Position numbers and translations under genes: made by a program. A DNA stretch of 57,767 bases from NCBI RefSeq assembly GCF_027706725.1, contig NZ_JAQFWQ010000040.1:1-57767 (forward strand), written 5' to 3'. This DNA comes from Nocardiopsis endophytica (lineage in GTDB: Bacteria > Actinomycetota > Actinomycetes > Streptosporangiales > Streptosporangiaceae). Below the pieces are notes generated by a model. That model saw nothing but the letters and a program-made list of their open reading frames with translations, made no database searches and was not told the origin of the DNA. Positions 1 to 57,767 of this stretch are shown here, piece by piece. Position 1 is the first letter of the stretch. Each line of letters opens with the position of its first letter.

Positions 1-55
1 GCTCGCTGGGCTCATAACCCAGAGGTCGCAGGGTCAAATCCTGTCCCCGCTACCA
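1..55 (+). tRNA. initiator tRNA-fMet (CAT), 3' part only
   Basis: The window starts inside this gene, so the 5' acceptor strand and most of the D arm are missing. The anticodon stem-loop reads CTGGG-CTCATAA-CCCAG, with anticodon CAT. Three consecutive G:C pairs flanking the loop are the classical mark of the initiator tRNA. The T arm is GCAGG-GTCAAAT-CCTGT, followed by the acceptor strand CCCCGCT, discriminator A and an encoded CCA at 53-55. The first T-loop base is G where almost all tRNAs have T54. Confidence 0.93.
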
Positions 56-59
56 CGGC

Positions 60-93
60 GAAGGGGCCCAGTACCGAGGTACTGGGTCCCTTC
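60..93 (+). terminator. terminator hairpin after tRNA-fMet
   Basis: A 15-bp stem (60-74 pairing with 79-93, one G.T pair) closes a CGAG tetraloop four bases after the tRNA CCA end. No U-tract follows, as is common in high-GC actinomycetes. It probably also forms the 3' boundary for tRNA processing. Confidence 0.85.
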
Positions 94-152
94 CGCGTTC
101 TCAGGGGGCCGCCCGGGGCGGCGCCCGCGCACCGCAGGGGGGCGGCGCGAGG

Positions 153-842
153 TCACTCCGCCGGGCGCGTGCGCCCCTCCTCGATGGCGATCCTGCGGTC
201 GGCGGCCGCGGCCACCGACGGCTCGTGGGTGACGATGACGACCGCCGTGCCCCGGGTGCGGGCCTGCGCCAGGAGCTGCTCCATGATCTGCTCGCTCGTG
301 GCGCCGTCCAGGGCGCCCGTGGGCTCGTCGGCGAGCACCATGGCCGGGTCCATGCTCAGCGCCCGTGCCAGGGCCACACGCTGCTGCTCACCGCCGGAGA
401 GCTGGTGCGGCCGGGAGGTGATCCGGTCCCGCAGCCCCACCGACTCCAGCAGCCTGCGGCCGTGCGCCCGGCGCCGGACGGCGGGCACCCCGCCCAGCAC
501 CATCGGCACGCACACGTTGGCCAGCGCGGTGCGCCGCTCCAGCAGGTGGAAGGACTGGAAGACGAACCCGACGCCGGCGTTGCGCAGGCGGGCGCGGCGG
601 CCCTCGCCCAGCCGCGCCACGTCGACGCCGTCGAAGACGTGCTCGCCCCCGTCGGCCCGGTCCAGCAGCCCGATCATGTTGAGCAGCGTGGACTTGCCCG
701 AGCCGGACCGGCCGACGATCGCCACCACCTCGCCGCGGCCCACCTCCAGCGCGCAGTCGACCAGGACCGGCAGGCGCCGGCCGTCCACGGTGAAGGACTT
801 GTGCAGGCCGCTGATGCGCAGCAGCGGATCGGATCCGCCCAT
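153..842 (-). CDS. ABC transporter ATP-binding protein (MacB/LolD type)
   Basis: A 229-residue nucleotide-binding subunit that would power an FtsX/MacB-type exporter at the cytoplasmic membrane. The Walker A motif GRSGSGKS is at about residues 44-51, the signature LSGGEQQ at 148-154, Walker B ending ADEPTGALD at about 171-179, and the switch histidine in VTHE near 205. The VFQSFHLL Q-loop is typical of the MacB/LolD branch. The ATG overlaps the stop of the adaptor gene by one base, so translation is probably coupled. It is the third gene of a permease-adaptor-ATPase operon. The substrate is unknown; peptides, antibiotics or lipoproteins are possible. Confidence 0.93.
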   Translation of the reverse strand: MGGSDPLLRISGLHKSFTVDGRRLPVLVDCALEVGRGEVVAIVGRSGSGKSTLLNMIGLLDRADGGEHVFDGVDVARLGEGRRARLRNAGVGFVFQSFHLLERRTALANVCVPMVLGGVPAVRRRAHGRRLLESVGLRDRITSRPHQLSGGEQQRVALARALSMDPAMVLADEPTGALDGATSEQIMEQLLAQARTRGTAVVIVTHEPSVAAAADRRIAIEEGRTRPAE

Positions 843-1906
843 CAGCCGACCTCCGCCAGCTCGTCCTCGGGCCCCTCGCCGTCCCCGCCGCCGGGCACGT
901 CGAACTCCTCGGACAGCGGGACCGGGTCGAGCACCTGCTCGCCCTCCTCCAGCCCCTCGGTGACCTCGATCATCTCGCCGTCGGTGATCCCGAGGGCCAC
1001 GTCGCGCTCCTCCTCGGCGCCGTCCGGCCCGACCACGACGACCTGCCCCTCCTCGGTGCCGCCGCGCACGGCGGTGGCCGGGACCAGCAGCGCGCCCTTC
1101 GAGGAGCCGGTGGTGACCGAGACCTTGCCGGTGACCCCGGCGAACACCTTCATGTCGTCGGGCACGCGGCAGGTGAGCTGGGCGGTGGCCTCCCCGCCCC
1201 CGGAGTCCGCCTCGGGCATCATGAACTCGTCGGGCATCTCCTCGTCCCCGTCGTCGGAGCCGCTGTCGGAGGAGGAGTCCTTGGCGCCCAGGGAGATCAG
1301 CCCGCACTCCTCGGCGGGCGGCCCCTTGTCGATCTTGAGGGTGATCTCCTCGGGGTCGTCGTAGAAGCGGTACAGGTCGTTGGGCGGGATCTCGGCGACC
1401 GCGCGGTACCGGCCCCCGCTGATCGAGGCGACGGCCGCGCCGGGCTCCACCGGGTCCCCGGCCTCCAGGTCGCCCAGGCCGGTGACCTTCCCGCCGACCG
1501 GCGCGGTGAGGTTCTGCTCCTGCATCCGCGGGCCGTCCCCGCCGTCCGCGCCGCCCTCGCCCTCCGCGTCCCCGCCGCCGTCGGCCGGGGCGTCGGCGGG
1601 GGCGCGCACCGTGGCGATCGGCGCGCCCTGGGCGACCTCCTGGCCCTCGCCGACCCACACGCGGGTCACGGTGCCCCCGCGCTTGGCGACGACCTCCTTG
1701 GCGGGGTCCTCCTGGACGACGGCGTCCAGCACGACCGTGTCGGTGATGTCGCCGACCTCCACCGGGACGGCGGAGGACTCGGTGAGCCCGCCGCCCGCGG
1801 CGGCCTCGTCGGGCGGCGGGGGGCCGCCGCCCCACAGGGCCCAGGCGCCGCCCGCTCCGCCGACCAGCACGACGGCGACCGCCGCGACGATGATCCATCT
1901 CTTCAC
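842..1906 (-). CDS. periplasmic-adaptor-like (MacA/HlyD) exporter subunit
   Basis: A 354-residue protein with one N-terminal membrane anchor (about residues 4-26). A biotinyl-lipoyl-like segment follows (GGTVTRVWVGEGQEVAQG, about 78-95), then a low-complexity Asp/Gly/Glu insertion and a second lipoyl half (TAPVGGKVTGLGDLEAGD). The C-terminal beta domain (LLVPATAVRGG) is typical of membrane fusion proteins. In Gram-positive bacteria such proteins work outside the membrane with a MacB-like permease, which is the upstream neighbour here, and the ATPase follows directly. The acidic inserts are longer than in enterobacterial MacA. The exported substrate cannot be inferred. Confidence 0.88.
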   Translation of the reverse strand: MKRWIIVAAVAVVLVGGAGGAWALWGGGPPPPDEAAAGGGLTESSAVPVEVGDITDTVVLDAVVQEDPAKEVVAKRGGTVTRVWVGEGQEVAQGAPIATVRAPADAPADGGGDAEGEGGADGGDGPRMQEQNLTAPVGGKVTGLGDLEAGDPVEPGAAVASISGGRYRAVAEIPPNDLYRFYDDPEEITLKIDKGPPAEECGLISLGAKDSSSDSGSDDGDEEMPDEFMMPEADSGGGEATAQLTCRVPDDMKVFAGVTGKVSVTTGSSKGALLVPATAVRGGTEEGQVVVVGPDGAEEERDVALGITDGEMIEVTEGLEEGEQVLDPVPLSEEFDVPGGGDGEGPEDELAEVG

Positions 1907-1964
1907 GTGATCCGCTCCTCTTCGCGCGGCCGTCGGCCCGGCCGCTCGTCACTCCGGTCGGCCG

Positions 1965-3260
1965 TCATTCCCGCAGCCCCGCCACGACTGAGATGCGCAG
2001 CGCCCGCCAGGCCGGGATGATCCCCGCGAGCAGCCCCACCCCGGCCGCGCTTCCCAGACCCACCAGGACGCCGGACACCGGGACGGTGACCACCACCCCG
2101 TCCGGCAGCATGTCCGCGAGCAGGGAGTGGGCGACCCCGGCCGCGCCGTAGCACAGCGCCAGCGCGATCACCCCGGCGACCATGGCCACCACCACCGCCT
2201 CGGCGACCACCACGACGAACATGGACAGCCGGTCGGCGCCCATCGCGCGGTAGACGGCCAGCTCGCGGCGGCGCTCGCGGACGGTCACCAGCCCCACGTT
2301 GAGCACGCCGAGTAGGCCGGTGGTCAGGGTGATGGCGGCGATGCCCAGCAGGCCCAGCGACAGGTAGCCCAGGACCTCGTCGATCGCCTCGGCGTCGTCC
2401 ATCCGGTAGACGTCGATGGTGCCCGCGTCGGCGTCGGGCGCCCAGCGCCAGGCGGCGCCGGCGAGCCGGTTCTTGAACCCCTCGGGGTCGGCCCCCTCGG
2501 GCGGGACCCGGACCGCGTACTGGAGGCCGCCCATCATCCCGGCGGCCTCGGAGACCCCCTCGGGGAAGGCCATCTCCTCGGAGGCGGGGGAGTTGAGCAG
2601 GTAGGCGGTCCCGCCCTCGCCGCCGAAGGAGTCCATGGCGGTGGACTCCACCACTCCGACCACCCGTACGTCCCGCCATTGGCGGCTTCCGATCTGCAGG
2701 CCCTCGAACCCGCCGTCGGCCTCCAGCTGGTCGGCCAGCTCGTCGGTGAGCACCACGACCGGGGCCAGTGACCCGGTGTCGCCCTCCTCGAACCACCGCC
2801 CCTCGGTGAGGTTCATCCGCCGGATGTCGTCCAGGTCGGGGTCGGTGACGGTGAACTGCACGTCCCGGATCTCCTGGTCCCCCTGGCGCAGGCGTATGCC
2901 GGACTGGGGGGAGAAGTTCATCGCGGCGGCCTGGGCGCCGGCGCGCTCCAGGTCCTCCTTGAGGGCGGCGGGGTCGTCGACGTTCCCGGGCAGGGTGACG
3001 TCGTAGGTGGCGGCGACGCCCCAGTTGGCCTCGGAGTAGGCGATCGCGTAGCGCTCGCCGACGTGCCCGGCGGTGACCACGGTGATCAGGGCGGCGACGC
3101 CGACGACGATTCCGGCGCAGGACAGGATGGTCCGCGAGACGTTGGCCCGGGAACCGGCGAAGGCCAGGACGAGGCCCGAGGTGAGTGAGCGCAGCAAGCC
3201 GACGGCCCTTCCTCGGCGGGTCGGGGGTGGGGTGGGCCCGATGGGGTCCATCGACATCAT
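1965..3260 (-). CDS. MacB/FtsX-family ABC transporter permease
   Basis: A 431-residue permease. One transmembrane helix (about residues 47-67, LSCAGIVVGVAALITVV) precedes a large extracytoplasmic MacB periplasmic-core domain. Three more helices form the C-terminal FtsX domain (GLLGIAAITLTTGLLGV, VVVVAEAVVVAMVAGVIA, LGSAAGVGLLAGIIPAW). The motif RERRRELAVYRAMGA is the usual FtsX coupling segment. It is the first gene of the operon with the adaptor (58 bp downstream) and the ATPase. Start choice is uncertain: Met codons 1, 2 and 4 are all possible and none has a clear ribosome-binding site. An internal TTG about 70 bp downstream has a GAGGAAGG upstream. Confidence 0.92.
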   Translation of the reverse strand: MMSMDPIGPTPPPTRRGRAVGLLRSLTSGLVLAFAGSRANVSRTILSCAGIVVGVAALITVVTAGHVGERYAIAYSEANWGVAATYDVTLPGNVDDPAALKEDLERAGAQAAAMNFSPQSGIRLRQGDQEIRDVQFTVTDPDLDDIRRMNLTEGRWFEEGDTGSLAPVVVLTDELADQLEADGGFEGLQIGSRQWRDVRVVGVVESTAMDSFGGEGGTAYLLNSPASEEMAFPEGVSEAAGMMGGLQYAVRVPPEGADPEGFKNRLAGAAWRWAPDADAGTIDVYRMDDAEAIDEVLGYLSLGLLGIAAITLTTGLLGVLNVGLVTVRERRRELAVYRAMGADRLSMFVVVVAEAVVVAMVAGVIALALCYGAAGVAHSLLADMLPDGVVVTVPVSGVLVGLGSAAGVGLLAGIIPAWRALRISVVAGLRE

Positions 3261-3298
3261 CGCGGAGGAGGGGGGCGGCGGTTCCCCGCAGTGGCGGG

Positions 3299-3331
3299 CG
3301 ATTCGGGCTGTTTTACGGACCGCCCGAATCG
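3299..3331. promoter_or_regulatory. 10-bp inverted repeat upstream of the exporter operon
   Basis: CGATTCGGGC (3299-3308) and GCCCGAATCG (3322-3331) are exact reverse complements separated by 13 bases. The repeat lies 39-71 bp before the permease start, on the promoter side. It could be an operator or a 5' UTR hairpin. The 498-bp gap 3261-3758 also contains a small palindrome TAAAACCG-T-CGGTTTTA (3601-3617) and the repeat at 3694-3740. I see no gene there. Confidence 0.45.
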
Positions 3332-3693
3332 GGGCGGGGGAGGCGTGCGGACCGTTTGCGCCGAGTGGTCCGGCACGGCCTGCACCGACGCGTCCGCGGC
3401 GGCGGCCGGCCGACGGGGCGGGCGGCGCGCAGGCGCCGCCCGGAAGGGCCGCCGAGTGGCCGGATCCGGCCGGGCGGTGGGTCGGCGGGGTTGGGGTGTG
3501 GGGGAGGGTGGCGACGAGGAGAGGCCGGCGGCCCGCGCCGCAGCGCTGTCGGCCGTGGGGCAGGGGCGGATTGGGTGGTGAAATCGACGCCTGATCTGCC
3601 TAAAACCGTCGGTTTTACGACGCAGGATGCCCGGACCCCTCTCCTGGTGTCCGGTATGCCCGGTATGTGATGTCCGGGCGGCTCCCTGCGTGG

Positions 3694-3740
3694 TGATCTC
3701 GGGGAAGTCGGGGGTGGACCGGACGCGATGAGCCCGACTA
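3694..3740. repeat. decayed copy of the GATCTCG hairpin element
   Basis: The left arm TGATCTCGGGGAAGTCGGG matches the left arm of the perfect copy at 31643-31712. The inner right arm (AGCCCGACT) is retained, but the outer right arm has been lost. It lies 18 bp downstream of the lipoprotein gene stop (minus strand), the same gene-3'-end position as the other four copies. Confidence 0.6.
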
Positions 3741-3758
3741 CACCGGTCGGCCGCCGGG

Positions 3759-4292
3759 TCACTTCACGCGGAAGCCGTCGCAGGAGATGAACGCGCCGTC
3801 CTCGGCGGACGACCAGACCACCGTGTAGGTGCCCTTCCCCGGGTCCGCGGCGACGAAGTCGCCCGGGAACTCCAGCTCGGCCCAGGAATCGCCGGAGGCC
3901 TGCGCCTCGGCGCCCCCGAGGGCGCCGTCCGGTCCGGCCACGTCGGCGCGGACCGCCAGGTCGGCCCCGCCCGCGGCGTCGCGCAGGCCGAGCGGGGCCG
4001 GGTCGCCGTCGAGGGGCTTGCGCGGGGCGGAGGTCTCCCACTCCCCGGGAACGGCGGTCGACGCGCGCGGCTCGCACGCGGCGGAGCCGGGGGCGAAGCG
4101 CATCTCGGACGGTGCGGGCTCCGGGGCGGCCGAGGCCTCGGCGGCGCGGTCGGCGGCGATCCGGGCCTCCAGCTCGGCGGTGTCCGGGCGGGGCGCCGCC
4201 CCGCACCCGGCGGCGGTCAGCGCGCACGCGGCGGCCAGGGCGGCCGCGGCGGTCCGGGGCGGGCGGTGGGCGTCACGGTGATCTGCGGGCAC
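3759..4292 (-). CDS. putative lipoprotein
   Basis: A 177-residue protein of unrecognised family. A basic N-terminus and hydrophobic stretch (about residues 15-28) lead to a lipobox LTAAGC, with the lipidated cysteine near residue 30. The mature part is Ala/Glu-rich and then forms a beta-type domain ending TYTVVWSSAEDGAFISCDGFRVK, with two further cysteines that could form a disulfide. A GTG start at 4292 gives a complete lipoprotein signal, so I prefer it over upstream codons. It lies between the exporter operon and hisN in the same orientation, with gaps that suggest independent transcription. Confidence 0.75.
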   Translation of the reverse strand: MPADHRDAHRPPRTAAAALAAACALTAAGCGAAPRPDTAELEARIAADRAAEASAAPEPAPSEMRFAPGSAACEPRASTAVPGEWETSAPRKPLDGDPAPLGLRDAAGGADLAVRADVAGPDGALGGAEAQASGDSWAELEFPGDFVAADPGKGTYTVVWSSAEDGAFISCDGFRVK

Positions 4293-4366
4293 GGACCGAA
4301 ATCTACTACGGAGTGTGTCCGAGCGATTGCGATCCGTTGAATCGGTGGGCGCGGCCCGGCCTGGGC

Positions 4367-5173
4367 TCAGACCGGGCGGACCGGCGTCGGCCCTCCGTTC
4401 AGCCAGGTCAGCACGCGGTCGTGCAGGGCGCCGTTGGTGCACACCAGGGCGCCCCCGTCGGCGAAGTTCTGCCCGCGCAGGTCGGTGGCGCGCCCCCCGG
4501 CCTCCTCCAGCAGGACCGGCAGCGGCGCGGCGTCCCACAGGGACAGCTCCGGCTCGGCGGCGACGTCCACCGCGCCCTCGGCGACCATCACGTGCGACCA
4601 GAAGTCGCCGTAGGCGCGGGTGCGCCACACCGAGCGGGTCAGCCCCAGGAACGCCTCCAGGCGCCCGTGCTCCTCCCACTCGGCCATGTCGGAGAAGGAG
4701 AGCGAGGCGTCCTCCAGCTCGGAGACCTTGGACACCCAGCAGCGGGTCGCCTTGGTCAGGCTGCGCCCGGTCCAGGTGCCCCCGCCGAGCGTGGCCCACC
4801 ACCGGCGGAACAGCGCCGGCGCCGAGATCAGGCCCACCACCGGCCGGTCGTGCTCCAGCAGCGCGATCATCGTGGCCCACACGGGGACGCCGCGGACGTA
4901 GTTCTTCGTGCCGTCGATGGGGTCGACCACCCACACGCGGTGGCTGTTGCCGGTCTTCCCGTACTCCTCGCCCACCACGGCGTCGCGGGGGCGCGCGCGG
5001 GACAGGACGCTGCGGACCGTCTCCTCCACCGCGCGGTCGGCCTCGGTCACGGGGGTCAGGTCCGGCTTGGTCTCCACCTGCAGATCCAGGGAACGGAAAT
5101 GCTGCAGAGAGATGTCGTCGGCCGCGTCCGCCAGGACGTGGGCCAGACGCAGATCATCGTCAAAGGACGCCAT
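4367..5173 (-). CDS. hisN: histidinol-phosphatase, inositol monophosphatase family
   Basis: A 268-residue Mg-dependent phosphatase of the IMPase fold. Metal and phosphate motifs are GEE (68-70), DPIDGTKN (84-91) and WDAAPL (213-218). These match the actinobacterial HisN branch, which converts L-histidinol phosphate to histidinol in histidine synthesis in the cytoplasm. The family also contains inositol phosphatases, so substrate assignment rests on the close HisN-like pattern (MASFDDDLRLAHVLADAAD start). It is separated by 126 bp from the divergent TetR gene. No other his genes are nearby, which is usual for this gene. Confidence 0.88.
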   Translation of the reverse strand: MASFDDDLRLAHVLADAADDISLQHFRSLDLQVETKPDLTPVTEADRAVEETVRSVLSRARPRDAVVGEEYGKTGNSHRVWVVDPIDGTKNYVRGVPVWATMIALLEHDRPVVGLISAPALFRRWWATLGGGTWTGRSLTKATRCWVSKVSELEDASLSFSDMAEWEEHGRLEAFLGLTRSVWRTRAYGDFWSHVMVAEGAVDVAAEPELSLWDAAPLPVLLEEAGGRATDLRGQNFADGGALVCTNGALHDRVLTWLNGGPTPVRPV

Positions 5174-5299
5174 GGCCGGTAACGCTACCGTCCCCGCACG
5201 CCCCGCGGCAGTCCGGCACCCCCGCGTACGGGGGATTCCCCGCCGAAGGGCACGGCCTGGGCCCCTCTTGCCGGGGGCCGGGGATGGCACCATTGCCCT

Positions 5300-5911
5300 A
5301 TGGCCTCCGAAGCATCCTCCCCCGCGGCACCACGGGCGCCGGGCGCCCCGCGCCAGGGCGACGTCCGCGAGCGGCTCCTCGACGCCGCCTACGCGGCCGT
5401 GGTCGCGGGCGGGTGGGCGCGCATGCGGATGGCCGACATCGCGGCGAACGCGGGCGTGTCCCGGCAGACGCTGTACAACGAGTTCGGCACCAAGGAGGGG
5501 CTGCTGCAGGCGGTGGTCATCCGGGAGGCCGACCGGTTCCTGGACCGCACCGAGGCGATCGTCTCCGGCCACCCGGGCGACCCGGCCGAGGCGGTCCGCG
5601 AGGCGGCGCTGTGGACGCTGCGCGCCTCGGCGGAGAACCCGCTGGTGCGGGCGGTGATCACCGGCGAGGGGGAGCTGCTGCCGGTGCTGACCACCCGCTC
5701 CCGGCCGCTGCACCTGGCGCTGCAGGAGCGGATGAACGCCTACCTGCGCCGCCACCACCCGCGCCTGGGGGAGCGGGGCGAGGTGCTGGTGGAGGTCTCC
5801 GCCCGGCTGATGGTGTCCTACGTGGTGTCGCCGACCGACCCCGAGGTGGCGGCCTCGCGCGTGGAGGCGGTGGCCCGCGCCCTGACCGGGCCGGTGCGCG
5901 AGAACGCCTGA
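5300..5911 (+). CDS. TetR/AcrR family regulator
   Basis: A 203-residue regulator with an N-terminal TetR helix-turn-helix (about residues 25-66). The recognition part is DIAANAGVSRQTLYNEFGTKEGLL. The rest is an all-helical ligand/dimerisation domain that I cannot assign to a ligand. It is divergent from hisN and 67 bp upstream of a HAD phosphatase on the same strand. Either neighbour could be a target, but no operator is obvious in the 126-bp divergent spacer. Confidence 0.9.
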   Translation: MASEASSPAAPRAPGAPRQGDVRERLLDAAYAAVVAGGWARMRMADIAANAGVSRQTLYNEFGTKEGLLQAVVIREADRFLDRTEAIVSGHPGDPAEAVREAALWTLRASAENPLVRAVITGEGELLPVLTTRSRPLHLALQERMNAYLRRHHPRLGERGEVLVEVSARLMVSYVVSPTDPEVAASRVEAVARALTGPVRENA

Positions 5912-5978
5912 GGCCGGCGGCCCTGTCCGGGCGGTGCGGCGGTTTCCCTTTTCTCCCGTTCGGGACGAGACTGGCAGG

Positions 5979-6692
5979 GTGAGCGAGACACCGACCGCGC
6001 CGCCCCGGCCCGCGGCGCCCGCACTTTTGTTCGACCTCGACGGCACCCTCATCGACAGCGTGTACCAGCACGTCATCGCCTGGCGGAACGCGCTCGCCGA
6101 GGCCGGGATCGACCTGGCCGTCTGGCGCATCCACCGGCGCATCGGGATGAGCGGCGGGCTGTTCGTCAACGCCCTCATGCGCGAGACCGGCCTCAAGCTC
6201 ACGGCCGAGCAGGTGGAGGAGGTCCAGCGGGCGCACGCCGAGGAGTACCTCAAGCAGCGGGCGTCGGTGGTGCCCCTGCCCGGGGCGGTGGAGCTGCTGC
6301 GCACCCTGAGCGACCGGGGCATCCCCTGGGCGATCGCCACCAGCGGGCAGCGCCGCACCGCCGGGCACGCCCTGGAGCTGCTCGGGCTGCCCGAGGACAC
6401 CGTCATGGTCACCCGCGACCAGGTGCGCTTCGCCAAGCCCGACCCGGACCTGTTCCTCGCCGCCGCCGGCCGTCTGGGCGCCGACCCCCGGCAGACCATG
6501 GTCGTCGGCGACCGCGTGTGGGACCTGCTGGCCGCCCGCCGCGCCGGCGCGCTCGGGGTGGGGCTGCTCTCCGGCGGCTACGGCCGCGACGAACTGGAGC
6601 GCACCGGCGCCTACCGGGTCTACACCGACCCGGCGGACCTGCTGGCGCGCCTCGACGAGCTGGGCGTGCGATCGGGGGACGAAGCGGTGTGA
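5979..6692 (+). CDS. HAD superfamily phosphatase (Gph-like)
   Basis: A 237-residue HAD hydrolase of subfamily IA. Motif I is LFDLDGTL (nucleophile Asp about residue 19), a helical cap follows, then motif II (ATSGQ), the motif III lysine in FAKPDPD, and motif IV VVGDRVWDLLAAR. These match phosphoglycolate phosphatase or beta-phosphoglucomutase-like phosphatases; the true substrate is unknown. I chose the GTG at 5979 because GGCAGGG lies just before it. A GTG at 5934 would add 15 residues unlike family members. Confidence 0.88.
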   Translation: MSETPTAPPRPAAPALLFDLDGTLIDSVYQHVIAWRNALAEAGIDLAVWRIHRRIGMSGGLFVNALMRETGLKLTAEQVEEVQRAHAEEYLKQRASVVPLPGAVELLRTLSDRGIPWAIATSGQRRTAGHALELLGLPEDTVMVTRDQVRFAKPDPDLFLAAAGRLGADPRQTMVVGDRVWDLLAARRAGALGVGLLSGGYGRDELERTGAYRVYTDPADLLARLDELGVRSGDEAV

Positions 6693-6757
6693 CGGGCGGC
6701 GGCGGGCGACCGGAAAAGCGGGTGACGGCCCGCGCGGCCTCTGCTTGCATAGGGGCC

Positions 6758-7315
6758 ATGTCCGACCCTGACGCCCTGCGCCTGCTGGGCCTGCTCAGCG
6801 CCCCGGACCGGCTGCGCGCGCTGTCGGCGCTGGTGCTCGGCGCCCGCACCGGCGAGGAGGTCGCCGCCCGCACCGGGATGCCCGCCAGGGACGCGCTGGC
6901 CGCCCTGGAGAGGCTGGAGCGCGGCGGCGTGGCCGTGCGCGAGGAGGGGGAGTGGCTGCCCCGGCCCGAGGCGCTGCGCGAGGCGGTGGCCCGCGCGGCC
7001 GAGTCCCGGGCGGCCCGCGTCGAGGAGCCGGCCGCCGAGGGGGCGGGCCGTGAGGAGGCCAAGGTCCTGCGGTCGTTCCTGCGGGAGGGCCGCATCGTGG
7101 CGCTGCCGGTGCAGCGGGCCAAGCGGATGGTGGTGCTGGACCACGTGGCCCGCGCCTTCGAGCCCGGGGTGCGCTACAGCGAGCCCGAGGTGAACGCGGT
7201 GCTGCGGGCGTTCCACTCCGACCACGCGTCGCTGCGCAGGGCCCTGGTCGACGAGGGCTTCCTGGACCGCGACAGCGCGCGCTACTGGAGGTGCGGAGGC
7301 ACCGTGGACGTGTGA
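6758..7315 (+). CDS. ArsR-like helix-turn-helix protein with DUF2087 domain
   Basis: A 185-residue protein. Residues about 1-70 form a winged-helix-like domain (LLGLLSAPDRLRALSAL...ALAALERLERGGVAV). Residues about 100-183 match the DUF2087 family (KVLRSFL, a run around GRIVALPVQRAKR, HSDHASLRRALVDEGFLDR). DUF2087 proteins are probable transcription regulators of unknown effector. It is on the same strand as the HAD gene, 65 bp downstream. The end is convergent with rsgA, leaving 40 bp. Confidence 0.85.
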   Translation: MSDPDALRLLGLLSAPDRLRALSALVLGARTGEEVAARTGMPARDALAALERLERGGVAVREEGEWLPRPEALREAVARAAESRAARVEEPAAEGAGREEAKVLRSFLREGRIVALPVQRAKRMVVLDHVARAFEPGVRYSEPEVNAVLRAFHSDHASLRRALVDEGFLDRDSARYWRCGGTVDV

Positions 7316-7355
7316 GGCGGGGAGCCTCCGGGCCGACTCCTCCGGGCCGCCGTGG

Positions 7356-8345
7356 TCAGGCGCCCTCTTCGCCCGCCCTGCTGGCCAGCAGACGCCGCAG
7401 GGAGGCCACGCGCAGCTCCGACAGCCTCCCCCCGGCCGCCCACGCGTCGAGGGCGCACCCCTGGGCGTCGGCCGTGTGCGGGCAGCCCGGCGGGCACTCG
7501 GCGACGGCCTCCTCCAGGTCGGGGAAGCCCGCCACCACGTCGTCGGGGTCGATGTGGGCCAGCCCGAAGCTGCGCACCCCCGGGGTGTCGATGATCCAGC
7601 CGTCCCGGTAGGGCAGCGCCACCGCCGAGGTCGAGGTGTGGCGGCCGCGCCCGGTCACCGGGTTGACGTGGCCCACCGCCCGCGCGGCCTCCGGGACCAG
7701 CCGGTTGACCAGCGTCGACTTGCCCACCCCGGAGGAGCCCACGAGCACGCTGGTGCGGTCGGCGAGCAGGCGCTCCAGGTCCGACAGGTCGCCCTCGTGG
7801 TCGGTGACCACGTGGCGCAGGCCCAGCGAGGAGTAGCCGTCCAGCAGGCCGCCGGGGCGGGCCAGGTCGGCCTTGGTCAGGCAGAGCAGCGGGTCGAGCC
7901 CGGCGTCGTAGGCGGCGACCAGGCACCGGTCGATCAGCCGCGGCTGCGGGTCGGGGTCGGCGAGCGAGCAGACCACCACCAGCTGGTCGGCGTTGGCGAC
8001 GATCACCCGCTCCACCGGGTCGGTGTCGTCGGCGGTGCGGCGCAGCACCGAGTCGCGGCCCTCCACCCGCACGATGCGGGCCAGGGTGTCGGGTGTCCCG
8101 GACAGGTCGCCCACCAGCGCCACCCGGTCGCCCACCACGATGCTGCCGCGGCCCAGCTCGCGGGCCTTCATCGCGGTGACCTCCCGGCCGTCGACCAGGC
8201 ACCGGTAGCGGCCCCGGTCCACGGCGGTCACCATCCCGGCGGTGGCGTCCTCGTGCTTGGGGCGCTTGCGGGTGCGCGGGCGCGATCCCCCGCGCGCGCG
8301 GACACGGACGTCGTCCTCGTCCAGGTGGCGGCCGCCGCCCCTCAC
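7356..8345 (-). CDS. rsgA: ribosome small-subunit biogenesis GTPase RsgA
   Basis: A 329-residue circularly permuted GTPase that assists late 30S maturation. An N-terminal OB-fold ([17 protein letters not shown]...) is followed by the permuted G motifs: LTKADL (G4), then [10 protein letters not shown] (G1), then DTPGVRSF (G3). A C-terminal zinc finger ([15 protein letters not shown]) completes the family architecture. The GTG start at 8345 overlaps the aroA stop by four bases (GTGA), so the two are probably translationally coupled. The aroA-rsgA pair is a common actinobacterial arrangement. Confidence 0.95.
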
Positions 8346-9616
8346 GCCAGGACCCCCGCCCACAGTTCGGGGAAGTCGGGCAGTGTCTTGCCCGTGGTGG
8401 CGATGTCCTCCACCTCCACCCCGGGGACGGCCAGGCCGATGACGGCGCCGGAGGTGGCCATGCGGTGGTCCTCGTAGCTGTGGAACAGGCCGCCGTGCAG
8501 CGGGCGCGGGCGGACGACCAGGCCGTCGGGCAGCTCCTCGGCGTCCCCGCCCAGGCGGTTGACCTCGCGCACGAGCGCGGCGATGCGGTCGGTCTCGTGG
8601 CGGCGCAGGTGGGCGATGCCCGTCAGGCGGGAGGGGGAGTCGGCCAGGGCGGCCACGGCGGCGACGGTGGGGGTGAGCTCGCCGACGGCGCGCAGGTCGG
8701 CGGTGATGCCGCGGACCGTGCCGGTGCCGCGGAACTCCAGGCCCGCGTCGGTGAACACGGCCTCGCCGCCCATCCGGGTGAACAGGTCGCGCAGCGCGTC
8801 GCCGGGCTGGGTGGTGCGGCGCGGCCAGTCGCGCACGGTGACCCGGCCGCCGGTGACCAGGGCGGCGGCGAGGAACGGGGCGGCGTTGGACAGGTCCGGC
8901 TCGACGGTGACGGCCTCGGTCTTGACCGCGCCGGGGGCGACCCTCCACACGTCGGGCTCGGAGGTGTCGACCTGCACCCCGGCCTCGCGCAGCATCTCCA
9001 CCGTCATGTCCAGGTGCGGCTGGGAGGGGACCGGCGGCCCGGCGTGGCGGACCTCCACGCCCTCGGTGAAGCGGGCGCCGCTGAGCAGCAGTGCGGAGAT
9101 GAACTGGGAGGAGCCGGAGGCGTCCAGCTCGACCCGGCCGCCGCGCAGGGAGCCGGTGCCGTGCACGGTCATGGGCAGGGCGCCGCGTCCGCCGTCGTCG
9201 ATGTCGGCGCCGAGCGCGCGCAGGGCCTCCAGCAGAGGGCCGACGGGGCGCTCGCGCGCCCGCGGGTCGCCGTCGAAGCGCACGTCGCCGTCGGCGAGGG
9301 CGGCGAGCGGGGGGACGAACCGCATCACGGTCCCGGCGTTGCCCACGTCCAGGTGCACCGGGCCGCGCAGGGTGGCGGGGGAGACGGACCAGTCCTCCCC
9401 GTCCTCGTGGACCTGCGCACCCAGGGAGCGCAGGGCGTCGGCCATCAGGCGGGTGTCGCGGCTGCGCAGCGGGCGGCGCACGGTGGCGGGCGTCTCGGAG
9501 AGCGCGGCGAGCACGAGGGCTCGGTTGGTCATCGACTTCGATCCGGGCAGCGCGACCTCGGCGTCCACGGGGCGTTCGGCGGTGGGCGCGGGCCAGTGCG
9601 GTGCGGAAGCAGGCAT
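8342..9616 (-). CDS. aroA: 3-phosphoshikimate 1-carboxyvinyltransferase (EPSP synthase)
   Basis: A 424-residue enzyme that joins shikimate-3-phosphate and phosphoenolpyruvate in chorismate synthesis. Substrate motifs are PGSKSMTNR (about 24-32), GNAGTVMRF (92-100), SSQF (near 185) and the C-terminal RRHETDR and EDHRMA. The Val in GNAGTVMRF, where class I enzymes have Ala, is usual for actinobacteria. It is the first gene of the aroA-rsgA operon. The 157-bp spacer to the divergent OsmC gene must hold its promoter. Confidence 0.96.
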
Positions 9617-9773
9617 GCCTCCAGCCTAGCCGCCGGGTGCGGGGGGCCTGCCGGGCTCGCCGGGCCGCGCGCGTGCGAAGCTGGCGCCGCGGGAATCCGC
9701 GGGGAGCCGTGATAAGGGCGCGGAGACGCGCGGAGAGGCGACCGCGGGTGTACGAGCGACGGAAGGCGGGGCG

Positions 9774-10271
9774 ATGGCGGCGGAGACACGGCACCGGGAC
9801 AAGGAGCACGGCTACGAGGTGCGCGTCCGGTGGACGGGCAACCAGGGCGAGGGCACGGCGTCCTACCGGGCCTACGGGCGCGACCACGACGTGGAGGCGG
9901 ACGGGCGGCCGCTGCTGAAGGGGTCGGCCGACAAGGCGTTCCGGGGCGACCCGGAGCGCTGGAACCCGGAGGACATGCTGGTGGCGGCGCTGAGCGAGTG
10001 CCACATGCTGTCCTACTTCGCGCTGGCGGTGGGCGCCGGTGTGAACGTGGTCGCCTACGAGGACCGGGCGACGGGCACCATGGTCACCCACGCGGACTCC
10101 AGCGGGGAGTTCACCGAGGTGGTGCTGCACCCGGTGGTGACGGTGGCGGAAGCCTCCATGGTGGAGAGGGCCGAGGGCCTGCACGAGAAGGCGCACGCGG
10201 CGTGCTTCATCGCACGGTCGGTGAACTTCCCCGTGCGCAACGAGCCGGAGATCCGGGTGCAGGGGGAGTAG
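9774..10271 (+). CDS. OsmC family peroxiredoxin-like protein
   Basis: A 165-residue OsmC/Ohr-fold protein. The two reactive cysteines are at residue 76 (ALSECHML) and residue 144 (HAACFIARSV), the normal spacing for thiol-dependent peroxide reduction. The ATG at 9774 is preceded by a purine-rich stretch (GGCGGGGCG). It is transcribed divergently from aroA. It probably detoxifies organic hydroperoxides in the cytoplasm. The subgroup looks like the general OsmC family rather than Ohr. Confidence 0.9.
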   Translation: MAAETRHRDKEHGYEVRVRWTGNQGEGTASYRAYGRDHDVEADGRPLLKGSADKAFRGDPERWNPEDMLVAALSECHMLSYFALAVGAGVNVVAYEDRATGTMVTHADSSGEFTEVVLHPVVTVAEASMVERAEGLHEKAHAACFIARSVNFPVRNEPEIRVQGE

Positions 10272-10328
10272 GACGGCGGGGGCGGCCGCTCCGCGCGCCG
10301 CCCCGGCCCGCGCCACCCGGCCGCGGCC

Positions 10329-11096
10329 TCACTCCCCGCCGGGGGTCTGCATCAGGCCGAAGCCGGCGCCCTCGGGGTCGGTAAGGGCGGCCGCGGTGAC
10401 GCCGCCGGGCATGCGCATGGGCGGCATGACGGTGGTGCCCCCGGCCCCGGCCGCCTTGGCGACGGTGCCCTCGATGTCGGCCGTCGCGAACGAGGGGAGC
10501 CAGTGCGGGGGGATCCCCTTCGGGTAGCCCTCGTCCGAGCCCTGGTCGAAGACGCCGCCGAAGGGGGTGCCGCCCACGGAGAGGACGCGGTAGCCGGTGC
10601 CGCCGCCGAGGTCCCAGCCGAAGAGGCGGCCGTAGAAGTCGGAGGCCGCGGCCACGTCGCGGGTGTGCAGGTCGACCCAGCACAGCGAACCGGGCTCACC
10701 CATGAGCTGGGCCCCGGCGAATTCCTTGGCCTGCCAGAGCTGGAAGACCGCGCCGGCGGGGTCGGCGGCGACGGCGAAGCGCCCCTCGTCGAAGACGTCC
10801 ATGGGGCCGAACACGGCCGCGCCGCCGAGCCCGCGGACCGCGTCGAGGGCGGCGTCGACGTCCTCCACCCGGAAGGAGACGTTCCAGGCGACGGGCTGGT
10901 CGTCCCCGTAGAGGGGGGTGATGGCGGCGACGCGGCGGCCGCCGAGCGAGGCGGTGGTGTACCCGCCGGCCTCGGGGCGGGGGTCGGTGGCGGTGTCCCA
11001 GCCGAACACCTTGCCGTAGAAGTCCTCCTGGCGGGGGATGTCCCTGGCCCCGAGCTCGACCCAGCAGGGTCCGTTGACCTTGGGTTCGGTCGTCAT
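10329..11096 (-). CDS. VOC family protein with two glyoxalase-like domains
   Basis: A 255-residue protein made of two tandem VOC (vicinal oxygen chelate) domains. Domain 1 is about residues 8-122 (CWVELGARDIPRQEDFYGKVFGW). Domain 2 is about residues 136-252 (CWVDLHTRDVAAASDFYGRLFGW). Both carry the beta-alpha-beta-beta-beta repeat. Actinomycetes have many such proteins with roles from antibiotic binding to hydroxylation, so no substrate can be named. Convergent with the OsmC gene. An ATG start with GGAGACCGGCG upstream is good. Confidence 0.88.
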   Translation of the reverse strand: MTTEPKVNGPCWVELGARDIPRQEDFYGKVFGWDTATDPRPEAGGYTTASLGGRRVAAITPLYGDDQPVAWNVSFRVEDVDAALDAVRGLGGAAVFGPMDVFDEGRFAVAADPAGAVFQLWQAKEFAGAQLMGEPGSLCWVDLHTRDVAAASDFYGRLFGWDLGGGTGYRVLSVGGTPFGGVFDQGSDEGYPKGIPPHWLPSFATADIEGTVAKAAGAGGTTVMPPMRMPGGVTAAALTDPEGAGFGLMQTPGGE

Positions 11097-11397
11097 CGCC
11101 GGTCTCCAGTTCCGCTGTCGCTGTCCGCTTCCGGCCGCTGAACGTCCGCCGTCGGCGGCCGACGTCCCGGATGCTAGGCGGAGGCGGTGCCGTTTTCCGG
11201 TCGACGCGCGGCTGATGGGCGTGACCGTTCCGCGCGGGACTTCTCCGCAGGTCGGAACGGGCGGGTACTGCGCAGCGTCGGACCGTAGGCCGTTGAGATG
11301 TGGTCGAATCGGTAAGGTCGGGCGGTCCGGTGGTCGGGCGGCCGGGCGGTCGGAGGCCGCAGGGAGCCACGGAAGGCCGTGGGAAGGGCAGGACGCT

Positions 11398-12168
11398 GTG
11401 CAGTGGATCGGGGTTCTCGGTTTGGCCGTGGCGGTCGTCTGCGGCTACCTGACCTGGAGGACCAACAAGCGCGTGTCGTCGGTGGAGCGGGTGGAGACGC
11501 TGCCGGTGAGCGAGCTCAAGGCGCTGCACAAGGCGGCGTCGGACGCGGCGGGGCCGGGGCACTTCCGTCAGCAGGTGGAGATCGTCGGCGCCGCGCGGGC
11601 GCACAAGAACGGGCTTCTGCGCTCCAAGCTGGAGGAGCGGGAGTGCGTCTGGCACCGGCACCGGATCACCCGCAAGTACGAGGAGACCTACCGGGACAGC
11701 GACGGCAACCGGAAGCGCCGGAAGAAGAGCCAGGTGGTGTCCTCCTTCACCAGCTCGACGGCGTTCTTCGTGGAGGACGGCACGGGTCGGGCGGTCGTCC
11801 GCCCCGGGGACCTGGTGGTCGACGGGGCGGAGAAGACGCTGGACACCTTCGAGCCGCACCAGGGCGGCGGACGGGTGCGGATCGGCCCGATCACCCTGGA
11901 CGGGGGCGGCGGCGGGACGCTCGGCTACCAGAAGGAGGAGTGGATCGTCCGGGCCGGTGTCCGGCTGTTCGTGCACGGTGAGGCGTCCGACGAGAACGGG
12001 CGGCTGGCCATCGCCGCACCGGCGGAGGACGGCGAGTACATCATCTCGGCCAGGTCCGAGGCCGAGATCAGGAAGAGCGAGAACAACAAGTTCCTGGCGT
12101 TCGCGATCGGCACCGGCGTGAGCGCGGTGGCGGGCGTGGCGTTGCTGGTGGCGGGCCTGTTGACCTGA
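11398..12168 (+). CDS. GIDE-domain membrane protein
   Basis: A 256-residue protein with a single N-terminal membrane helix (about residues 3-20) and a hydrophobic C-terminal helix (FLAFAIGTGVSAVAGVALLVAGLLT). Between them lies a GIDE/BAM-like beta domain, with landmarks ECVWHRHRI, the K/R-rich EETYRDSDGNRKRRKK and EEWIVRAGVRLFVHGEA. The same domain lies between the two helices of the mitochondrial ligase MUL1, but this protein has no RING finger, as is usual in bacteria. Its biochemical role is unknown. The GTG at 11398 follows GGAAGGGCAGG. The 301-bp spacer to the divergent VOC gene holds no gene I can support. Confidence 0.82.
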   Translation: MQWIGVLGLAVAVVCGYLTWRTNKRVSSVERVETLPVSELKALHKAASDAAGPGHFRQQVEIVGAARAHKNGLLRSKLEERECVWHRHRITRKYEETYRDSDGNRKRRKKSQVVSSFTSSTAFFVEDGTGRAVVRPGDLVVDGAEKTLDTFEPHQGGGRVRIGPITLDGGGGGTLGYQKEEWIVRAGVRLFVHGEASDENGRLAIAAPAEDGEYIISARSEAEIRKSENNKFLAFAIGTGVSAVAGVALLVAGLLT

Positions 12169-12216
12169 TGGGCCCACGGGGCGGCCCCGCCGGGAGGACG
12201 GGGCCGCCGGGGCGGG

Positions 12217-12534
12217 TCAGGCACCCAGGTGGGCGACGATGCGGGCGACCATGTCCTGCGTGTCGCTCATCTGCGTCTTGAGGGTGGCCACGTCGCTCTT
12301 GAGGGTGGCCACATCGCTTTCGAGAGAACCGAGGCGTCCTTCGACCGCGTCGAAGCGGAGGTTGACCTGCCGGAACCCCTCTCGGGTCTCGCGCCGGTGC
12401 TCCATGAAGGCATCGGCGAGGGAGTTGATCCGGTCGTCGGTGTTGGCCTGGTAGGCCTGGATCCTCTGCTTGTCCAGAGAGTGTTCGACGAAGGCGGCCT
12501 CGAGGTTGGTGATCCGCCGTTCGAGCTTGCGCAT
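12217..12534 (-). CDS. small coiled-coil protein of unknown function
   Basis: A 105-residue, almost wholly helical protein with heptad-type spacing. It includes a near-exact internal repeat SDVATLK-SDVATLK (about residues 75-88). There is no signal peptide or membrane segment. It resembles the short coiled-coil proteins often found beside regulators or DNA-binding proteins in Streptomyces relatives, but I do not recognise a family. It is divergent from the GntR pair across a 183-bp spacer. The ATG is preceded by AAGGGGA. Confidence 0.7.
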   Translation of the reverse strand: MRKLERRITNLEAAFVEHSLDKQRIQAYQANTDDRINSLADAFMEHRRETREGFRQVNLRFDAVEGRLGSLESDVATLKSDVATLKTQMSDTQDMVARIVAHLGA

Positions 12535-12644
12535 CGGGGTGTCCCCTTCCAGTAGGGAAGCAGGTGTTCACAGGTTAGCCGTGGTGCTGGTGCCGAGCGG
12601 GTCATCGCGTGAGCCTGTGGATGACTGCGAGGAGCGCCAGAGTA

Positions 12645-12658
12645 CCTTACTTGTAAGG
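12645..12658. promoter_or_regulatory. candidate GntR operator (CCTTAC-TT-GTAAGG)
   Basis: A perfect 6-bp inverted repeat, CCTTAC and GTAAGG around TT, lies 59 bp before the first mini-GntR start. GntR/YtrA-type proteins commonly bind short palindromes with GT...AC at the centre, so autoregulation is plausible. This is inference from position and symmetry. Confidence 0.4.
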
Positions 12659-12717
12659 ACCTGTCAGATGATGTCGTGCGACGTAATACAGCGTTTGAGG
12701 GCGAATAGTGTCGTTGT

Positions 12718-12987
12718 ATGGAGATCGATCTCGACGGCCCGGAACCGCTGTACGAGCAGATCGCGGACATGCTGAGCGCCCGCATCGCGGAGGGGACATA
12801 TGAACCGCGACGCAGGATCCCGTCCGAGGCGGCGCTGTGTGAGGAGTTCTCCGTCTCCCGGCCGACCGTGAGAGCGGCCGTGAAGCTCCTGAACGATCGA
12901 GGGCTCACCGTGACGGTGCGCGGAAAGGGCACCTTCGTGGCAGAAGCGCGCCCCGAATCCGAGGCGGGCGATCGGGCCAATCGGTGA
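12718..12987 (+). CDS. stand-alone GntR-type winged-helix regulator
   Basis: An 89-residue protein consisting only of a GntR DNA-binding domain (PLYEQIADMLSARIAEGTYEP ... RIPSEAALCEEFSVSRPTVRAAVKLL ... GKGTFVAEA). The ligand-binding C-terminal domain normally found in this family is absent. Such mini-GntR proteins are widespread in actinomycetes and act as repressors, some of mobile-element transfer genes. No ribosome-binding site precedes the ATG, but TAGTGT lies nearby upstream, so the message may be leaderless. A paralogue follows immediately. Confidence 0.85.
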   Translation: MEIDLDGPEPLYEQIADMLSARIAEGTYEPRRRIPSEAALCEEFSVSRPTVRAAVKLLNDRGLTVTVRGKGTFVAEARPESEAGDRANR

Positions 12988-13020
12988 GTGGCCGACCGGG
13001 AATCGGGCTACCTTGGCGGC

Positions 13021-13257
13021 ATGCGCCTCAACCTGACAGGGCCGCAGCTTGCCTACGTCGCGGTGGCCGACCATATCGCCGCGCGGATCGAGGCGGGGGA
13101 GCTGCGCCCCGACATGCAGCTACCTCCTGAGCGCGAGCTGGCTGAGGAGTACGGGGTCGCCTACATGACCATCCGCCGTGCCAACAAGGAGCTGAGGGAG
13201 CGCGGACTCATCGTTACGGTCCACGGCAAGGGGACGTTCGTCGCCGGGGAGGAATGA
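13021..13257 (+). CDS. second stand-alone GntR-type winged-helix regulator
   Basis: A 78-residue paralogue of the preceding gene with the same domain-only architecture (YVAVADHIAARIEAGELRPDMQLPPERELAEEYGVAYMTIRRA ... HGKGTFVAGEE). A GTG at 12988 directly follows the upstream stop and would add 11 residues. I prefer the ATG at 13021 because the extension does not resemble family members and TACCTT, a possible -10, lies just upstream. The two proteins are diverged enough to bind different sites or to form heterodimers. Confidence 0.82.
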   Translation: MRLNLTGPQLAYVAVADHIAARIEAGELRPDMQLPPERELAEEYGVAYMTIRRANKELRERGLIVTVHGKGTFVAGEE

Positions 13258-13275
13258 GCTCGGCGTCGGCTCCGG

Positions 13276-13692
13276 TCAGCGGAAGGACCAGCCCGACCAT
13301 CGGACGACGTGGACCAGGATGACCGGTCCCTCCGGGCGCCTGTCGGCATATTGGGGGTACTTCGCCTGCAACGTGTCCAGGGCGTGTTCGCGCTGCTCCC
13401 CTCGGCCGACGACCTGTGCCGTGCCGTCCGCCCGTGCCCACCAGAGCTGGGACCAGTCGTCCGAGTACACGTCCGCCAGCAGGCACACCTTCGGGTTCTG
13501 CCCGATGTTCGCCAGGCGCTTCACGTTCACGGTCGACTTGGGCTTGTGGTCGATGGCGATGGCGACGGTGTCGCCGTCGACCGCGAACGTCACCGGCACG
13601 CAGTGCGGCCACCCCTCTTCGGAGACGGTGGACAAGCGAGCCACACTGCTCTCGGTGAAGGCTTTCCGGGCTCGTTCGGGGGGCCAGCGCAC
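13276..13692 (-). CDS. PPOX-class F420-dependent oxidoreductase-like protein
   Basis: A 138-residue split-barrel flavin/F420-binding protein. Landmarks are ARLSTVSEEGWPHCVPVTFAV, the phosphate-binding KPKSTVNVKRLANI, VCLLADVYSDDWSQLWW and the C-terminal VHVVRWSGW. The pattern fits the Rv0121-like (TIGR03668-type) PPOX subfamily, which uses F420 rather than FMN. The substrate is unknown. I chose the GTG at 13692 because CCAAGG precedes it at normal spacing; a GTG at 13710 adds six residues. Convergent with the second GntR gene. Confidence 0.82.
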   Translation of the reverse strand: MRWPPERARKAFTESSVARLSTVSEEGWPHCVPVTFAVDGDTVAIAIDHKPKSTVNVKRLANIGQNPKVCLLADVYSDDWSQLWWARADGTAQVVGRGEQREHALDTLQAKYPQYADRRPEGPVILVHVVRWSGWSFR

Positions 13693-13712
13693 TGTTCGAC
13701 CTTGGCACACGT

Positions 13713-13749
13713 AGCGGCCCCGGCTCCAGGGGAGGGGGCCGGGGCCGCT
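13713..13749 (-). terminator. terminator after the DrrAB-like operon
   Basis: AGCGGCCCCGGC (13713-13724) pairs perfectly with GCCGGGGCCGCT (13738-13749) around a 13-base loop. It starts 15 bp beyond the stop of the permease gene on the minus strand. Confidence 0.75.
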
Positions 13750-13763
13750 TGCCGGTCACCTCG

Positions 13764-14579
13764 TCACACGCCCACGCCCTTGCGCATGGCGCGGGTGCCT
13801 AGGGTCAGGCCCACTGCGGCGACGGCCGCCGCGGACAGGGCTCCCCAGGCGATCGACGGGTCGGTGAACGAACCGGTGAACAGGGCCCGCATCGCGTCGG
13901 CGATGTGGGTCACCGGGTTCACCGTCGCCACCGTCTGCAACCACTGCGGACCGAAGTCCATCGGGAGCAGCACCCCCGACAGCAGCATCAGCGGGAACAC
14001 CGCCAGCTGCGTCACCCCGTAGAACAGCTCCCCGCTCGGGGCCGACTTCATGGCCAGCAGGAACGACAGCGAACCCAGCCCCACGCCGAACACGGCGAGC
14101 AGGAGCAGTCCCGCCAGCAGCCCGAGCGGGTAGAGCTCGAATCCCATGGGCACGGCCAGCAGCACGATGAGCACGGCCTGCACCAGCAGCACCGCGAACT
14201 CCTTCAGCGCCCTCCCGATCAGCATCGCCGTGCGGTTCATCGGGCTGACCAGCATGCGCTCCATCGCGCCGCCCAGCAGCTCCACCAGCAGGTTGTAACC
14301 GGCCATCATCGGTCCGAACAGGGTCAGCATCACCAGCACACCGGGGACGAACCACTGCCACGATCCGTCGCCTCCTCCGGCGCCGACCCCTCCCAGCAGC
14401 GGGCCGAAGAAGAAGAGGAGCAGCAGCGGCTGCCCCATCGTGAGCAGCATCCCCAGCGGGTCCCGCACCGAAGGGGTGATCTCGCGGGTGAAGACGGTCG
14501 CGACGTCGCGGACGAAGGACGCCGCCGGCGAACGGGCGGGAACCGGGGCGGGCGCGAGGGATTCGGTGCGGACGGTCAT
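13764..14579 (-). CDS. ABC-2 type transporter permease (DrrB-like)
   Basis: A 271-residue permease with six predicted membrane helices. Clear ones are GQPLLLLFFFGPLLGGV, FVPGVLVMLTLFGPMMAGYNLL, VLLVQAVLIVLLAVPMG, LLAGLLLLAVFGVGLGSLSF and the C-terminal WGALSAAAVAAVGLTLG. The ERMLVSPMNR segment is typical of the ABC-2 family that exports drugs or polysaccharides. Its ATG overlaps the ATPase stop by four bases. With the ATPase it forms a two-gene daunorubicin-resistance-type exporter. The substrate is unknown. Confidence 0.9.
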   Translation of the reverse strand: MTVRTESLAPAPVPARSPAASFVRDVATVFTREITPSVRDPLGMLLTMGQPLLLLFFFGPLLGGVGAGGGDGSWQWFVPGVLVMLTLFGPMMAGYNLLVELLGGAMERMLVSPMNRTAMLIGRALKEFAVLLVQAVLIVLLAVPMGFELYPLGLLAGLLLLAVFGVGLGSLSFLLAMKSAPSGELFYGVTQLAVFPLMLLSGVLLPMDFGPQWLQTVATVNPVTHIADAMRALFTGSFTDPSIAWGALSAAAVAAVGLTLGTRAMRKGVGV

Positions 14580-15571
14580 TCGGTGGGCTCCTCTTCGGTC
14601 AGGCTCCGGCCGGTCAGGGCCAGGAACACGTCGTCCAGGGTCGGGCGCACCCCGCGTGCGGTGGCGACCTTGATCCCGGCCCCCTCCATCGCGGCGAGCA
14701 GCTCGGGCAGGGCCGTGTCCGCGTTCGGGACGGGGATGCGCACGGTGGTGTCGGCGGGTTCGGCGGGAGCGGGGGACGGGTCCGGCGCGGCGGCTGCCTC
14801 GGAGGAGAAGCGGGCGGCGACGCCTCTCGCGCGCTCCGCGTCGGCCGCGTCGCGGAGCCCCAGGTCGATCCGGTCGCCCGCCAGCTCCGACTTCAGCTCG
14901 TCGGCGGTGCCGTCGGCGATCGTCCGCCCCCGGTCCACGATCACCACCCGCTCGGCCATGCTGTCGGCCTCCTCCAGGTAGTGCGTGGTGAGGAACAGCG
15001 TCATGCCGCTCTCCTCGCGCAGCCGGAGGATGAAGTTCCAGACCTCCGCCCTGCTGTGCGGGTCCAGGCCGGTCGACGGCTCGTCCAGGAACAGCAGCTC
15101 CGGCGCGTGCACCAGCCCCAGGGCGATGTCGACCCGGCGCCGCTGTCCGCCCGACAGCGTGGTCGGCGTCCGGTTCGCCAGCTCCTGGAGGTCCAGCCGG
15201 TCCAGGAGGGCGTCGGCGCGCTCCCCGGCCCGCGCACGGGTCATCCCGTAGGCCCTGCCTTGCGCCACCAGCTCGTCGCGGACCCGGTGGTGGTCGGAGG
15301 CGGAGTTCTTCTGGCCCACGTAGCCGATGCGCCGCCGCACGCCGTCCGGATCCCGGGCGATGTCGCACCCGGCGACGGTCGCCGTCCCCGAAGTCGGGGG
15401 GAGAAGGGTGGTGAGCATCCTCAGGGTGGTGGATTTCCCGGCGCCGTTCGGGCCGAGGAAGGCCAGCAGCGTGCCGGCCTCCACGTCCAGGTCGAGGCCG
15501 CGCACGGCGTCGACCCGCTCCTTTCCGCGCTTCCGTGTGAAGGTCCTCGACAGTTTCCGGGCATGGATCAT
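14576..15571 (-). CDS. ABC transporter ATP-binding protein (DrrA-like)
   Basis: A 331-residue ATPase with Walker A GPNGAGKST (about residues 42-50), LSGGQRRR signature, Walker B LLFLDEPSTGLDP and the switch HYLEEAD. The C-terminal 90 residues (after about 240) form the variable DrrA domain ending in RGVRPTLDDVFLALTGRSL, typical of the daunorubicin-resistance ATPase family. In it, an Ala/Pro/Glu-rich linker (about 255-270) is unusual. It is the first gene of the operon with the permease. The 298-bp upstream region carries GCGAAC-type motifs that may bind a regulator. Confidence 0.92.
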   Translation of the reverse strand: MIHARKLSRTFTRKRGKERVDAVRGLDLDVEAGTLLAFLGPNGAGKSTTLRMLTTLLPPTSGTATVAGCDIARDPDGVRRRIGYVGQKNSASDHHRVRDELVAQGRAYGMTRARAGERADALLDRLDLQELANRTPTTLSGGQRRRVDIALGLVHAPELLFLDEPSTGLDPHSRAEVWNFILRLREESGMTLFLTTHYLEEADSMAERVVIVDRGRTIADGTADELKSELAGDRIDLGLRDAADAERARGVAARFSSEAAAAPDPSPAPAEPADTTVRIPVPNADTALPELLAAMEGAGIKVATARGVRPTLDDVFLALTGRSLTEEEPTE

Positions 15572-15709
15572 GGCCCCTCCTCAGGGGTGGCTCGTAAGGA
15601 ACGTCGAGCGGGTCCGCGCCCGCTTCTCGGCACGGCAAAGGCCCCCGTTCAGGGGGTGCTCGGCTCGGAAGGGCCTAGATTCTTACCCGGGAAATCGGGA
15701 AAAGCAAAC

Positions 15710-15762
15710 GCGAACGTCGTCTTCATGTTCGCTCTGACCTGCGAAAACGATGAAATGCGAAC
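15710..15762. promoter_or_regulatory. GCGAAC motif cluster upstream of DrrAB-like operon
   Basis: GCGAAC (15710-15715), its reverse complement GTTCGC (15727-15732) and GCGAAC again (15757-15762) lie in an AT-richer stretch 139-191 bp before the ATPase start. The arrangement suggests repressor half-sites. No regulator gene sits beside this operon, so the cognate protein is unknown. Confidence 0.35.
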
Positions 15763-15827
15763 GGGGCGTCGAAGAAATTTTCTTGAGCCCCGGAAGGCAT
15801 TGGGAACGGCCTTCCGACAGCGGACGG

Positions 15828-15859
15828 CCCCGGCCCCTTTCGGGGAACCGGGGCCGGGG
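15828..15859 (-). terminator. terminator after the ECF sigma/anti-sigma operon
   Basis: CCCCGGCCCC (15828-15837) pairs with GGGGCCGGGG (15850-15859) around a 12-base loop. It starts 11 bp past the minus-strand stop at 15870. Confidence 0.75.
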
Positions 15860-15869
15860 CGCTTCCTGG

Positions 15870-16595
15870 TCAGGTGGCGGGGTGGTCCGTCCCGCCCCAC
15901 TCCTCGGGGCACTCCGTCCCCCGGGCCTCGGGCAGCGCGGCCTCGATCTCGGCCTTGGTGTCGGTGAGCCGCTCGCCCTCGAACACGTCGGGGATCCCCC
16001 ACCCGGTCCGCGGTATCGAGACCAGCACGTGCGCTCCCGGTTCGATCGCCTCCCGCGGGTCGACGAAGGCCGGGTCGGACACGGTGAGCTCCACGGTGTC
16101 CTCGCCCGTCGCCGGCTTGATCCACTCGCTCACCTCCAGCGTGAACGTCACCGTCGGCGGCTCCGGCCCGTACGGCCCGCCGGTGGCCGGGTCGACGGGT
16201 TCGACGGGCTCTTCGACCGAGGTGACCTCGCCCTCCACGATCGTCGTGGAGCAGGCGATCCACTCGGGAAGGGTCTGTCCCTGCCCGCCCTCCGGCCCCG
16301 CGCCGGGGGCCCCGCCCGCACCCGGGGACCCGCCCGCGGCGGGCTCGGACCGGGGCCCACCGGCCCCTTCCGGCGCGACCGCCAGCAGGCCCGCCGCCGC
16401 GGCCGCCACGAGGGCTCCGCCCCCGACGGCCGCCCACCGCAGCCGGGCGCGCCGCGCGGCCGGACCTGTCCGGGAGGGGGCCGGGTCCGCGTTCCCGGCG
16501 GGGGAGGGGCGGCCCGCCTCCTCACCGATCACCGCCAGCGCGCGGCGCAGCCGCCGCTCCTCCTGCTCATCGAACGGTTCGCCCATGGTCGTCAC
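15870..16595 (-). CDS. putative membrane anti-sigma factor with extracytoplasmic domain
   Basis: A 241-residue protein whose gene overlaps the ECF sigma gene by four bases. The N-terminal cytoplasmic part (about residues 1-51) is helical (EEQEERRLRRALAVIGEE region). One membrane helix follows (about 54-72), then a Gly/Pro linker. An extracytoplasmic beta domain (about 108-241) begins ACSTTIVEGEVTSVEE and includes VTFTLEVSEWIKP. There is no HxxxCxxC zinc motif, so it is not a ZAS-type anti-sigma. The anti-sigma role is inferred from topology and coupling. Translation could begin at Met4 (MGEPFDEQ) instead of Met1. Confidence 0.72.
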   Translation of the reverse strand: MTTMGEPFDEQEERRLRRALAVIGEEAGRPSPAGNADPAPSRTGPAARRARLRWAAVGGGALVAAAAAGLLAVAPEGAGGPRSEPAAGGSPGAGGAPGAGPEGGQGQTLPEWIACSTTIVEGEVTSVEEPVEPVDPATGGPYGPEPPTVTFTLEVSEWIKPATGEDTVELTVSDPAFVDPREAIEPGAHVLVSIPRTGWGIPDVFEGERLTDTKAEIEAALPEARGTECPEEWGGTDHPAT

Positions 16596-17152
16596 TCCAT
16601 CCCTTCGCGCGTCAGCGACGAGCGCAGCGCCCCGGCGGCGGCGTGCAGCCTGCTCTTGACCGTGCCTTCCGGGACGTCCAAGGCCTGCGCGATCTCACGC
16701 ACCGTCAGGTCGGCGTAATAGCGCAGCACCAGGACCTGGCGCTGGGGCGGGGAGAGCCCCTCCAGCCCCTCGGCCACGGTGAGCGCCAGGACGCGGTCCT
16801 CCTCCAGCCCGGGGGCCGTGCCCCGGGTCCAGCGCGCGGCCAGCCGGTCCCGCAGGCCGGCGTCCCGGCTCCGGTCGCGGTGCCAGTCGACGGCGACGCG
16901 CGAGGCGACGGCCGCCAGCCACGCGGCGGGGCGGCGGATCGGCGCGCCCTCCGGCCGGGCCCGGTGCTGGAGGAGCCGCAGGCGCACCTCCTGGACCCCG
17001 TCGTCCAGCTCGCTCCACGGCATTCCGCCGAGGGCGAGGACCGCGCGGATCCGCGCCGTGTCCTCGGTCCCGGCGGCCGCCCGGGGCGCTCCGGCCTCGT
17101 CCGTGTCGGCGGCGTCGGCGTCACTGTCGTCAGTGTGGGGGCGTCTCGCCAT
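16592..17152 (-). CDS. ECF RNA polymerase sigma factor
   Basis: A 186-residue ECF sigma factor. Region 2 is about residues 35-95 (LDDGVQEVRLRLLQHRARP ... PAAWLAAVASRVAVDWHRDR). Region 4 is about 125-180 (GLEGLSPPQRQVLVLRYYADLTVREIAQALDVPEGTVKSRLHAA). The first 30 residues are an acidic Asp/Thr/Ala tail not found in core ECF proteins. It is translationally coupled to the downstream putative anti-sigma gene. Upstream lie an exported protein and a secreted protease on the same strand, which are plausible targets. Confidence 0.9.
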   Translation of the reverse strand: MARRPHTDDSDADAADTDEAGAPRAAAGTEDTARIRAVLALGGMPWSELDDGVQEVRLRLLQHRARPEGAPIRRPAAWLAAVASRVAVDWHRDRSRDAGLRDRLAARWTRGTAPGLEEDRVLALTVAEGLEGLSPPQRQVLVLRYYADLTVREIAQALDVPEGTVKSRLHAAAGALRSSLTREGME

Positions 17153-17255
17153 GTCCGCGTCCTCTCGTCTGTGGTGGTGACGGAGAAGTGCACCGGAACG
17201 TTCGGCCGCCCCGGCGGGGATTCGCGGCGGAACCCGGGATGGGCGTACGGACGGG

Positions 17256-17287
17256 GGGCGGGCCGGGCCCTCGGGCCCGGCCCGCCC
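17256..17287 (-). terminator. strong terminator palindrome after exported protein gene
   Basis: Bases 17256-17270 are the exact reverse complement of 17273-17287, a 15-bp GC-only stem around TC. It is 33 bp downstream of the minus-strand stop at 17320. It separates the protease/exported-protein pair from the sigma factor gene. Confidence 0.8.
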
Positions 17288-17319
17288 TGTGCCTCGACCG
17301 GCTCAAGCGCGCGTTCGGG

Positions 17320-18105
17320 TCAGTCGCACGCGCCGCCGGGGGCGGTGGCGTCGGCCGCGTCCGCCTGGGGGCGGGCCGACTCCAGCTCGACGATGAGGGC
17401 GTCCGCGCCCTCGCCCGCCAGTTCGTCCTCAAGGGAGTCCGGGGAACCGGCGGAGCCCTGCGCCGAGGCCGCGCTCTGCGCGTCGGCGGCGCTGCGCACC
17501 GCACCCTCGAACTCGCCCTTGCCGATCACCCCGTCATCGAAGGGCACCTCGGAGCCCTCCCCGAGGCCGCGCCATTCGGCGGGGGCCGCAGGTTCGCCGG
17601 GGGCGCAACGGGCCTCCTCCCAGACCATCGCCAGGATGTAGGTGTGGCCCTGCTCGATCCGGGGCCGACCCGCCAGGGCCATGGGCCGCCGCTGGTCGGT
17701 GCCGCCGGTGAAGGCGTACCCCGCGGCCGCGTACTCCCAGGTGTCCGGCGCGGGAGGGGCCCCGTCGCGGGACCACAGGACCCGCTCGGTGTCCAGGGTC
17801 AGCTCGCGCCCGACCAGCCCTTCGCCGCGGGCCTCCTCCTCCGCGCTCGGGGGGATCTCCCGCTCGGCGGCCACGCTGACCACGACGACGTGATCGGCGT
17901 AGGTGACCCAGTCGGAGGCGGTCCTGCTGGGCAGGTGGTCGGAGCCGTGCGCCAGGAGGACCTCCCCCTGGGCGGCCCCGCCGCCGGATCCGCCGTGCGC
18001 GGAACCGGACGCGCTGTCGGTCGTGCCGGTGGAGAGCACCGCCACGGCCGCCGCGCACGCGGCCGCCACCGCACCGATGGCGGCCGCCTTCGCTCGGAAG
18101 TCCAT
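17320..18105 (-). CDS. exported protein of unknown function
   Basis: A 261-residue protein with an N-terminal signal anchor (about residues 5-25, AAAIGAVAAACAAAVAVL) and a Ser/Gly linker. The beta-rich domain (about 58-180) begins DWVTYADHVVVVSVAAERE and contains LTLDTERVLWSRDGAPP and HTYILAMVW. The C-terminal tail is Ala/Ser/Glu-rich and ends GGACD. The central domain looks like a relative of the extracytoplasmic domain of the putative anti-sigma at 15870-16595. It starts 15 bp after the protease gene, so the two are probably one transcript. Confidence 0.75.
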   Translation of the reverse strand: MDFRAKAAAIGAVAAACAAAVAVLSTGTTDSASGSAHGGSGGGAAQGEVLLAHGSDHLPSRTASDWVTYADHVVVVSVAAEREIPPSAEEEARGEGLVGRELTLDTERVLWSRDGAPPAPDTWEYAAAGYAFTGGTDQRRPMALAGRPRIEQGHTYILAMVWEEARCAPGEPAAPAEWRGLGEGSEVPFDDGVIGKGEFEGAVRSAADAQSAASAQGSAGSPDSLEDELAGEGADALIVELESARPQADAADATAPGGACD

Positions 18106-18120
18106 GGGAAAGCCCTCCTC

Positions 18121-18777
18121 TCAGTACGTGCCGTTGATGTTGTCCCGGTTGTTGGCGCCCAGGCCGACGCTGTAGCCGACCGGGGTGACCATGCAGCCCA
18201 GCCGCGAATCGGTGTCGCTCAGACGCGGTGAGGAATAGCGGCCGTGCTGAAGGCCGACCGCATGACCGGTCTCATGGCAGGTCAGCCCCGGCGTGTAATG
18301 GCCGCGCCCGCGAATTCTGATGTACTGCTGGTCGCACTTGTAGCGCGCGCCGTTCACCGCGTCGTTGCACCAGGTGATTCCGTCGGCCCCGGAAGGGAGC
18401 CCGGCCCGGCCCTCCTGGTAGATGACGTCCGTTTCTCCGCTGCCGGAGAATGTGGGCGTCGAATCGTAGGAGATCCTCAGATCGGTGGGGGCGTACTGGT
18501 TGCGCATGACGCCGCGGACGGTGCGCTTGTCACCGGCCTCCAGCTTGAACCGCTCGTGGCTGTCCATGTAGTAGCTGACGTTGCGGTTGTCGGTCCGACA
18601 GGGGAAGTCGGCCGTGCGGATCGTCATGTTGTTGCAGCGGTTGTCGGTGTTTGCCGTGGGGTACATGTTGTCGGTGACCGCGGCCCAGGCCACGCCGCCT
18701 CCGGCGAGCGCGGCGGCGAGCGCGACGGGGACGGCCAGCATCGCCGCCCGCTTTCTCGGCCGCTCTTCGGGTCCCAT
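18121..18777 (-). CDS. secreted metzincin-type metalloprotease (putative)
   Basis: A 218-residue secreted protein. The signal peptide hydrophobic core is about residues 13-32 and ends near AWA. The zinc site HETGHAVGLQHG lies about 47 residues from the C-terminus, with the three His ligands and catalytic Glu of HExxHxxGxxH. A methionine about 18 residues later (LGCMVTPV) fits a Met-turn. Six cysteines in the mature chain suggest disulfides. I see no long pro-domain. It resembles snapalysin-like small Streptomyces proteases in size and motif but is not an obvious orthologue. The second ATG is chosen because AAAGGA is seven bases before it. Confidence 0.78.
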   Translation of the reverse strand: MGPEERPRKRAAMLAVPVALAAALAGGGVAWAAVTDNMYPTANTDNRCNNMTIRTADFPCRTDNRNVSYYMDSHERFKLEAGDKRTVRGVMRNQYAPTDLRISYDSTPTFSGSGETDVIYQEGRAGLPSGADGITWCNDAVNGARYKCDQQYIRIRGRGHYTPGLTCHETGHAVGLQHGRYSSPRLSDTDSRLGCMVTPVGYSVGLGANNRDNINGTY

Positions 18778-19071
18778 CATGATTTCCTTTGGGGGATGTC
18801 GAAGTTCGATGGGAAGACGATCGCTCCCGGGATTCGAGTCCGGGGCGAGCGTGGGTGCGAGCCTAAATAAATGTTTTGGGGACGAAAAGGGCCCCTGCTC
18901 AATTCTCTAGAGAGAGCCGATGGCGGCGGTCCGGTGGAGGGAGGGGGCTAACCGGGAGAAAGGTGGGAGTGAATCGACGTCGGCCATCGGAACCACATTC
19001 CGCGCGTCCGGAACCGGCACCGGGTGTTGCCCTTCGGTGCCATCAGGTGTACGGAGCCGGGCGCCGAATGC
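18778..19071. other. intergenic region, no gene seen
   Basis: 294 bp between a minus-strand protease start and the end of a minus-strand hypothetical gene. It contains the protease promoter region, with the AT-rich run CATTTATTTAGG on the minus strand (around 18860-18880), and a perfect TCTCTAGAGA palindrome near 18905. I see no RNA gene or supported ORF. Confidence 0.6.
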
Positions 19072-19380
19072 CTACAGGCCCGGAGGCTCCTCGTCGGGGC
19101 GGCGGTCGGTGAAGAGGTGGACGCCGTCGGCGAGGTCGTGGGAGCGGCGGGAGAAGAGGTCGGTGTCGAGGAGCGAGCGGTAGGCGCGGGCGGCGCGCGG
19201 GGGCGGGTCGTCGAGTTCGGCGAGGAAGCGGGTGACGTCGGGCTGGATGAGGGTGGGGGCGTGATCGGCGTCGCGGTCGCGGGCCGTCGCGATCCAGAGG
19301 CCGTCGGTGCGGCGGATCGACCAGCGGTGGCCGTAGTAGGCGCGGAGGAGTTCGAGGAGGAGGTCGCGCTTGCGGCTCAT
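19072..19380 (-). CDS. hypothetical protein
   Basis: A 102-residue cytoplasmic protein with no recognised family. The N-terminus is helical and basic (SRKRDLLLELLRAYYGHRW), followed by a short beta segment (WSIRRTDGLWIATARD) and an acidic C-terminus. The beginning resembles small proteins found near XRE/DUF397 loci in related actinomycetes, and that is also its position here. Its ATG overlaps the stop of the upstream 48-residue ORF by four bases. Confidence 0.65.
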   Translation of the reverse strand: MSRKRDLLLELLRAYYGHRWSIRRTDGLWIATARDRDADHAPTLIQPDVTRFLAELDDPPPRAARAYRSLLDTDLFSRRSHDLADGVHLFTDRRPDEEPPGL

Positions 19381-19523
19381 CGGAGGCCTCCCCGGAGGGC
19401 GGCCAGGACCCGGTGCAGGTCCCGAGAGCGGTGGACGGTGGCGATGGTGCGGTCGACTTCGCAGGTGAGGACGTAGCGGCGAACACGGGGTGCGGGAGGG
19501 CGGTTCCGGCGGATATCGTTCAT
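19377..19523 (-). CDS. 48-residue small ORF coupled to the next gene
   Basis: An ATG at 19523 opens a frame of 48 codons that ends at 19377, overlapping the next ATG as ATGA. The product is very basic (start MNDIRRNRPPAPRVRRYVL, then TCEVDRTIATVHRSRDL). Third-position GC and the coupled overlap support it being real. No homology is recognised. It lies next to the 175-bp AT-rich divergent region with the XRE regulator, so it may be expressed from a promoter facing left (TTGACA on the minus strand at 19653-19658). Confidence 0.55.
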   Translation of the reverse strand: MNDIRRNRPPAPRVRRYVLTCEVDRTIATVHRSRDLHRVLAALRGGLR

Positions 19524-19698
19524 CTGTCGTCAGCTCCTGGGTAGCTGGTGGCCACGCCCCCGGACGGCTGCAACCGTCGCGGGGGTCTTTGGTGCCTCCA
19601 CCATGCCTACGCAGCGAACACGGAGCTAGTGGTTTGCTATCACTATATTTTTTGTCAACCCAGTGAAGAAATGTGAAGGCGTAGTGTAGAACAGTGGT

Positions 19699-20511
19699 AT
19701 GCCCTCCAAGGTGAAGCGCGAGTGGACCAGGTTCGGCGCGGAGGTCAAGAAGCTCCGGGAGAAGTCAGGGTTCACGCAGGTCAGGGTCCAGTCTGAGACC
19801 GGGATCTCCGCGTCCATGCTGTCGTCGATCGAGAATGCGACACGCGCCCCGAAGCGCAATCATGCCGACATATTGGACCGGGTGTTCGCTGCTGAGGGGG
19901 TGTTGATCCGGATCTGGCTCGACGTCAACGACACGGCCTTCATGCCCGATTGGTGGCGGGATATCGGTCTCCTGGAGCGGGAGGCTGTGGAGATCCGTGA
20001 ATACCAGATGCTGATCATCCCTGGAGTGCTTCAGACCGAGGCCTACGCTCGTGCTGTGATCCGTCCTGGTCGTCCATGGGACTCCCAGGAAGCGGTCGAG
20101 AGGGATGTCGAGGCTCGGTTGGAACGGTGGAACCGGCTCCGGGGCGAGGTGCTTCTCTGGTTCGTCGTGGACGAGTACACGCTCACGAGGGTCGTTGAGA
20201 GCCGCGAGACGATGGGCGGACAGCTGGACCATGTCGCTCGTCTGATCGACGAGGCTAGGATCCGGCTCCAGGTGATCCCCCAGCCGAAGGTCTATCACCC
20301 TGGTATGAGCGGTGCGCTACGGCTTCTCGACTTCAAGGACCGTAGTCCTGTGGCGTTGGTCGAACACTTGGCAGGCGAAGAGATCATCCATGACTCGGAC
20401 CGGGTGCGTCACCTCCGTACCTTGTACGGAGCTTTACAAGGCGAGGCACTTTCCCTGGAGGAGTCGGCGCATGTGCTCAGGAAGATCAGGAAGGACTACC
20501 GAGATGAGTGA
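19699..20511 (+). CDS. XRE-family regulator with DUF5753 domain
   Basis: A 270-residue regulator. The helix-turn-helix is about residues 12-65 (KKLREKSGFTQVRVQSETGISASMLSSIENATRAP). The rest is a DUF5753 domain (MLIIPGVLQTEAYARAVI, LRGEVLLWFVVDEYTLTRVV, RIRLQVIPQPKVYHPGMSG). Proteins of this type pair with downstream DUF397 proteins, BldB/WhiJ-like systems that influence development and antibiotics in Streptomyces. Its stop overlaps the next DUF397 gene by eight bases. Codon use is less GC-biased than in flanking genes, suggesting transfer. Confidence 0.9.
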   Translation: MPSKVKREWTRFGAEVKKLREKSGFTQVRVQSETGISASMLSSIENATRAPKRNHADILDRVFAAEGVLIRIWLDVNDTAFMPDWWRDIGLLEREAVEIREYQMLIIPGVLQTEAYARAVIRPGRPWDSQEAVERDVEARLERWNRLRGEVLLWFVVDEYTLTRVVESRETMGGQLDHVARLIDEARIRLQVIPQPKVYHPGMSGALRLLDFKDRSPVALVEHLAGEEIIHDSDRVRHLRTLYGALQGEALSLEESAHVLRKIRKDYRDE

Positions 20512-20686
20512 GAAGCGGTGGCACAAGTCGAGCTACAGCGGAGGAAGCACAGGAAGCTGTGTCGAGGTTGCTGAAGGGGTCGCAACTGCAGTGCGGGATA
20601 CCCGAAATCGCGAGAAGGGGCACCTGGAGTTCCCAGCAGCCGAGTGGGCCGCGTTCGTGGTCGGTGCGAGATCCGACGAACTGTGA
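20504..20686 (+). CDS. DUF397 family protein, copy 1
   Basis: A 60-residue protein that is a complete DUF397 domain: RWHKSSYSGGSTGSCVEVAEG, VRDTRNREKGHLEFPAAEWAAFV. The start overlaps the XRE-DUF5753 gene, so the two are translationally coupled. DUF397 proteins are thought to act as partners or antagonists of the adjacent XRE protein. Confidence 0.88.
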   Translation: MSEKRWHKSSYSGGSTGSCVEVAEGVATAVRDTRNREKGHLEFPAAEWAAFVVGARSDEL

Positions 20687-20802
20687 CGCGGCGTCCAGGT
20701 TCCATGTGTTCGTCGTTCCTAAGCAGGGGCAGCTCGTTTACATGGAGGCTCGTCCGCCGGATATCCGACCGATGGTGAGGATCAGGAGAGAGTGCGACGA
20801 CG

Positions 20803-20985
20803 ATGACGAGTGACTGGGTGAAGTCCACCTTCAGCAAGGGCGGTGCCGACAACTGTGTCGAGTGCCGTTCGTTCCTGGGGAGAGCGCTGGTGCGCGACAC
20901 TCAGAACAGGAACCTCGGGCACCTGAGTTCCTCTTCCGGCGAATGGGTGGCCTTCCTGGCCGCACTGCGGGGCGGTAGATGGTGA
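20803..20985 (+). CDS. DUF397 family protein, copy 2
   Basis: A 60-residue DUF397 protein (DWVKSTFSKGGADNCVECRSF, VRDTQNRNLGHLSSSSGEWVAFLAAL). It differs from copy 1 in the core: CVEC replaces CVEVAE, adding a second cysteine. The 116-bp gap after copy 1 contains no ORF. The purine-rich AGGAGAG upstream is 12 bases from the ATG, slightly long. Confidence 0.82.
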   Translation: MTSDWVKSTFSKGGADNCVECRSFLGRALVRDTQNRNLGHLSSSSGEWVAFLAALRGGRW

Positions 20986-20999
20986 GAAGGGGCGCGACC

Positions 21000-21272
21000 G
21001 TGACGGCGAAGGCGAGTGACGAGACTCCCTGGCACAAGAGCAGCCATAGCGGCTCGTCGGGGAGCTGCGTTGAGGTGGCCGAGGTGGAGTCGGCCACGTC
21101 TGACTGGGCCAAATCCACCCACAGCACGGGAGCCAATGAATGCTTAGAGGTGCGTGGAGACGCCATCCGCATGGACATGCGTGACAGTCAGCATCCTCAC
21201 CTCGGACACCTTGGGTTCTCCGCCCCCGAGTGGGCCGCCTTCCTGCGGGCCGCCTGTACCGACGGTCTCTGA
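21000..21272 (+). CDS. mosaic DUF397 protein, copy 3 with duplicated N-terminal half
   Basis: A 90-residue protein in which two DUF397 N-terminal halves are in tandem: PWHKSSHSGSSGSCVEVAEVE, then SDWAKSTHSTGANECLEV. Only one C-terminal half follows (MDMRDSQHPHLGHLGFSAPEWAAFL). The first half resembles copy 1 and the rest resembles copy 2, so the gene looks like a recombination product. I use the GTG at 21000 (AAGGGG upstream). An ATG at 20979 overlapping copy 2 would add seven residues. Confidence 0.8.
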   Translation: MTAKASDETPWHKSSHSGSSGSCVEVAEVESATSDWAKSTHSTGANECLEVRGDAIRMDMRDSQHPHLGHLGFSAPEWAAFLRAACTDGL

Positions 21273-21340
21273 GGCCCTGCGGTCCCGGTCGGTGCCGGGG
21301 CCGCGCGCGCTTCTCTCTTGGCAGTGCCAGACTTGTTCCC

Positions 21341-22204
21341 ATGTGCGGACGTTTCGCCAGGGCCAGGAACGCCCACGAGCTCCAGCTCGCCTTCGACTTC
21401 GCCGAGGTGCCCGACCCCTCCGCCGCGGCCGACCCCCGTTCCCGCCCGCCCCTCGAAGAGCTGGAGCCGGACTACAACATCTGCCCCGGCAGACCCGTCC
21501 ACGCCGTGCTCGGCACCCCGCCCAACGAGGCCGCCCGGGGCGTCCCGCCCGGCCCCCGCAGCCTGGCCACCTTCCGCTGGGGCCTCATCCCCTCCTGGGC
21601 CAAGGACGCCAACGTCGGCTTCAAGATGATCAACGCCCGCGGCGAGACCGCCGCCGAGAAGCCCGCCTTCCGCGCCGCCCTCGCCCACCGCCGCTGCCTG
21701 CTGCCCGCCGACGCCTACTACGAGTGGCAGCTCCTCCCCGACGCGGCCCCCGGCACCGCCGAACCCGGCACCTCGCCGGCCACCGACCCCGGGCACAAGC
21801 GCCGCAAGGCCTCCTCGAAGAAGAAGCCGTTCTCCGTCTCCTACCCCGACGGCGAGCCGCTCGCCCTGGCCGGGCTGTTCGAGCGCTGGCGCGACCCCGA
21901 CGCCCCCGAGGACGACCCCGCCGCGTGGGTGTGGAGCTGCACCGTCGTCACCACCCAGGCCACCGGCGGCCTGGCGGACATCCACGAGCGCATGCCCGTC
22001 GTCGTCCCCCGCGACGAATGGGCCGCCTGGCTCGACCCGGCCTCCGGCCTGGCCGACGTGCAGCGCGTCATGGCCTCCACCCCGGTCGACTCCTTCGCCG
22101 TCCGGGAGGTGTCCACCGCCGTCAACAGCATCAAGAACAACGGCCCTGAACTGCTCGAACCCCCGGCGCCGACCCCCTCGGGCGGGGACGGCACACTTTT
22201 CTGA
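21341..22204 (+). CDS. SOS response-associated peptidase (SRAP/YedK/HMCES family)
   Basis: A 287-residue SRAP protein. The catalytic Cys2 (MCGRF) becomes the N-terminus after Met removal and forms a covalent thiazolidine with abasic sites in single-stranded DNA. Other conserved parts are YNICPG, RWGLIPSWA, NARGET, RRCLLPADAYYEW, and the HERMPVVV histidine. An insert of about 45 residues rich in Pro/Thr/Lys (about 150-185) is longer than in E. coli YedK. It probably protects stalled forks. It is not obviously linked to the DUF397 cluster upstream. Confidence 0.93.
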   Translation: MCGRFARARNAHELQLAFDFAEVPDPSAAADPRSRPPLEELEPDYNICPGRPVHAVLGTPPNEAARGVPPGPRSLATFRWGLIPSWAKDANVGFKMINARGETAAEKPAFRAALAHRRCLLPADAYYEWQLLPDAAPGTAEPGTSPATDPGHKRRKASSKKKPFSVSYPDGEPLALAGLFERWRDPDAPEDDPAAWVWSCTVVTTQATGGLADIHERMPVVVPRDEWAAWLDPASGLADVQRVMASTPVDSFAVREVSTAVNSIKNNGPELLEPPAPTPSGGDGTLF

Positions 22205-22266
22205 CCTCCGCGGCCCCACCCGGCCCCGGGGTGGATCGCGGAGGCACGGCCCGGTTAGGGTGGCCC

Positions 22267-22280
22267 CGGTCATATGACCG
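22267..22280. promoter_or_regulatory. 14-bp palindrome before the thiC riboswitch
   Basis: CGGTCATATGACCG is a perfect palindrome lying 61 bp upstream of the TPP aptamer, near where the thiC promoter should be. It may be an operator for a transcription factor acting in addition to the riboswitch. No protein is known to me for it. Confidence 0.35.
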
Positions 22281-22312
22281 CCGTGCCACGGACGCGCGGC
22301 GGCGCACCGTGA

Positions 22313-24109
<1,797 letters not shown>

Positions 24110-24115
24110 CGGCCG

Positions 24116-24150
24116 CCCCGGTGCGGGGACGGCTCATCCCCGCACCGGGG
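24116..24150 (+). terminator. thiC terminator
   Basis: A 14-bp perfect stem (24116-24129 with 24137-24150) around a 7-base loop starts six bases after the thiC stop. Confidence 0.85.
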
Positions 24151-24246
24151 TGAACGGCGCACGGAGGGCGCGCGGGGCACGGTGCCGCCCCGCCGCCCGC
24201 CGCGGTCCTCCGGGCGGGCGGAACGCCCGGGGGAGGGGCGGCGTCC

Positions 24247-24267
24247 GAGGGGTGTTCCGAACCCCTC
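24247..24267. other. small hairpin in the leader of the next gene
   Basis: GAGGGGT (24247-24253) pairs with ACCCCTC (24261-24267), 23 bp before the next start. It may modulate translation of that gene or be incidental. Confidence 0.3.
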
Positions 24268-24290
24268 AGACACCGAAGGGCACCGACCCC

Positions 24291-25334
24291 ATGACCGAAC
24301 CGCGATCCCTGCCGCCCGCGAACGAGCTGTTCGAGGTGGACCGCGTCGACATGTACATCGACCACGGGGCGGGGACCCAGCTCACAGTGCTGCGCCGCCG
24401 CGGCGACGAGGCCGTCGACCTCGCCTTGGACGCCGGAGGCGAGGCGGTGGAGGGGCTCACCCGTGACGACCTGCTCGGCGTCATGAAGGACCACATCAAC
24501 GCGTCGTTCGCGCGGCACCACGAGTGGCAGGAGTCGGTCGCCGGGGAGAGGACCGACGCCGAGCGGCTCGCCCGCGCCTTCCGCACCCTGGACGGGGCGG
24601 GCATCCTCGCCCGCGAGGACCTCGGCTGGGAGGCGGCCGAGGCGCACATGCTGATGTACGGCGAGTGGAGGGACTTCCCGGACGCCCGCGGATATGCCTG
24701 CTGGGCGGGAGAGGACCCCTTCGGCATCCGCTTCGGCGTGTTCACCGAGGAACAGCGGCAGGACCCGGAGGAGCAGGCCGCCATCGGGCGGGAGGTGGTC
24801 GCGGCCCTGGAGGCCGAGGGGCTGGAGGTGTCCTGGAACGGCTCCCCCGGCAAGGTGATCGACCTCCGCGGGTTCGACACCCGCAGGCGGCGCTTCGGCG
24901 GGCTGGCCGCGTTCAGCGGGATCGAGACCGACCCGCCCGTGGAGGACGTCGACGACCTGGCGGGCGGCGGCCCCGGCGTGCTGCGCGCCTTCTACAGGGA
25001 CGCGCACCCCGAAGCCGGCATGAAGCCGCAGGCCGGGCGGCACCAGGCCGTCTCCGACCGCATGTGGCGCGAGCTGATGTACCGGCTCACCCCCGCCGAG
25101 GGCTCCTTCATCGTCTTCCAGGACCTGGAGGAGAGGCGCTTCGTCCAGATGTACTGGGACGCCGGGCCGCGCCTGTGGATGGAGTCCCCGCACGCGCAGC
25201 AGGACGTGTGGACCGGCGCCCACGTGAGCCCGGCCACGGCCGAAGAGGTCGTCGCCGCGTTCGCGGCCACCGGCCGCATCCCCCTCGCCGGGGTCGAGGG
25301 CGCCCGGACCTGGACGCGGGGCGAGGACGCCTGA
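24291..25334 (+). CDS. hypothetical protein, two-domain
   Basis: A 347-residue cytoplasmic protein. The first part (about 10-65) is a beta hairpin then helix (DMYIDHGAGTQLTVLRRRGDEAVDL). A middle segment (about 80-200) contains ARGYACWAGEDPFGIRFGVF and IGREVVAALEAEGLEVSWNG, which reminds me of the DUF6891 family, weakly. The last 110 residues (GSFIVFQDLEERRFVQMYWDAG...) look like an immunity-protein-type beta domain, but this is a guess. It is preceded by a terminator and stands alone. Confidence 0.72.
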   Translation: MTEPRSLPPANELFEVDRVDMYIDHGAGTQLTVLRRRGDEAVDLALDAGGEAVEGLTRDDLLGVMKDHINASFARHHEWQESVAGERTDAERLARAFRTLDGAGILAREDLGWEAAEAHMLMYGEWRDFPDARGYACWAGEDPFGIRFGVFTEEQRQDPEEQAAIGREVVAALEAEGLEVSWNGSPGKVIDLRGFDTRRRRFGGLAAFSGIETDPPVEDVDDLAGGGPGVLRAFYRDAHPEAGMKPQAGRHQAVSDRMWRELMYRLTPAEGSFIVFQDLEERRFVQMYWDAGPRLWMESPHAQQDVWTGAHVSPATAEEVVAAFAATGRIPLAGVEGARTWTRGEDA

Positions 25335-25353
25335 AGCGGCGCCCCGCCCGCCC

Positions 25354-26235
25354 CTACTCCGGCTTGCGGGCGCTGGCCAGCAGGTGCACGCCGACGTAGT
25401 CGTCGGACTCCTCGGCGCGCAGTTCCATCTCCACCAGCCTGCCCAGCGCCCGCGGGTCGCGCCCCAGCATCACCTCGACCGTGGAGGCCGACAGCACGGT
25501 GCGCGGCCGGATCCACTCGACCTCCAGCCCCGCGCCCGACAGCAGCTCGGTGAGCTGCTCGGCGGTGAAGCAGCGGGTGATCGACCCGTCGGGCCAGGGG
25601 ACCAGCAGCACGTCGGCCGACGGCGCCGAGCTCAGCTCGGGCCAGCAGTCCTGCTCGGCGAGCAGGGCCATGCCCAGCACCACCGAGTCCACGCACAGCA
25701 GGGTCCGCCCGCCGGGCCGCAGCACGCGGGCGATCTCGCCGAGGGTCTGCTCGGTGGCGAGCTGCCGGGAGAGCACCCGGTCGTCGGCGACGACCCCGTC
25801 GAACCCCTCCGAGGCGAAGCCCAGCAGCGCCGCCGGGTCGCCGACCACCGGCCGCATCCGCCCGGGGCCACGGCCCGGCCGGGGGGCCGGTGCGTGCCCG
25901 TTGACCAGCGACAGCGAGGGCTTGGGGGCGTCCTCGGCGCTGGGCAGCAGGGCGACCACGTCGTGCCCGGCGGCCACGGCCCGGGAGGCCCCGCGGAACT
26001 CGGGCGCGGACAGGTCGAGCAGGCGCGAGCGCTCGGCGGGCAGCCAGCGGGCGAGCTGCGCCCCGGCGACCGCCCAGTAGAAGCGCCAGTACGCCGAGAG
26101 CGGATCGGAGCCGGCGAACTGCTCCGCCGGTGATCGCGAAGGCTCCTCAGGGAGGGCGCCGACCGGGATGCCGGTCGGGGCGCCCGTCCGTGAGGACGCC
26201 GGGGTCCGGGCCGCGAAACCTGAGGACGGGCGCAC
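25354..26235 (-). CDS. class I SAM-dependent methyltransferase-like protein
   Basis: A 293-residue protein with a Rossmann-type core. Residues about 68-90 ([28 protein letters not shown]) stand where motif I (GxGxG) normally lies but lack the glycines. [41 protein letters not shown] matches motifs II-III of methyltransferase family 11. The loss of the SAM glycine loop suggests a degenerate or non-catalytic member. The GTG at 26235 has GAGAGG six bases upstream, so I prefer it to the GTG at 26262. Convergent with the upstream hypothetical gene. Confidence 0.7.
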
Positions 26236-26351
26236 GACACTCCTCTCCCACGTCGTCTGCACAGGTTCCTACCCGCGCCGACGCGCGCATCACCTGCGGA
26301 AGCGGGGCCGTGCGGGCGGTACGGGCGCCATCGCGCACCGTTCCGCCCCGT

Positions 26352-26377
26352 GGAATCAGCCGGACCCTTCCGTTGTT
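26352..26377 (+). promoter_or_regulatory. SigR-type promoter of sigR
   Basis: GGAAT (26352-26356) and GTT (26375-26377) are separated by 18 bases, the spacing known for SigR promoters in Streptomyces (GGGAAT-N18/19-GTT). It lies about 107 bp before the upstream start of sigR, consistent with positive autoregulation of the gene under thiol oxidation. Confidence 0.7.
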
Positions 26378-26630
26378 TGCACCTCCATCACGCACCGGCA
26401 CTGTGCAGCCGAACGCCGACCCGGAGCGCGCGGCGCGCCCCCGTCCGAGCGTCCGGTGGCAACGAGGGAGGTCAGAAGCGTTCATGGCGGCAACGGGCAC
26501 CTGCGGCGTCCTCGAACGGGAGACCGCCACACGGCCGGCGGGCCCAAGCGTGCGCCCCGCTCCCACCGCGTCGTATCGTGAGGCGACGATGGTCACCCCA
26601 CGGCGGACCGGTACAAGGAGGCAGGCGGGC

Positions 26631-27259
<629 letters not shown>

Positions 27260-27263
<4 letters not shown>

Positions 27264-27544
27264 GCTGCGGTGGAGAGCACGAGACGCCGTGCAGCGAGGT
27301 GCTCGAGCGGCTGTACGTCTACATCGACGGCGAGCTGGCCGACGCCGGCTGCGAGGAGATCCGGCGGCACCTGGACGAGTGCCGCCCGTGCCTGGAGGAG
27401 TACGGCCTGGAGGAGGCCGTGAAGAAGCTCGTGGCCAAGCACTGCGGGTGCGACCCCGTCCCCGGCGACCTGCGGGGCAAGGTCCTCTCGCGGATCGAGG
27501 CGGCCCGGGTGGACATGCAGTACCGGGAGGGCGCCGCCGAGTAG
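27260..27544 (+). CDS. rsrA: anti-sigma factor RsrA (zinc, redox-sensing)
   Basis: A 94-residue ZAS-family anti-sigma. Residues Cys3, Cys11, Cys31, His37, Cys41 and Cys44 fall at the same positions as I recall for S. coelicolor RsrA, where C11, H37, C41 and C44 bind zinc and a C11-C44 disulfide releases SigR on oxidation. HLDECRPC is the HxxxCxxC core. There are also Cys62 and Cys64 near the C-terminus. Translationally coupled to sigR. Confidence 0.96.
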
Positions 27545-27575
27545 CGGCGGCCTCCGCGGCGCAGCGCGGGGATCA

Positions 27576-27601
27576 GGGGCGGTGCCGTAGGGCGCCGCCC
27601 C
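27576..27601 (+). terminator. terminator after rsrA
   Basis: GGGGCGGTGCC (27576-27586) pairs with GGCGCCGCCCC (27591-27601) around GTAG, with one T.G pair, followed by TTTCG. It starts 32 bp after the rsrA stop. Confidence 0.8.
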
Positions 27602-27964
27602 TTTCGCGTGCCCGCACCGCGCTTTTCGGCCCGCCCCGCCGCCATTCGCGCACCGTCCGGTGATGCGGTCGAAGGGGACACGGAAATGTCGTTTTCGGCC
27701 ATCACGCACGAACTTCGCATATGCGGGGCAATACGTACAGAATGGTAGGCCGCCCGGAGCGACACGCCCGACCGCGGAACGAATTTTCCCACCGGTGCGC
27801 CGACGGGGCCGGTCCGACCCTATTGCCGTGCACCGCGTCACGCTCCGTGACTCTCCGTGGTGATTGCTGGTCGGAGGTAGTGGGAACCGCTGTCCGAAGC
27901 GCGCTGAACGTCGAGGATGTCGCGGGTTCTCCGCCCGGTGCGCCCAATTACTTTGTGTAGTCGC

Positions 27965-28103
27965 GGATTCTCCGAATCGGATTCGTAGTTTCGCATTCTG
28001 AAACGGGCGCGACGGCGGATGCTTACGGTTGGCTCACGGTTCGGTCCGGGGAAATCGGTGCACGAGTGGGGGCCGTTAAACTGGGCGCCATATCGACCGT
28101 AAG
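27965..28103 (+). other. structured, AT-richer leader region before HD-GYP genes
   Basis: The 642-bp interval 27545-28186 has no gene. Its second half shows alternating short repeats (GATTC-TCC-GAATC-G-GATTC at 27966-27984) and a long-range helix CTTACGGT (28022-28029) with ACCGTAAG (28096-28103) enclosing 66 bases that contain further possible stems. This closing-helix layout resembles a cis-regulatory RNA, but the sequence does not match the c-di-GMP-I, c-di-AMP or TPP consensus as I know them. It is a candidate only. Confidence 0.4.
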
Positions 28104-28186
28104 GGGTTGAATTCGCGTGCCGGGTCGCGCCCGGGGCCGGGGAGGGGCGGGGCGCGGCCTGCGGGCACAGGAGGAGGGGGATTTCC

Positions 28187-28273
28187 ATGGCGGGTCTGTT
28201 CGCCGTCGCGCACGAGGTGCTGCTCGCGGCCACGTGGCTGTTCAGCCATGTCAACGGCTGGTCCTGGTGGTAG
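28187..28273 (+). CDS. 28-residue hydrophobic small protein or leader peptide
   Basis: An ATG at 28187 with a strong GGAGGAGGGGG just upstream opens a 28-codon frame: start MAGLFAVAHEVLLAATWL, end FSHVNGWSWW. It is one hydrophobic helix with a Trp-rich end, so it could be a membrane micro-protein or a regulatory uORF. It ends 58 bp before the TTG of the HD-GYP gene. The strong ribosome site and clean stop support translation. No homologue is recalled. Confidence 0.6.
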   Translation: MAGLFAVAHEVLLAATWLFSHVNGWSWW

Positions 28274-28331
28274 AACGGGAACGATGAAATCATGACGGTT
28301 CGGTCGGCAATGGGGCGGGAGGTACCGGGAA

Positions 28332-29696
28332 TTGCGGTCGCTGCCGGTAGCGGCGCGGTTGTACGTCTGCCTCGTCGCCCTGGGCGCCCTCGGGGTGCTG
28401 GTCGCCGGACCCTACGGGGGGATCGACCCGGCCACGCTGCTCCTGCTGGCGGTGCTCTTCGTGGTCGCCGAGTCGATCAGCACCATGGTCGACAGCGGCG
28501 GGGACGGCGGACGGGCGGGCATCTCGCCCAGCTCGTCGGCCTCCCTGGCCGCCGTCGTCCTCGTCGGCCCGGTGGGGGCGGCGGTGGTCGGGCTGTGCTC
28601 GATGCTCGTCGTCTTCCGCCGCCAGAACCTGGTCAAGCGGGTCTTCAACGGCGCCCAGTTCGCCCTGGCCGGGTACGCGGCCGGGCACGCCTTCCTGCTG
28701 TTCGGCGGGCAGATGGGGGTGCCCACCCGTGAGTCGTTCCCGTGGATCGTGCTGCCCTACGTCGGCGCGATCCTGGTGCACAACGCGGTCAACGGGGCGC
28801 TGATCGTCGGGCTCATGCGCGCCCTGGGCGTGCTGGACATCCAGCGCCCCAAGCGGGTGCGCTGGCGCCCGATGGCCACCCTGGAGCTGTCCTCGCTGGG
28901 GTACGGCATGCTCGGCCTGCTCATCGCCGCCATCTGGGGGCTGGTCGGGCCGTTCGCGGTGCTGCTGGTGCTGCTGCCGCTGTTCATCGCCCGCTGGGCC
29001 TTCGACCAGTACATGGCCGAGCAGCGGGCGCACGACGCCACCCTGGCCACCCTGGCCCAGGCGGTGGAGACCAAGGACTACTACACCCGCGGCCACTGCA
29101 TGCGGGTGTCCAAGGCGTCGGCGATGATCGCCCGGGAGCTGGGGCTCAACGCCGAGCGGGTGCACACCATCCGCTACGCCGGGATGCTGCACGACGTCGG
29201 CAAGCTGGGCGTGCCGACCAAGGTGCTGCAGAAGTCGGGGCGGCTGACCGAGGAGGAGTTCGCCGCCATCCAGCTGCACCCCATGCGCGGCTACGAGATC
29301 GTCCGCGAGATCGGCTTCCTCGACGAGGCGCTCGCCGGGATCATGCACCACCACGAGCGGATGGACGGGCGCGGCTACCCGATGGGCCTGGCCGGGGAGG
29401 ACATCCCCGAGTTCGCCCGGATCATCTCGGTCGCCGACGCCTTCGACTGCATGACCTCCACCCGCTCCTACCGCAAGGCCCGCTCCATCGCCGAGGCCGT
29501 CGCCGAGCTGCGCCGCTGCGCCGGCCCGCAGTTCGACCCGCGCATGGTCGACGCGCTCATCGCCGCCGTCGACCGGGACGGCTGGCAGGCGCCCGACGCG
29601 GTGGAGCCGCCCGACGACGACGTCGCCGAGGTGGCCAAGCAGGACCACGACGACCCGAGTGTGCCGCTGCGCGTGGCCGGGGAGGCGGAGCGGTGA
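28332..29696 (+). CDS. membrane HD-GYP domain phosphohydrolase
   Basis: A 454-residue protein. The N-terminal half (about 8-222) has six or seven membrane helices, an MASE-like sensor. The C-terminal part (about 235-430) is an HD-GYP domain with HDVGK (287-291), His255 and the signature HHHERMDGRGYP (339-350), all metal ligands present. Intact HD-GYP domains hydrolyse cyclic di-GMP. The TTG at 28332 is preceded by GGGAGG at nine bases. The stop overlaps the next gene by four bases, a likely two-gene operon. Confidence 0.92.
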   Translation: MRSLPVAARLYVCLVALGALGVLVAGPYGGIDPATLLLLAVLFVVAESISTMVDSGGDGGRAGISPSSSASLAAVVLVGPVGAAVVGLCSMLVVFRRQNLVKRVFNGAQFALAGYAAGHAFLLFGGQMGVPTRESFPWIVLPYVGAILVHNAVNGALIVGLMRALGVLDIQRPKRVRWRPMATLELSSLGYGMLGLLIAAIWGLVGPFAVLLVLLPLFIARWAFDQYMAEQRAHDATLATLAQAVETKDYYTRGHCMRVSKASAMIARELGLNAERVHTIRYAGMLHDVGKLGVPTKVLQKSGRLTEEEFAAIQLHPMRGYEIVREIGFLDEALAGIMHHHERMDGRGYPMGLAGEDIPEFARIISVADAFDCMTSTRSYRKARSIAEAVAELRRCAGPQFDPRMVDALIAAVDRDGWQAPDAVEPPDDDVAEVAKQDHDDPSVPLRVAGEAER

Positions 29697-30994
29697 CGGT
29701 CATGGGGACGGCCTCGGCGGCCTCCGCCGGGCGGGGCACGGTCCCGCCGCGCATCGACCACACCCGGATGTGGCTCATCGCCGGGGCGTGCGTGTGCGCA
29801 GCCGCCGCCCTGGTGTGGACGCTGGCCGAGGGGTTCGTCGAGCCGCACTCCGCCCTGGCCTTCGGGGTGCTCATCGCGGTCGGGGAGATCGCCCGCATCA
29901 CCCTGCCCGGTCACCGGGAGGTGGCGCCCATCGCCTCGGCCGGGGCCATCGGGTACGCGGTGCTGTCGGACGTGGGCGGCACCGTGGTGCACCACCCGGC
30001 CCAGCAGGTCGGCGCGGTGGTGGCGCTGGGCCTGGCCGTGGGCGAGCTGCCGCACCTGGCGGTGGGGCGCGGCCCGCGCTGGAGCGACCTGTCCCGCCGG
30101 TTCCTGGCCCCGGTGGCGGTGGCCGCGGTCTTCCGGCCCTTCGCCGACGTGCTCGCGCCGACCCCCGGCGACTGGGGCGTCGTGCTGGCGGTGATGGCCG
30201 GGCTGGTCATCGCCGCGTGGACGCTGGACGCCGCGCTCGCGGCGGCGATCCGCGCCGAGCGGCTGCGCACCCGCTTCACCGTGGCGCTGCGCGACGAGGT
30301 GCGCGCCCAGTTCGGGATCGGCATGGCCATCGGCGCCTCGGGCATCCTGATCACCCTGGCCACCACGGTGACCGGGCTGGTGGGGCTGCTGGTGTTCACC
30401 GCGCCGCTGCTGGTGACCCAGGTGGCGTTCCGCCGGTTCGCCGACATCCGGCTGACCTACCTGCAGACGGTGCGGGCGCTGTCCCGGGTGACCGAGGTGG
30501 GCGGCTACGTGGAGACCGGCCACTCGCGCCGGGTGAGCCGCCTGGCCTCCGCGGTCGGCTGCGAGCTGGGCATGCGCGAGTCGGAGCTGCGGGAGCTGGA
30601 GTACGCGGCGCTGATGCACGACATCGGCCAGCTCTCGCTGCGCGACCCGATCGCCAGCGGGGCCACCGTGCTGGCCTCCCCCCGCGAGCAGCGGCGCATC
30701 GCCGAGCTGGGCTCGGCGGTGATCCGCGAGACCGGGGTGCTGGACGGGGTGGCCGAGCTGGTGCGGCGCCAGTGCGAGGGCTGCCGCGGCGACGGCGGGG
30801 ACGGCCCGCCGCCGCTGGGGAGCAGGATCATCAAGGTCGCCAACGCCTTCGACGACCTGGTGGGCGACTCCGGCGACCCGGACCGCACCGAGGCCGTCCT
30901 GGAGCGGCTGCGCATGGACGCGGGCGAGGAGTACGACCCGGTGGTCGTCGAGGCCGCCTCCCGCGTCCTCACCCGCCCCGAGGCCCGCTGGTAG
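29693..30994 (+). CDS. membrane protein with degenerate HD domain
   Basis: A 433-residue paralogue-like partner of the upstream gene. Several membrane helices (about 26-245) are followed by an HD domain with MHDIGQL (HD at 309-310) and His277. The GYP signature HHExxDGxGYP is absent; instead VRRQCEGCRGDGGDG stands there, with a CxxC pair. It may bind rather than hydrolyse nucleotide, or bind a metal through the cysteines. GTG at 29693 overlaps the preceding stop (GTGA); an ATG at 29702 is an alternative. Confidence 0.85.
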   Translation: MTVMGTASAASAGRGTVPPRIDHTRMWLIAGACVCAAAALVWTLAEGFVEPHSALAFGVLIAVGEIARITLPGHREVAPIASAGAIGYAVLSDVGGTVVHHPAQQVGAVVALGLAVGELPHLAVGRGPRWSDLSRRFLAPVAVAAVFRPFADVLAPTPGDWGVVLAVMAGLVIAAWTLDAALAAAIRAERLRTRFTVALRDEVRAQFGIGMAIGASGILITLATTVTGLVGLLVFTAPLLVTQVAFRRFADIRLTYLQTVRALSRVTEVGGYVETGHSRRVSRLASAVGCELGMRESELRELEYAALMHDIGQLSLRDPIASGATVLASPREQRRIAELGSAVIRETGVLDGVAELVRRQCEGCRGDGGDGPPPLGSRIIKVANAFDDLVGDSGDPDRTEAVLERLRMDAGEEYDPVVVEAASRVLTRPEARW

Positions 30995-31016
30995 GGGCCT
31001 ACGCCCCCCCTGTGCC

Positions 31017-31079
31017 GATGATCTCGGGAGAATGGACGCTAAAACCGCGCTTGTAGGGGCGTTTTTCCCGAGATCAACG
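31017..31079. repeat. hairpin element, family copy 2
   Basis: A 63-bp imperfect inverted repeat between convergent genes. The arms are GATGATCTCGGGA (from 31017) and TCCCGAGATCAAC (to 31078), with one unpaired position. The interior GACGCTAAAACCG...GTAGGGGCG is the reverse complement of that in the copy at 35965-36028, so these two are the same element in opposite orientation. Probably a bidirectional terminator or a small non-coding element. Confidence 0.8.
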
Positions 31080-31098
31080 TGGGGCGCGCGGCCGGGGG

Positions 31099-31524
31099 TC
31101 AGTCTCCGGCGGAGGCGATGAAGCGCTCGCGGTCGACCACGACGCGCTCGACGGTGCCGCCCGCGACGGCGCGGCCGTCCGAGCCCTCGGATCCGGCCGG
31201 GTTCCGGTCGAGCTGGACCACGGCCACCTCGAACACCAGCCGCTTGCCGTCGGCCTCGGTCAGCACCGCGTCGGCGCGCACCCGGGCCCCGGCCGGGGTC
31301 GGGGCGGTGTGGCGCAGCTCCACCCGGGTGCCGACGGTCGTGCGGCCCGGCTCCAGGGCGCCCTCCAGGGCCGCCACGGTGGCCTCCTCGGCCAGGGCCA
31401 GCACCCGCGGGGTGCCGAGCACGGGCACGTCCCCGCTGCCCAGCGCGGCGGCGGTGTCGCCCGGTCCGACGGTCGTCTCCACGCGCCCGCGCGCTCCGGG
31501 GCGCGGCTCCGTGATGTCGCTCAT
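31099..31524 (-). CDS. thioesterase family protein (FlK-like hot-dog fold)
   Basis: A 141-residue hot-dog fold protein. GTPRVLALAEEATVAALEGALEPGRTTVGTRVELRHTAP and GKRLVFEVAVVQ match fluoroacetyl-CoA-thioesterase-like proteins, which hydrolyse acyl-CoA thioesters. The conserved Thr/Glu/His catalytic residues of FlK correspond to positions around T39, E47 and H73, but I cannot verify the alignment. Its C-terminus is convergent with the HD genes across the hairpin element. Confidence 0.8.
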   Translation of the reverse strand: MSDITEPRPGARGRVETTVGPGDTAAALGSGDVPVLGTPRVLALAEEATVAALEGALEPGRTTVGTRVELRHTAPTPAGARVRADAVLTEADGKRLVFEVAVVQLDRNPAGSEGSDGRAVAGGTVERVVVDRERFIASAGD

Positions 31525-31642
31525 GGCCTCCGAACCTACCGGGGGGGGGCGCCGGGCGCGGGACCGGCCGGACGAAACGGCCCCGCGCCCGGCGCGCCTC
31601 CGTCAGGGTTCCTTCCCCCTCCGGCGCCGCTGAGACCTCCAT

Positions 31643-31712
31643 CCCCGTTGATCTCGGGGAAGTCGGGCTTGAGCGAGCCCTCATAAGCCCGACTTCCCCG
31701 AGATCAACGGGG
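31643..31712. repeat. hairpin element, family copy 3 (perfect 28-bp arms)
   Basis: Bases 31643-31670 are the exact reverse complement of 31685-31712, a 28-bp stem around a 14-base loop. The arms begin CCCCGTTGATCTCGGGG and continue AAGTCGGGCTT. It lies 32 bp downstream of the minus-strand ThDP enzyme gene stop and is by far the longest perfect palindrome in the window. Confidence 0.9.
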
Positions 31713-31743
31713 GAAGGGCCGGGCCGGGGACCACTGGCAGGAC

Positions 31744-33405
31744 TTAGACGCCCATCGTCTTGCGCGGGTACACGTTGTCCGGGTCGGTGGCGATGTTGAC
31801 CATGTACGGCACCCCGGAGTCGAAGGCGCGGCGCAGCGCCGGGCCGATCTCCCCGGGGTCGGTCACCAGCTCACCGCCGCCGCCCAGCGCGCGCACGACC
31901 TCGTCGTAGCGGGTCTGCGGGGACAGCTCGGCGGCCACGTCGTAGCCGTAGAGCATCTGCATCGGCGCCTTCTCCAGGCCCCAGATGCCGTTGTTCCCGC
32001 ACACCATCACCACCGGGAGCCGGTGCCGGACCAGGGTGTCCACGTCCATCAGGGAGAACCCGGCGGCCCCGTCCCCGAACAGCGTCACCACCTGCGAGGA
32101 GGGCCGGGACAGGCGGGCGGCGATCGCGTAGCCCATGCCGGTGCCCAGGCAGCCGTAGGGGCCCGGGTCCATCCAGTTGCCGGGGCGCTTGGGCTCGATG
32201 TACTTGCCCGCGTAGGACACGAAGTCCCCGCCGTCGCCGATCACCACCGCGTCGTCGTCCAGGATCCGGTTCAGCTCGCCGTAGATGCGCGCCGGGTGGA
32301 TCGGGTCGCTCGTGCTGGCCAGCACCTCGGTGTCGGAGGAGGCGGCCTCCGCGGCGGCGCGGGAGATCCGCTCGGCCCACTCGGCGGCCTCGGGGCGCGG
32401 CTTGGCCTCGGCGGCGATGCCGCGCAGCAGCGCGCCCAGGTCACCGGAGGCGGAGGCGGCGAGGGTGAGGTGCTCCGCGACCTGCCCGGCAGAGTCGGCC
32501 AGGTGGACCACCTTCGCCAGGGGCGCCCCGTCCTTGCCGCCGAACAGCCCGTGCCCCAGCCGGAAGTCGAGCGGGGTGCCGGCCACGACCACCAGGTCGG
32601 CGCCGCCGAACGCCGCCCCGCGCGCGCGGTTGGCCAGCAGCCGGTGCCCGCCGGGCAGCAGCCCGCGCCCCTGGCCGTTGGTGACGACCGGGACGCCCAG
32701 CTCCTCGGCGGCCTCCAGGGCGGCCGCCTCGGCGCCGTCCAGCCACACGTCGCCGCCGAGCACCAGGACCGGGCGCTCGGCCTCCGACAGCAGCCGCGCC
32801 ACCCGCGTCACCTCCCCGGGGTCGGGGGAGCGGTCGGGCGCCGGCGCCCCGCCCTCCAGCACGACCTCGGCCTGGTCGTACAGCTTGTCCATGGGGACGT
32901 CCAGGAAGACCGGGCCGCGGTGGGCGCCGTTGGCGGCGGTGAACGCCTCGTCCACGGCCGAGGCGATGGCGCCGGTCTCGTGCACGGTCCACGCGCGCTT
33001 GGTGACGGTCTCGAAGAGCGGCGGCTGGTCGAGCTCCTGCAGCAGGCCCTGGCCCCACCGGGCGTCCGGGGCCCGCCCGCCGACCAGCACCAGGGGTGAT
33101 CCGCTGAACCGGGCGGTGGCCACCCCGCTGACCGCGTTGGTGACCCCCGGCCCGGCGGTGACCACGGCCAGGCCGGCGCGCCGGGTGAGCTTGCCGACCC
33201 CTTCGGCGGCGAACACGGCGGTCTGCTCGTGCCGCACGTCCAGCAGCCGCATCACGGGTTCGGGCTTGACCGCCGCGTCGTAGAGGGGGAACACGTGCCC
33301 GCCGCTGAGCGTGAACATGGTGTCCACGCCGTGGTGGCGGGCGGCGGCGACGGCGTGCGCGCCGCCGTGTCCGCCGACGGGGCCGGTGAAGGGGGCCGTT
33401 TCCAT
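31744..33405 (-). CDS. thiamine-diphosphate enzyme, acetolactate synthase-like
   Basis: A 553-residue ThDP enzyme. The activating glutamate lies in RHEQTAVFAAEG (about 58-69), and the cofactor motif is GDGAAGFSLMDVDTLVRHRLPVVMVCGNN. The three-domain order (Pyr, central, PP) is complete. The sequence is closer to acetolactate synthase/2-hydroxyacyl-CoA lyase-type proteins than to the biosynthetic IlvB with its regulatory partner, and no ilvN follows. The substrate is therefore open. A GntR regulator gene lies upstream on the same strand. Confidence 0.85.
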   Translation of the reverse strand: METAPFTGPVGGHGGAHAVAAARHHGVDTMFTLSGGHVFPLYDAAVKPEPVMRLLDVRHEQTAVFAAEGVGKLTRRAGLAVVTAGPGVTNAVSGVATARFSGSPLVLVGGRAPDARWGQGLLQELDQPPLFETVTKRAWTVHETGAIASAVDEAFTAANGAHRGPVFLDVPMDKLYDQAEVVLEGGAPAPDRSPDPGEVTRVARLLSEAERPVLVLGGDVWLDGAEAAALEAAEELGVPVVTNGQGRGLLPGGHRLLANRARGAAFGGADLVVVAGTPLDFRLGHGLFGGKDGAPLAKVVHLADSAGQVAEHLTLAASASGDLGALLRGIAAEAKPRPEAAEWAERISRAAAEAASSDTEVLASTSDPIHPARIYGELNRILDDDAVVIGDGGDFVSYAGKYIEPKRPGNWMDPGPYGCLGTGMGYAIAARLSRPSSQVVTLFGDGAAGFSLMDVDTLVRHRLPVVMVCGNNGIWGLEKAPMQMLYGYDVAAELSPQTRYDEVVRALGGGGELVTDPGEIGPALRRAFDSGVPYMVNIATDPDNVYPRKTMGV

Positions 33406-33456
33406 GGGGAGCCTCGCTGTCCTGGTGCTCGCTGGGGTCGGGAGAACGCGAAACTT

Positions 33457-33466
33457 ACTCGCGAGT
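33457..33466. promoter_or_regulatory. ACTCGCGAGT palindrome before the ThDP enzyme gene
   Basis: A perfect 10-bp palindrome lies 52-61 bp before the start of the ThDP enzyme gene, inside an AT-rich stretch next to TTTGACT on the minus strand. It is a candidate operator for the neighbouring GntR protein or another regulator. Confidence 0.4.
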
Positions 33467-33549
33467 CAAATAGCACCGTAGTGATTCCGGTCGCACCGGG
33501 ACAAGAGGGCGCGGCGGGCGGCCCGCCGGATGGTCCGCCGGGCGCCCGG

Positions 33550-34293
33550 TCACCACTCCTCGGGCGGGCGCAGCCGGGTGACGAACTTGTACCGGTCGCC
33601 CCGGTACAGCGAGCGCACCCACTCCACCGGGTTGCCCTCGTTGTCGAAGCTGTGCTGGCAGTGCAGCACCAGCGGAAGGCCCACGTCCACGCCGAGCAGC
33701 CGCGCCTCGTCCGGGGTGGCCAGCACCGTCTCGATGGTCGCCTCGGCCTCGGCCAGGCGCACGTCGTAGGCGCTGGCCAGCGCCTCGTACAGGGAGGCGT
33801 ACCGGTCGAGCTGGCGGCGCAGGCCCGGGAAGCGGCGGGCGGCCAGGTGCGCGGTCTCCACCGCCATCGGCTCGCCGTTGGCCAGGCGCAGCCGCTCGAT
33901 GCGCAGCACCCGCCCGCCGGAGCGGATCGCCAGCAGCTCGGCCAGCTGCTCATCGGCGTTGATGTAGCTGACGTCCAGGATGCGGGTGGCCGGGTGCAGG
34001 CCGTGGGCGCGCATCTCCTGCGTGTAGCTCTGCAGCCGGAGCATCTGGGCGACCTTCGGCTTGGCGACGAACGTCCCCTTGCCCTGGATGCGCAGCAGCC
34101 GCCCCTCGACCACCATCTCGGTCAGCGCCTGGCGCACCGTGGTGCGCGAGGTGCCGAACTGCGCGGCCAGCGCGCGCTCGGGCGGCACCGGGTTGCCCGC
34201 GGGCATGGTCTCGATCAGCTCCAAGAGCTGTTTCTTGACCTGGTAGTACTTGGGGACCCGGGGGTCATCCCGGACCGTTCGCTGACCCGTCAC
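33550..34293 (-). CDS. GntR/HutC family regulator (DasR-like)
   Basis: A 247-residue regulator with an N-terminal GntR winged helix (about 14-80; [38 protein letters not shown]) and a C-terminal UTRA ligand domain (about 95-245; [33 protein letters not shown]...). This is the architecture of DasR, which senses amino-sugar phosphates, but the ligand is uncertain. The GTG has GGAGGAG just before it. It is divergent from pdtaS, with palindromic sites between them. Confidence 0.88.
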
Positions 34294-34335
34294 GTCCGTC
34301 TCCTCCACCCGCCGTCGCGGTGCGCCTGGCCCCAT

Positions 34336-34353
34336 TGGTGTGGACCACTGGTC
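34336..34353. promoter_or_regulatory. overlapping TGGT/ACCA and GACCA/TGGTC palindromes
   Basis: TGGT-GTGG-ACCA (34336-34347) overlaps GACCA-C-TGGTC (34343-34353), 43-60 bp before the GntR start and 46-63 bp before pdtaS. The half-sites are those of HutC/DasR-type boxes (TGGTC...GACCA), so this is likely the autoregulatory operator of the adjacent GntR protein. Confidence 0.5.
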
Positions 34354-34398
34354 GAGTTCGTCCAACGAGTATGCCCGCACTCGTGGGATGATCTGTGT

Positions 34399-35949
34399 GT
34401 GCCTCACCTCAGCGACCTCATCCGACGCTATACGTCGCTCAAGACCGCGGACCTGGAGTGGCTGCACTCCCTGGTCTCGGACTGGCAGCTGCTGGCCGAC
34501 CTGTCCTTCGCCGACCTGGTGCTCTGGGTCCGCCTGCGGGACGGCTCCGGCTGGGTCGCCGTCTCCCAGATGCGCCCCACCACCGGCCCCACCGCCTTCC
34601 AGGACGACCTGGTGGAGGCGGTGCTCCCGGACGAGGTGGGCGGCGTGGCCGACGAGGGCGAGCGCATCCGGATGGCCTCCCGCCTGGCGCTGATCGACCG
34701 CGCCTGGTCCGAGGGGCGGATCTGCCGCGAGGGCGACCCGGACTGGTCGGGCGGGGTCCCGGTGCGCGAGGAGACCATCCCGGTGCGCCGCCAGGGCAAG
34801 CTCATCGGGGTGATCCAGCGCAGCACCAACCTCAGCTCCGCGCGCACCCCCAGCCGCCTGGAGCTGACCTACCTGCAGAGCGCCAGCGACCTGGCGCAGA
34901 TGATCGCCGAGGGCGCCTTCCCCTTCAGCGACCAGGGGCCGCTCATGGTGCGCTCGCCGCGGGTCGGCGACGGCCTGCTCCGCCTCGACCGGGACGGGGA
35001 GGTCGTCTACGCCAGCCCCAACGCGCTGTCGGCCTACCGCAGGCTGGGGCTCACCGCCGACCTGGTGGGGGCCCGCCTGGCCCGCACCACGCTGGACCTG
35101 GCCGCCGCCGGGGACGCCCGGGACGAGTCGCTCACCTGGACCGCCGGGGGCCGGGTGCCGCAGGAGTCGGAGGTGGAGGCGCGCGGCTCCACCGTGCAGC
35201 TGCGCGCCATCCCGCTGATCACCGAGGGGGTGCGCATCGGCGCCCTGGTGATGGTGCGGGACGTGACCGAGCTGCGCCGCCGCGAGCGCGAGCTGATGAC
35301 CAAGGACGCCACCATCCGGGAGATCCACCACCGGGTGAAGAACAACCTGCAGACGGTGGCCGCGCTGCTGCGGCTGCAGTCCCGCCGCCTCGACAGCACC
35401 GAGGGGCAGGCCGCCCTGGACGAGGCGGTGCGCAGGGTCGGCTCGATCGCGATCGTGCACGAGATGCTCTCGCACACCCCCGACGAGATCGTGGATTTCG
35501 ACGATATCGCCGACCGGGTGATCGAGATGGCCGCCGAGGTCTCCTCGACCGAGGCGCACGTGACCCCGCACCGGGTGGGCCACTTCGGGCTGCTGTCGGC
35601 GCTGGTGGCCACCCCGCTGTCGATGGTGCTGACCGAGCTGGTGCAGAACGCGGTGGAGCACGGGCTGGGGTACGGTCCGGGGTCGATCGAGGTGCGGGTG
35701 CGGCGCGAGGACGCCCCGCCCGGGGCCGAGGAGGCCTCCGGCCGGGTGTTCATCGAGGTCACCGACGACGGCGGGGGGCTGCCCGCCGACTTCGACATCG
35801 AGGGCAGCAACAGCCTGGGGCTGCAGATCGTGCGCACCCTGGTGGTGGCCGAGCTCGGCGGCCACCTGGAGATCAAGCCGCGCGACGACGGGGGCACGGC
35901 GGTGGCGATCGAGCTGCCGGTCGACGCGGCCGTCGAACAGACGCCCTGA
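34399..35949 (+). CDS. pdtaS: sensor histidine kinase PdtaS-like
   Basis: A 516-residue cytosolic histidine kinase. The N-terminus (about 15-165) is a GAF-type sensor, followed by a PAS-like domain (about 190-295). The HisKA_2 phosphoacceptor is in [23 protein letters not shown] (about 310-332). The ATPase region carries [12 protein letters not shown] (N box) and [10 protein letters not shown] (G box). This matches the PdtaS family, which signals to the RNA-binding antiterminator PdtaR. No pdtaR lies in the window. The neighbour whiB1 is also beside pdtaS in Mycobacterium tuberculosis. A GTG start without a ribosome site suggests a leaderless message. Confidence 0.9.
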
Positions 35950-35964
35950 CCCGGCCGCCCCCCG

Positions 35965-36028
35965 CGTTGATCTCGGGGAAAACGCCCCTACCGCGCCGGT
36001 TTTAGCGTCCTTTCCCCCGAGATCAACG
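35965..36028. repeat. hairpin element, family copy 4
   Basis: Outer arms CGTTGATCTCGGGG (35965-35978) and CCCCGAGATCAACG (36015-36028) are perfect complements. The interior folds further (AAA/TTT, ACGC/GCGT, ACCG-CGC-CGGT). The element lies 16 bp after the pdtaS stop and is convergent with whiB1. The interior is the reverse complement of the one at 31017-31079. Confidence 0.85.
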
Positions 36029-36218
36029 AGCGGCCGGCGGTGCGGGGGCGGGCCCATGCCCGAAAGCGGCACCCCCGGTGCGGCTTCGCGGGGGCGGGTG
36101 CCAGTATGGCCTCAGGACGCCGGAGGGCGAGGGCCGACCGGTGTCCGGGGACACGACCCGGCACGACCCGGGGCGCACGCCGGTGCACCCCGGTGGTGAG
36201 GGAGGGAGGCGGAGGGGA

Positions 36219-36473
36219 CTAGACTCCGGCGCGGACCGCGGGGCGGACCCGGCGACGGCGGAGCGAGCGGCGCTCCTCCTCGCTCATCCCGCCCCAGACG
36301 CCGCCGTCCTGGCCGGTCTCCAGCGCCCACTGCAGGCAGGCGCTCGACACCGGGCAGGCGGCGCACACGGACTTGGCCTCTTCGATCTGGATCAGCGCGG
36401 GGCCGGAGTCACCGATGGGGAAGAACAGTTCCGGATCTTCGTCACGGCAGGCGGCGTGGTGGCGCCAGTCCAT
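36219..36473 (-). CDS. whiB1: WhiB-family iron-sulfur regulator (WhiB1/WblE type)
   Basis: An 84-residue WhiB protein. The cluster cysteines are in HHAACRDEDPELFFPIG (first) and CAACPVSSAC (C-x2-C-x5-C). The GVWGG turn and a basic C-terminal tail (RRSLRRRRVRP) follow. The MDWRHHAACRDED start matches WblE/WhiB1, an essential nitric-oxide-sensitive [4Fe-4S] regulator. The ATG at 36473 has GAGGAG nine bases upstream; a TTG at 36482 would add MIR. Convergent with pdtaS, as in mycobacteria. Confidence 0.93.
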   Translation of the reverse strand: MDWRHHAACRDEDPELFFPIGDSGPALIQIEEAKSVCAACPVSSACLQWALETGQDGGVWGGMSEEERRSLRRRRVRPAVRAGV

Positions 36474-36514
36474 GCGGATCAACTCCTCACAGCGAGGCGT
36501 GCGGGGGCGTGCGG

Positions 36515-36534
36515 CTCGTGAACGCGTTCACGAG
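36515..36534. promoter_or_regulatory. 20-bp CRP-like palindrome upstream of whiB1
   Basis: CTCGTGAACGCGTTCACGAG is a perfect 20-bp palindrome with the CRP-type core CGTGA-N6-TCACG. It is centred about 51 bp before the whiB1 start. The CRP homologue of M. tuberculosis (Rv3676) is known to bind the whiB1 promoter at related sites. The rest of the 320-bp gap 36474-36793 holds no gene. Confidence 0.7.
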
Positions 36535-36793
36535 ATCGGCGATATGGGCGCGGGGCACACCCTTGTCGCCCCGGTCCGTAGGGCACGCGCCCGACGGGAC
36601 AGTGCTTCGGTACGATCCTCGGCCACGGGTAGCGGTACTGCCCGTTCCGGCCGCGGAACCGTCCGTTTTACTCGCCCGTAACGTGCGGCGACATTTTGAG
36701 CCTGTCAGGGTTGAACCACCCGCGCAAGACCGCCCGGGGGCGATCGGCGCAGGCCGAGGTGTCGTGTGCGTCACAAGGGGCTTGCGCGTGCCC

Positions 36794-37729
36794 TCAAACG
36801 ATGATTCGTAATGCCTTCGGTACGGAGTGGAGATCCATCCGATCCCGCGTGCCGAGATACTCCCCGTCGATCTGGAACGGGCGCGGGTGCTCCGAGGAGA
36901 TCGTCAGCGACGGCACATCGTGCCACGTGGTATAGCCGCGCCCCATGGGCGGGACCCCCGACGGGGAGAGCATCTTCCCCAGCAGCCGCGCCGTCGTCGC
37001 CGGGTTCAGCGTGCTCATCCCGAAGGCGTCCAGCCCCAGCCGGAACCGCGACCGCGGCGTCGGCTGCACCGGAACCGTCCCGGCGAAGGTCCACGGGGTG
37101 GTGTTGGTGACCAGCGCGAAGTGCAGCCCCGAGACCGGGCCCCGCCCCGGCGTGCGCACCTGGAGCGAGGGGTCCCGGGTCTCGCCGCGCAGGAACTTCT
37201 GCAGCGCCACCCCGGTGTACAGCGCGGGGGAGGCGCGCCGCCCCCGCCGCCGGCGCCGCTCGACCTCGTGGACGACGTCGGCGTCCCAGCCGAACCCGGC
37301 GCAGAAGGTGAAGTAGCGGTCGTCGCGCCCGGAGGAGATCCGCCCCAGCCCCACCTCGCGGGAGGAGCCCGACCGCAGCGCCTCCAGCACCGCGCCGGTG
37401 GCCTCGACGGGGTCGTTGGGCATGCCGAGCGCGCGGATGAAGACGTTGGCGCTGCCGCCGGGCAGCGCGGCGTAGCTCGGCCGGTCCAGGCCCTCGGGGG
37501 TGCGCAGCAGGCCGTTGACGACCTCGTTCACCGTGCCGTCCCCGCCCAGGCTGATCACCAGGTCGAATCCCTCGCCGGCGGCGTCGCGGGCCATCTCCCC
37601 GGCGTGGTCGCGGTATTCGGTCTGGGCCACGTGCAGCTCCACGTGGCGGGCGATCGCGCCGACGATGACGTCCCGCGAGCGCGGCGTGGTGGTGGTCGCC
37701 TGCGGGTTGACGATGAAGAGCGCGCGCAC
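36794..37729 (-). CDS. diacylglycerol kinase family lipid kinase
   Basis: A 311-residue lipid kinase of the DgkB/YegS type. The nucleotide motif is SLGGDGTVNEVVNGL (about 72-86), and LPGGSANVFIRALGMPND follows. The C-terminal beta sandwich ends DGEYLGTRDRMDLH. It probably phosphorylates diacylglycerol or a related lipid. The GTG at 37729 follows TACACT by six bases, a good -10 box, so the message is probably leaderless. Divergent from a small membrane protein gene. Confidence 0.88.
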   Translation of the reverse strand: MRALFIVNPQATTTTPRSRDVIVGAIARHVELHVAQTEYRDHAGEMARDAAGEGFDLVISLGGDGTVNEVVNGLLRTPEGLDRPSYAALPGGSANVFIRALGMPNDPVEATGAVLEALRSGSSREVGLGRISSGRDDRYFTFCAGFGWDADVVHEVERRRRRGRRASPALYTGVALQKFLRGETRDPSLQVRTPGRGPVSGLHFALVTNTTPWTFAGTVPVQPTPRSRFRLGLDAFGMSTLNPATTARLLGKMLSPSGVPPMGRGYTTWHDVPSLTISSEHPRPFQIDGEYLGTRDRMDLHSVPKALRIIV

Positions 37730-37735
37730 GCCGAC

Positions 37736-37741
37736 AGTGTA
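37736..37741 (-). promoter_or_regulatory. -10 box for a leaderless diacylglycerol kinase message
   Basis: TACACT on the minus strand ends six bases before the GTG start. This spacing places transcription start at or next to the start codon, a common actinobacterial arrangement. Confidence 0.55.
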
Positions 37742-37830
37742 GCGAGGCCTTGCGGTGCCGGGGTTCCCGGGCTCGCGGGGGCCGTATGGGCCCGCACCGG
37801 GGTCCACGGGGATGCCGCCGCGGGCCGTTC

Positions 37831-37902
37831 CCTGAGCCGAACGTCGAGCCGTCCGTCGGGCCGTCCCCTGAGCCGAACGTCGAGCCGACCGTCGGGTCGT
37901 CC
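37831..37902. repeat. tandem direct repeat, two 36-bp units
   Basis: Units starting at 37831 and 37867 are near-identical (about four differences in 36 positions; each starts CCTGAGCCGAACGTCGAGCC). They sit in the divergent spacer between the kinase and the membrane protein, upstream of both. The unit could be a minisatellite or carry a duplicated operator. Confidence 0.7.
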
Positions 37903-37972
37903 GGGGCCGGTCCCCGGACCAGCCCGGACCGGCCCCGGAGAGGAGCGTGCCGGGCGGCCGATAGTGTGGAAC

Positions 37973-38383
37973 GTGTACAACCGCCCGGTCACCGTTCTGC
38001 TCGCCGCCGCCCTCCAGGCACTCGTCGCCTTGGTCGTGGTCTATGAGAGCGGCACCCTCGTCTACCGCACCGTCCTCGGAGACGTCTCCGACACGTCCTT
38101 CGCCCTGCCGCTGGCCGTCTTCGGATTCGCCGTGGCCGGGGCGCTCGGGTACGTCGCCTGGGGCCTGGTGATGCTGCGCCCCTGGGCGCGCACGCCGGTG
38201 GTGCTCACCCAGATCTTCATCCTGGTCGTCGCCTACTCCATGTACGAGGCCGACCGGATGTCCGTCAGCGTGGGCATGGTCGCCGTGGCGGTCGCCGCGA
38301 TCGGCCTGGTGCTGGCGCCCTCCACGACCGCCGTGCTCTTCCCCGAGGAGGCCGGCGGCCGCGGTGCCGAGAGCGGCGGTTGA
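37973..38383 (+). CDS. small integral membrane protein
   Basis: A 136-residue protein with four predicted membrane helices (about 5-25, 43-65, 70-90 and 95-120) and a short cytoplasmic tail. No family is recognised. The GTG at 37973 follows TAGTGT by five bases, so it may be leaderless; a GTG at 37964 is an alternative. It converges with sigF across a strong palindrome. Confidence 0.75.
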   Translation: MYNRPVTVLLAAALQALVALVVVYESGTLVYRTVLGDVSDTSFALPLAVFGFAVAGALGYVAWGLVMLRPWARTPVVLTQIFILVVAYSMYEADRMSVSVGMVAVAVAAIGLVLAPSTTAVLFPEEAGGRGAESGG

Positions 38384-38465
38384 GACGCGGTCGGGACGGA
38401 GCGCCGCCCGTGGAGCGCGCGCGGCGGCGTGCTGCGGCGCGCGGCCGAGGCCCCGGGCACGGAAC

Positions 38466-38493
38466 GGGCCCCGCGCCGTACGGCGCGGGGCCC
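38466..38493. terminator. 28-bp perfect palindrome, bidirectional terminator
   Basis: Bases 38466-38479 are the exact complement of 38480-38493, all GC except the centre. It lies between the convergent membrane protein and sigF genes, so it can terminate both. Two copies of TGCGTGCCTC follow. Confidence 0.85.
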
Positions 38494-38530
38494 ATCTGCG
38501 TGCCTCTGCGTGCCTCTGAGGGCCGACCCC

Positions 38531-39334
38531 TCACTCGTCGGTGGTCAGCGCCTGGCGGAGCTGCGCGAGCGTGCGGGCCAGCAGGCGCGACACGTGCATC
38601 TGCGAGATGCCCAGCTCCTGGGCGATCTGCGACTGGGTCATGTTGCCGAAGAAGCGCAGCAGCAGGATGCGCTTCTCGCGCGGCGGAAGCTGCTCCAGCA
38701 GCGGCTTGAGCGACTCGCGGTACTCCACGCCCTCCAGCGAGTCGTCCACGATGCCGAGCGAGTCGGCGACGGCCGGGGCGTCCTCGTCCCCGCTGTCGGG
38801 CGCGTCGAGGGAGACCGTGGAGTAGGCGTTGGCCGACTCCAGGCCCTCCAGCACCTCCTCCTCGGTCATGCCGAGGTGCTCGGCCAGCTCGTGCACGGTG
38901 GGCGCGCGGCCCTCCCGCTGCGACAGGTCGCTGACCGCCTTGGTCAGGGAGAGCTTGAGCTCCTGCAGGCGGCGCGGCACCCGCACCGCCCAGCCCTTGT
39001 CGCGGAAGTGGCGCTTGATCTCGCCGACGATGGTCGGCGTCGCGTAGGTGGAGAACTCCACCCCGCGGTCCAGGTCGAACCGGTCGATCGACTTGATCAG
39101 CCCGATGGTGGCGACCTGGGTCAGGTCGTCGAGCCACTCCCCGCGGTTGCGGAAGCGCCGGGCGAGGTACTCCACGAGCGGCAGGTGCAGCTCCACGAGC
39201 TCGTCGCGGATCCGCTGGCGCTCCGGGGAGTCCTCGGGAAGCTCGCTCAGGCGCTCGAACAACTCTCGTGCGCGGGCCCGGTCCGGCACCGCGTGCTCCG
39301 TCTTCGCCGTCAGAGCGGGCCCCCTCTCGCTCAC
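38531..39334 (-). CDS. sigF: stress/sporulation sigma factor SigF (SigB family)
   Basis: A 267-residue sigma-70 family protein of the SigB/SigF/SigG group. It has region 2 (LHLPLVEYLARRF...DLTQVATIGLIKSIDRFDLDRGVEFSTYATPTIVGEIKRHFRDK), region 3 (LTKAVSDLSQREGRAPTVHELAEHLGM) and region 4 (LPPREKRILLLRFFGNMTQSQIAQELGISQMHVSRLLARTLAQLR). The GTG overlaps the stop of the upstream kinase-like gene, so the two are coupled. Confidence 0.93.
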   Translation of the reverse strand: MSERGPALTAKTEHAVPDRARARELFERLSELPEDSPERQRIRDELVELHLPLVEYLARRFRNRGEWLDDLTQVATIGLIKSIDRFDLDRGVEFSTYATPTIVGEIKRHFRDKGWAVRVPRRLQELKLSLTKAVSDLSQREGRAPTVHELAEHLGMTEEEVLEGLESANAYSTVSLDAPDSGDEDAPAVADSLGIVDDSLEGVEYRESLKPLLEQLPPREKRILLLRFFGNMTQSQIAQELGISQMHVSRLLARTLAQLRQALTTDE

Positions 39335-39756
39335 GCCGTCTCCACCGCGCCGCGCCGTTTGTGCAGGACGATGGAGACGCGGTCGTCGGGCCCGGCCGCG
39401 GTGTCGACCTCCCCGGCCAGGGCGGAGAGCACCGTCCAGGCGAAGGTGTCGCGGGCCGGGAGCCGGCCGTCGGCGGTCAGCACCGAGACGCTGATCCGCA
39501 TGCCGTCGCCGGTGAGTTCGAATTCGCAGGTCAGATCGGTGCCGGGGAGGGCCTGGGCGAGCAGCATCGCGCAGGCCTCGTCGACCCCGATGCGCAGGTC
39601 CTCGATCTCGTCGAGGGTGAAGTCCAGGCGGGCCGCCAGGCCGGCCGTCGCGGTGCGCAGCACGGACAGGTAGGCGCTGTCGGCCGGCATCTTCACCGTG
39701 ACGGCGTCGCGTACGTCCATGGCGCCCGAGACGGGCGCGGCGGTTTCTTCGGTCAC
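39331..39756 (-). CDS. rsbW: anti-sigma factor, RsbW/SpoIIAB-like kinase
   Basis: A 141-residue GHKL ATPase of the RsbW family. The N box is IEDLRIGVDEACAMLL (about 70-85), and the core ends with PDDRVSIVLHKRR. Such proteins bind and phosphorylate their antagonist and sequester SigF. The GTG at 39756 is preceded by GGAGGAGG; a later ATG (MDVRDAV) is an alternative. No anti-anti-sigma gene is nearby. The next 298 bp (39757-40054) contain no gene. Confidence 0.9.
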   Translation of the reverse strand: MTEETAAPVSGAMDVRDAVTVKMPADSAYLSVLRTATAGLAARLDFTLDEIEDLRIGVDEACAMLLAQALPGTDLTCEFELTGDGMRISVSVLTADGRLPARDTFAWTVLSALAGEVDTAAGPDDRVSIVLHKRRGAVETA

Positions 39757-40054
39757 GTCCCTCCTCCGGGAAGCGAGTGTGCCGCTTGAGTGCAATCTAT
39801 CGTGTTTCCCGCCGGGGTGGCGGCACGCGGTCGGGTCCGTGTCCGCCGGGCGGTCCGGTCGAACCGGGGCGAACCCGGACGGATCGGCGGTCGTTAAGGG
39901 TGTGGGCCCCCACACGCGGCGGAGGATCCCGGGGTCGGCCGCGCATTCGTCCGGGGCCCATCCGGCGCCGCGGATTCCGGGCCCCTTCCGGCCCCGTCCC
40001 GCACGCCCCTACGGCCCCGCCCGGTGCGGCCCGGCCGGCCGGGCCCACCCGGCC

Positions 40055-40528
40055 CTAGCCCTTGCCGCCCAGGGCGTCCAAGGCCGCTCCGTCGAGCCGG
40101 AAGACGGTCCACTCGTCCATCGGCTTCGCGCCGAGGGAGCGGTAGAACTCGATGGAGGGCGTGTTCCAGTCCAGCACCGACCACTCCAGGCGCCGGTAGC
40201 CGCGCTCGGTGCACACCCGGGCCAGTTCGGTCAGCAGGGCCTTGCCCAGGCCGCGGCCGCGCATCTCCGGGCGGACGTACAGGTCCTCCAGGTAGATGCC
40301 GTGGCGGCCCGTCCAGGTGGAGAAGTTCAGGAACCACAGGGCGAACCCGACGGCCTCCCCGTCCTCCTCGGCGATGTGCGCGTAGGCCGCCGCGCCCTCG
40401 CCGAAGAGCGCGCGCTCGATGTCCGCCTCGGTCGCCTCGACGGCGTCCGGCTCGCGCTCGTACTCGGCGAGCTCGTGGATCATCTTCAGGATGGCCGGGA
40501 CGTCGTCCGGGCGCGCGCGGCGGATCAT
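40055..40528 (-). CDS. GNAT family N-acetyltransferase
   Basis: A 157-residue acetyltransferase. The acetyl-CoA motif is LEDLYVRPEMRGRGLGKALLTELA (about 83-106), with WSVLDWNTPSIEFYRSLGAKPMDEW as motif B. It is close to the diamine/thialysine acetyltransferase (SSAT) branch, which acts on small polyamines or thialysine, but the acceptor is not certain. The ATG at 40528 has GAGGAG immediately upstream; a GTG at 40543 is also possible. Confidence 0.85.
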   Translation of the reverse strand: MIRRARPDDVPAILKMIHELAEYEREPDAVEATEADIERALFGEGAAAYAHIAEEDGEAVGFALWFLNFSTWTGRHGIYLEDLYVRPEMRGRGLGKALLTELARVCTERGYRRLEWSVLDWNTPSIEFYRSLGAKPMDEWTVFRLDGAALDALGGKG

Positions 40529-40579
40529 GGGACTCCTCGTCACTGGAAGGGGGGACCCACGCTACCTCCCAGCCGAGAC

Positions 40580-40649
40580 CCCCGATGATCTCGACGGAAG
40601 TGCTGTCGTACTCGCCGGTATGACGGCATCCTCGTCGAGATCATCGGGG
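40580..40649. repeat. hairpin element, family copy 5, with compensatory changes
   Basis: Arms CCCCGATGATCTCGAC (40580-40595) and GTCGAGATCATCGGGG (40634-40649) are exact complements. They differ from the other copies at T-to-A and GG-to-AC positions, and the opposite arm changes to match. The interior (TGCTGTCGTA...TATGACGGCA) also pairs with two G.U. It lies 10 bp after the minus-strand ABC ATPase stop. Confidence 0.85.
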
Positions 40650-40659
40650 AGGGGTCCGG

Positions 40660-41487
40660 TCAGAGCACCTTGGACAGGAACGCCCGGGTGCGCTCGTGCT
40701 GGGGGTCGGTGAGCACCCGCTTGGGCGCACCCGACTCCACCACCACGCCGCCGTCCATGAACACCAGGCTGTCGCCCACCTCGCGGGCGAAGCCCATCTC
40801 GTGGGTCACCACCACCATGGTCATGCCCTCGCGGGCGAGGTCCTTCATCACGTCCAGCACCTCGCCCACCAGCTCCGGGTCCAGGGCGCTGGTCGGCTCG
40901 TCGAACAGCATCAGCTCCGGCCGCATGGCCAGGGCGCGGGCGATGGCCACCCGCTGCTGCTGCCCGCCGGAGAGCTGGCGCGGGAAGGAGGCGGCCTTGT
41001 CCGCCAGGCCCACCTTGTCCAGCAGCTCCATCGCCGTCTCGCGGGCGGCCGCGCGCGGCTCCCGCTTGACCCGCACCGGCGCCTCGACCACGTTGCCCAG
41101 CACCGACATGTGCGGGAACAGGTTGAACGCCTGGAACACCATGCCGATGTCCCGGCGCTGCGCGGCCACCTGGGAGTCGCGCAGCTCGTAGAGGCGGCCG
41201 CCGTGCTGCCGGTAGCCCATCAGGCGCCCGTTCACCCACAGCCGTCCGCCGTTGATCTTCTCCAGGTGGTTGATGCACCGAAGGAAGGTGGACTTGCCCG
41301 ACCCCGAGGGGCCGACCACGCACATCACCTCTCCGCGGCGCACCTCCAGGTCGATGCCGCGCAGCACCTCCAGCCGCCCGAAGCTCTTGTGCACGTTCTC
41401 GGCCAGGACCATCACGTCGTCGCCGGGGGCCTGCGGCAGGTCCCCGGCCCGTGTGGACGCGTCCTCGCCGCCCGCCGTTGCGCTCAA
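40660..41487 (-). CDS. amino-acid ABC transporter ATP-binding protein
   Basis: A 275-residue ATPase of the GlnQ/HisP type. Walker A is GPSGSGKST (about 58-66), with [15 protein letters not shown], Walker [15 protein letters not shown] and [11 protein letters not shown]. The insert between Walker A and the Q loop ([18 protein letters not shown]) is a polar amino-acid importer feature. I use the TTG at 41487, overlapping the permease stop; an ATG in [13 protein letters not shown] is an alternative that gives the usual length. Confidence 0.92.
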
Positions 41488-42428
41488 TGTCCCGCCTTGC
41501 TCTGCATGATCGTCACCTCGGCCTGTGCGCTGCGGTCGCCCCGGGTGAAGGAGCGCTCCAGGAAGAACTGGCCCACCATCAGCAGGCTGGTGATGGCCAG
41601 GTACCACAGGCACGCCGCCACCAGCATCGGGAACAGGTCGAAGGTGCGGTTGCCGATGGCCTGCAGCTGGAAGAACAGCTCGGTGGTCAGCGGGATCGCC
41701 GACACCAGCGAGGTGTCCTTCAGCATCGCGGTGACCTCGTTGCCGGTGGGCGGCACGATCACCCGCAGCGCCTGCGGCAGGGTGATGCGGCGCAGGATCA
41801 GCCCGCGGCCCATGCCCAGCGCCTGGGCGGCCTCGGTCTGGCCCTTGTCCACCGACAGCAGGCCGGCGCGCACGATCTCGGCCATGTAGGCGCCCTGGGA
41901 CAGCGCCAGCGCCAGCAGCGCCGCCATGAACGGGGTGAGCACCTCGTTCATCGGGACGCTGTAGAAGCGGGCGTCGCCGTCCAGCCCGAGCGCGGGCATC
42001 CAGTAGTTGTCGAACGGCAGCCCCAGCTCCAGGTTCTGGTACAGGATGCCCATGTTGCCGAAGAGCACGCACAGCACCAGGCGCGGGACGGCGCGGAAGA
42101 ACCAGGTGTACACCCAGGCCAGGCCCGCCAGGATCGGGTTGCCCGACAGGCGCATCACCGCGACGGCGATGCCCAGCGAGATGCCCACCGCCATGGCGAG
42201 CACGGTCAGCTTCAGGGTGGTCCACACGCCGTAGAGCACCGGCGGGGAGAACATGTTCTCCAGCAGGAACGGCCAGTTGAACTTGTCGTTCGTCACCAGC
42301 ATGTTGACGAACATGGCCGCCAGGACCAGCAGGACGGCCGCGGCGATCCAGCGGCCCGGGTGGCGGACGGGCACGGCCTTGATCGGCTCGGGCGCCGCCC
42401 GCCCCTCGGTCGGGGTCGGTGTGCTCAC
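41484..42428 (-). CDS. polar amino-acid ABC transporter permease
   Basis: A 314-residue permease with a long N-terminal extension (about 1-28), then five or six membrane helices and the EAA loop [32 protein letters not shown]. The Q/E-rich [23 protein letters not shown] loop is longer than in GltJ/GlnP. It imports a polar amino acid; which one cannot be read. It lies between the binding protein (10 bp upstream) and the ATPase. Confidence 0.92.
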
Positions 42429-42437
42429 GCGGCCCTC

Positions 42438-43376
42438 TTACTCCTCGACGTCGGGGTTGATCTCGGCCTTCTCGATGGTTCCCTGGTCGGCCAGGTCCCA
42501 CTCGGCCAGGATCTCGTCGTAGGTGCCGTCGTCGATGATCGACTGGTAGCCGGCCCGGATCGCCTCGGTCAGCTCCTCGTTCTCCTTGTTGACCACCGCG
42601 CCGTAGGGGGCCGCCTCGTACTGCTCGCCGAGCGTCTCCAGCTGGCCGTCGGTCTGCTCGACGGCGTAGACCGCCACCGGCATGTCGGCCAGTCCGGCGT
42701 CGCTCTTGCCGGACACGATCGACTGCGTGGCCTGGTCCTGGCGCTCGTACTGGTCGATCTGGATCGCCGGGTCGCCGGCCTCCTCGCAGGCCTCGCTGCG
42801 GGCCTCGATGTCCTCGACCTGGACGGTGTTGGCCTGCACGGCCACGGTCATCCCGCACGCGTCGTCCGGGTCGACGCCCTCCGGGTTGCCCGCGGCGGTG
42901 AACCACTGGGTGCCCACGGTGTAGTAGCTCACCATGTCCACCTGCTCCATGCGCTCGGCATTGATCGTGAACGAGGAGACGCCCACGTCGTACTTGCCGC
43001 TGTCCACGCCCTCGACGATGGTGCCGAAGGTGGAGGCCTCCCAGTTCGCCTCGATGCCCATCTTGGCGGCGACCGCGTCGAACAGGTCGACGTTGAAGCC
43101 GATCACGGTGGAGCCGTCGGCGTCGAGGAACTCGCCGGGGGCGTAGCTGGCGTCCACCCCCACGGTCACCGAGCCCTGCTCCGCGACGTCGTCCGGGACC
43201 AGGGCGGCGACCTCCTCGTCCGCCTGGACCTCGGGGGCGCCGTCCCCGCCGGCGCCGTCCTCCTCGGAGGCGCCGCCGCCGCAGGCCGTCGCCGCCAGCG
43301 TGGCGGCCGCGGCTCCGGCGGCGAGCAGGCCTCTGGCGCGGAAGGGTGTCATGGGGGAGCTCGTCGGCGAGGCCAC
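42438..43376 (-). CDS. amino-acid ABC transporter substrate-binding lipoprotein
   Basis: A 312-residue extracytoplasmic binding protein. A signal peptide with lipobox LAATAC precedes an acidic linker and the family-3 fold ([39 protein letters not shown]...). The ligand motif and the second-lobe parts ([23 protein letters not shown]) are present. The GTG at 43376 has GGAGA six bases upstream, so I choose it over the ATG at 43352. First gene of the importer operon. Confidence 0.92.
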
Positions 43377-43513
43377 GGTGGGTCTCCTTCGGGCCGGGGG
43401 CGCGCTGGCGCCCGGACTGGCTGCGTCCGCCCGCGTCCGCGCCGGAGGCCGGGATCGGCCGACACCCGGCCGGTACCGCGGTCGTCCCATGCTCGTCCAC
43501 CCGGCATGTTGCT

Positions 43514-43551
43514 CGGGTCACCGTTGTGAGATGATTGGGTAACGGGTCACC
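43514..43551. promoter_or_regulatory. two CGGGTCACC direct repeats in a divergent promoter
   Basis: CGGGTCACC occurs at 43514-43522 and 43543-43551, 29 bp apart, in the 363-bp spacer between the binding-protein gene and malic enzyme. This may be a regulator binding array for one or both operons. The rest of the spacer (43377-43739) shows nothing else. Confidence 0.4.
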
Positions 43552-43739
43552 CCCGTGGACGAGGCGGCGCTTGGCCTGCATACCGGCCGAGCGGAGGCCG
43601 GCTCGTACGCCCCGGCCCTGGCCGGCCGGGAGCGGAGCCGTCCCCTAGCACCCACTCGCCTCCGCGCGCCGTCCACCTGATCACCCGCCCCCGTGTCATG
43701 GCCGACCGGCGGGCACCGATGTACTGAGGGGTTTGTGAG

Positions 43740-44930
43740 TTGACCACCCAATCGCCGCGCGAGCGGCATACCGAGCGCGATTCCGATCCGGCCTTCGCCC
43801 TGCACCGGGGCGGCAAGCTGGAGGTCCGGTCCACGGTCGACGTGAGCGACCACGCCGGGCTGTCCCTGGCCTACACCCCCGGTGTCGCGCGTGTGTGCAG
43901 CGGCATCGCCGAATCCCCCGAGCTCGTCGACGCCTACACCTGGAGGTCCAACCTGGTCGCGGTCGTCACCGACGGCTCGGCCGTGCTGGGCCTGGGCGAC
44001 ATCGGCCCCGAGGCCTCGCTCCCGGTCATGGAGGGCAAGTCGCTGCTGTTCAAGCAGTTCGGCGGCGTGGACTCGGTGCCGATCGCGCTGAACTGCACCG
44101 ACGTCGACGACCTGGTGGAGACGGTCGCCCGGATGGCGCCCTCCTTCGGCGGGATCAACCTGGAGGACATCTCCGCGCCGCGCTGCTTCGAGATCGAGCG
44201 CCGGCTGCGTGAGCGCCTGGACATCCCGGTCTTCCACGACGACCAGCACGGCACCGCGATCGTCACCGTGGCGGCGCTGCGCAACGCGGCCCGGCTGACC
44301 GGGCGCACCCTGGGCGACCTGCGCGCCGTGGTCTCGGGCGCGGGCGCGGCCGGGGTGGCGGTCACCAAGATGCTGCTCGACGGCGGCATCGGCGACATCG
44401 CCGTGGCCGACAGCAAGGGCATGATCTACGCCGGCCGCGACGGCCTCACCCCGGTCAAGGAGGAGCTGGCGGCGATCAGCAACCGGGCCGGGCTCGAGGG
44501 CTCGATCGAGAACGCGCTCTCCGGGGCCGACGTGTTCATCGGGCTGTCCGCGGGGGAGGTGCCCGAGGAGGTCGTGGCGACGATGGCGCCGCAGGCGATC
44601 ATCTGCGCGATGGCCAACCCCAACCCGGAGGTGCACCCGGACGTGGCGCGCAAGTACGCCAGCGTCGTGGCCACCGGGCGCAGCGACTTCCCGAACCAGA
44701 TCAACAACGTGCTGGCGTTCCCGGGCGTCTTCCGGGGCGCGCTGGACGCGGGCGCCTCGGACATCACCGAGGGCATGAAGCTCGCGGCCGCCGACGCGCT
44801 GGCCGACCTGGTCGGCGACGACCTCGCCGCCGACTACATCATCCCGAGCACCTTCGACGCGCGGGTCGTCCCGGCGGTCTCGGCCGCCGTCGCGGAGCAG
44901 GCGCGCAAGGACGGGGTGGCGCGGGCCTGA
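43740..44930 (+). CDS. NAD(P)-dependent malic enzyme
   Basis: A 396-residue short-type malic enzyme, which decarboxylates malate to pyruvate. The active-site Tyr is in [11 protein letters not shown] (about 43-53), and the Lys/Asp metal site is [11 protein letters not shown] (about 163-173). The dinucleotide motif [14 protein letters not shown] follows (about 200). It is the bacterial SfcA-like 400-residue form without the phosphotransacetylase domain. The TTG at 43740 follows GAGGGG. Divergent from the importer operon. Confidence 0.93.
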
Positions 44931-44965
44931 CGGGCCGGACCGCCGTTCGTGTGATCGGACGGTGG

Positions 44966-45018
44966 CACACGGTAGCGGATCCGGAGCGGGGTCACCGGCT
45001 CCGGATCCGTTCTGTGTG
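44966..45018 (+). terminator. terminator after malic enzyme
   Basis: CGGATCCGGAGC (44976-44987) pairs with GCTCCGGATCCG (44998-45009), 12 bp. Outer CACAC (44966-44970) pairs with GTGTG (45014-45018). It starts 36 bp after the malic enzyme stop. The rest of the 324-bp gap 44931-45254 holds no gene. Confidence 0.8.
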
Positions 45019-45254
45019 GGCCCCTCCCGTCCGCGGGGTGTGCCGCCCGCGGGTCCCGGCCCGATGCGTGGGGAGGCCAGGGGGTGTTGTGTGGGTCATG
45101 GCCGTAGCGAGCGGCGTCCAGGTGCGTCCATCGCAAGGCCACTGTGCTCCCAAGGGATCGGGGGAGTCAGCCTGGGCGTGCTGTCGACTGATGAGAACGC
45201 AGCGAGGGGCGTGCCTGGGCGTTGCGCAGTAGGCCGTGATCCACTCAACGCCCC

Positions 45255-45464
45255 CTAGAGCCGCCGGTCGGCCGCGGCCCCGACGAAGGCCGCCCAGGCG
45301 GCGTGCCCGAAGGCCAGGACCGCCCCCTCCGGTGCGCGCGAGTCGCGCACCCACGTGCCCTCCGGCACGTCCGCCACCTCGACGCACTGGCCGCCGCCGG
45401 TGCTGCTGTGGCTGCTCGTCCGCCAGCGGGGGTGCCGGGGGAGCTGTGGATCGATCGCGGGCAT
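45255..45464 (-). CDS. DUF397 family protein, second locus
   Basis: A 69-residue DUF397 protein (RWRTSSHSSTGGGQCVEVADV, VRDSRAPEGAVLAFGHAAWAAFV). It follows the XRE-DUF5753 gene on the same strand by 22 bp, the usual pairing. Its sequence is GC-biased like the neighbours, unlike the first locus. Confidence 0.88.
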   Translation of the reverse strand: MPAIDPQLPRHPRWRTSSHSSTGGGQCVEVADVPEGTWVRDSRAPEGAVLAFGHAAWAAFVGAAADRRL

Positions 45465-45486
45465 GCCGCGCCTCCTCGTATCGCGA

Positions 45487-46380
45487 TTACTCGTCGTCCT
45501 GCGCCCGCGCCCGCATGGAGCGCTCCATCTCCGCCAGGACCTGGCGGGTCCTTTCCGGGTGCAGCGCGGCGGTGCGCAGGTGCTCGAAGGCCACCGTGTA
45601 GAAGTGCACCTCCTTGGCCTTTTCTATATAGAGGCTGCTCGTCAGGTTCTCCAAATGGACGAGTTTGGGGGTGTGGATATCGGATTCGGGGAACTCGAGG
45701 ATGTCGAACGCCCCGTCGAGTCCGGAATGCACCCCGATTCCGAAAGGTACGACCTGCACGGTGACCTGCGTCCTCCGCCCGGCCTCCAGCAGGTAGGCGA
45801 TCTGGTCGGCCATCACCTGCGGCCCGCCGACCGGCCGGTGCAGGACCGATTCGTCCAGCACCACCCAGACGTGCGGGGACGGCGAGCGCTCCGAGAACAG
45901 CAGTTCCCGGCGGCGGATGCGCAGCTCCACCCGGCGCTCGACCTCCTCGGGGGCGACCGAGGCCGGGTGCGCCTCCAGGAGCGCGCGGGCGTAGGCCTCG
46001 GTCTGGAACAGCCCGGGGACGATCTGCGCCTGGTAGAAGCGGAGCACGGCCGCCTCCGGCTCCAGGCCGAGGTAGACCTCGAAGCGCTCGGGCATGACGT
46101 CGCCGTACACGTGCCACCAGCCGCGCCGCCGAGACTCGCGGGCCAGCGTCACCAGCGAGGTGCGCAGGCCCATGTCCTCCACCTTGTACAGGTCGAGCAG
46201 GTCGCGCACGTCGTCGGAGTTGGTGGCGACCTGGCCGCGCTCGATCCGCGACAGCTTGCTGCCGGACCAGGCCATCCGCTCCGCGGCCTCTTCTCCGGTC
46301 ATTCCGGCGTTTTCCCGCAGACGGCGCAATTCGACGCCGAGGCGGCGCCGCCGCGCCGTGGGGCTGTTGGAAGCGGACAT
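45487..46380 (-). CDS. XRE-family regulator with DUF5753 domain, second locus
   Basis: A 297-residue regulator. The helix-turn-helix is about residues 14-68 (LRRLRENAGMTGEEAAERMAWSGSKLSRIERGQVA), followed by a DUF5753 domain (QIVPGLFQTEAYARALLEAHP, RELLFSERSPSPHVWVVLDESVLHRPVGG, TVQVVPFGIGVHSGLDGAFDILEFPE). An AGGAGG lies five bases before the ATG. It is divergent from an RsbW-like ATPase gene, a common actinomycete arrangement. Confidence 0.9.
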   Translation of the reverse strand: MSASNSPTARRRRLGVELRRLRENAGMTGEEAAERMAWSGSKLSRIERGQVATNSDDVRDLLDLYKVEDMGLRTSLVTLARESRRRGWWHVYGDVMPERFEVYLGLEPEAAVLRFYQAQIVPGLFQTEAYARALLEAHPASVAPEEVERRVELRIRRRELLFSERSPSPHVWVVLDESVLHRPVGGPQVMADQIAYLLEAGRRTQVTVQVVPFGIGVHSGLDGAFDILEFPESDIHTPKLVHLENLTSSLYIEKAKEVHFYTVAFEHLRTAALHPERTRQVLAEMERSMRARAQDDE

Positions 46381-46569
46381 GGTGACCTCCTGGCTGAGGG
46401 GAGTGCCGAAAGGAGAACGGAACGAGGCTACTGGACATCAGTGGGAGGTAAAGCGGGTAGGGAAAAATCAGGGAAGCAATTGCAGCGGCCGGGGCGCGAG
46501 GGGAGGATGGTCACCCGGGCGCGGACCCGGGTCTGCCGGAGCGCCACCACGCCCAGGGGGGAGCCAGCC

Positions 46570-47082
46570 ATGAGCGCGACACTTCAGGGACCGCCTGCCC
46601 GGGAGTTCCCCGCGGTCCCCCGGGCCCGGGGCGCGGGCGCGGTGGTCATGGCCCGGTGCGGATTCCCCGGCGAGGAGCCGTACGTGCGCGAGGCGCGCGC
46701 CTTCGTACGGTCCACGCTCGCGCTGTGCCCCGCCCTGAAGGACGACCTGGTCGACGCGGCCATGCTGCTGGTCAGCGAGGTCGCCGCGAACGCCGTGAGG
46801 CACACCCGCAGCGGCGAGCCCGGCGGGCGGTTCGGCGTGGAGGTGGTGCACCGCCCCGGGGCGGTCACCGTGTCCGTGCACGACGAGGGGCCGCGCCCCG
46901 ACACCCCCGGCGACCGCCCGGCGGTGCGCGGGTTCTCGCCCGACTCCGAGAGCGGCCGCGGGCTGGCGATGGTGGAGGCGATCTCCAGCGAGTGGCACAC
47001 CTCCCCGATGCCCGGAGGCCGTGTGGTGGCCTTCTCGCTCGACCCCGGGGCCCGGGCCGACGGCGCCGCCGCCCATCGCTAG
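46570..47082 (+). CDS. ATP-binding protein, RsbW-like anti-sigma type
   Basis: A 170-residue GHKL ATPase. The N box is LVSEVAANAVRHTRSGEPGG (about 69-88), and the G boxes are VHDEGPRPD and SGRGLAMVEAI. Proteins of this type are partners of XRE-DUF5753/DUF397 loci in Streptomyces (WhiJ/AbaA-like clusters). It starts 189 bp from the divergent XRE gene. The ATG is preceded by GGGGGAG. Confidence 0.88.
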   Translation: MSATLQGPPAREFPAVPRARGAGAVVMARCGFPGEEPYVREARAFVRSTLALCPALKDDLVDAAMLLVSEVAANAVRHTRSGEPGGRFGVEVVHRPGAVTVSVHDEGPRPDTPGDRPAVRGFSPDSESGRGLAMVEAISSEWHTSPMPGGRVVAFSLDPGARADGAAAHR

Positions 47083-47092
47083 GGTTCGGGGC

Positions 47093-48058
47093 ATGTTCGC
47101 TATCACCGCCGCGCGCATCGACCCCGACGACCCCGTCTCCGGCCTGGAGGCCGGCGAACGGCCCGATCCCGCCCCCCGCGACGGCTGGACCGTCGTGGAC
47201 GTGAAGGCGGCCTCCCTCAACCACCACGACCTGTGGAGCCTGCGCGGCGTGGGCCTGAGCGCCGACAAGCTGCCCATGGTGCTGGGCTGCGACGCCGCCG
47301 GGGTCGACGAGGACGGCAACGAGGTGATCGTGCACTCCGTGGTGGGCGACCCCGGCGTCCCGGGCGGGGAGACCTACGACCCCAAGCGGTCCCTGCTGTC
47401 GGAGGTGTACGACGGCACGCTCGCCGAGAAGGTCGCGGTTCCGCGCCGCAACCTGGTGCCCAAGCCCGCCGAGCTGAGTTTCGAGGAGGCGGCCTGCCTG
47501 CCCACGGCGTGGCTGACCGCCTACAGCATGCTGTTCACCAAGGCGGCCCCGGCGCCCGGGTCGACCCTGCTGGTGCAGGGCGCGGGCGGCGGCGTGGCCG
47601 GGGCGCTCATCGCGCTGGCCGCGCAGGCCGGGCACCGGGTCTACGCCACCAGCCGCAGCGAGGCCAAGCGCGACCGGGCCGTGGCCCTGGGCGCGCACGC
47701 GGCCGTGCCGACGGGGGAGCGGCTCCCGGAGAAGGTGGACGCGGTGTTCGACTCGGTCGGCCAGGCGACCTGGGGGCACTCGGTGCGCTCCCTCAAGCCC
47801 GGCGGCAAGATCGTCACCTGCGGCGCCACCAGCGGCGACGCCCCTTCGGCCGAGCTGACCCGGGTGTTCTTCCTGCAGCTGCAGGTGATCGGCTCGACGA
47901 TGGGCACCCGCGGCGAGCTGGCCCACCTGACCGAGATGCTGGCCCGCACCGGCGTGCGTCCCGCCATCGACCGCGTGCTCCCGCTGACCCAGGCCAAGGA
48001 GGGCTTCGAGGCCATGGCGGCGGGCGACCAGTTCGGCAAGATCGTCTTCACGGTCTGA
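47093..48058 (+). CDS. zinc-independent quinone oxidoreductase/MDR enzyme
   Basis: A 321-residue medium-chain dehydrogenase/reductase. The NADPH motif is LVQGAGGGVAGALIAL (about 160-175), with SLNHHDLW at the front and a C-terminal KIVFTV end. The zinc-binding cysteines of true alcohol dehydrogenases are absent, so it is a quinone-reductase-type enzyme. It starts 10 bp after the ATPase gene. Confidence 0.9.
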   Translation: MFAITAARIDPDDPVSGLEAGERPDPAPRDGWTVVDVKAASLNHHDLWSLRGVGLSADKLPMVLGCDAAGVDEDGNEVIVHSVVGDPGVPGGETYDPKRSLLSEVYDGTLAEKVAVPRRNLVPKPAELSFEEAACLPTAWLTAYSMLFTKAAPAPGSTLLVQGAGGGVAGALIALAAQAGHRVYATSRSEAKRDRAVALGAHAAVPTGERLPEKVDAVFDSVGQATWGHSVRSLKPGGKIVTCGATSGDAPSAELTRVFFLQLQVIGSTMGTRGELAHLTEMLARTGVRPAIDRVLPLTQAKEGFEAMAAGDQFGKIVFTV

Positions 48059-48073
48059 CCCCCGGGACGACCG

Positions 48074-48262
48074 TCAGGGCCCGGTACCGGTCACCGGGCC
48101 CTGACCGCCCTCCTCGGATTCGGCCAAGGCGGCGATCCCCTCCATGAGGTCGGCCAGCGCGTCGGCGGGGTCGTCGCCGTATCCGAAGGCATGGTGTCCG
48201 GTGCGGACCTCCGCGTGGCCGTTCCAGACCCCGTCCTCGTCCTGTTCAAGGGTGATCCTCAC
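48074..48262 (-). CDS. HicB-like antitoxin-fold protein, copy C
   Basis: A 62-residue HicB-like protein (ITLEQDEDGVWNGHAEVRTG, DDPADALADLMEGIAALAE). The GTG overlaps the copy B stop by four bases. It is the last gene of a three-gene HicB-like operon. No HicA mRNA interferase is nearby. Confidence 0.72.
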   Translation of the reverse strand: MRITLEQDEDGVWNGHAEVRTGHHAFGYGDDPADALADLMEGIAALAESEEGGQGPVTGTGP

Positions 48263-48474
48263 GGCGCCCCCCGCTCCGCACCGGGGCGCCGGGGCGTCCC
48301 GAACTCCTCGATGAGCCCGGCGAGGGCCTCCTGGAGATCGGCGAGTGCCTCCTCCGGCGTGCCGCCCTCGCCGACGGCCCCGACGCCCGGCCGTAGGGAG
48401 ACGTGGGCGCACCACATTCCATCCTCGTCCCGGACCACGACGGGGGACATGCGCGTCGTTCGGCTCTCGGGCAT
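48259..48474 (-). CDS. HicB-like antitoxin-fold protein, copy B
   Basis: A 71-residue HicB-like protein (SPVVVRDEDGMWCAHVSLRPG, GGTPEEALADLQEALAGLIEEFG). The start overlaps the copy A stop by one base. HicB folds are partly degraded RNase H-like domains. This gene lacks the ribbon-helix-helix tail of full HicB antitoxins. Confidence 0.72.
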   Translation of the reverse strand: MPESRTTRMSPVVVRDEDGMWCAHVSLRPGVGAVGEGGTPEEALADLQEALAGLIEEFGTPRRPGAERGAP

Positions 48475-48674
48475 CAGCGCACCGTGAGTTCGATGTTCTG
48501 ATTGCTCGAACGGCGCTTGCGGAGGACGGCCAGGACCGTCTCCTCGAGGTCGTCCTTGGCCGCCGCGGGGGTGGGGCCCTCGCCGACGACCCTCAGGCCG
48601 CGCAGTTCGGTCCCGGCGTACCAGACCCCCTCGTCGAAGACCATCGTGTAGGGGAGCTTGACGGGGCGGTTCAT
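48474..48674 (-). CDS. HicB-like antitoxin-fold protein, copy A
   Basis: A 66-residue HicB-like protein (KLPYTMVFDEGVWYAGTELRGLRVVGEGPTPAAAKDDLEETVLAVL). It is the first of three overlapping paralogues, likely one transcript. An orphan set like this may bind RNA or act as protein partners rather than antitoxins. Confidence 0.75.
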   Translation of the reverse strand: MNRPVKLPYTMVFDEGVWYAGTELRGLRVVGEGPTPAAAKDDLEETVLAVLRKRRSSNQNIELTVR

Positions 48675-48776
48675 CCTCGGCGGCCCTCCGTAGCGGTGTG
48701 GACGAGCCCGACATGAGAAAGGTACGCGACCGCCCCGGCGGATGCAGGGTGATCGCGTACCTGTGGACGAGTGGCC

Positions 48777-49907
48777 TCAGGCGGGTCCGGGCCTGTCGTC
48801 GCCCTTGGCGTCCTCAGGGCCGTCGCCGTCTCCGTCGGCTCGCGCCTCCGGCTCCGCCGGCGGGGCCTTCGGCGACGGGTCCTCGTGGACGGCGGTGGAC
48901 CACGGGTCGGAGCGGTCCTCGTCGGCCGGGGGCTGGGCGAAGGGGCCCTTCGGCTCCTCGCGCTCCTCCCGGTCCTCCTGGGCGCCGGTGGTCTCCTCCT
49001 CCTCTTCGGAGGACTCCTGGCGGCCGCACGGGTGCTTCCCGCCGCCGGGGCCCCAGTGGGCCATGTCGCGCTGGATCACGTCCAGCGTGTCGTCCAGGAT
49101 CCGCTTGAGGTCGCGCGCCGCCGACTCGCCCACGGCGCCGCCCTCGCGGACCACGTCGCGGACCCGGTCGGCGAACTCGTGCAGCGTCCGCTCGAACTCC
49201 GAACGGCCGCCGCGGTGCTCCCCGCCGGACGCGGAGTCGCCCTCGCCCGAGGCCCCGGAGGCCTCCTCGTCCTCGGCGGTGCGGCCGGAGCCCCACGACC
49301 CCCAGGTGCCCCACGCGCCGCCCCACGAGCCCTTCCAGGACTCGCCGACGTCCTTGGCGAGGCGCTCCCAGTCGCGCCCCCACCAGCCGCCGTGGCCGCC
49401 CTGGGCGCCCTGCCCCGCGCGCTCGCGGTCCGCGCCCTCCTCGCCGGCGGCATCGGCGGCGTCGGCGGTGTCGCCGGAACCGGCCGAGCCCTCCGTGCCG
49501 GAGGAGGCCTCCCGGGCGCGGCGCCCGCCGGAGGCGGCGTACTTCAGCTCCTCGCGCAGTGAGCTGATGGTGTCGCGCACGTCCTCCTTGACCGCGCGGG
49601 CCACGTCCCGCACCGACTCGGTGATCTCGCGCTCCAGGTCGTTCAGGTCCGCGCTGCGGCTGTTCAGCTCCTCGCGCCCCTTGTCGGTCAGCCGGTAGAC
49701 CTTGCGGCCGTTGACCTCCTCATGGGTGACCAGCCCCTCCTCCTCCAGGCGGGCCAGGCGCGGGTAGATCGTCCCCGGCGAGGGCGAGTACACCCCCAGG
49801 AACCGGTCGCGCAGCAGGCTGATGATCTCGTAGCCGTGCTTGGGGCTCTCGTCCAGCAGCTTCAGCAGGTAGAGCCGGAGCCGGCCGTGGCCGAAGATGG
49901 TGCTCAT
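48777..49907 (-). CDS. PadR family regulator with long C-terminal tail
   Basis: A 376-residue protein. The PadR winged helix is residues 1-85 (LYLLKLLDESPKHGYEIISLL...SPGTIYPRLARLEEEGLVTHEE). Helical segments follow (about 88-125), then a Gly/Trp-rich stretch (about 171-208, with GGWWGRDWERL and SWGGAWGTWGSWGSG), a second helical part (about 230-280) and an acidic tail. PadR proteins are usually 110-200 residues, so the tail is unusual. Translationally coupled to the DUF4097 gene. Confidence 0.85.
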   Translation of the reverse strand: MSTIFGHGRLRLYLLKLLDESPKHGYEIISLLRDRFLGVYSPSPGTIYPRLARLEEEGLVTHEEVNGRKVYRLTDKGREELNSRSADLNDLEREITESVRDVARAVKEDVRDTISSLREELKYAASGGRRAREASSGTEGSAGSGDTADAADAAGEEGADRERAGQGAQGGHGGWWGRDWERLAKDVGESWKGSWGGAWGTWGSWGSGRTAEDEEASGASGEGDSASGGEHRGGRSEFERTLHEFADRVRDVVREGGAVGESAARDLKRILDDTLDVIQRDMAHWGPGGGKHPCGRQESSEEEEETTGAQEDREEREEPKGPFAQPPADEDRSDPWSTAVHEDPSPKAPPAEPEARADGDGDGPEDAKGDDRPGPA

Positions 49908-50758
49908 GCGTTCCCCCTCGGGATCTCGGCCGGGGCGTCGGCGGCGCGGCGCAGCAGGGAGACCGCCCCCGAGACCGTGGTGGTGCTGATGGCGGCCGGA
50001 TCGGGGCCGTTCCCGATCGTGCCGCCCAGCCGGGAGCGGCCGCGCAGGGCCTTGCGCTCCAGCCCGAACTCCGAGTCCAGGGCGCCGGTGGCCGAGCGCA
50101 GGTCGACGTCGGCGGAGGTCTCGGCGGGCACCCGCAGCGCCACCCCGCCGGAGATGGAGCCCAGCCGCACCTTGGCGGAGGCGGCCAGCTCCACGTCGGC
50201 CAGGACCTTGCCCGAGGCGGTCTTGGCGGCGAAGGAGGACAGCCGCCCCCCGGCCACCGCGGCCTGGCCGCCGACGCTGTTGAAGGACAGGCCGCCCTGC
50301 AGGCCGCGCGCGGCCAGGTCGCCGCTGACCGTGGAGACCTCCACGTCCCCGGTCAGCTCGTCCAGGGTGACGTCGCCCGAGGCGGTGCGCAGCTGCACCC
50401 GCCCGGCCAGCCCCGCGGCCACGATCGGCGCCGACAGGGTGGTGACCTCCACCGGGCAGTCGCGGGGGACCCGCAGGTCGACCGAGGCCGAGCGGCGCCC
50501 CACGTCCTTGTAGCCGGACAGCTGCACCGGCTTGAGCCGCTCCAGCAGCCCGCCGCCGGTCAGGTCCTCGTAGGTGATGGTGAGGATCCCGGCCTCGTGC
50601 GTGACGAGGACGGGCTCCCCCTTGATGTCGGCGACCTCGAAGGTCGCCGGATCGTCGGTGGGCAGGATGTTGACATGACCGCCGATGACACGGACGCGCA
50701 GCGCCACGATCCCGTCGAGGACCCGCGTCGTCGGCTGGTCGATGGTCCAACGCGCCAT
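49904..50758 (-). CDS. DUF4097 beta-helix protein
   Basis: A 284-residue DUF4097/DUF2807-type right-handed beta-helix protein with repeated V-T/S-G-D-V motifs (VTLDELTGDVEVSTVSGDLAARGL). There is no signal peptide, so it is probably cytoplasmic or membrane-associated. It is the first gene of the operon with PadR; the ATG overlaps by four bases. This DUF4097-PadR pairing is common in actinomycetes and its function is unknown. Confidence 0.85.
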   Translation of the reverse strand: MARWTIDQPTTRVLDGIVALRVRVIGGHVNILPTDDPATFEVADIKGEPVLVTHEAGILTITYEDLTGGGLLERLKPVQLSGYKDVGRRSASVDLRVPRDCPVEVTTLSAPIVAAGLAGRVQLRTASGDVTLDELTGDVEVSTVSGDLAARGLQGGLSFNSVGGQAAVAGGRLSSFAAKTASGKVLADVELAASAKVRLGSISGGVALRVPAETSADVDLRSATGALDSEFGLERKALRGRSRLGGTIGNGPDPAAISTTTVSGAVSLLRRAADAPAEIPRGNA

Positions 50759-50792
50759 CGCGACACCTTTCGACTCGAACGCTTCTGCAATC

Positions 50793-50832
50793 ACGATATG
50801 TCGCGTTCGCGGGCGCTTCAAGATATGTCGCG
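50793..50832 (-). promoter_or_regulatory. promoter and PadR-type operator
   Basis: On the minus strand, TTGAAG (50816-50821) and TATCGT (50793-50798) are 17 bases apart, a good -35/-10 pair. Two GATATGTCGCG repeats (50795-50805 and 50822-50832) overlap both boxes, so a bound regulator would block polymerase. The encoded PadR protein is the obvious candidate (autoregulation). Confidence 0.65.
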
Positions 50833-50915
50833 AAACATCCGGGGCGTGTCGGGGGAGACCCCGAGTCCGGCCCCGAGGCCGGCCCCGGGCGGCGCCCCCG
50901 GCCCCGAACGCCGCA

Positions 50916-50944
50916 GGGGACCCCCGACGCTGTCGGGGGTCCCC
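50916..50944 (-). terminator. terminator after kgd-DUF6104
   Basis: GGGGACCCCCGAC (50916-50928) pairs with GTCGGGGGTCCCC (50932-50944), 13 bp around GCT. It lies 29 bp after the minus-strand stop at 50973. Confidence 0.8.
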
Positions 50945-50972
50945 CATCACCGGCGCGCGGACCCGGCCCGCC

Positions 50973-51152
50973 TCACTCGTCCTCGTCGTCGTCGAGCCGG
51001 GCCAGCCAGGTGGCGAGCCGCTCGACGGCCGTCTCGAACTCCGGGTTCAGGTCGGTGAACGTGCGCAGCTGCTCGGAGAGCCAGGCGAAGGAGACCTCCT
51101 CCTCGCCCCGGCGCCGCTCCAGCTCCTCGATCCCGCGGTCCGTGTAGTACAT
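50973..51152 (-). CDS. DUF6104 family small acidic protein
   Basis: A 59-residue protein (start MYYTDRGIEELERRRGEEEV, end LARLDDDEDE). It matches the small DUF6104 proteins found immediately downstream of kgd in Streptomyces relatives. The ATG lies five bases after the kgd stop, so the two are probably co-transcribed. Its function is unknown; it could regulate the 2-oxoglutarate decarboxylase complex. Confidence 0.85.
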   Translation of the reverse strand: MYYTDRGIEELERRRGEEEVSFAWLSEQLRTFTDLNPEFETAVERLATWLARLDDDEDE

Positions 51153-51157
51153 GGCGC

Positions 51158-54100
51158 CTACTCGACCGGCGGGAACACCGTGTTGACCACGGCCTGCTGC
51201 TCCACCTCATGCCGCTTGGCCGAGCCGACCGCCGGCGAGGAGGAGGCCGGGCGCGAGACCCGGGTGAAGGGCCGGTCCAGCTGCTCGGAGAAGACCAGCG
51301 CCACGAACGGCCAGGGGCCCATGTTCGCCGGCTCCTCCTGCACCCACAGCACCTCGCCGGCGTTGGGGAACGCCGCCAGGCGCCGCCGGATCTCCTCCAC
51401 GGGGAGCGGGTAGAGCCGCTCCACGCGGATGATCGCGGTGTGCTCGTCGCCGGTGCGGTCCCGGGCGCCGTCCAGGTCGTAGTAGACCTTGCCGGAGCAC
51501 AGCACCACCCGGCGCACCTTGGCCGGGTCGACCTTGCGGTCGTCGATGACCGGCTCGAACGACCCCGAGGTGAACTCGGCGGCCGTGGAGGTGGCCTGCT
51601 TGGCGCGCAGCATCCACTTGGGGGTGAACACCACCAGCGGGCGCCGGTAGCCCGACAGGCCCTGCCACCGGAGCAGGTGGAAGTAGCTGGCCGGGGTGGT
51701 CGGCATCGCCACGGTCATGTTCTCCTGCGCGCACTGCTGCAGGAACCGCTCGACCCGGGCCGAGGAGTGGTCCGGGCCCTGGCCCTCGTAGCCGTGCGGC
51801 AGCAGCAGGGTCACGCTGGAGCGCTGGCCCCACTTCTGCTCGCTGGAGGAGATGTACTCGTCGATGACGCTCTGCGCGCCGTTGACGAAGTCGCCGAACT
51901 GGGCCTCCCAGCACACGAGCGCGTCCGGGCGCTCCACCGAGTAGCCGTACTCGAAGCCCAGCGCCGCGTACTCGCTGAGCAGCGAGTCGTGCACGTAGAA
52001 CTTGGAGGTGCCCCGGTCGAACCGCTTGAGCGGGGTGTGCACCTCGCCGGTGGCCTTGTCCACCAGGGAGGCGTGCCGCTGGCCGAAGGTGCCGCGGCGG
52101 CTGTCCTGGCCCACCAGGCGCACCGGGTGCTCGTCCATCAGCAGCGAGCCGAAGGCGAGCAGCTCGCCGGTGGCCCAGTCGATGGTGCCGTCCTCGACCA
52201 CCTTGGCGCGGCGCTGCAGCTGCGGCAGCAGGCGCGGGTGGGCGGTGAAGCCCTCGGGCAGGTCGGTCTGGGTCGCGATGATCTCCTTGACCGCCTGCTC
52301 GGAGATGGCGGTGGGGACCTGGGTGTGGTCCAGGCGCCCCTCGTCGAAGACCTCCGGCTTGACGACCGAGCCGGGCTCGACCGGCTTCTTGTCGGCCTCG
52401 CGGGTCTCGGAGAAGGCGCGCTCCAGCTCCTGCTGGTACTCGCGCAGCGCCTGCTCGGCCTCCTCCATGGTGATGTCGCCGCGGCCGACCAGCGCCTCGG
52501 TGTAGAGCTTGCGGGTGGACCGCTTGGAGTCGATCAGCTCGTACATCAGCGGCTGGGTGAAGTGCGGGTTGTCCGACTCGTTGTGCCCGCGGCGGCGGTA
52601 GCACACCATGTCGACGACGACGTCCTTGTTGAACGCCTGGCGGTAGGCGAAGGCCAGCCGCGCCACCCGCACCACGGCCTCCGGGTCGTCCCCGTTGACG
52701 TGGAAGATCGGCGCCTGCACCATCCGCGCCACGTCGGTGGCGTAGATGCTGGAGCGGCTGTCGGCCGGGGAGGTGGTGAACCCGACCTGGTTGTTGACGA
52801 TGACGTGCACCGTGCCGCCGGTGCGGTAGCCCCGCAGCTGCGACAGGTTGAGCGTCTCGGCCACCACGCCCTGCCCGGCGAACGCGGCGTCGCCGTGGAT
52901 GAGCAGCGGCAGCACCGTGAAGCCGTGCGGCCCCTTGTCGAGCACGTCCTGCTTGGCGCGGACGATGCCCTCCAGCACCGGGTCGACCGTCTCCAGGTGG
53001 CTCGGGTTGGCCGCCAGGGAGATCGCGATCTTCTGCCCGTCGGGGGTCTCGAAGGTGCCCGCGGTGCCCAGGTGGTACTTGACGTCGCCGGAGCCGTGCG
53101 CCGAGCGCGGGTCCAGGTTGCCCTCGAACTCGCCGAAGATCTGGCCGTAGGACTTGCCGCAGATGTTGGCGAGAACGTTGAGGCGGCCGCGGTGGGCCAT
53201 GCCGATGACGACCTCGTCCAGCTCGGCGCCGGCCGCCTGGGAGATCACGCCGTCCAGCAGCGGGATGAGCGACTCGCCGCCCTCCAGCGAGAACCGCTTC
53301 TGCCCGACGTACTTGGTCTGCAGGAAGGTCTCGAAGGCCTCGGCGCTGTTGAGGCGGCGCAGGATGTGCAGCTGCTCGTCGCGGTCGAGCTTCTCGTGCT
53401 CGCGCTCGATGTGCGCCTGGATCCACTCCCGCTCTTCGGGGGACTGGATGTGCATGTACTCGATGCCGACCGTGCGGCAGTAGGTGTCGCGCAGCACGCC
53501 CAGGATGTCGCGGAGCTTCATCACCGGCTTGCCGCCGAAGCCGCCGGTGGGGAACTCGCGCTCCAGGTCCCACAGGGTCAGCCCGTGCTGCAGCACGTCC
53601 AGGTCGGGGTGGCGGCGCTGCTTGTACTCCAGCGGGTCGGTGTCGGCCATGAGGTGGCCGCGGACCCGGTAGGCGTGGATCAGCTCCTGCACCCGGCTGG
53701 TCTTGTCCAGCTGCTGGGAGGTGTCGACCGAGATGTCCTGCGTCCAGCGGACCGGCTCGTAGGGGAGCCGCAGGGAGGCGAAGATCTCGTCGTAGAAGCC
53801 GTCCTCGCCCAGCAGGAGCTGGTGGATGCGCTTCAGGAACTCCCCGGACTGCGCGCCCTGGATGATCCGGTGGTCGTAGGTGGAGGTCAGCGTCATGACC
53901 TTGCTGATGGCCAGCCGGTTCAGCGTCTCGGGGGAGGCGCCCTGGAACTCGGCCGGGTACTCCATCGACCCGACGCCGATGATGGTGCCCTGGCCCGGCA
54001 TCAGCCGCGGCACCGAGTGCACGGTGCCGATGCCGCCCGGGTTGGTCAGGCTGATCGTGGTGCCCTGGAAGTCGGGCACGCCCAGCTTGTTGTTGCGGGC

Positions 54101-54820
54101 CTTGCGGACCAGCTCCTCGTAGGCGCTCCAGAACCCCTTGAAGTCCAGGGTGTCGGCGGCCTTGACCGAGGGCACGACGAGCTGCCGGGAGCCGTCCGGC
54201 TTCTGCAGGTCGATCGCGAGGCCGAAATTGACGTGCTCGGGCTTGGCCACCCCGGGCTTGCCGTCGACCTCGACGTAGGAGTGGTTCATCTCCGGCATCG
54301 ACTCCAGGGCCTTGACCATGGCGTAGCCGATGATGTGGGTGAACGACACCTTGCCCCCGCGCGCGCGGCGCAGGTGGTTGTTGATGACGATGCGGTTGTC
54401 GAAGAGCAGCTTCACCGGCACCGCACGCACCGAGGTGGCGGTCGGCAGCGCGAGGCTGGACTCCATGTTGGTGGCGGTGCGGGCCGGGGCCCCGCGCAGC
54501 CGCTCCTCGGTGACCTTCAGGGCCTCGTCGGCCGGGGCGGAGGAGGACTCGGCGCCCGCCGCGGGCTTCTTGCCGCCGTCCTTGGCCGTCGCCGGAGCCT
54601 TGCCGTCGGCCTTGGCGGGTGCACCCGTGGCCGTCGGTGCACCCGCGGCGCCGGACGCGGCGGTCCCGGGCTTGGCGGATCCGGACTTGTAGTCGGCGAA
54701 GAAGTTCCACCACGCCTTGTCAACGGAGTTCGGGTCGTTCAGGTACTTCTGATAGAGCTCCTCGACCAACCACTCGTTCGGGCCGAAATCTGTCAGGGGT
54801 TGAGACGCCTCAGACGACAC
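51158..54820 (-). CDS. kgd: multifunctional 2-oxoglutarate decarboxylase/dehydrogenase E1-E2
   Basis: A 1220-residue actinobacterial Kgd/OdhA protein. The N-terminal tail (EWLVEELYQKYLNDP) is followed by a linker. The E2-like acyltransferase domain (about 100-330) carries the catalytic DHRIIQG histidine. The E1o ThDP domain follows, with HRGRLNVLANI, the ThDP motif GDAAFAGQGVVAE and the C-terminal transketolase part. It lacks the lipoyl domain, as actinobacterial enzymes do, and works with other subunits. The GTG at 54820 is chosen from the conserved start. Confidence 0.96.
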   Translation of the reverse strand: MSSEASQPLTDFGPNEWLVEELYQKYLNDPNSVDKAWWNFFADYKSGSAKPGTAASGAAGAPTATGAPAKADGKAPATAKDGGKKPAAGAESSSAPADEALKVTEERLRGAPARTATNMESSLALPTATSVRAVPVKLLFDNRIVINNHLRRARGGKVSFTHIIGYAMVKALESMPEMNHSYVEVDGKPGVAKPEHVNFGLAIDLQKPDGSRQLVVPSVKAADTLDFKGFWSAYEELVRKARNNKLGVPDFQGTTISLTNPGGIGTVHSVPRLMPGQGTIIGVGSMEYPAEFQGASPETLNRLAISKVMTLTSTYDHRIIQGAQSGEFLKRIHQLLLGEDGFYDEIFASLRLPYEPVRWTQDISVDTSQQLDKTSRVQELIHAYRVRGHLMADTDPLEYKQRRHPDLDVLQHGLTLWDLEREFPTGGFGGKPVMKLRDILGVLRDTYCRTVGIEYMHIQSPEEREWIQAHIEREHEKLDRDEQLHILRRLNSAEAFETFLQTKYVGQKRFSLEGGESLIPLLDGVISQAAGAELDEVVIGMAHRGRLNVLANICGKSYGQIFGEFEGNLDPRSAHGSGDVKYHLGTAGTFETPDGQKIAISLAANPSHLETVDPVLEGIVRAKQDVLDKGPHGFTVLPLLIHGDAAFAGQGVVAETLNLSQLRGYRTGGTVHVIVNNQVGFTTSPADSRSSIYATDVARMVQAPIFHVNGDDPEAVVRVARLAFAYRQAFNKDVVVDMVCYRRRGHNESDNPHFTQPLMYELIDSKRSTRKLYTEALVGRGDITMEEAEQALREYQQELERAFSETREADKKPVEPGSVVKPEVFDEGRLDHTQVPTAISEQAVKEIIATQTDLPEGFTAHPRLLPQLQRRAKVVEDGTIDWATGELLAFGSLLMDEHPVRLVGQDSRRGTFGQRHASLVDKATGEVHTPLKRFDRGTSKFYVHDSLLSEYAALGFEYGYSVERPDALVCWEAQFGDFVNGAQSVIDEYISSSEQKWGQRSSVTLLLPHGYEGQGPDHSSARVERFLQQCAQENMTVAMPTTPASYFHLLRWQGLSGYRRPLVVFTPKWMLRAKQATSTAAEFTSGSFEPVIDDRKVDPAKVRRVVLCSGKVYYDLDGARDRTGDEHTAIIRVERLYPLPVEEIRRRLAAFPNAGEVLWVQEEPANMGPWPFVALVFSEQLDRPFTRVSRPASSSPAVGSAKRHEVEQQAVVNTVFPPVE

Positions 54821-55335
54821 GGCGGAGATCGCCCTCTTCCGCAGCTCGCTTGTGAATGTATGGATCTGGAGATGGCCGCCAAGCAGGGCGGGCTCGCAGC
54901 GCGCCAGCTACCGCAGGCGGCGGGGACGCTTCGCCCGGCCGGCAATCTCGGTAACAGGCTAGCTGTACAGGCATGAAGATGCCGCCCCCAGACCGATACC
55001 GGACTGGGAGATACCTAACAATCATTCACAAAGTCGGCTCGCCGCACGGCTGCGGCACGCGGTGGATCGGATACCCGGACCGCCCGCGCTTCCAGGGGTT
55101 CCGTGCGCCCGTCCGGGTCCCGGAGACCATGCCCCGCCCGGCACCGGGCCAATCGTGCGGGGCGCCGGAGATTTTTTCGGAACCGGGTGCCGGTGCCCGG
55201 CGTCACACCAGGTGTGCGCGGCCGGGCAGGACGGCCGTTCCCGAGACCGGCGGGACACGGGGGTTCCGCCGGACGAGGGAGCGGGTCCGGCCGCGCACGA
55301 CTTCTCTCCCCCTGCGCCCGCCCCGGCCGGGGCCC
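54821..55335. other. kgd upstream region; no gene seen
   Basis: 515 bp. The kgd promoter should lie here; a minus-strand TTGTTA and TATCGG pair, 17 apart, is near 54993-55021. CCCAGACCG (54987-54995) and CGGACTGGG (55000-55008) form an inverted repeat with one mismatch. CACACC-A-GGTGTG (55204-55216) is a second palindrome. These are candidate operators. I see no supported ORF. Confidence 0.5.
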
Positions 55336-55812
55336 TCAGAGCTTGGAGTGGTCCCAGCTCGCGGCGTGCTCCTCCCGGACGAACACCGCCACCCGCTTGC
55401 GCCCGGCGCGCTCGATCTCCTCTCGCGCGCCCGCGGCCTCCAGGGCCTCCTCCGGGGTGCCGGTCATGGCGGCGGTCACCGCCGTGCCCACCCGCCGGAC
55501 CGTCCCGGGGTCGTCGGCCGTCTCCGCGGTGCCCCGCAGCATCAGCCCGCGCAGCTCCCCGTACTCCTCCCCGTCCTCGACCAGGCAGGTGATCCGCGGG
55601 TCGCGGCGCAGGTTCACCGCCTTCTGGGAGGCGGCGTAGGTCCAGAACGCCAGGCGGCCGCCGACCAGGGCGTAGAACAGCGTCGACAGGTGCGGGGCGC
55701 CGTCCGGCCCCACCGTCGCCACCTGCACCTTCCGGTTCGCGGCGAGGAACGCCGCCCGCTCGTCGGCGGTCATGGCGATCTGGGCCCTGCGGTCGCGGCG
55801 CCGTTGCTCCAC
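55336..55812 (-). CDS. PPOX/F420-type split-barrel protein
   Basis: A 158-residue protein of the pyridoxamine 5'-phosphate oxidase-like fold (KVQVATVGPDGAPHLSTLFYALVGGRLAFWTYAASQKAVNLRRDPRITCLVEDG). It probably uses FMN or F420. The GTG at 55812 has GGAGGAGG upstream; an ATG at 55773 is possible. The substrate is unknown. Confidence 0.82.
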   Translation of the reverse strand: MEQRRRDRRAQIAMTADERAAFLAANRKVQVATVGPDGAPHLSTLFYALVGGRLAFWTYAASQKAVNLRRDPRITCLVEDGEEYGELRGLMLRGTAETADDPGTVRRVGTAVTAAMTGTPEEALEAAGAREEIERAGRKRVAVFVREEHAASWDHSKL

Positions 55813-56046
55813 GCGGTCCTCCTCCGTCGGCCCCCGGGCCTCCCATTGTGGCGCGGGCCACTGCGGACCGATCGGGCGGGGGCGCCGCGCGCGCTTGCTC
55901 CGTGCACCGCACCACGGGCGTGTCGCCGAAATCCCCCGCCGAACACCCCCAGGGTGTGCGGATCGGTGCGTTCTCGGCGAATCCCCGGCGGAGGGGAAAG
56001 GCCCGCTCTTAGCATGGCGGAACGAATCCTCAGGGAGGTCCGTGCA

Positions 56047-56454
56047 GTGAAGGAGTTCGGGGAGCTCGAAGCGGCGATCATGGACGCGCTCTGGAGCGCC
56101 GACGGCCCACTCCCGGTGCGGGAGGTCCGCGCCCGCATGCATTACGGCCGCGAGGTCGCCTACACGACCGTGATGACCGTGACCACCATCCTCTTCCACA
56201 AAGGCCTGCTGCAGCGGGAGAAGTCCGGCCGGGCCTGGCTCTACCGCCCCTCCGAGAGCCGCGCCGAGTACTCCGCCCGGGTCATGGGCGAGGTGTTCAA
56301 CGACTGCGGCGACCCGGGGGCCACCATCCGCCGGTTCGTGGCCGGGATCAGCGCCGAGGACCGCCTGCACCTGGCCGACGCCCTGGTCGAGACGCGCGCC
56401 GACCACCGCCCCGGCCGCCGTCGCCGCCCGACCGGCCGCGAGGTCGCCGGATAG
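56047..56454 (+). CDS. BlaI/MecI/CopY family repressor
   Basis: A 135-residue regulator. The winged helix is about residues 4-75 (GELEAAIMDALWSADGPLPVREVRARM...AYTTVMTVTTILFHKGLLQREKSGRAWLY). A C-terminal dimer segment follows (about 90-115), then a basic tail. There is no BlaR1-like sensor peptidase gene next to it. The GTG at 56047 has AGGGAGG eight bases upstream; an ATG at 56014 is an alternative. Confidence 0.87.
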   Translation: MKEFGELEAAIMDALWSADGPLPVREVRARMHYGREVAYTTVMTVTTILFHKGLLQREKSGRAWLYRPSESRAEYSARVMGEVFNDCGDPGATIRRFVAGISAEDRLHLADALVETRADHRPGRRRRPTGREVAG

Positions 56455-56521
56455 CCGTCCTGCCGCGGATCGGCACCCGGCGGCCCACCACGCAGGGAGG
56501 GCGCACGTCTATGCTGCCCCT

Positions 56522-57694
56522 GTGGACGAACCCCTTGTGGAACGCATGCGCGCCTACGGCGAGACCGTGTTCGCCGAGATGAGCCGCCTGGCCGCCGAGA
56601 CCGGAGCGATCAACCTCGGGCAGGGCTTCCCGGACACCGATGGGCCCCGCTCGCTGATCGAGGCCGCCGCGGGCCGCATCCGCGACGGCGTCAACCAGTA
56701 CCCGCCCGGCCCCGGCAGGCCCGAGCTGCGCGCCGCCGTGGCCGCCGACCGGGCCGAGCGCTTCGGCACCGAGTACGACCCCGACGGCGAGGTCTACATC
56801 ACCGTCGGCGCCACCGCGGGGATCGCCGCCTCGGTGCTGGCCATGGTCGAGCCCGGGGACGAGGTCGTGCTCTTCGAGCCGATGTACGACTCCTACGCCG
56901 CCGTGGTCTCCCTGGCCGGGGGCGTGCGCCGCCCCGTCCCGCTGCGCCCCGGCCCCGACGGGCGCTTCACCTTCGACCCGGCCGAGCTGCGCGCCGCGGT
57001 GGGCCCACGCACCCGCATGGTCGTCGTCAACTCCCCGCACAACCCCACCGGCACCGTGCTCACCCGTGCCGAGCTGGAGGAGATCGCCGCCGTCTGCCGC
57101 GAGCACGACCTGATCGCGCTCACCGACGAGGTCTACGAGCACCTGCTGTTCGACGGCGCCGAGCACGTGCCCCTGGCCTCCCTGCCCGGAATGCGCGAGC
57201 GCACCGTCGCGGTGTCCTCGGTCGGCAAGACGTTCTCGGTCACCGCCTGGAAGACCGGGTGGGTGATGGGCCCGGCGCCGCTCGTGCGCGCGGTGCAGAC
57301 CGTCAACCAGTTCCTCACCTTCTCCGCCAACGGCGCGCTCCAGCTCGCCGTCGCCGAGGCGGTCACCGGGGAGCGGGAGTGGGTGCGCGGCCAGCGTGAG
57401 GCGCTGCAGGCCAAGCGCGACCGCCTCTCGGACGGCCTGGACCGGGCCGGGTTCGGCGTGCTGCGCCCGCAGGGCACCTACTTCGTCATGGCCGACGTGC
57501 GCCCGCTCGGGTTCAAGGACGGGCTGGAGCTGGCCCGCACCCTGCCGCGCACCGCCGGGGTGGCCTGCGTGCCCGCCCAGGTCCTCTACGACCGCGTGGA
57601 GGAGGGGCGCCACCTGGTCAGGTTCGCCTTCTGCAAGCGCGACGAAGTGCTCGACGACGCCGCCGACCGGCTCGTCCGCGCCTTCGCCTCCTGA
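56522..57694 (+). CDS. PLP-dependent class I aminotransferase
   Basis: A 390-residue aminotransferase. The PLP lysine is in SVGKTFSVTAWKTGW (about 235), with SPHNPTGTVL and GQGFPDTDGP. The family includes succinyl-DAP aminotransferase, kynurenine and methionine aminotransferases, so the substrate cannot be fixed. The GTG at 56522 follows TATGCT by six bases, so it is probably leaderless. Confidence 0.9.
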   Translation: MDEPLVERMRAYGETVFAEMSRLAAETGAINLGQGFPDTDGPRSLIEAAAGRIRDGVNQYPPGPGRPELRAAVAADRAERFGTEYDPDGEVYITVGATAGIAASVLAMVEPGDEVVLFEPMYDSYAAVVSLAGGVRRPVPLRPGPDGRFTFDPAELRAAVGPRTRMVVVNSPHNPTGTVLTRAELEEIAAVCREHDLIALTDEVYEHLLFDGAEHVPLASLPGMRERTVAVSSVGKTFSVTAWKTGWVMGPAPLVRAVQTVNQFLTFSANGALQLAVAEAVTGEREWVRGQREALQAKRDRLSDGLDRAGFGVLRPQGTYFVMADVRPLGFKDGLELARTLPRTAGVACVPAQVLYDRVEEGRHLVRFAFCKRDEVLDDAADRLVRAFAS

Positions 57695-57714
57695 GACTCC
57701 GCACCTCCCCGTCG

Positions 57715-57742
57715 TTGACGCTTCTATGTCAAGCGGCCAACG
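57715..57742. other. small palindromic stretch near the window end
   Basis: TTGAC (57715-57719) and GTCAA (57728-57732) are inverted, and CGTTG/CAACG (57713-57717 and 57738-57742) also pair. It lies 19 bp after the aminotransferase stop and may be a terminator, another repeat end, or a promoter for a gene beyond the window. Confidence 0.3.
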
Positions 57743-57767
57743 AGAGTGCTTGTTGCTCGCGGGCCGT

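Follow-up and report, generated by a model that had tools for sequence, protein, structure and literature searches.

MITEs are small, non-autonomous intergenic elements with inverted terminal repeats. Integron attC sites lie just past stop codons, with short conserved outer boxes (RYYYAAC...GTTRRRY) enclosing an interior that is variable but paired. Ordinary terminators are not known to form a dispersed family sharing arms and a fixed length. REP/BIME elements of the GTAG and CGTC superfamilies are described as short, high-copy palindromes in convergent or unidirectional gaps near gene 3′ ends; in two diagrammed species most conv-REPs lie <20 bp from the 3′ ends, and the end of an element can supply the stop codon of the neighboring ORF (PMC3733652). 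They occur as singletons, dimers and clusters. According to the same account, palindromic 3′-end repeats have been described chiefly in Proteobacteria, one superfamily is accompanied by RAYT transposases, and the CGTC superfamily apparently has no dedicated transposase (PMC3733652). The words actinobacteria, Streptomyces and Nocardiopsis do not occur in that paper. In Streptomyces clavuligerus, 3′-end mapping has described I-shaped terminators, which have a very stable hairpin and lack a U-tract (PMC8269248).

Hairpins in the window

The window, the whole stretch of 57,767 nt of Nocardiopsis endophytica DNA that was analyzed, had been annotated as carrying five hairpins at gene ends. Four are confirmed by position and fold as complete 64-nt cores and the fifth is decayed, as claimed; no strand is assigned to any of them. 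The copy at 31016..31079 has a type A interior and lies between convergent genes, with one stop codon from each placed 21 and 19 nt from the core. The type B copy at 31646..31709 has a near-perfect stem and follows the minus-strand gene 31744-33405, 34 nt beyond its stop codon. A second type A copy, at 35965..36028, is 3′ of the plus-strand gene 34399-35949, whose stop codon is 15 nt from the core, and the type C copy at 40583..40646, with arms CGATGATCTCGAC, follows the minus-strand gene 40660-41487 at a distance of 13 nt from its stop. The decayed type B copy (3690..3748) comes after the minus-strand gene 3759-4292, ~10 nt beyond its stop. Two copies had been placed between convergent genes; this is correct for the copy at 31016, and for that at 35965 it depends on whether the short called ORF 36219-36482 is a genuine gene.

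Compared with shuffled sequences, the complete copies fold with z scores of -4.6 (31016), -12.2 (31646), -7.1 (35965) and -8.5 (40583), and the decayed copy with -0.16. A stretch of ~300 bp around the decayed copy recurs elsewhere in the genome, and it is therefore a remnant of a larger composite repeat (3450..3750), which also encloses one arm of a D-hairpin at 3617. The arm pair GTTGATCTCGGGG/CCCCGAGATCAAC, described as common to the five, is exact in two of them; the 31016 copy has GATGATCTCGGGA on one side in place of the standard arm, and the 40583 copy has the variant GATGATCTCGACG/CGTCGAGATCATC.

A genome-wide family of fixed length

The unit comprises 64 nt. Its outer arms read CGNYGATCTCG, and the interior, which is self-complementary, comes in several types. 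The pattern GATCTCG-N42-CGAGATC has 374 exact copies in the source genome (G000, of the Nocardiopsis group), a family larger than the first-pass annotation had described, and its reversed control has none. GTTGATCTCGGGG occurs 118 + 110 times, and its reversed pattern not at all. Within 586 kb of this genome, 126 of 128 facing half-site pairs spaced by 20-90 are at an offset of 49, and five other half-sites taken as controls gave 0-7 pairs each with no spacing peak. Since reversed patterns score zero and other half-sites give no peak, the hairpins of the window are not a product of chance. A single motif of the DNA-uptake type is rejected because solo half-sites are scarce (21 of 289 within 717 kb); by eye these are mostly coding matches, contig ends and decayed copies.

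Pairing was analyzed over 200 distinct copies, from which the pairing filter removed none. In these, 82.2% of cells are paired. Sliding the register by 1-3 gives 36-46%, and shuffling right halves between copies gives 74.5% (maximum 76.3%). The 21 pairs of the interior alone are formed in 74.5% against 63.7% for the control, the loops having been cut by eye before loops and interior pairs were counted. Averaged over genera, pairs 1, 2, 3 and 4 from the ends form in 95%, 100%, 78% and 84%, respectively. Between the best-paired representatives of six genera just 4-24 of 38 interior positions are alike, yet 27-32 of 32 pairs form. In other genera the arms, length and pairing are kept while interiors are partly or wholly different; in genera known only through the N42 pattern (G046, G060, G076 and G014) the conservation of GATCTCG and length is in part a product of the search, because this pattern fixes both arms and spacing. 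Free spacing was allowed in G000 and in G025, which belongs to another genus. For G025, any spacing of 20-120 was accepted provided at least 62% of the stem was paired, and in 300 contiguous kb, selected for the listed copies it contains, the standard spacing is found in 12 of 13 half-site pairs. Five of these 12 copies are newly found.

Perfect pairing of the flanks outside the unit over at least 4 bases is seen in 10.8% of copies and, with shuffled partners, in 4.2% (maximum 9.9% in 300 shuffles), an excess that is not clear within single genomes. This is a weak hint that the repeat inserts into loops of pre-existing hairpins. The G005 site corresponding to the 31016 copy is a GC hairpin, by eye one case that fits such an insertion.

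Position relative to genes

Genes were identified with a home-made codon-score caller, which leaves start positions unreliable and short genes in doubt. Training was on G000, or on G025 itself for the 300-kb test, and the caller was used on the other genomes too. In G000, 125 copies (about a third of the 374) were analyzed in detail, and none lies inside a called gene. Ten copies at locus edges were dropped before positions were counted; the 115 with both neighbors comprise 48 convergent, 62 tandem and 5 divergent settings. A gene 3′ end lies within 50 nt of 58 of the 115, where random placement gives a mean of 18.5 and a maximum of 30 in 500 draws. The link to gene 3′ ends, named at the outset as one of the points on which the annotation could fail, is sustained. 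Of gaps of at least 64 nt, 39/63 convergent, 44/178 tandem and 4/83 divergent hold a copy, and only the comparison between types is meaningful because the stretches were chosen around copies. Of the 62 copies in tandem gaps, 53 lie closer to the gene 3′ end.

A called stop lies no more than 400 nt from 67 of the 74 isolated copies, at a median distance of 14 nt for type A, 25.5 nt for type B, 13 nt for type C and 34 nt for three untyped copies. In 8 of the 125 the copy supplies the gene's own stop, as a TGA in the arm. The same placement is seen in the 300 kb of G025, where 9/37 convergent, 3/117 tandem and 0/46 divergent gaps hold a copy and 11 of 12 copies are within 30 nt of a stop. The preference is weaker in six further genomes (6 convergent, 13 tandem and 2 divergent; n = 21).

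The stem is not followed by a U-tract, T making up 10-18% of the 20 nt downstream, and a terminator scan of 30900-41000 listed none of the four complete copies. The repeat is thus not a canonical intrinsic terminator. In forming a stable hairpin shortly past the stop codon it nevertheless agrees with the I-shaped class. The 3′ windows of genes fold with mean energies of -38.8 kcal/mol with the element, -38.2 without it and -32.0 when shuffled; 68% of those with the element and 55% of those without reach -35 kcal/mol or lower. Since element-free windows fold nearly as strongly, the element is not needed for a gene-end hairpin. At the gathering score Rfam identifies only a tRNA in the window, and in three further loci (L260, L285 and L278) the matches at copies are all below that score and mostly to miRNA models.

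Distribution and turnover

The family was found by the N42 search in 12 of 345 genomes, perhaps 13, distributed over six genera of one family and possibly a seventh. It is thus not confined to a single species. The possible seventh genus is represented by a lone match in G027 that forms 14 of 21 interior pairs. Other lone matches form 1-8, matches outside the family 3-10, and family copies 8-21 (median 14), and so from its sequence the G027 match may be a member. Copy number across three relatives is 374, 133 and 13. In G014 there are three known copies and no others in 94 kb chosen around them.

Of 17 G000 copies with an anchored site in the close relative G005, 10 correspond to sites with no element, four to the same type, two to another type (one of these uncertain) and one to a decayed hairpin; one chance match (C49:1905) was dropped from the table. 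Nine of the ten empty sites have flanks with 90-96% identity and one has flanks with 78-85%; three of the ten rest on loose anchors. Copies therefore come and go. Within the window, the site of the 31016 copy lacks the element in two close relatives, and that of the 31646 copy lacks it in G005, where the anchor is loose. The 40583 copy has an orthologue in G005, and its G001 counterpart is a 64-nt hairpin with diverged arms and 24 of 32 pairs. The 35965 copy too has an orthologue in G005, whose loop matches better when inverted (8/12 against 2/12). Target-site duplications had been proposed as a check; no clean one was seen at the empty sites read in relatives, where the flanks have also changed.

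Search for a mover

A search of eight carriers gave no RAYT transposase, and a RAYT origin is rejected for these, since the matches are tnpB-associated, fragmentary or absent. G000 has one Y1_Tnp gene, an IS605-type tnpA beside tnpB, with no repeat within ~1.5 kb. There are none over threshold in G002 and G004, short fragments in G001 and G005, and matches with no repeat within ~1.5 kb in G003, G025 and G079; the four other carriers (G014, G046, G060 and G076) were outside this search. In an all-against-all comparison of 1587 called proteins from the loci analyzed, we inspected the 25 clusters of widest spread and the 15 with the most copies. None of these reads as a transposase recurring beside copies, so they give no support to a recurring neighbor gene as the mover. 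By eye, the clusters include one large one of ABC transporter ATPases, one helix-turn-helix regulator and many same-locus orthologues. No parent transposon with the same ends was found in the loci analyzed. A phage origin is rejected, TTGATCTCG-N42-CGAGATCAA having no match in viral_contigs.

A probable role at gene ends and its alternatives

Copy number, fixed spacing, pairing, location and presence or absence at orthologous sites are established at the level of sequence. The outer ends and length are fixed while the middle is rewritten yet still folds, as in a spreading repeat that probably marks transcript ends. We consider it reasonably probable that this is a REP-like, non-autonomous 64-nt repeat, spread genome-wide, which serves as a bidirectional 3′-end hairpin, with template switching and selection restoring its pairing. 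A 3′-end role fits because copies sit right after stops and between convergent genes, and mobility fits because relatives have empty sites and unequal copy numbers. Thus of the options first offered, a terminator or attenuator family or else a mobile element, terminator-like and mobile properties both find support and nothing was seen in favor of an attenuator. Counting against the favored reading are the missing U-tract, the strong folding of gene ends that lack the element, the clustered copies away from called gene ends, the weaker preference in six further genomes, and the lack of any matching transposase or target-site duplication in the searches made.

Transcribed from either side, the unit would form a stable hairpin that could define or protect the mRNA 3′ end of the preceding gene or gene pair, as a bidirectional terminator or a block to 3′-exonucleases. 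A putative trans-acting enzyme would recognize the conserved arms and hairpin and make new copies. Template switching is reported to homogenize the arms of inverted repeats and to flip the spacer between them (PMC8604942); it is also reported to give rise to hairpins and preserve them (PMC8794818). Switching from arm to arm, with selection for the hairpin, would renew pairing in a presumably fast-changing interior, keeping length and pairing while the sequence changes. Much more tentatively, a factor other than Y1/RAYT may read the CGNYGATCTCG foot together with the fixed-length hairpin, both spreading the repeat and exploiting it at gene ends, although we hold this rather doubtful. If true, the repeat would be a mobile, interchangeable, bidirectional gene-end cassette, with an interior that is free so long as the fold length is the same.

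The repeat might instead be purely selfish, MITE- or REP-like, surviving where it is least harmful and without host function. Tolerance alone can give its absence from called genes and near-absence from divergent gaps; element-free gene ends fold nearly as strongly, and copy number ranges from 13 to 374 between close relatives. Moreover, 51 of the 125 copies are clustered, with a neighboring copy ≤400 bp away, and for 42 of the 51 no gene 3′ end was called in the nearest 100 nt. Yet tolerance fails to account for the clustering of isolated copies at ~35 nt or less from a stop, or for the constancy of arms and length across genera despite replaced interiors. Compensated arm changes at a decaying G005 site (C4:124703) also argue against it, although template switching could yield these too. 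We think a solely selfish repeat unlikely.

A site acting as DNA would have CGNYGATCTCG arms 49 bp apart bound by protein, as duplex or cruciform, where convergent transcription meets. The binder could be a nucleoid protein, topoisomerase or recombinase, with interior pairing a consequence of template switching and no role in RNA. The arms and spacing are indeed the most constant features and the interior sequence is largely free, the preference for convergent gaps is strong in G000 and G025, and E. coli REPs are reported as gyrase targets (PMC3733652). However, a duplex site needs no paired interior, and pairing there exceeds both slid and shuffled controls. Placement directly past the stop, tandem gaps included, is better suited to a transcript, and neither the Y1_Tnp search nor the recurring neighbors gave a candidate protein. 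We judge this quite improbable. That the copies are immobile, inherited terminators of the lineage kept alike by gene conversion is very improbable indeed: some sites are common to species (4/17 of the same type) and all four combinations of type-A half-arms are found, an outcome expected of conversion or template switching, but the element is missing from 10 of the 17 orthologous sites, and two relatives lack a 156-bp A-B doublet as a single block.

On the favored reading, a spreading repeat that probably marks transcript ends, this is an actinobacterial family of palindromic gene-end repeats with several hundred copies, strict length, a replaced interior and no RAYT in the carriers searched. 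It offers a natural experiment, with hundreds of sequences having a common foot, length and fold, and with close relatives in which sites are either occupied or vacant. With it one can test how these repeats spread, whether hairpins of locked length set the 3′ ends of mRNAs in GC-rich bacteria, and the relative contributions of template switching and selection to hairpin upkeep.

Comparison with known systems

No named family matching the 64-nt repeat was found in the literature searched, and none was known to the first-pass annotation. Like attC, it lies directly after stops, with conserved outer boxes and a paired, variable interior. It differs in being scattered outside cassette arrays and in its often near-perfect stems, and its boxes read GTT...AAC; with the order thus reversed relative to the attC definition, an integron attC site is rejected. 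With I-shaped terminators it shares a very stable hairpin without a U-tract, and unlike ordinary terminators it is dispersed, with shared arms and fixed length. It resembles MITEs in being small and intergenic with inverted ends, but its interiors differ between copies and yet pair, no clean target-site duplication was seen at the empty sites read, and no parent transposon was found in the loci analyzed. REPs are 20-40 bp long with an unpaired GTAG or CGTC tag, and in the GTAG class a RAYT gene is flanked by the repeat; here the length is 64 nt, both ends are paired (CG...CG), and no such gene was found in the eight carriers searched. Also unlike REPs, the length is fixed and the arms are kept while the interior is replaced, and the host is actinobacterial. 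By definition, therefore, it is not a REP (length, no tag, no RAYT found). It is REP-like: a high-copy repeat at gene ends in convergent or tandem gaps, a location less marked in the six further genomes (2/21 divergent), occurring singly or in clusters and able to provide a stop codon.

The element and its copies in the window

Within the window there are four complete copies of a 64-nt palindrome, at 31016-31079, 31646-31709, 35965-36028 and 40583-40646, each of which folds far better than its shuffles. Outer arms CGNYGATCTCG enclose a self-complementary interior of type A, B or C. The first-pass annotation listed five hairpins sharing a GATCTCG core. All five are located, but the fifth, at about 3690-3748, is a decayed copy that folds no better than shuffles. 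Their closeness to gene 3' ends, put at about 35 bp or less, is borne out, with stop codons 13-34 nt from the complete copies and about 10 nt from the decayed one. The window also contains a 36-nt tandem repeat (37821-37904; two nearly identical units plus a partial third) and the 3' part of a tRNA gene at 1-52, cut by the window start.

Further copies are abundant genome-wide. The pattern GATCTCG-N42-CGAGATC (N42) has 374 matches in the same genome (G000) against 0 for the control, while GTTGATCTCGGGG has 118 + 110 matches and its reversed form 0. In 585,633 bp of G000 stretches, offset 49, the spacing that gives the 64-nt unit, is found in 126 of the 128 facing half-site pairs; five other half-sites gave 0-7 pairs there, with no spacing peak. 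The 125 distinct copies read comprise 65 of type A, 40 of B and 20 of C, although stricter interior typing leaves five without a type. Fifty-one lie less than 400 bp from another copy, and we list 17 A-B doublets, with A and B often 28 nt apart and type C and a further hairpin, D, nearby. Among the first 100 matches listed, an arm lies at most 102 bases from the start of G000 contigs C2, C10, C13, C16, C17, C18, C19, C24, C35 and C38. The repeats probably break the assembly, and copy number may therefore be undercounted.

Pairing and conservation

Seven arm letters are preset by the N42 search, and conservation was judged beyond them. Most copies retain the outer CG, with G-C at pair 2 in 217 of 221; each of the four Watson-Crick types is found at pair 3, and Watson-Crick pairing at pairs 12 and 13 holds in 220 of 221. 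In the best-paired representative copies from six genera, 27-32 of 32 pairs form; between genera, 18-22 of the 24 outer positions match, as do 4-24 of the 38 interior ones (22-24 among g1, g7 and g21; 4-17 in other genus pairs). Across 200 distinct copies, pairing reaches 82.2% of cells, compared with 36-46% in slid registers and 74.5% when right halves are shuffled between copies; for the 21 interior pairs alone the values are 74.5% and 63.7% with shuffled halves. The high value for shuffled halves comes from the arms and types that copies have in common.

Position relative to genes

None of the 125 copies lies inside a called gene. Where both neighbors are known (115 copies), 48 copies occupy convergent gaps, 62 tandem and 5 divergent ones, and 53 of the 62 tandem copies lie nearer the 3' end. 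A called stop lies at most 400 nt from 67 of 74 isolated copies, at median distances of 14 (A), 25.5 (B) and 13 nt (C), with 34 nt for three untyped copies; 42 of 51 clustered copies have no called 3' end inside 100 nt. Eight of the 125 themselves provide the stop codon of the gene (TGA in the arm). At C4:17531 a TAG ends the gene in relatives, and here, as judged by eye, the frame runs three codons further to a stop in one arm of an A-B doublet inserted there. Loop orientation follows the gene by no strong rule (A 17 versus 27, B 10 versus 8, C 3 versus 5, the remainder undecided).

Gain, loss and change at orthologous sites

We compared 23 G000 copies on four contigs with the same-genus relative G005, finding an anchored orthologous site for 17. 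Ten of these lack the element in G005 (three on loose anchors). A copy of matching type is seen at four sites, a different type at two, one of them uncertain, and a decayed hairpin at one. Two of the ten absent copies form one 156-bp doublet, which G005 and a second relative, G001, both lack in its entirety. The decayed hairpin, at C4:124703, is by eye altered on both sides of three arm pairs and keeps 23 of 32 pairs; for the window copy at 40583, the G001 counterpart is still a hairpin of 64 nt, with 24 of 32 pairs, but its arms have diverged. With loops cut by eye, two of the three orthologous A/A pairs give a better loop match after inversion (8/12 versus 2, and 9 versus 5), and the third does not (4 versus 8). 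The type-A half-arms GACGCTA and GCCCCTA are seen in all four combinations. Two adjoining sites at L125:13816-15133 are type A in G000 and type B at matching places in G005 (L231), in a comparison with a close match on one flank per site; this difference is interior exchange or repeated insertion. Template switching at inverted repeats is reported to give arm homogenization and spacer inversion (PMC8604942; PMC8794818). Compensated changes alone are therefore not proof of selection on RNA.

The first-pass annotation offered a small non-autonomous mobile element as one reading. No recurring transposase-like gene lies beside copies in the loci examined. The eight carriers searched have IS605-type Y1 transposases, fragments of them or none, with no repeats alongside; the sole Y1_Tnp match of G000 belongs to a divergent IS605-type pair at L009:103-1917 (tnpA, 155 aa; tnpB-like, 446 aa). 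Viral contigs gave 0 matches to the repeat pattern.

Several clustered copies lie inside composite islands, of which three profiled span about 880-1140 bp. The larger composite repeat is seen at L128:7870-8720, L146:15700-16750 and L155:2550-3690, and a remnant occupies window 3450-3750. In L128 it is bounded by two oppositely oriented units of about 220 bp, which enclose hairpins A, D and C. Hairpin D, which lies inside the islands (L128:8353-8417; also window 3617), has arms GCATCC[TC]GCGTCGT / ACGACGC[AG]GGATGC, with 8 arm matches in G000 loci. When L128 and L146 were used as queries, G001 and G005 yielded 175-229 matches per genome; most of the listed ones fall in the composite-repeat stretch, partly in tandem. 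The composite repeat may be a mobile unit in its own right.

Distribution in other genomes

The N42 pattern has matches in 23 of 345 genomes of the order. Judged from the first places listed per genome, copies are palindromic in 12: six of the same genus (374, 133, 71, 27, 18 and 13 copies) and, in other genera, G025 (150), G079 (119), G014 (24), G046 (7), G060 (3) and G076 (2). The other 11 have a single match each, with 1-8 of 21 interior pairs in ten and 14 of 21 in G027, which may be a family member. Among 394 genomes of the class, those outside the bacterial family have 0-2 matches each, with 3-10 of 21 interior pairs compared with 8-21 in copies from the family, where the median is 14. 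When arms GATCTCGGGG were allowed any gap of 22-50, 36 of 42 listed Nocardiopsis matches span 56 nt, the remaining six spanning 44, 55, 55, 57, 57 and 58. G000, G005 and G001, whose copy numbers are 374, 133 and 13, show 92-97% identity in their best pieces of the window region; either the repeat expanded recently in one lineage or its arms decayed in another. In a metagenome-assembled genome labeled Legionella sp. 2055-AUS-E there are eight 64-67 nt hairpins with GATCTCGGGG arms (L075, L081, L086, L087, L091, L094, L103 and L120), AT-rich interiors and similar flanks of 39-43% GC. This is another palindromic repeat, similar in its arms alone.

In 300 contiguous kb of G025, allowing any spacing of 20-120, offset 49 occurs in 12 of 13 paired half-sites. 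Among gaps of at least 64 nt, a copy is present in 9 of the 37 that are convergent, in 3 of the 117 tandem ones and in 0 of the 46 divergent ones, and 11 of 12 copies have a stop no more than 30 nt away. The 22 copies read in G025 and G079 include 15 in convergent gaps and none in divergent gaps, and in one convergent gene pair both stops lie inside the two arms of one copy. The location rule is weaker in six more genomes (two of the same genus, four of other genera), where 21 copies divide into 6 convergent, 13 tandem and 2 divergent.

Likely role

Position, two-way use and stop-codon overlap fit a putative bidirectional 3'-end hairpin, in line with the terminator side of the terminator/attenuator reading. 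No U-tract follows the stem, which argues against a classical terminator. This is not fatal, since stable hairpins lacking a U-tract occur at many of the 3' ends mapped in Streptomyces clavuligerus (353 of 535 highly structured ends; PMC8269248). Folding at gene ends that lack a copy is almost as strong as at those with one, and the copies may thus substitute for older hairpins instead of adding a function.

Relation to known repeats

The annotation knew of no named family to which these hairpins belong, and we found no description in the literature searched, where most subscription papers are missing. REP sequences, in the account of Di Nocera and colleagues (PMC3733652), are defined by length, tag and RAYT in ways that the present family does not share. 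Yet on the same account the family behaves alike: both occupy convergent and unidirectional gaps, lie close to 3' ends and supply stop codons from the repeat ends.
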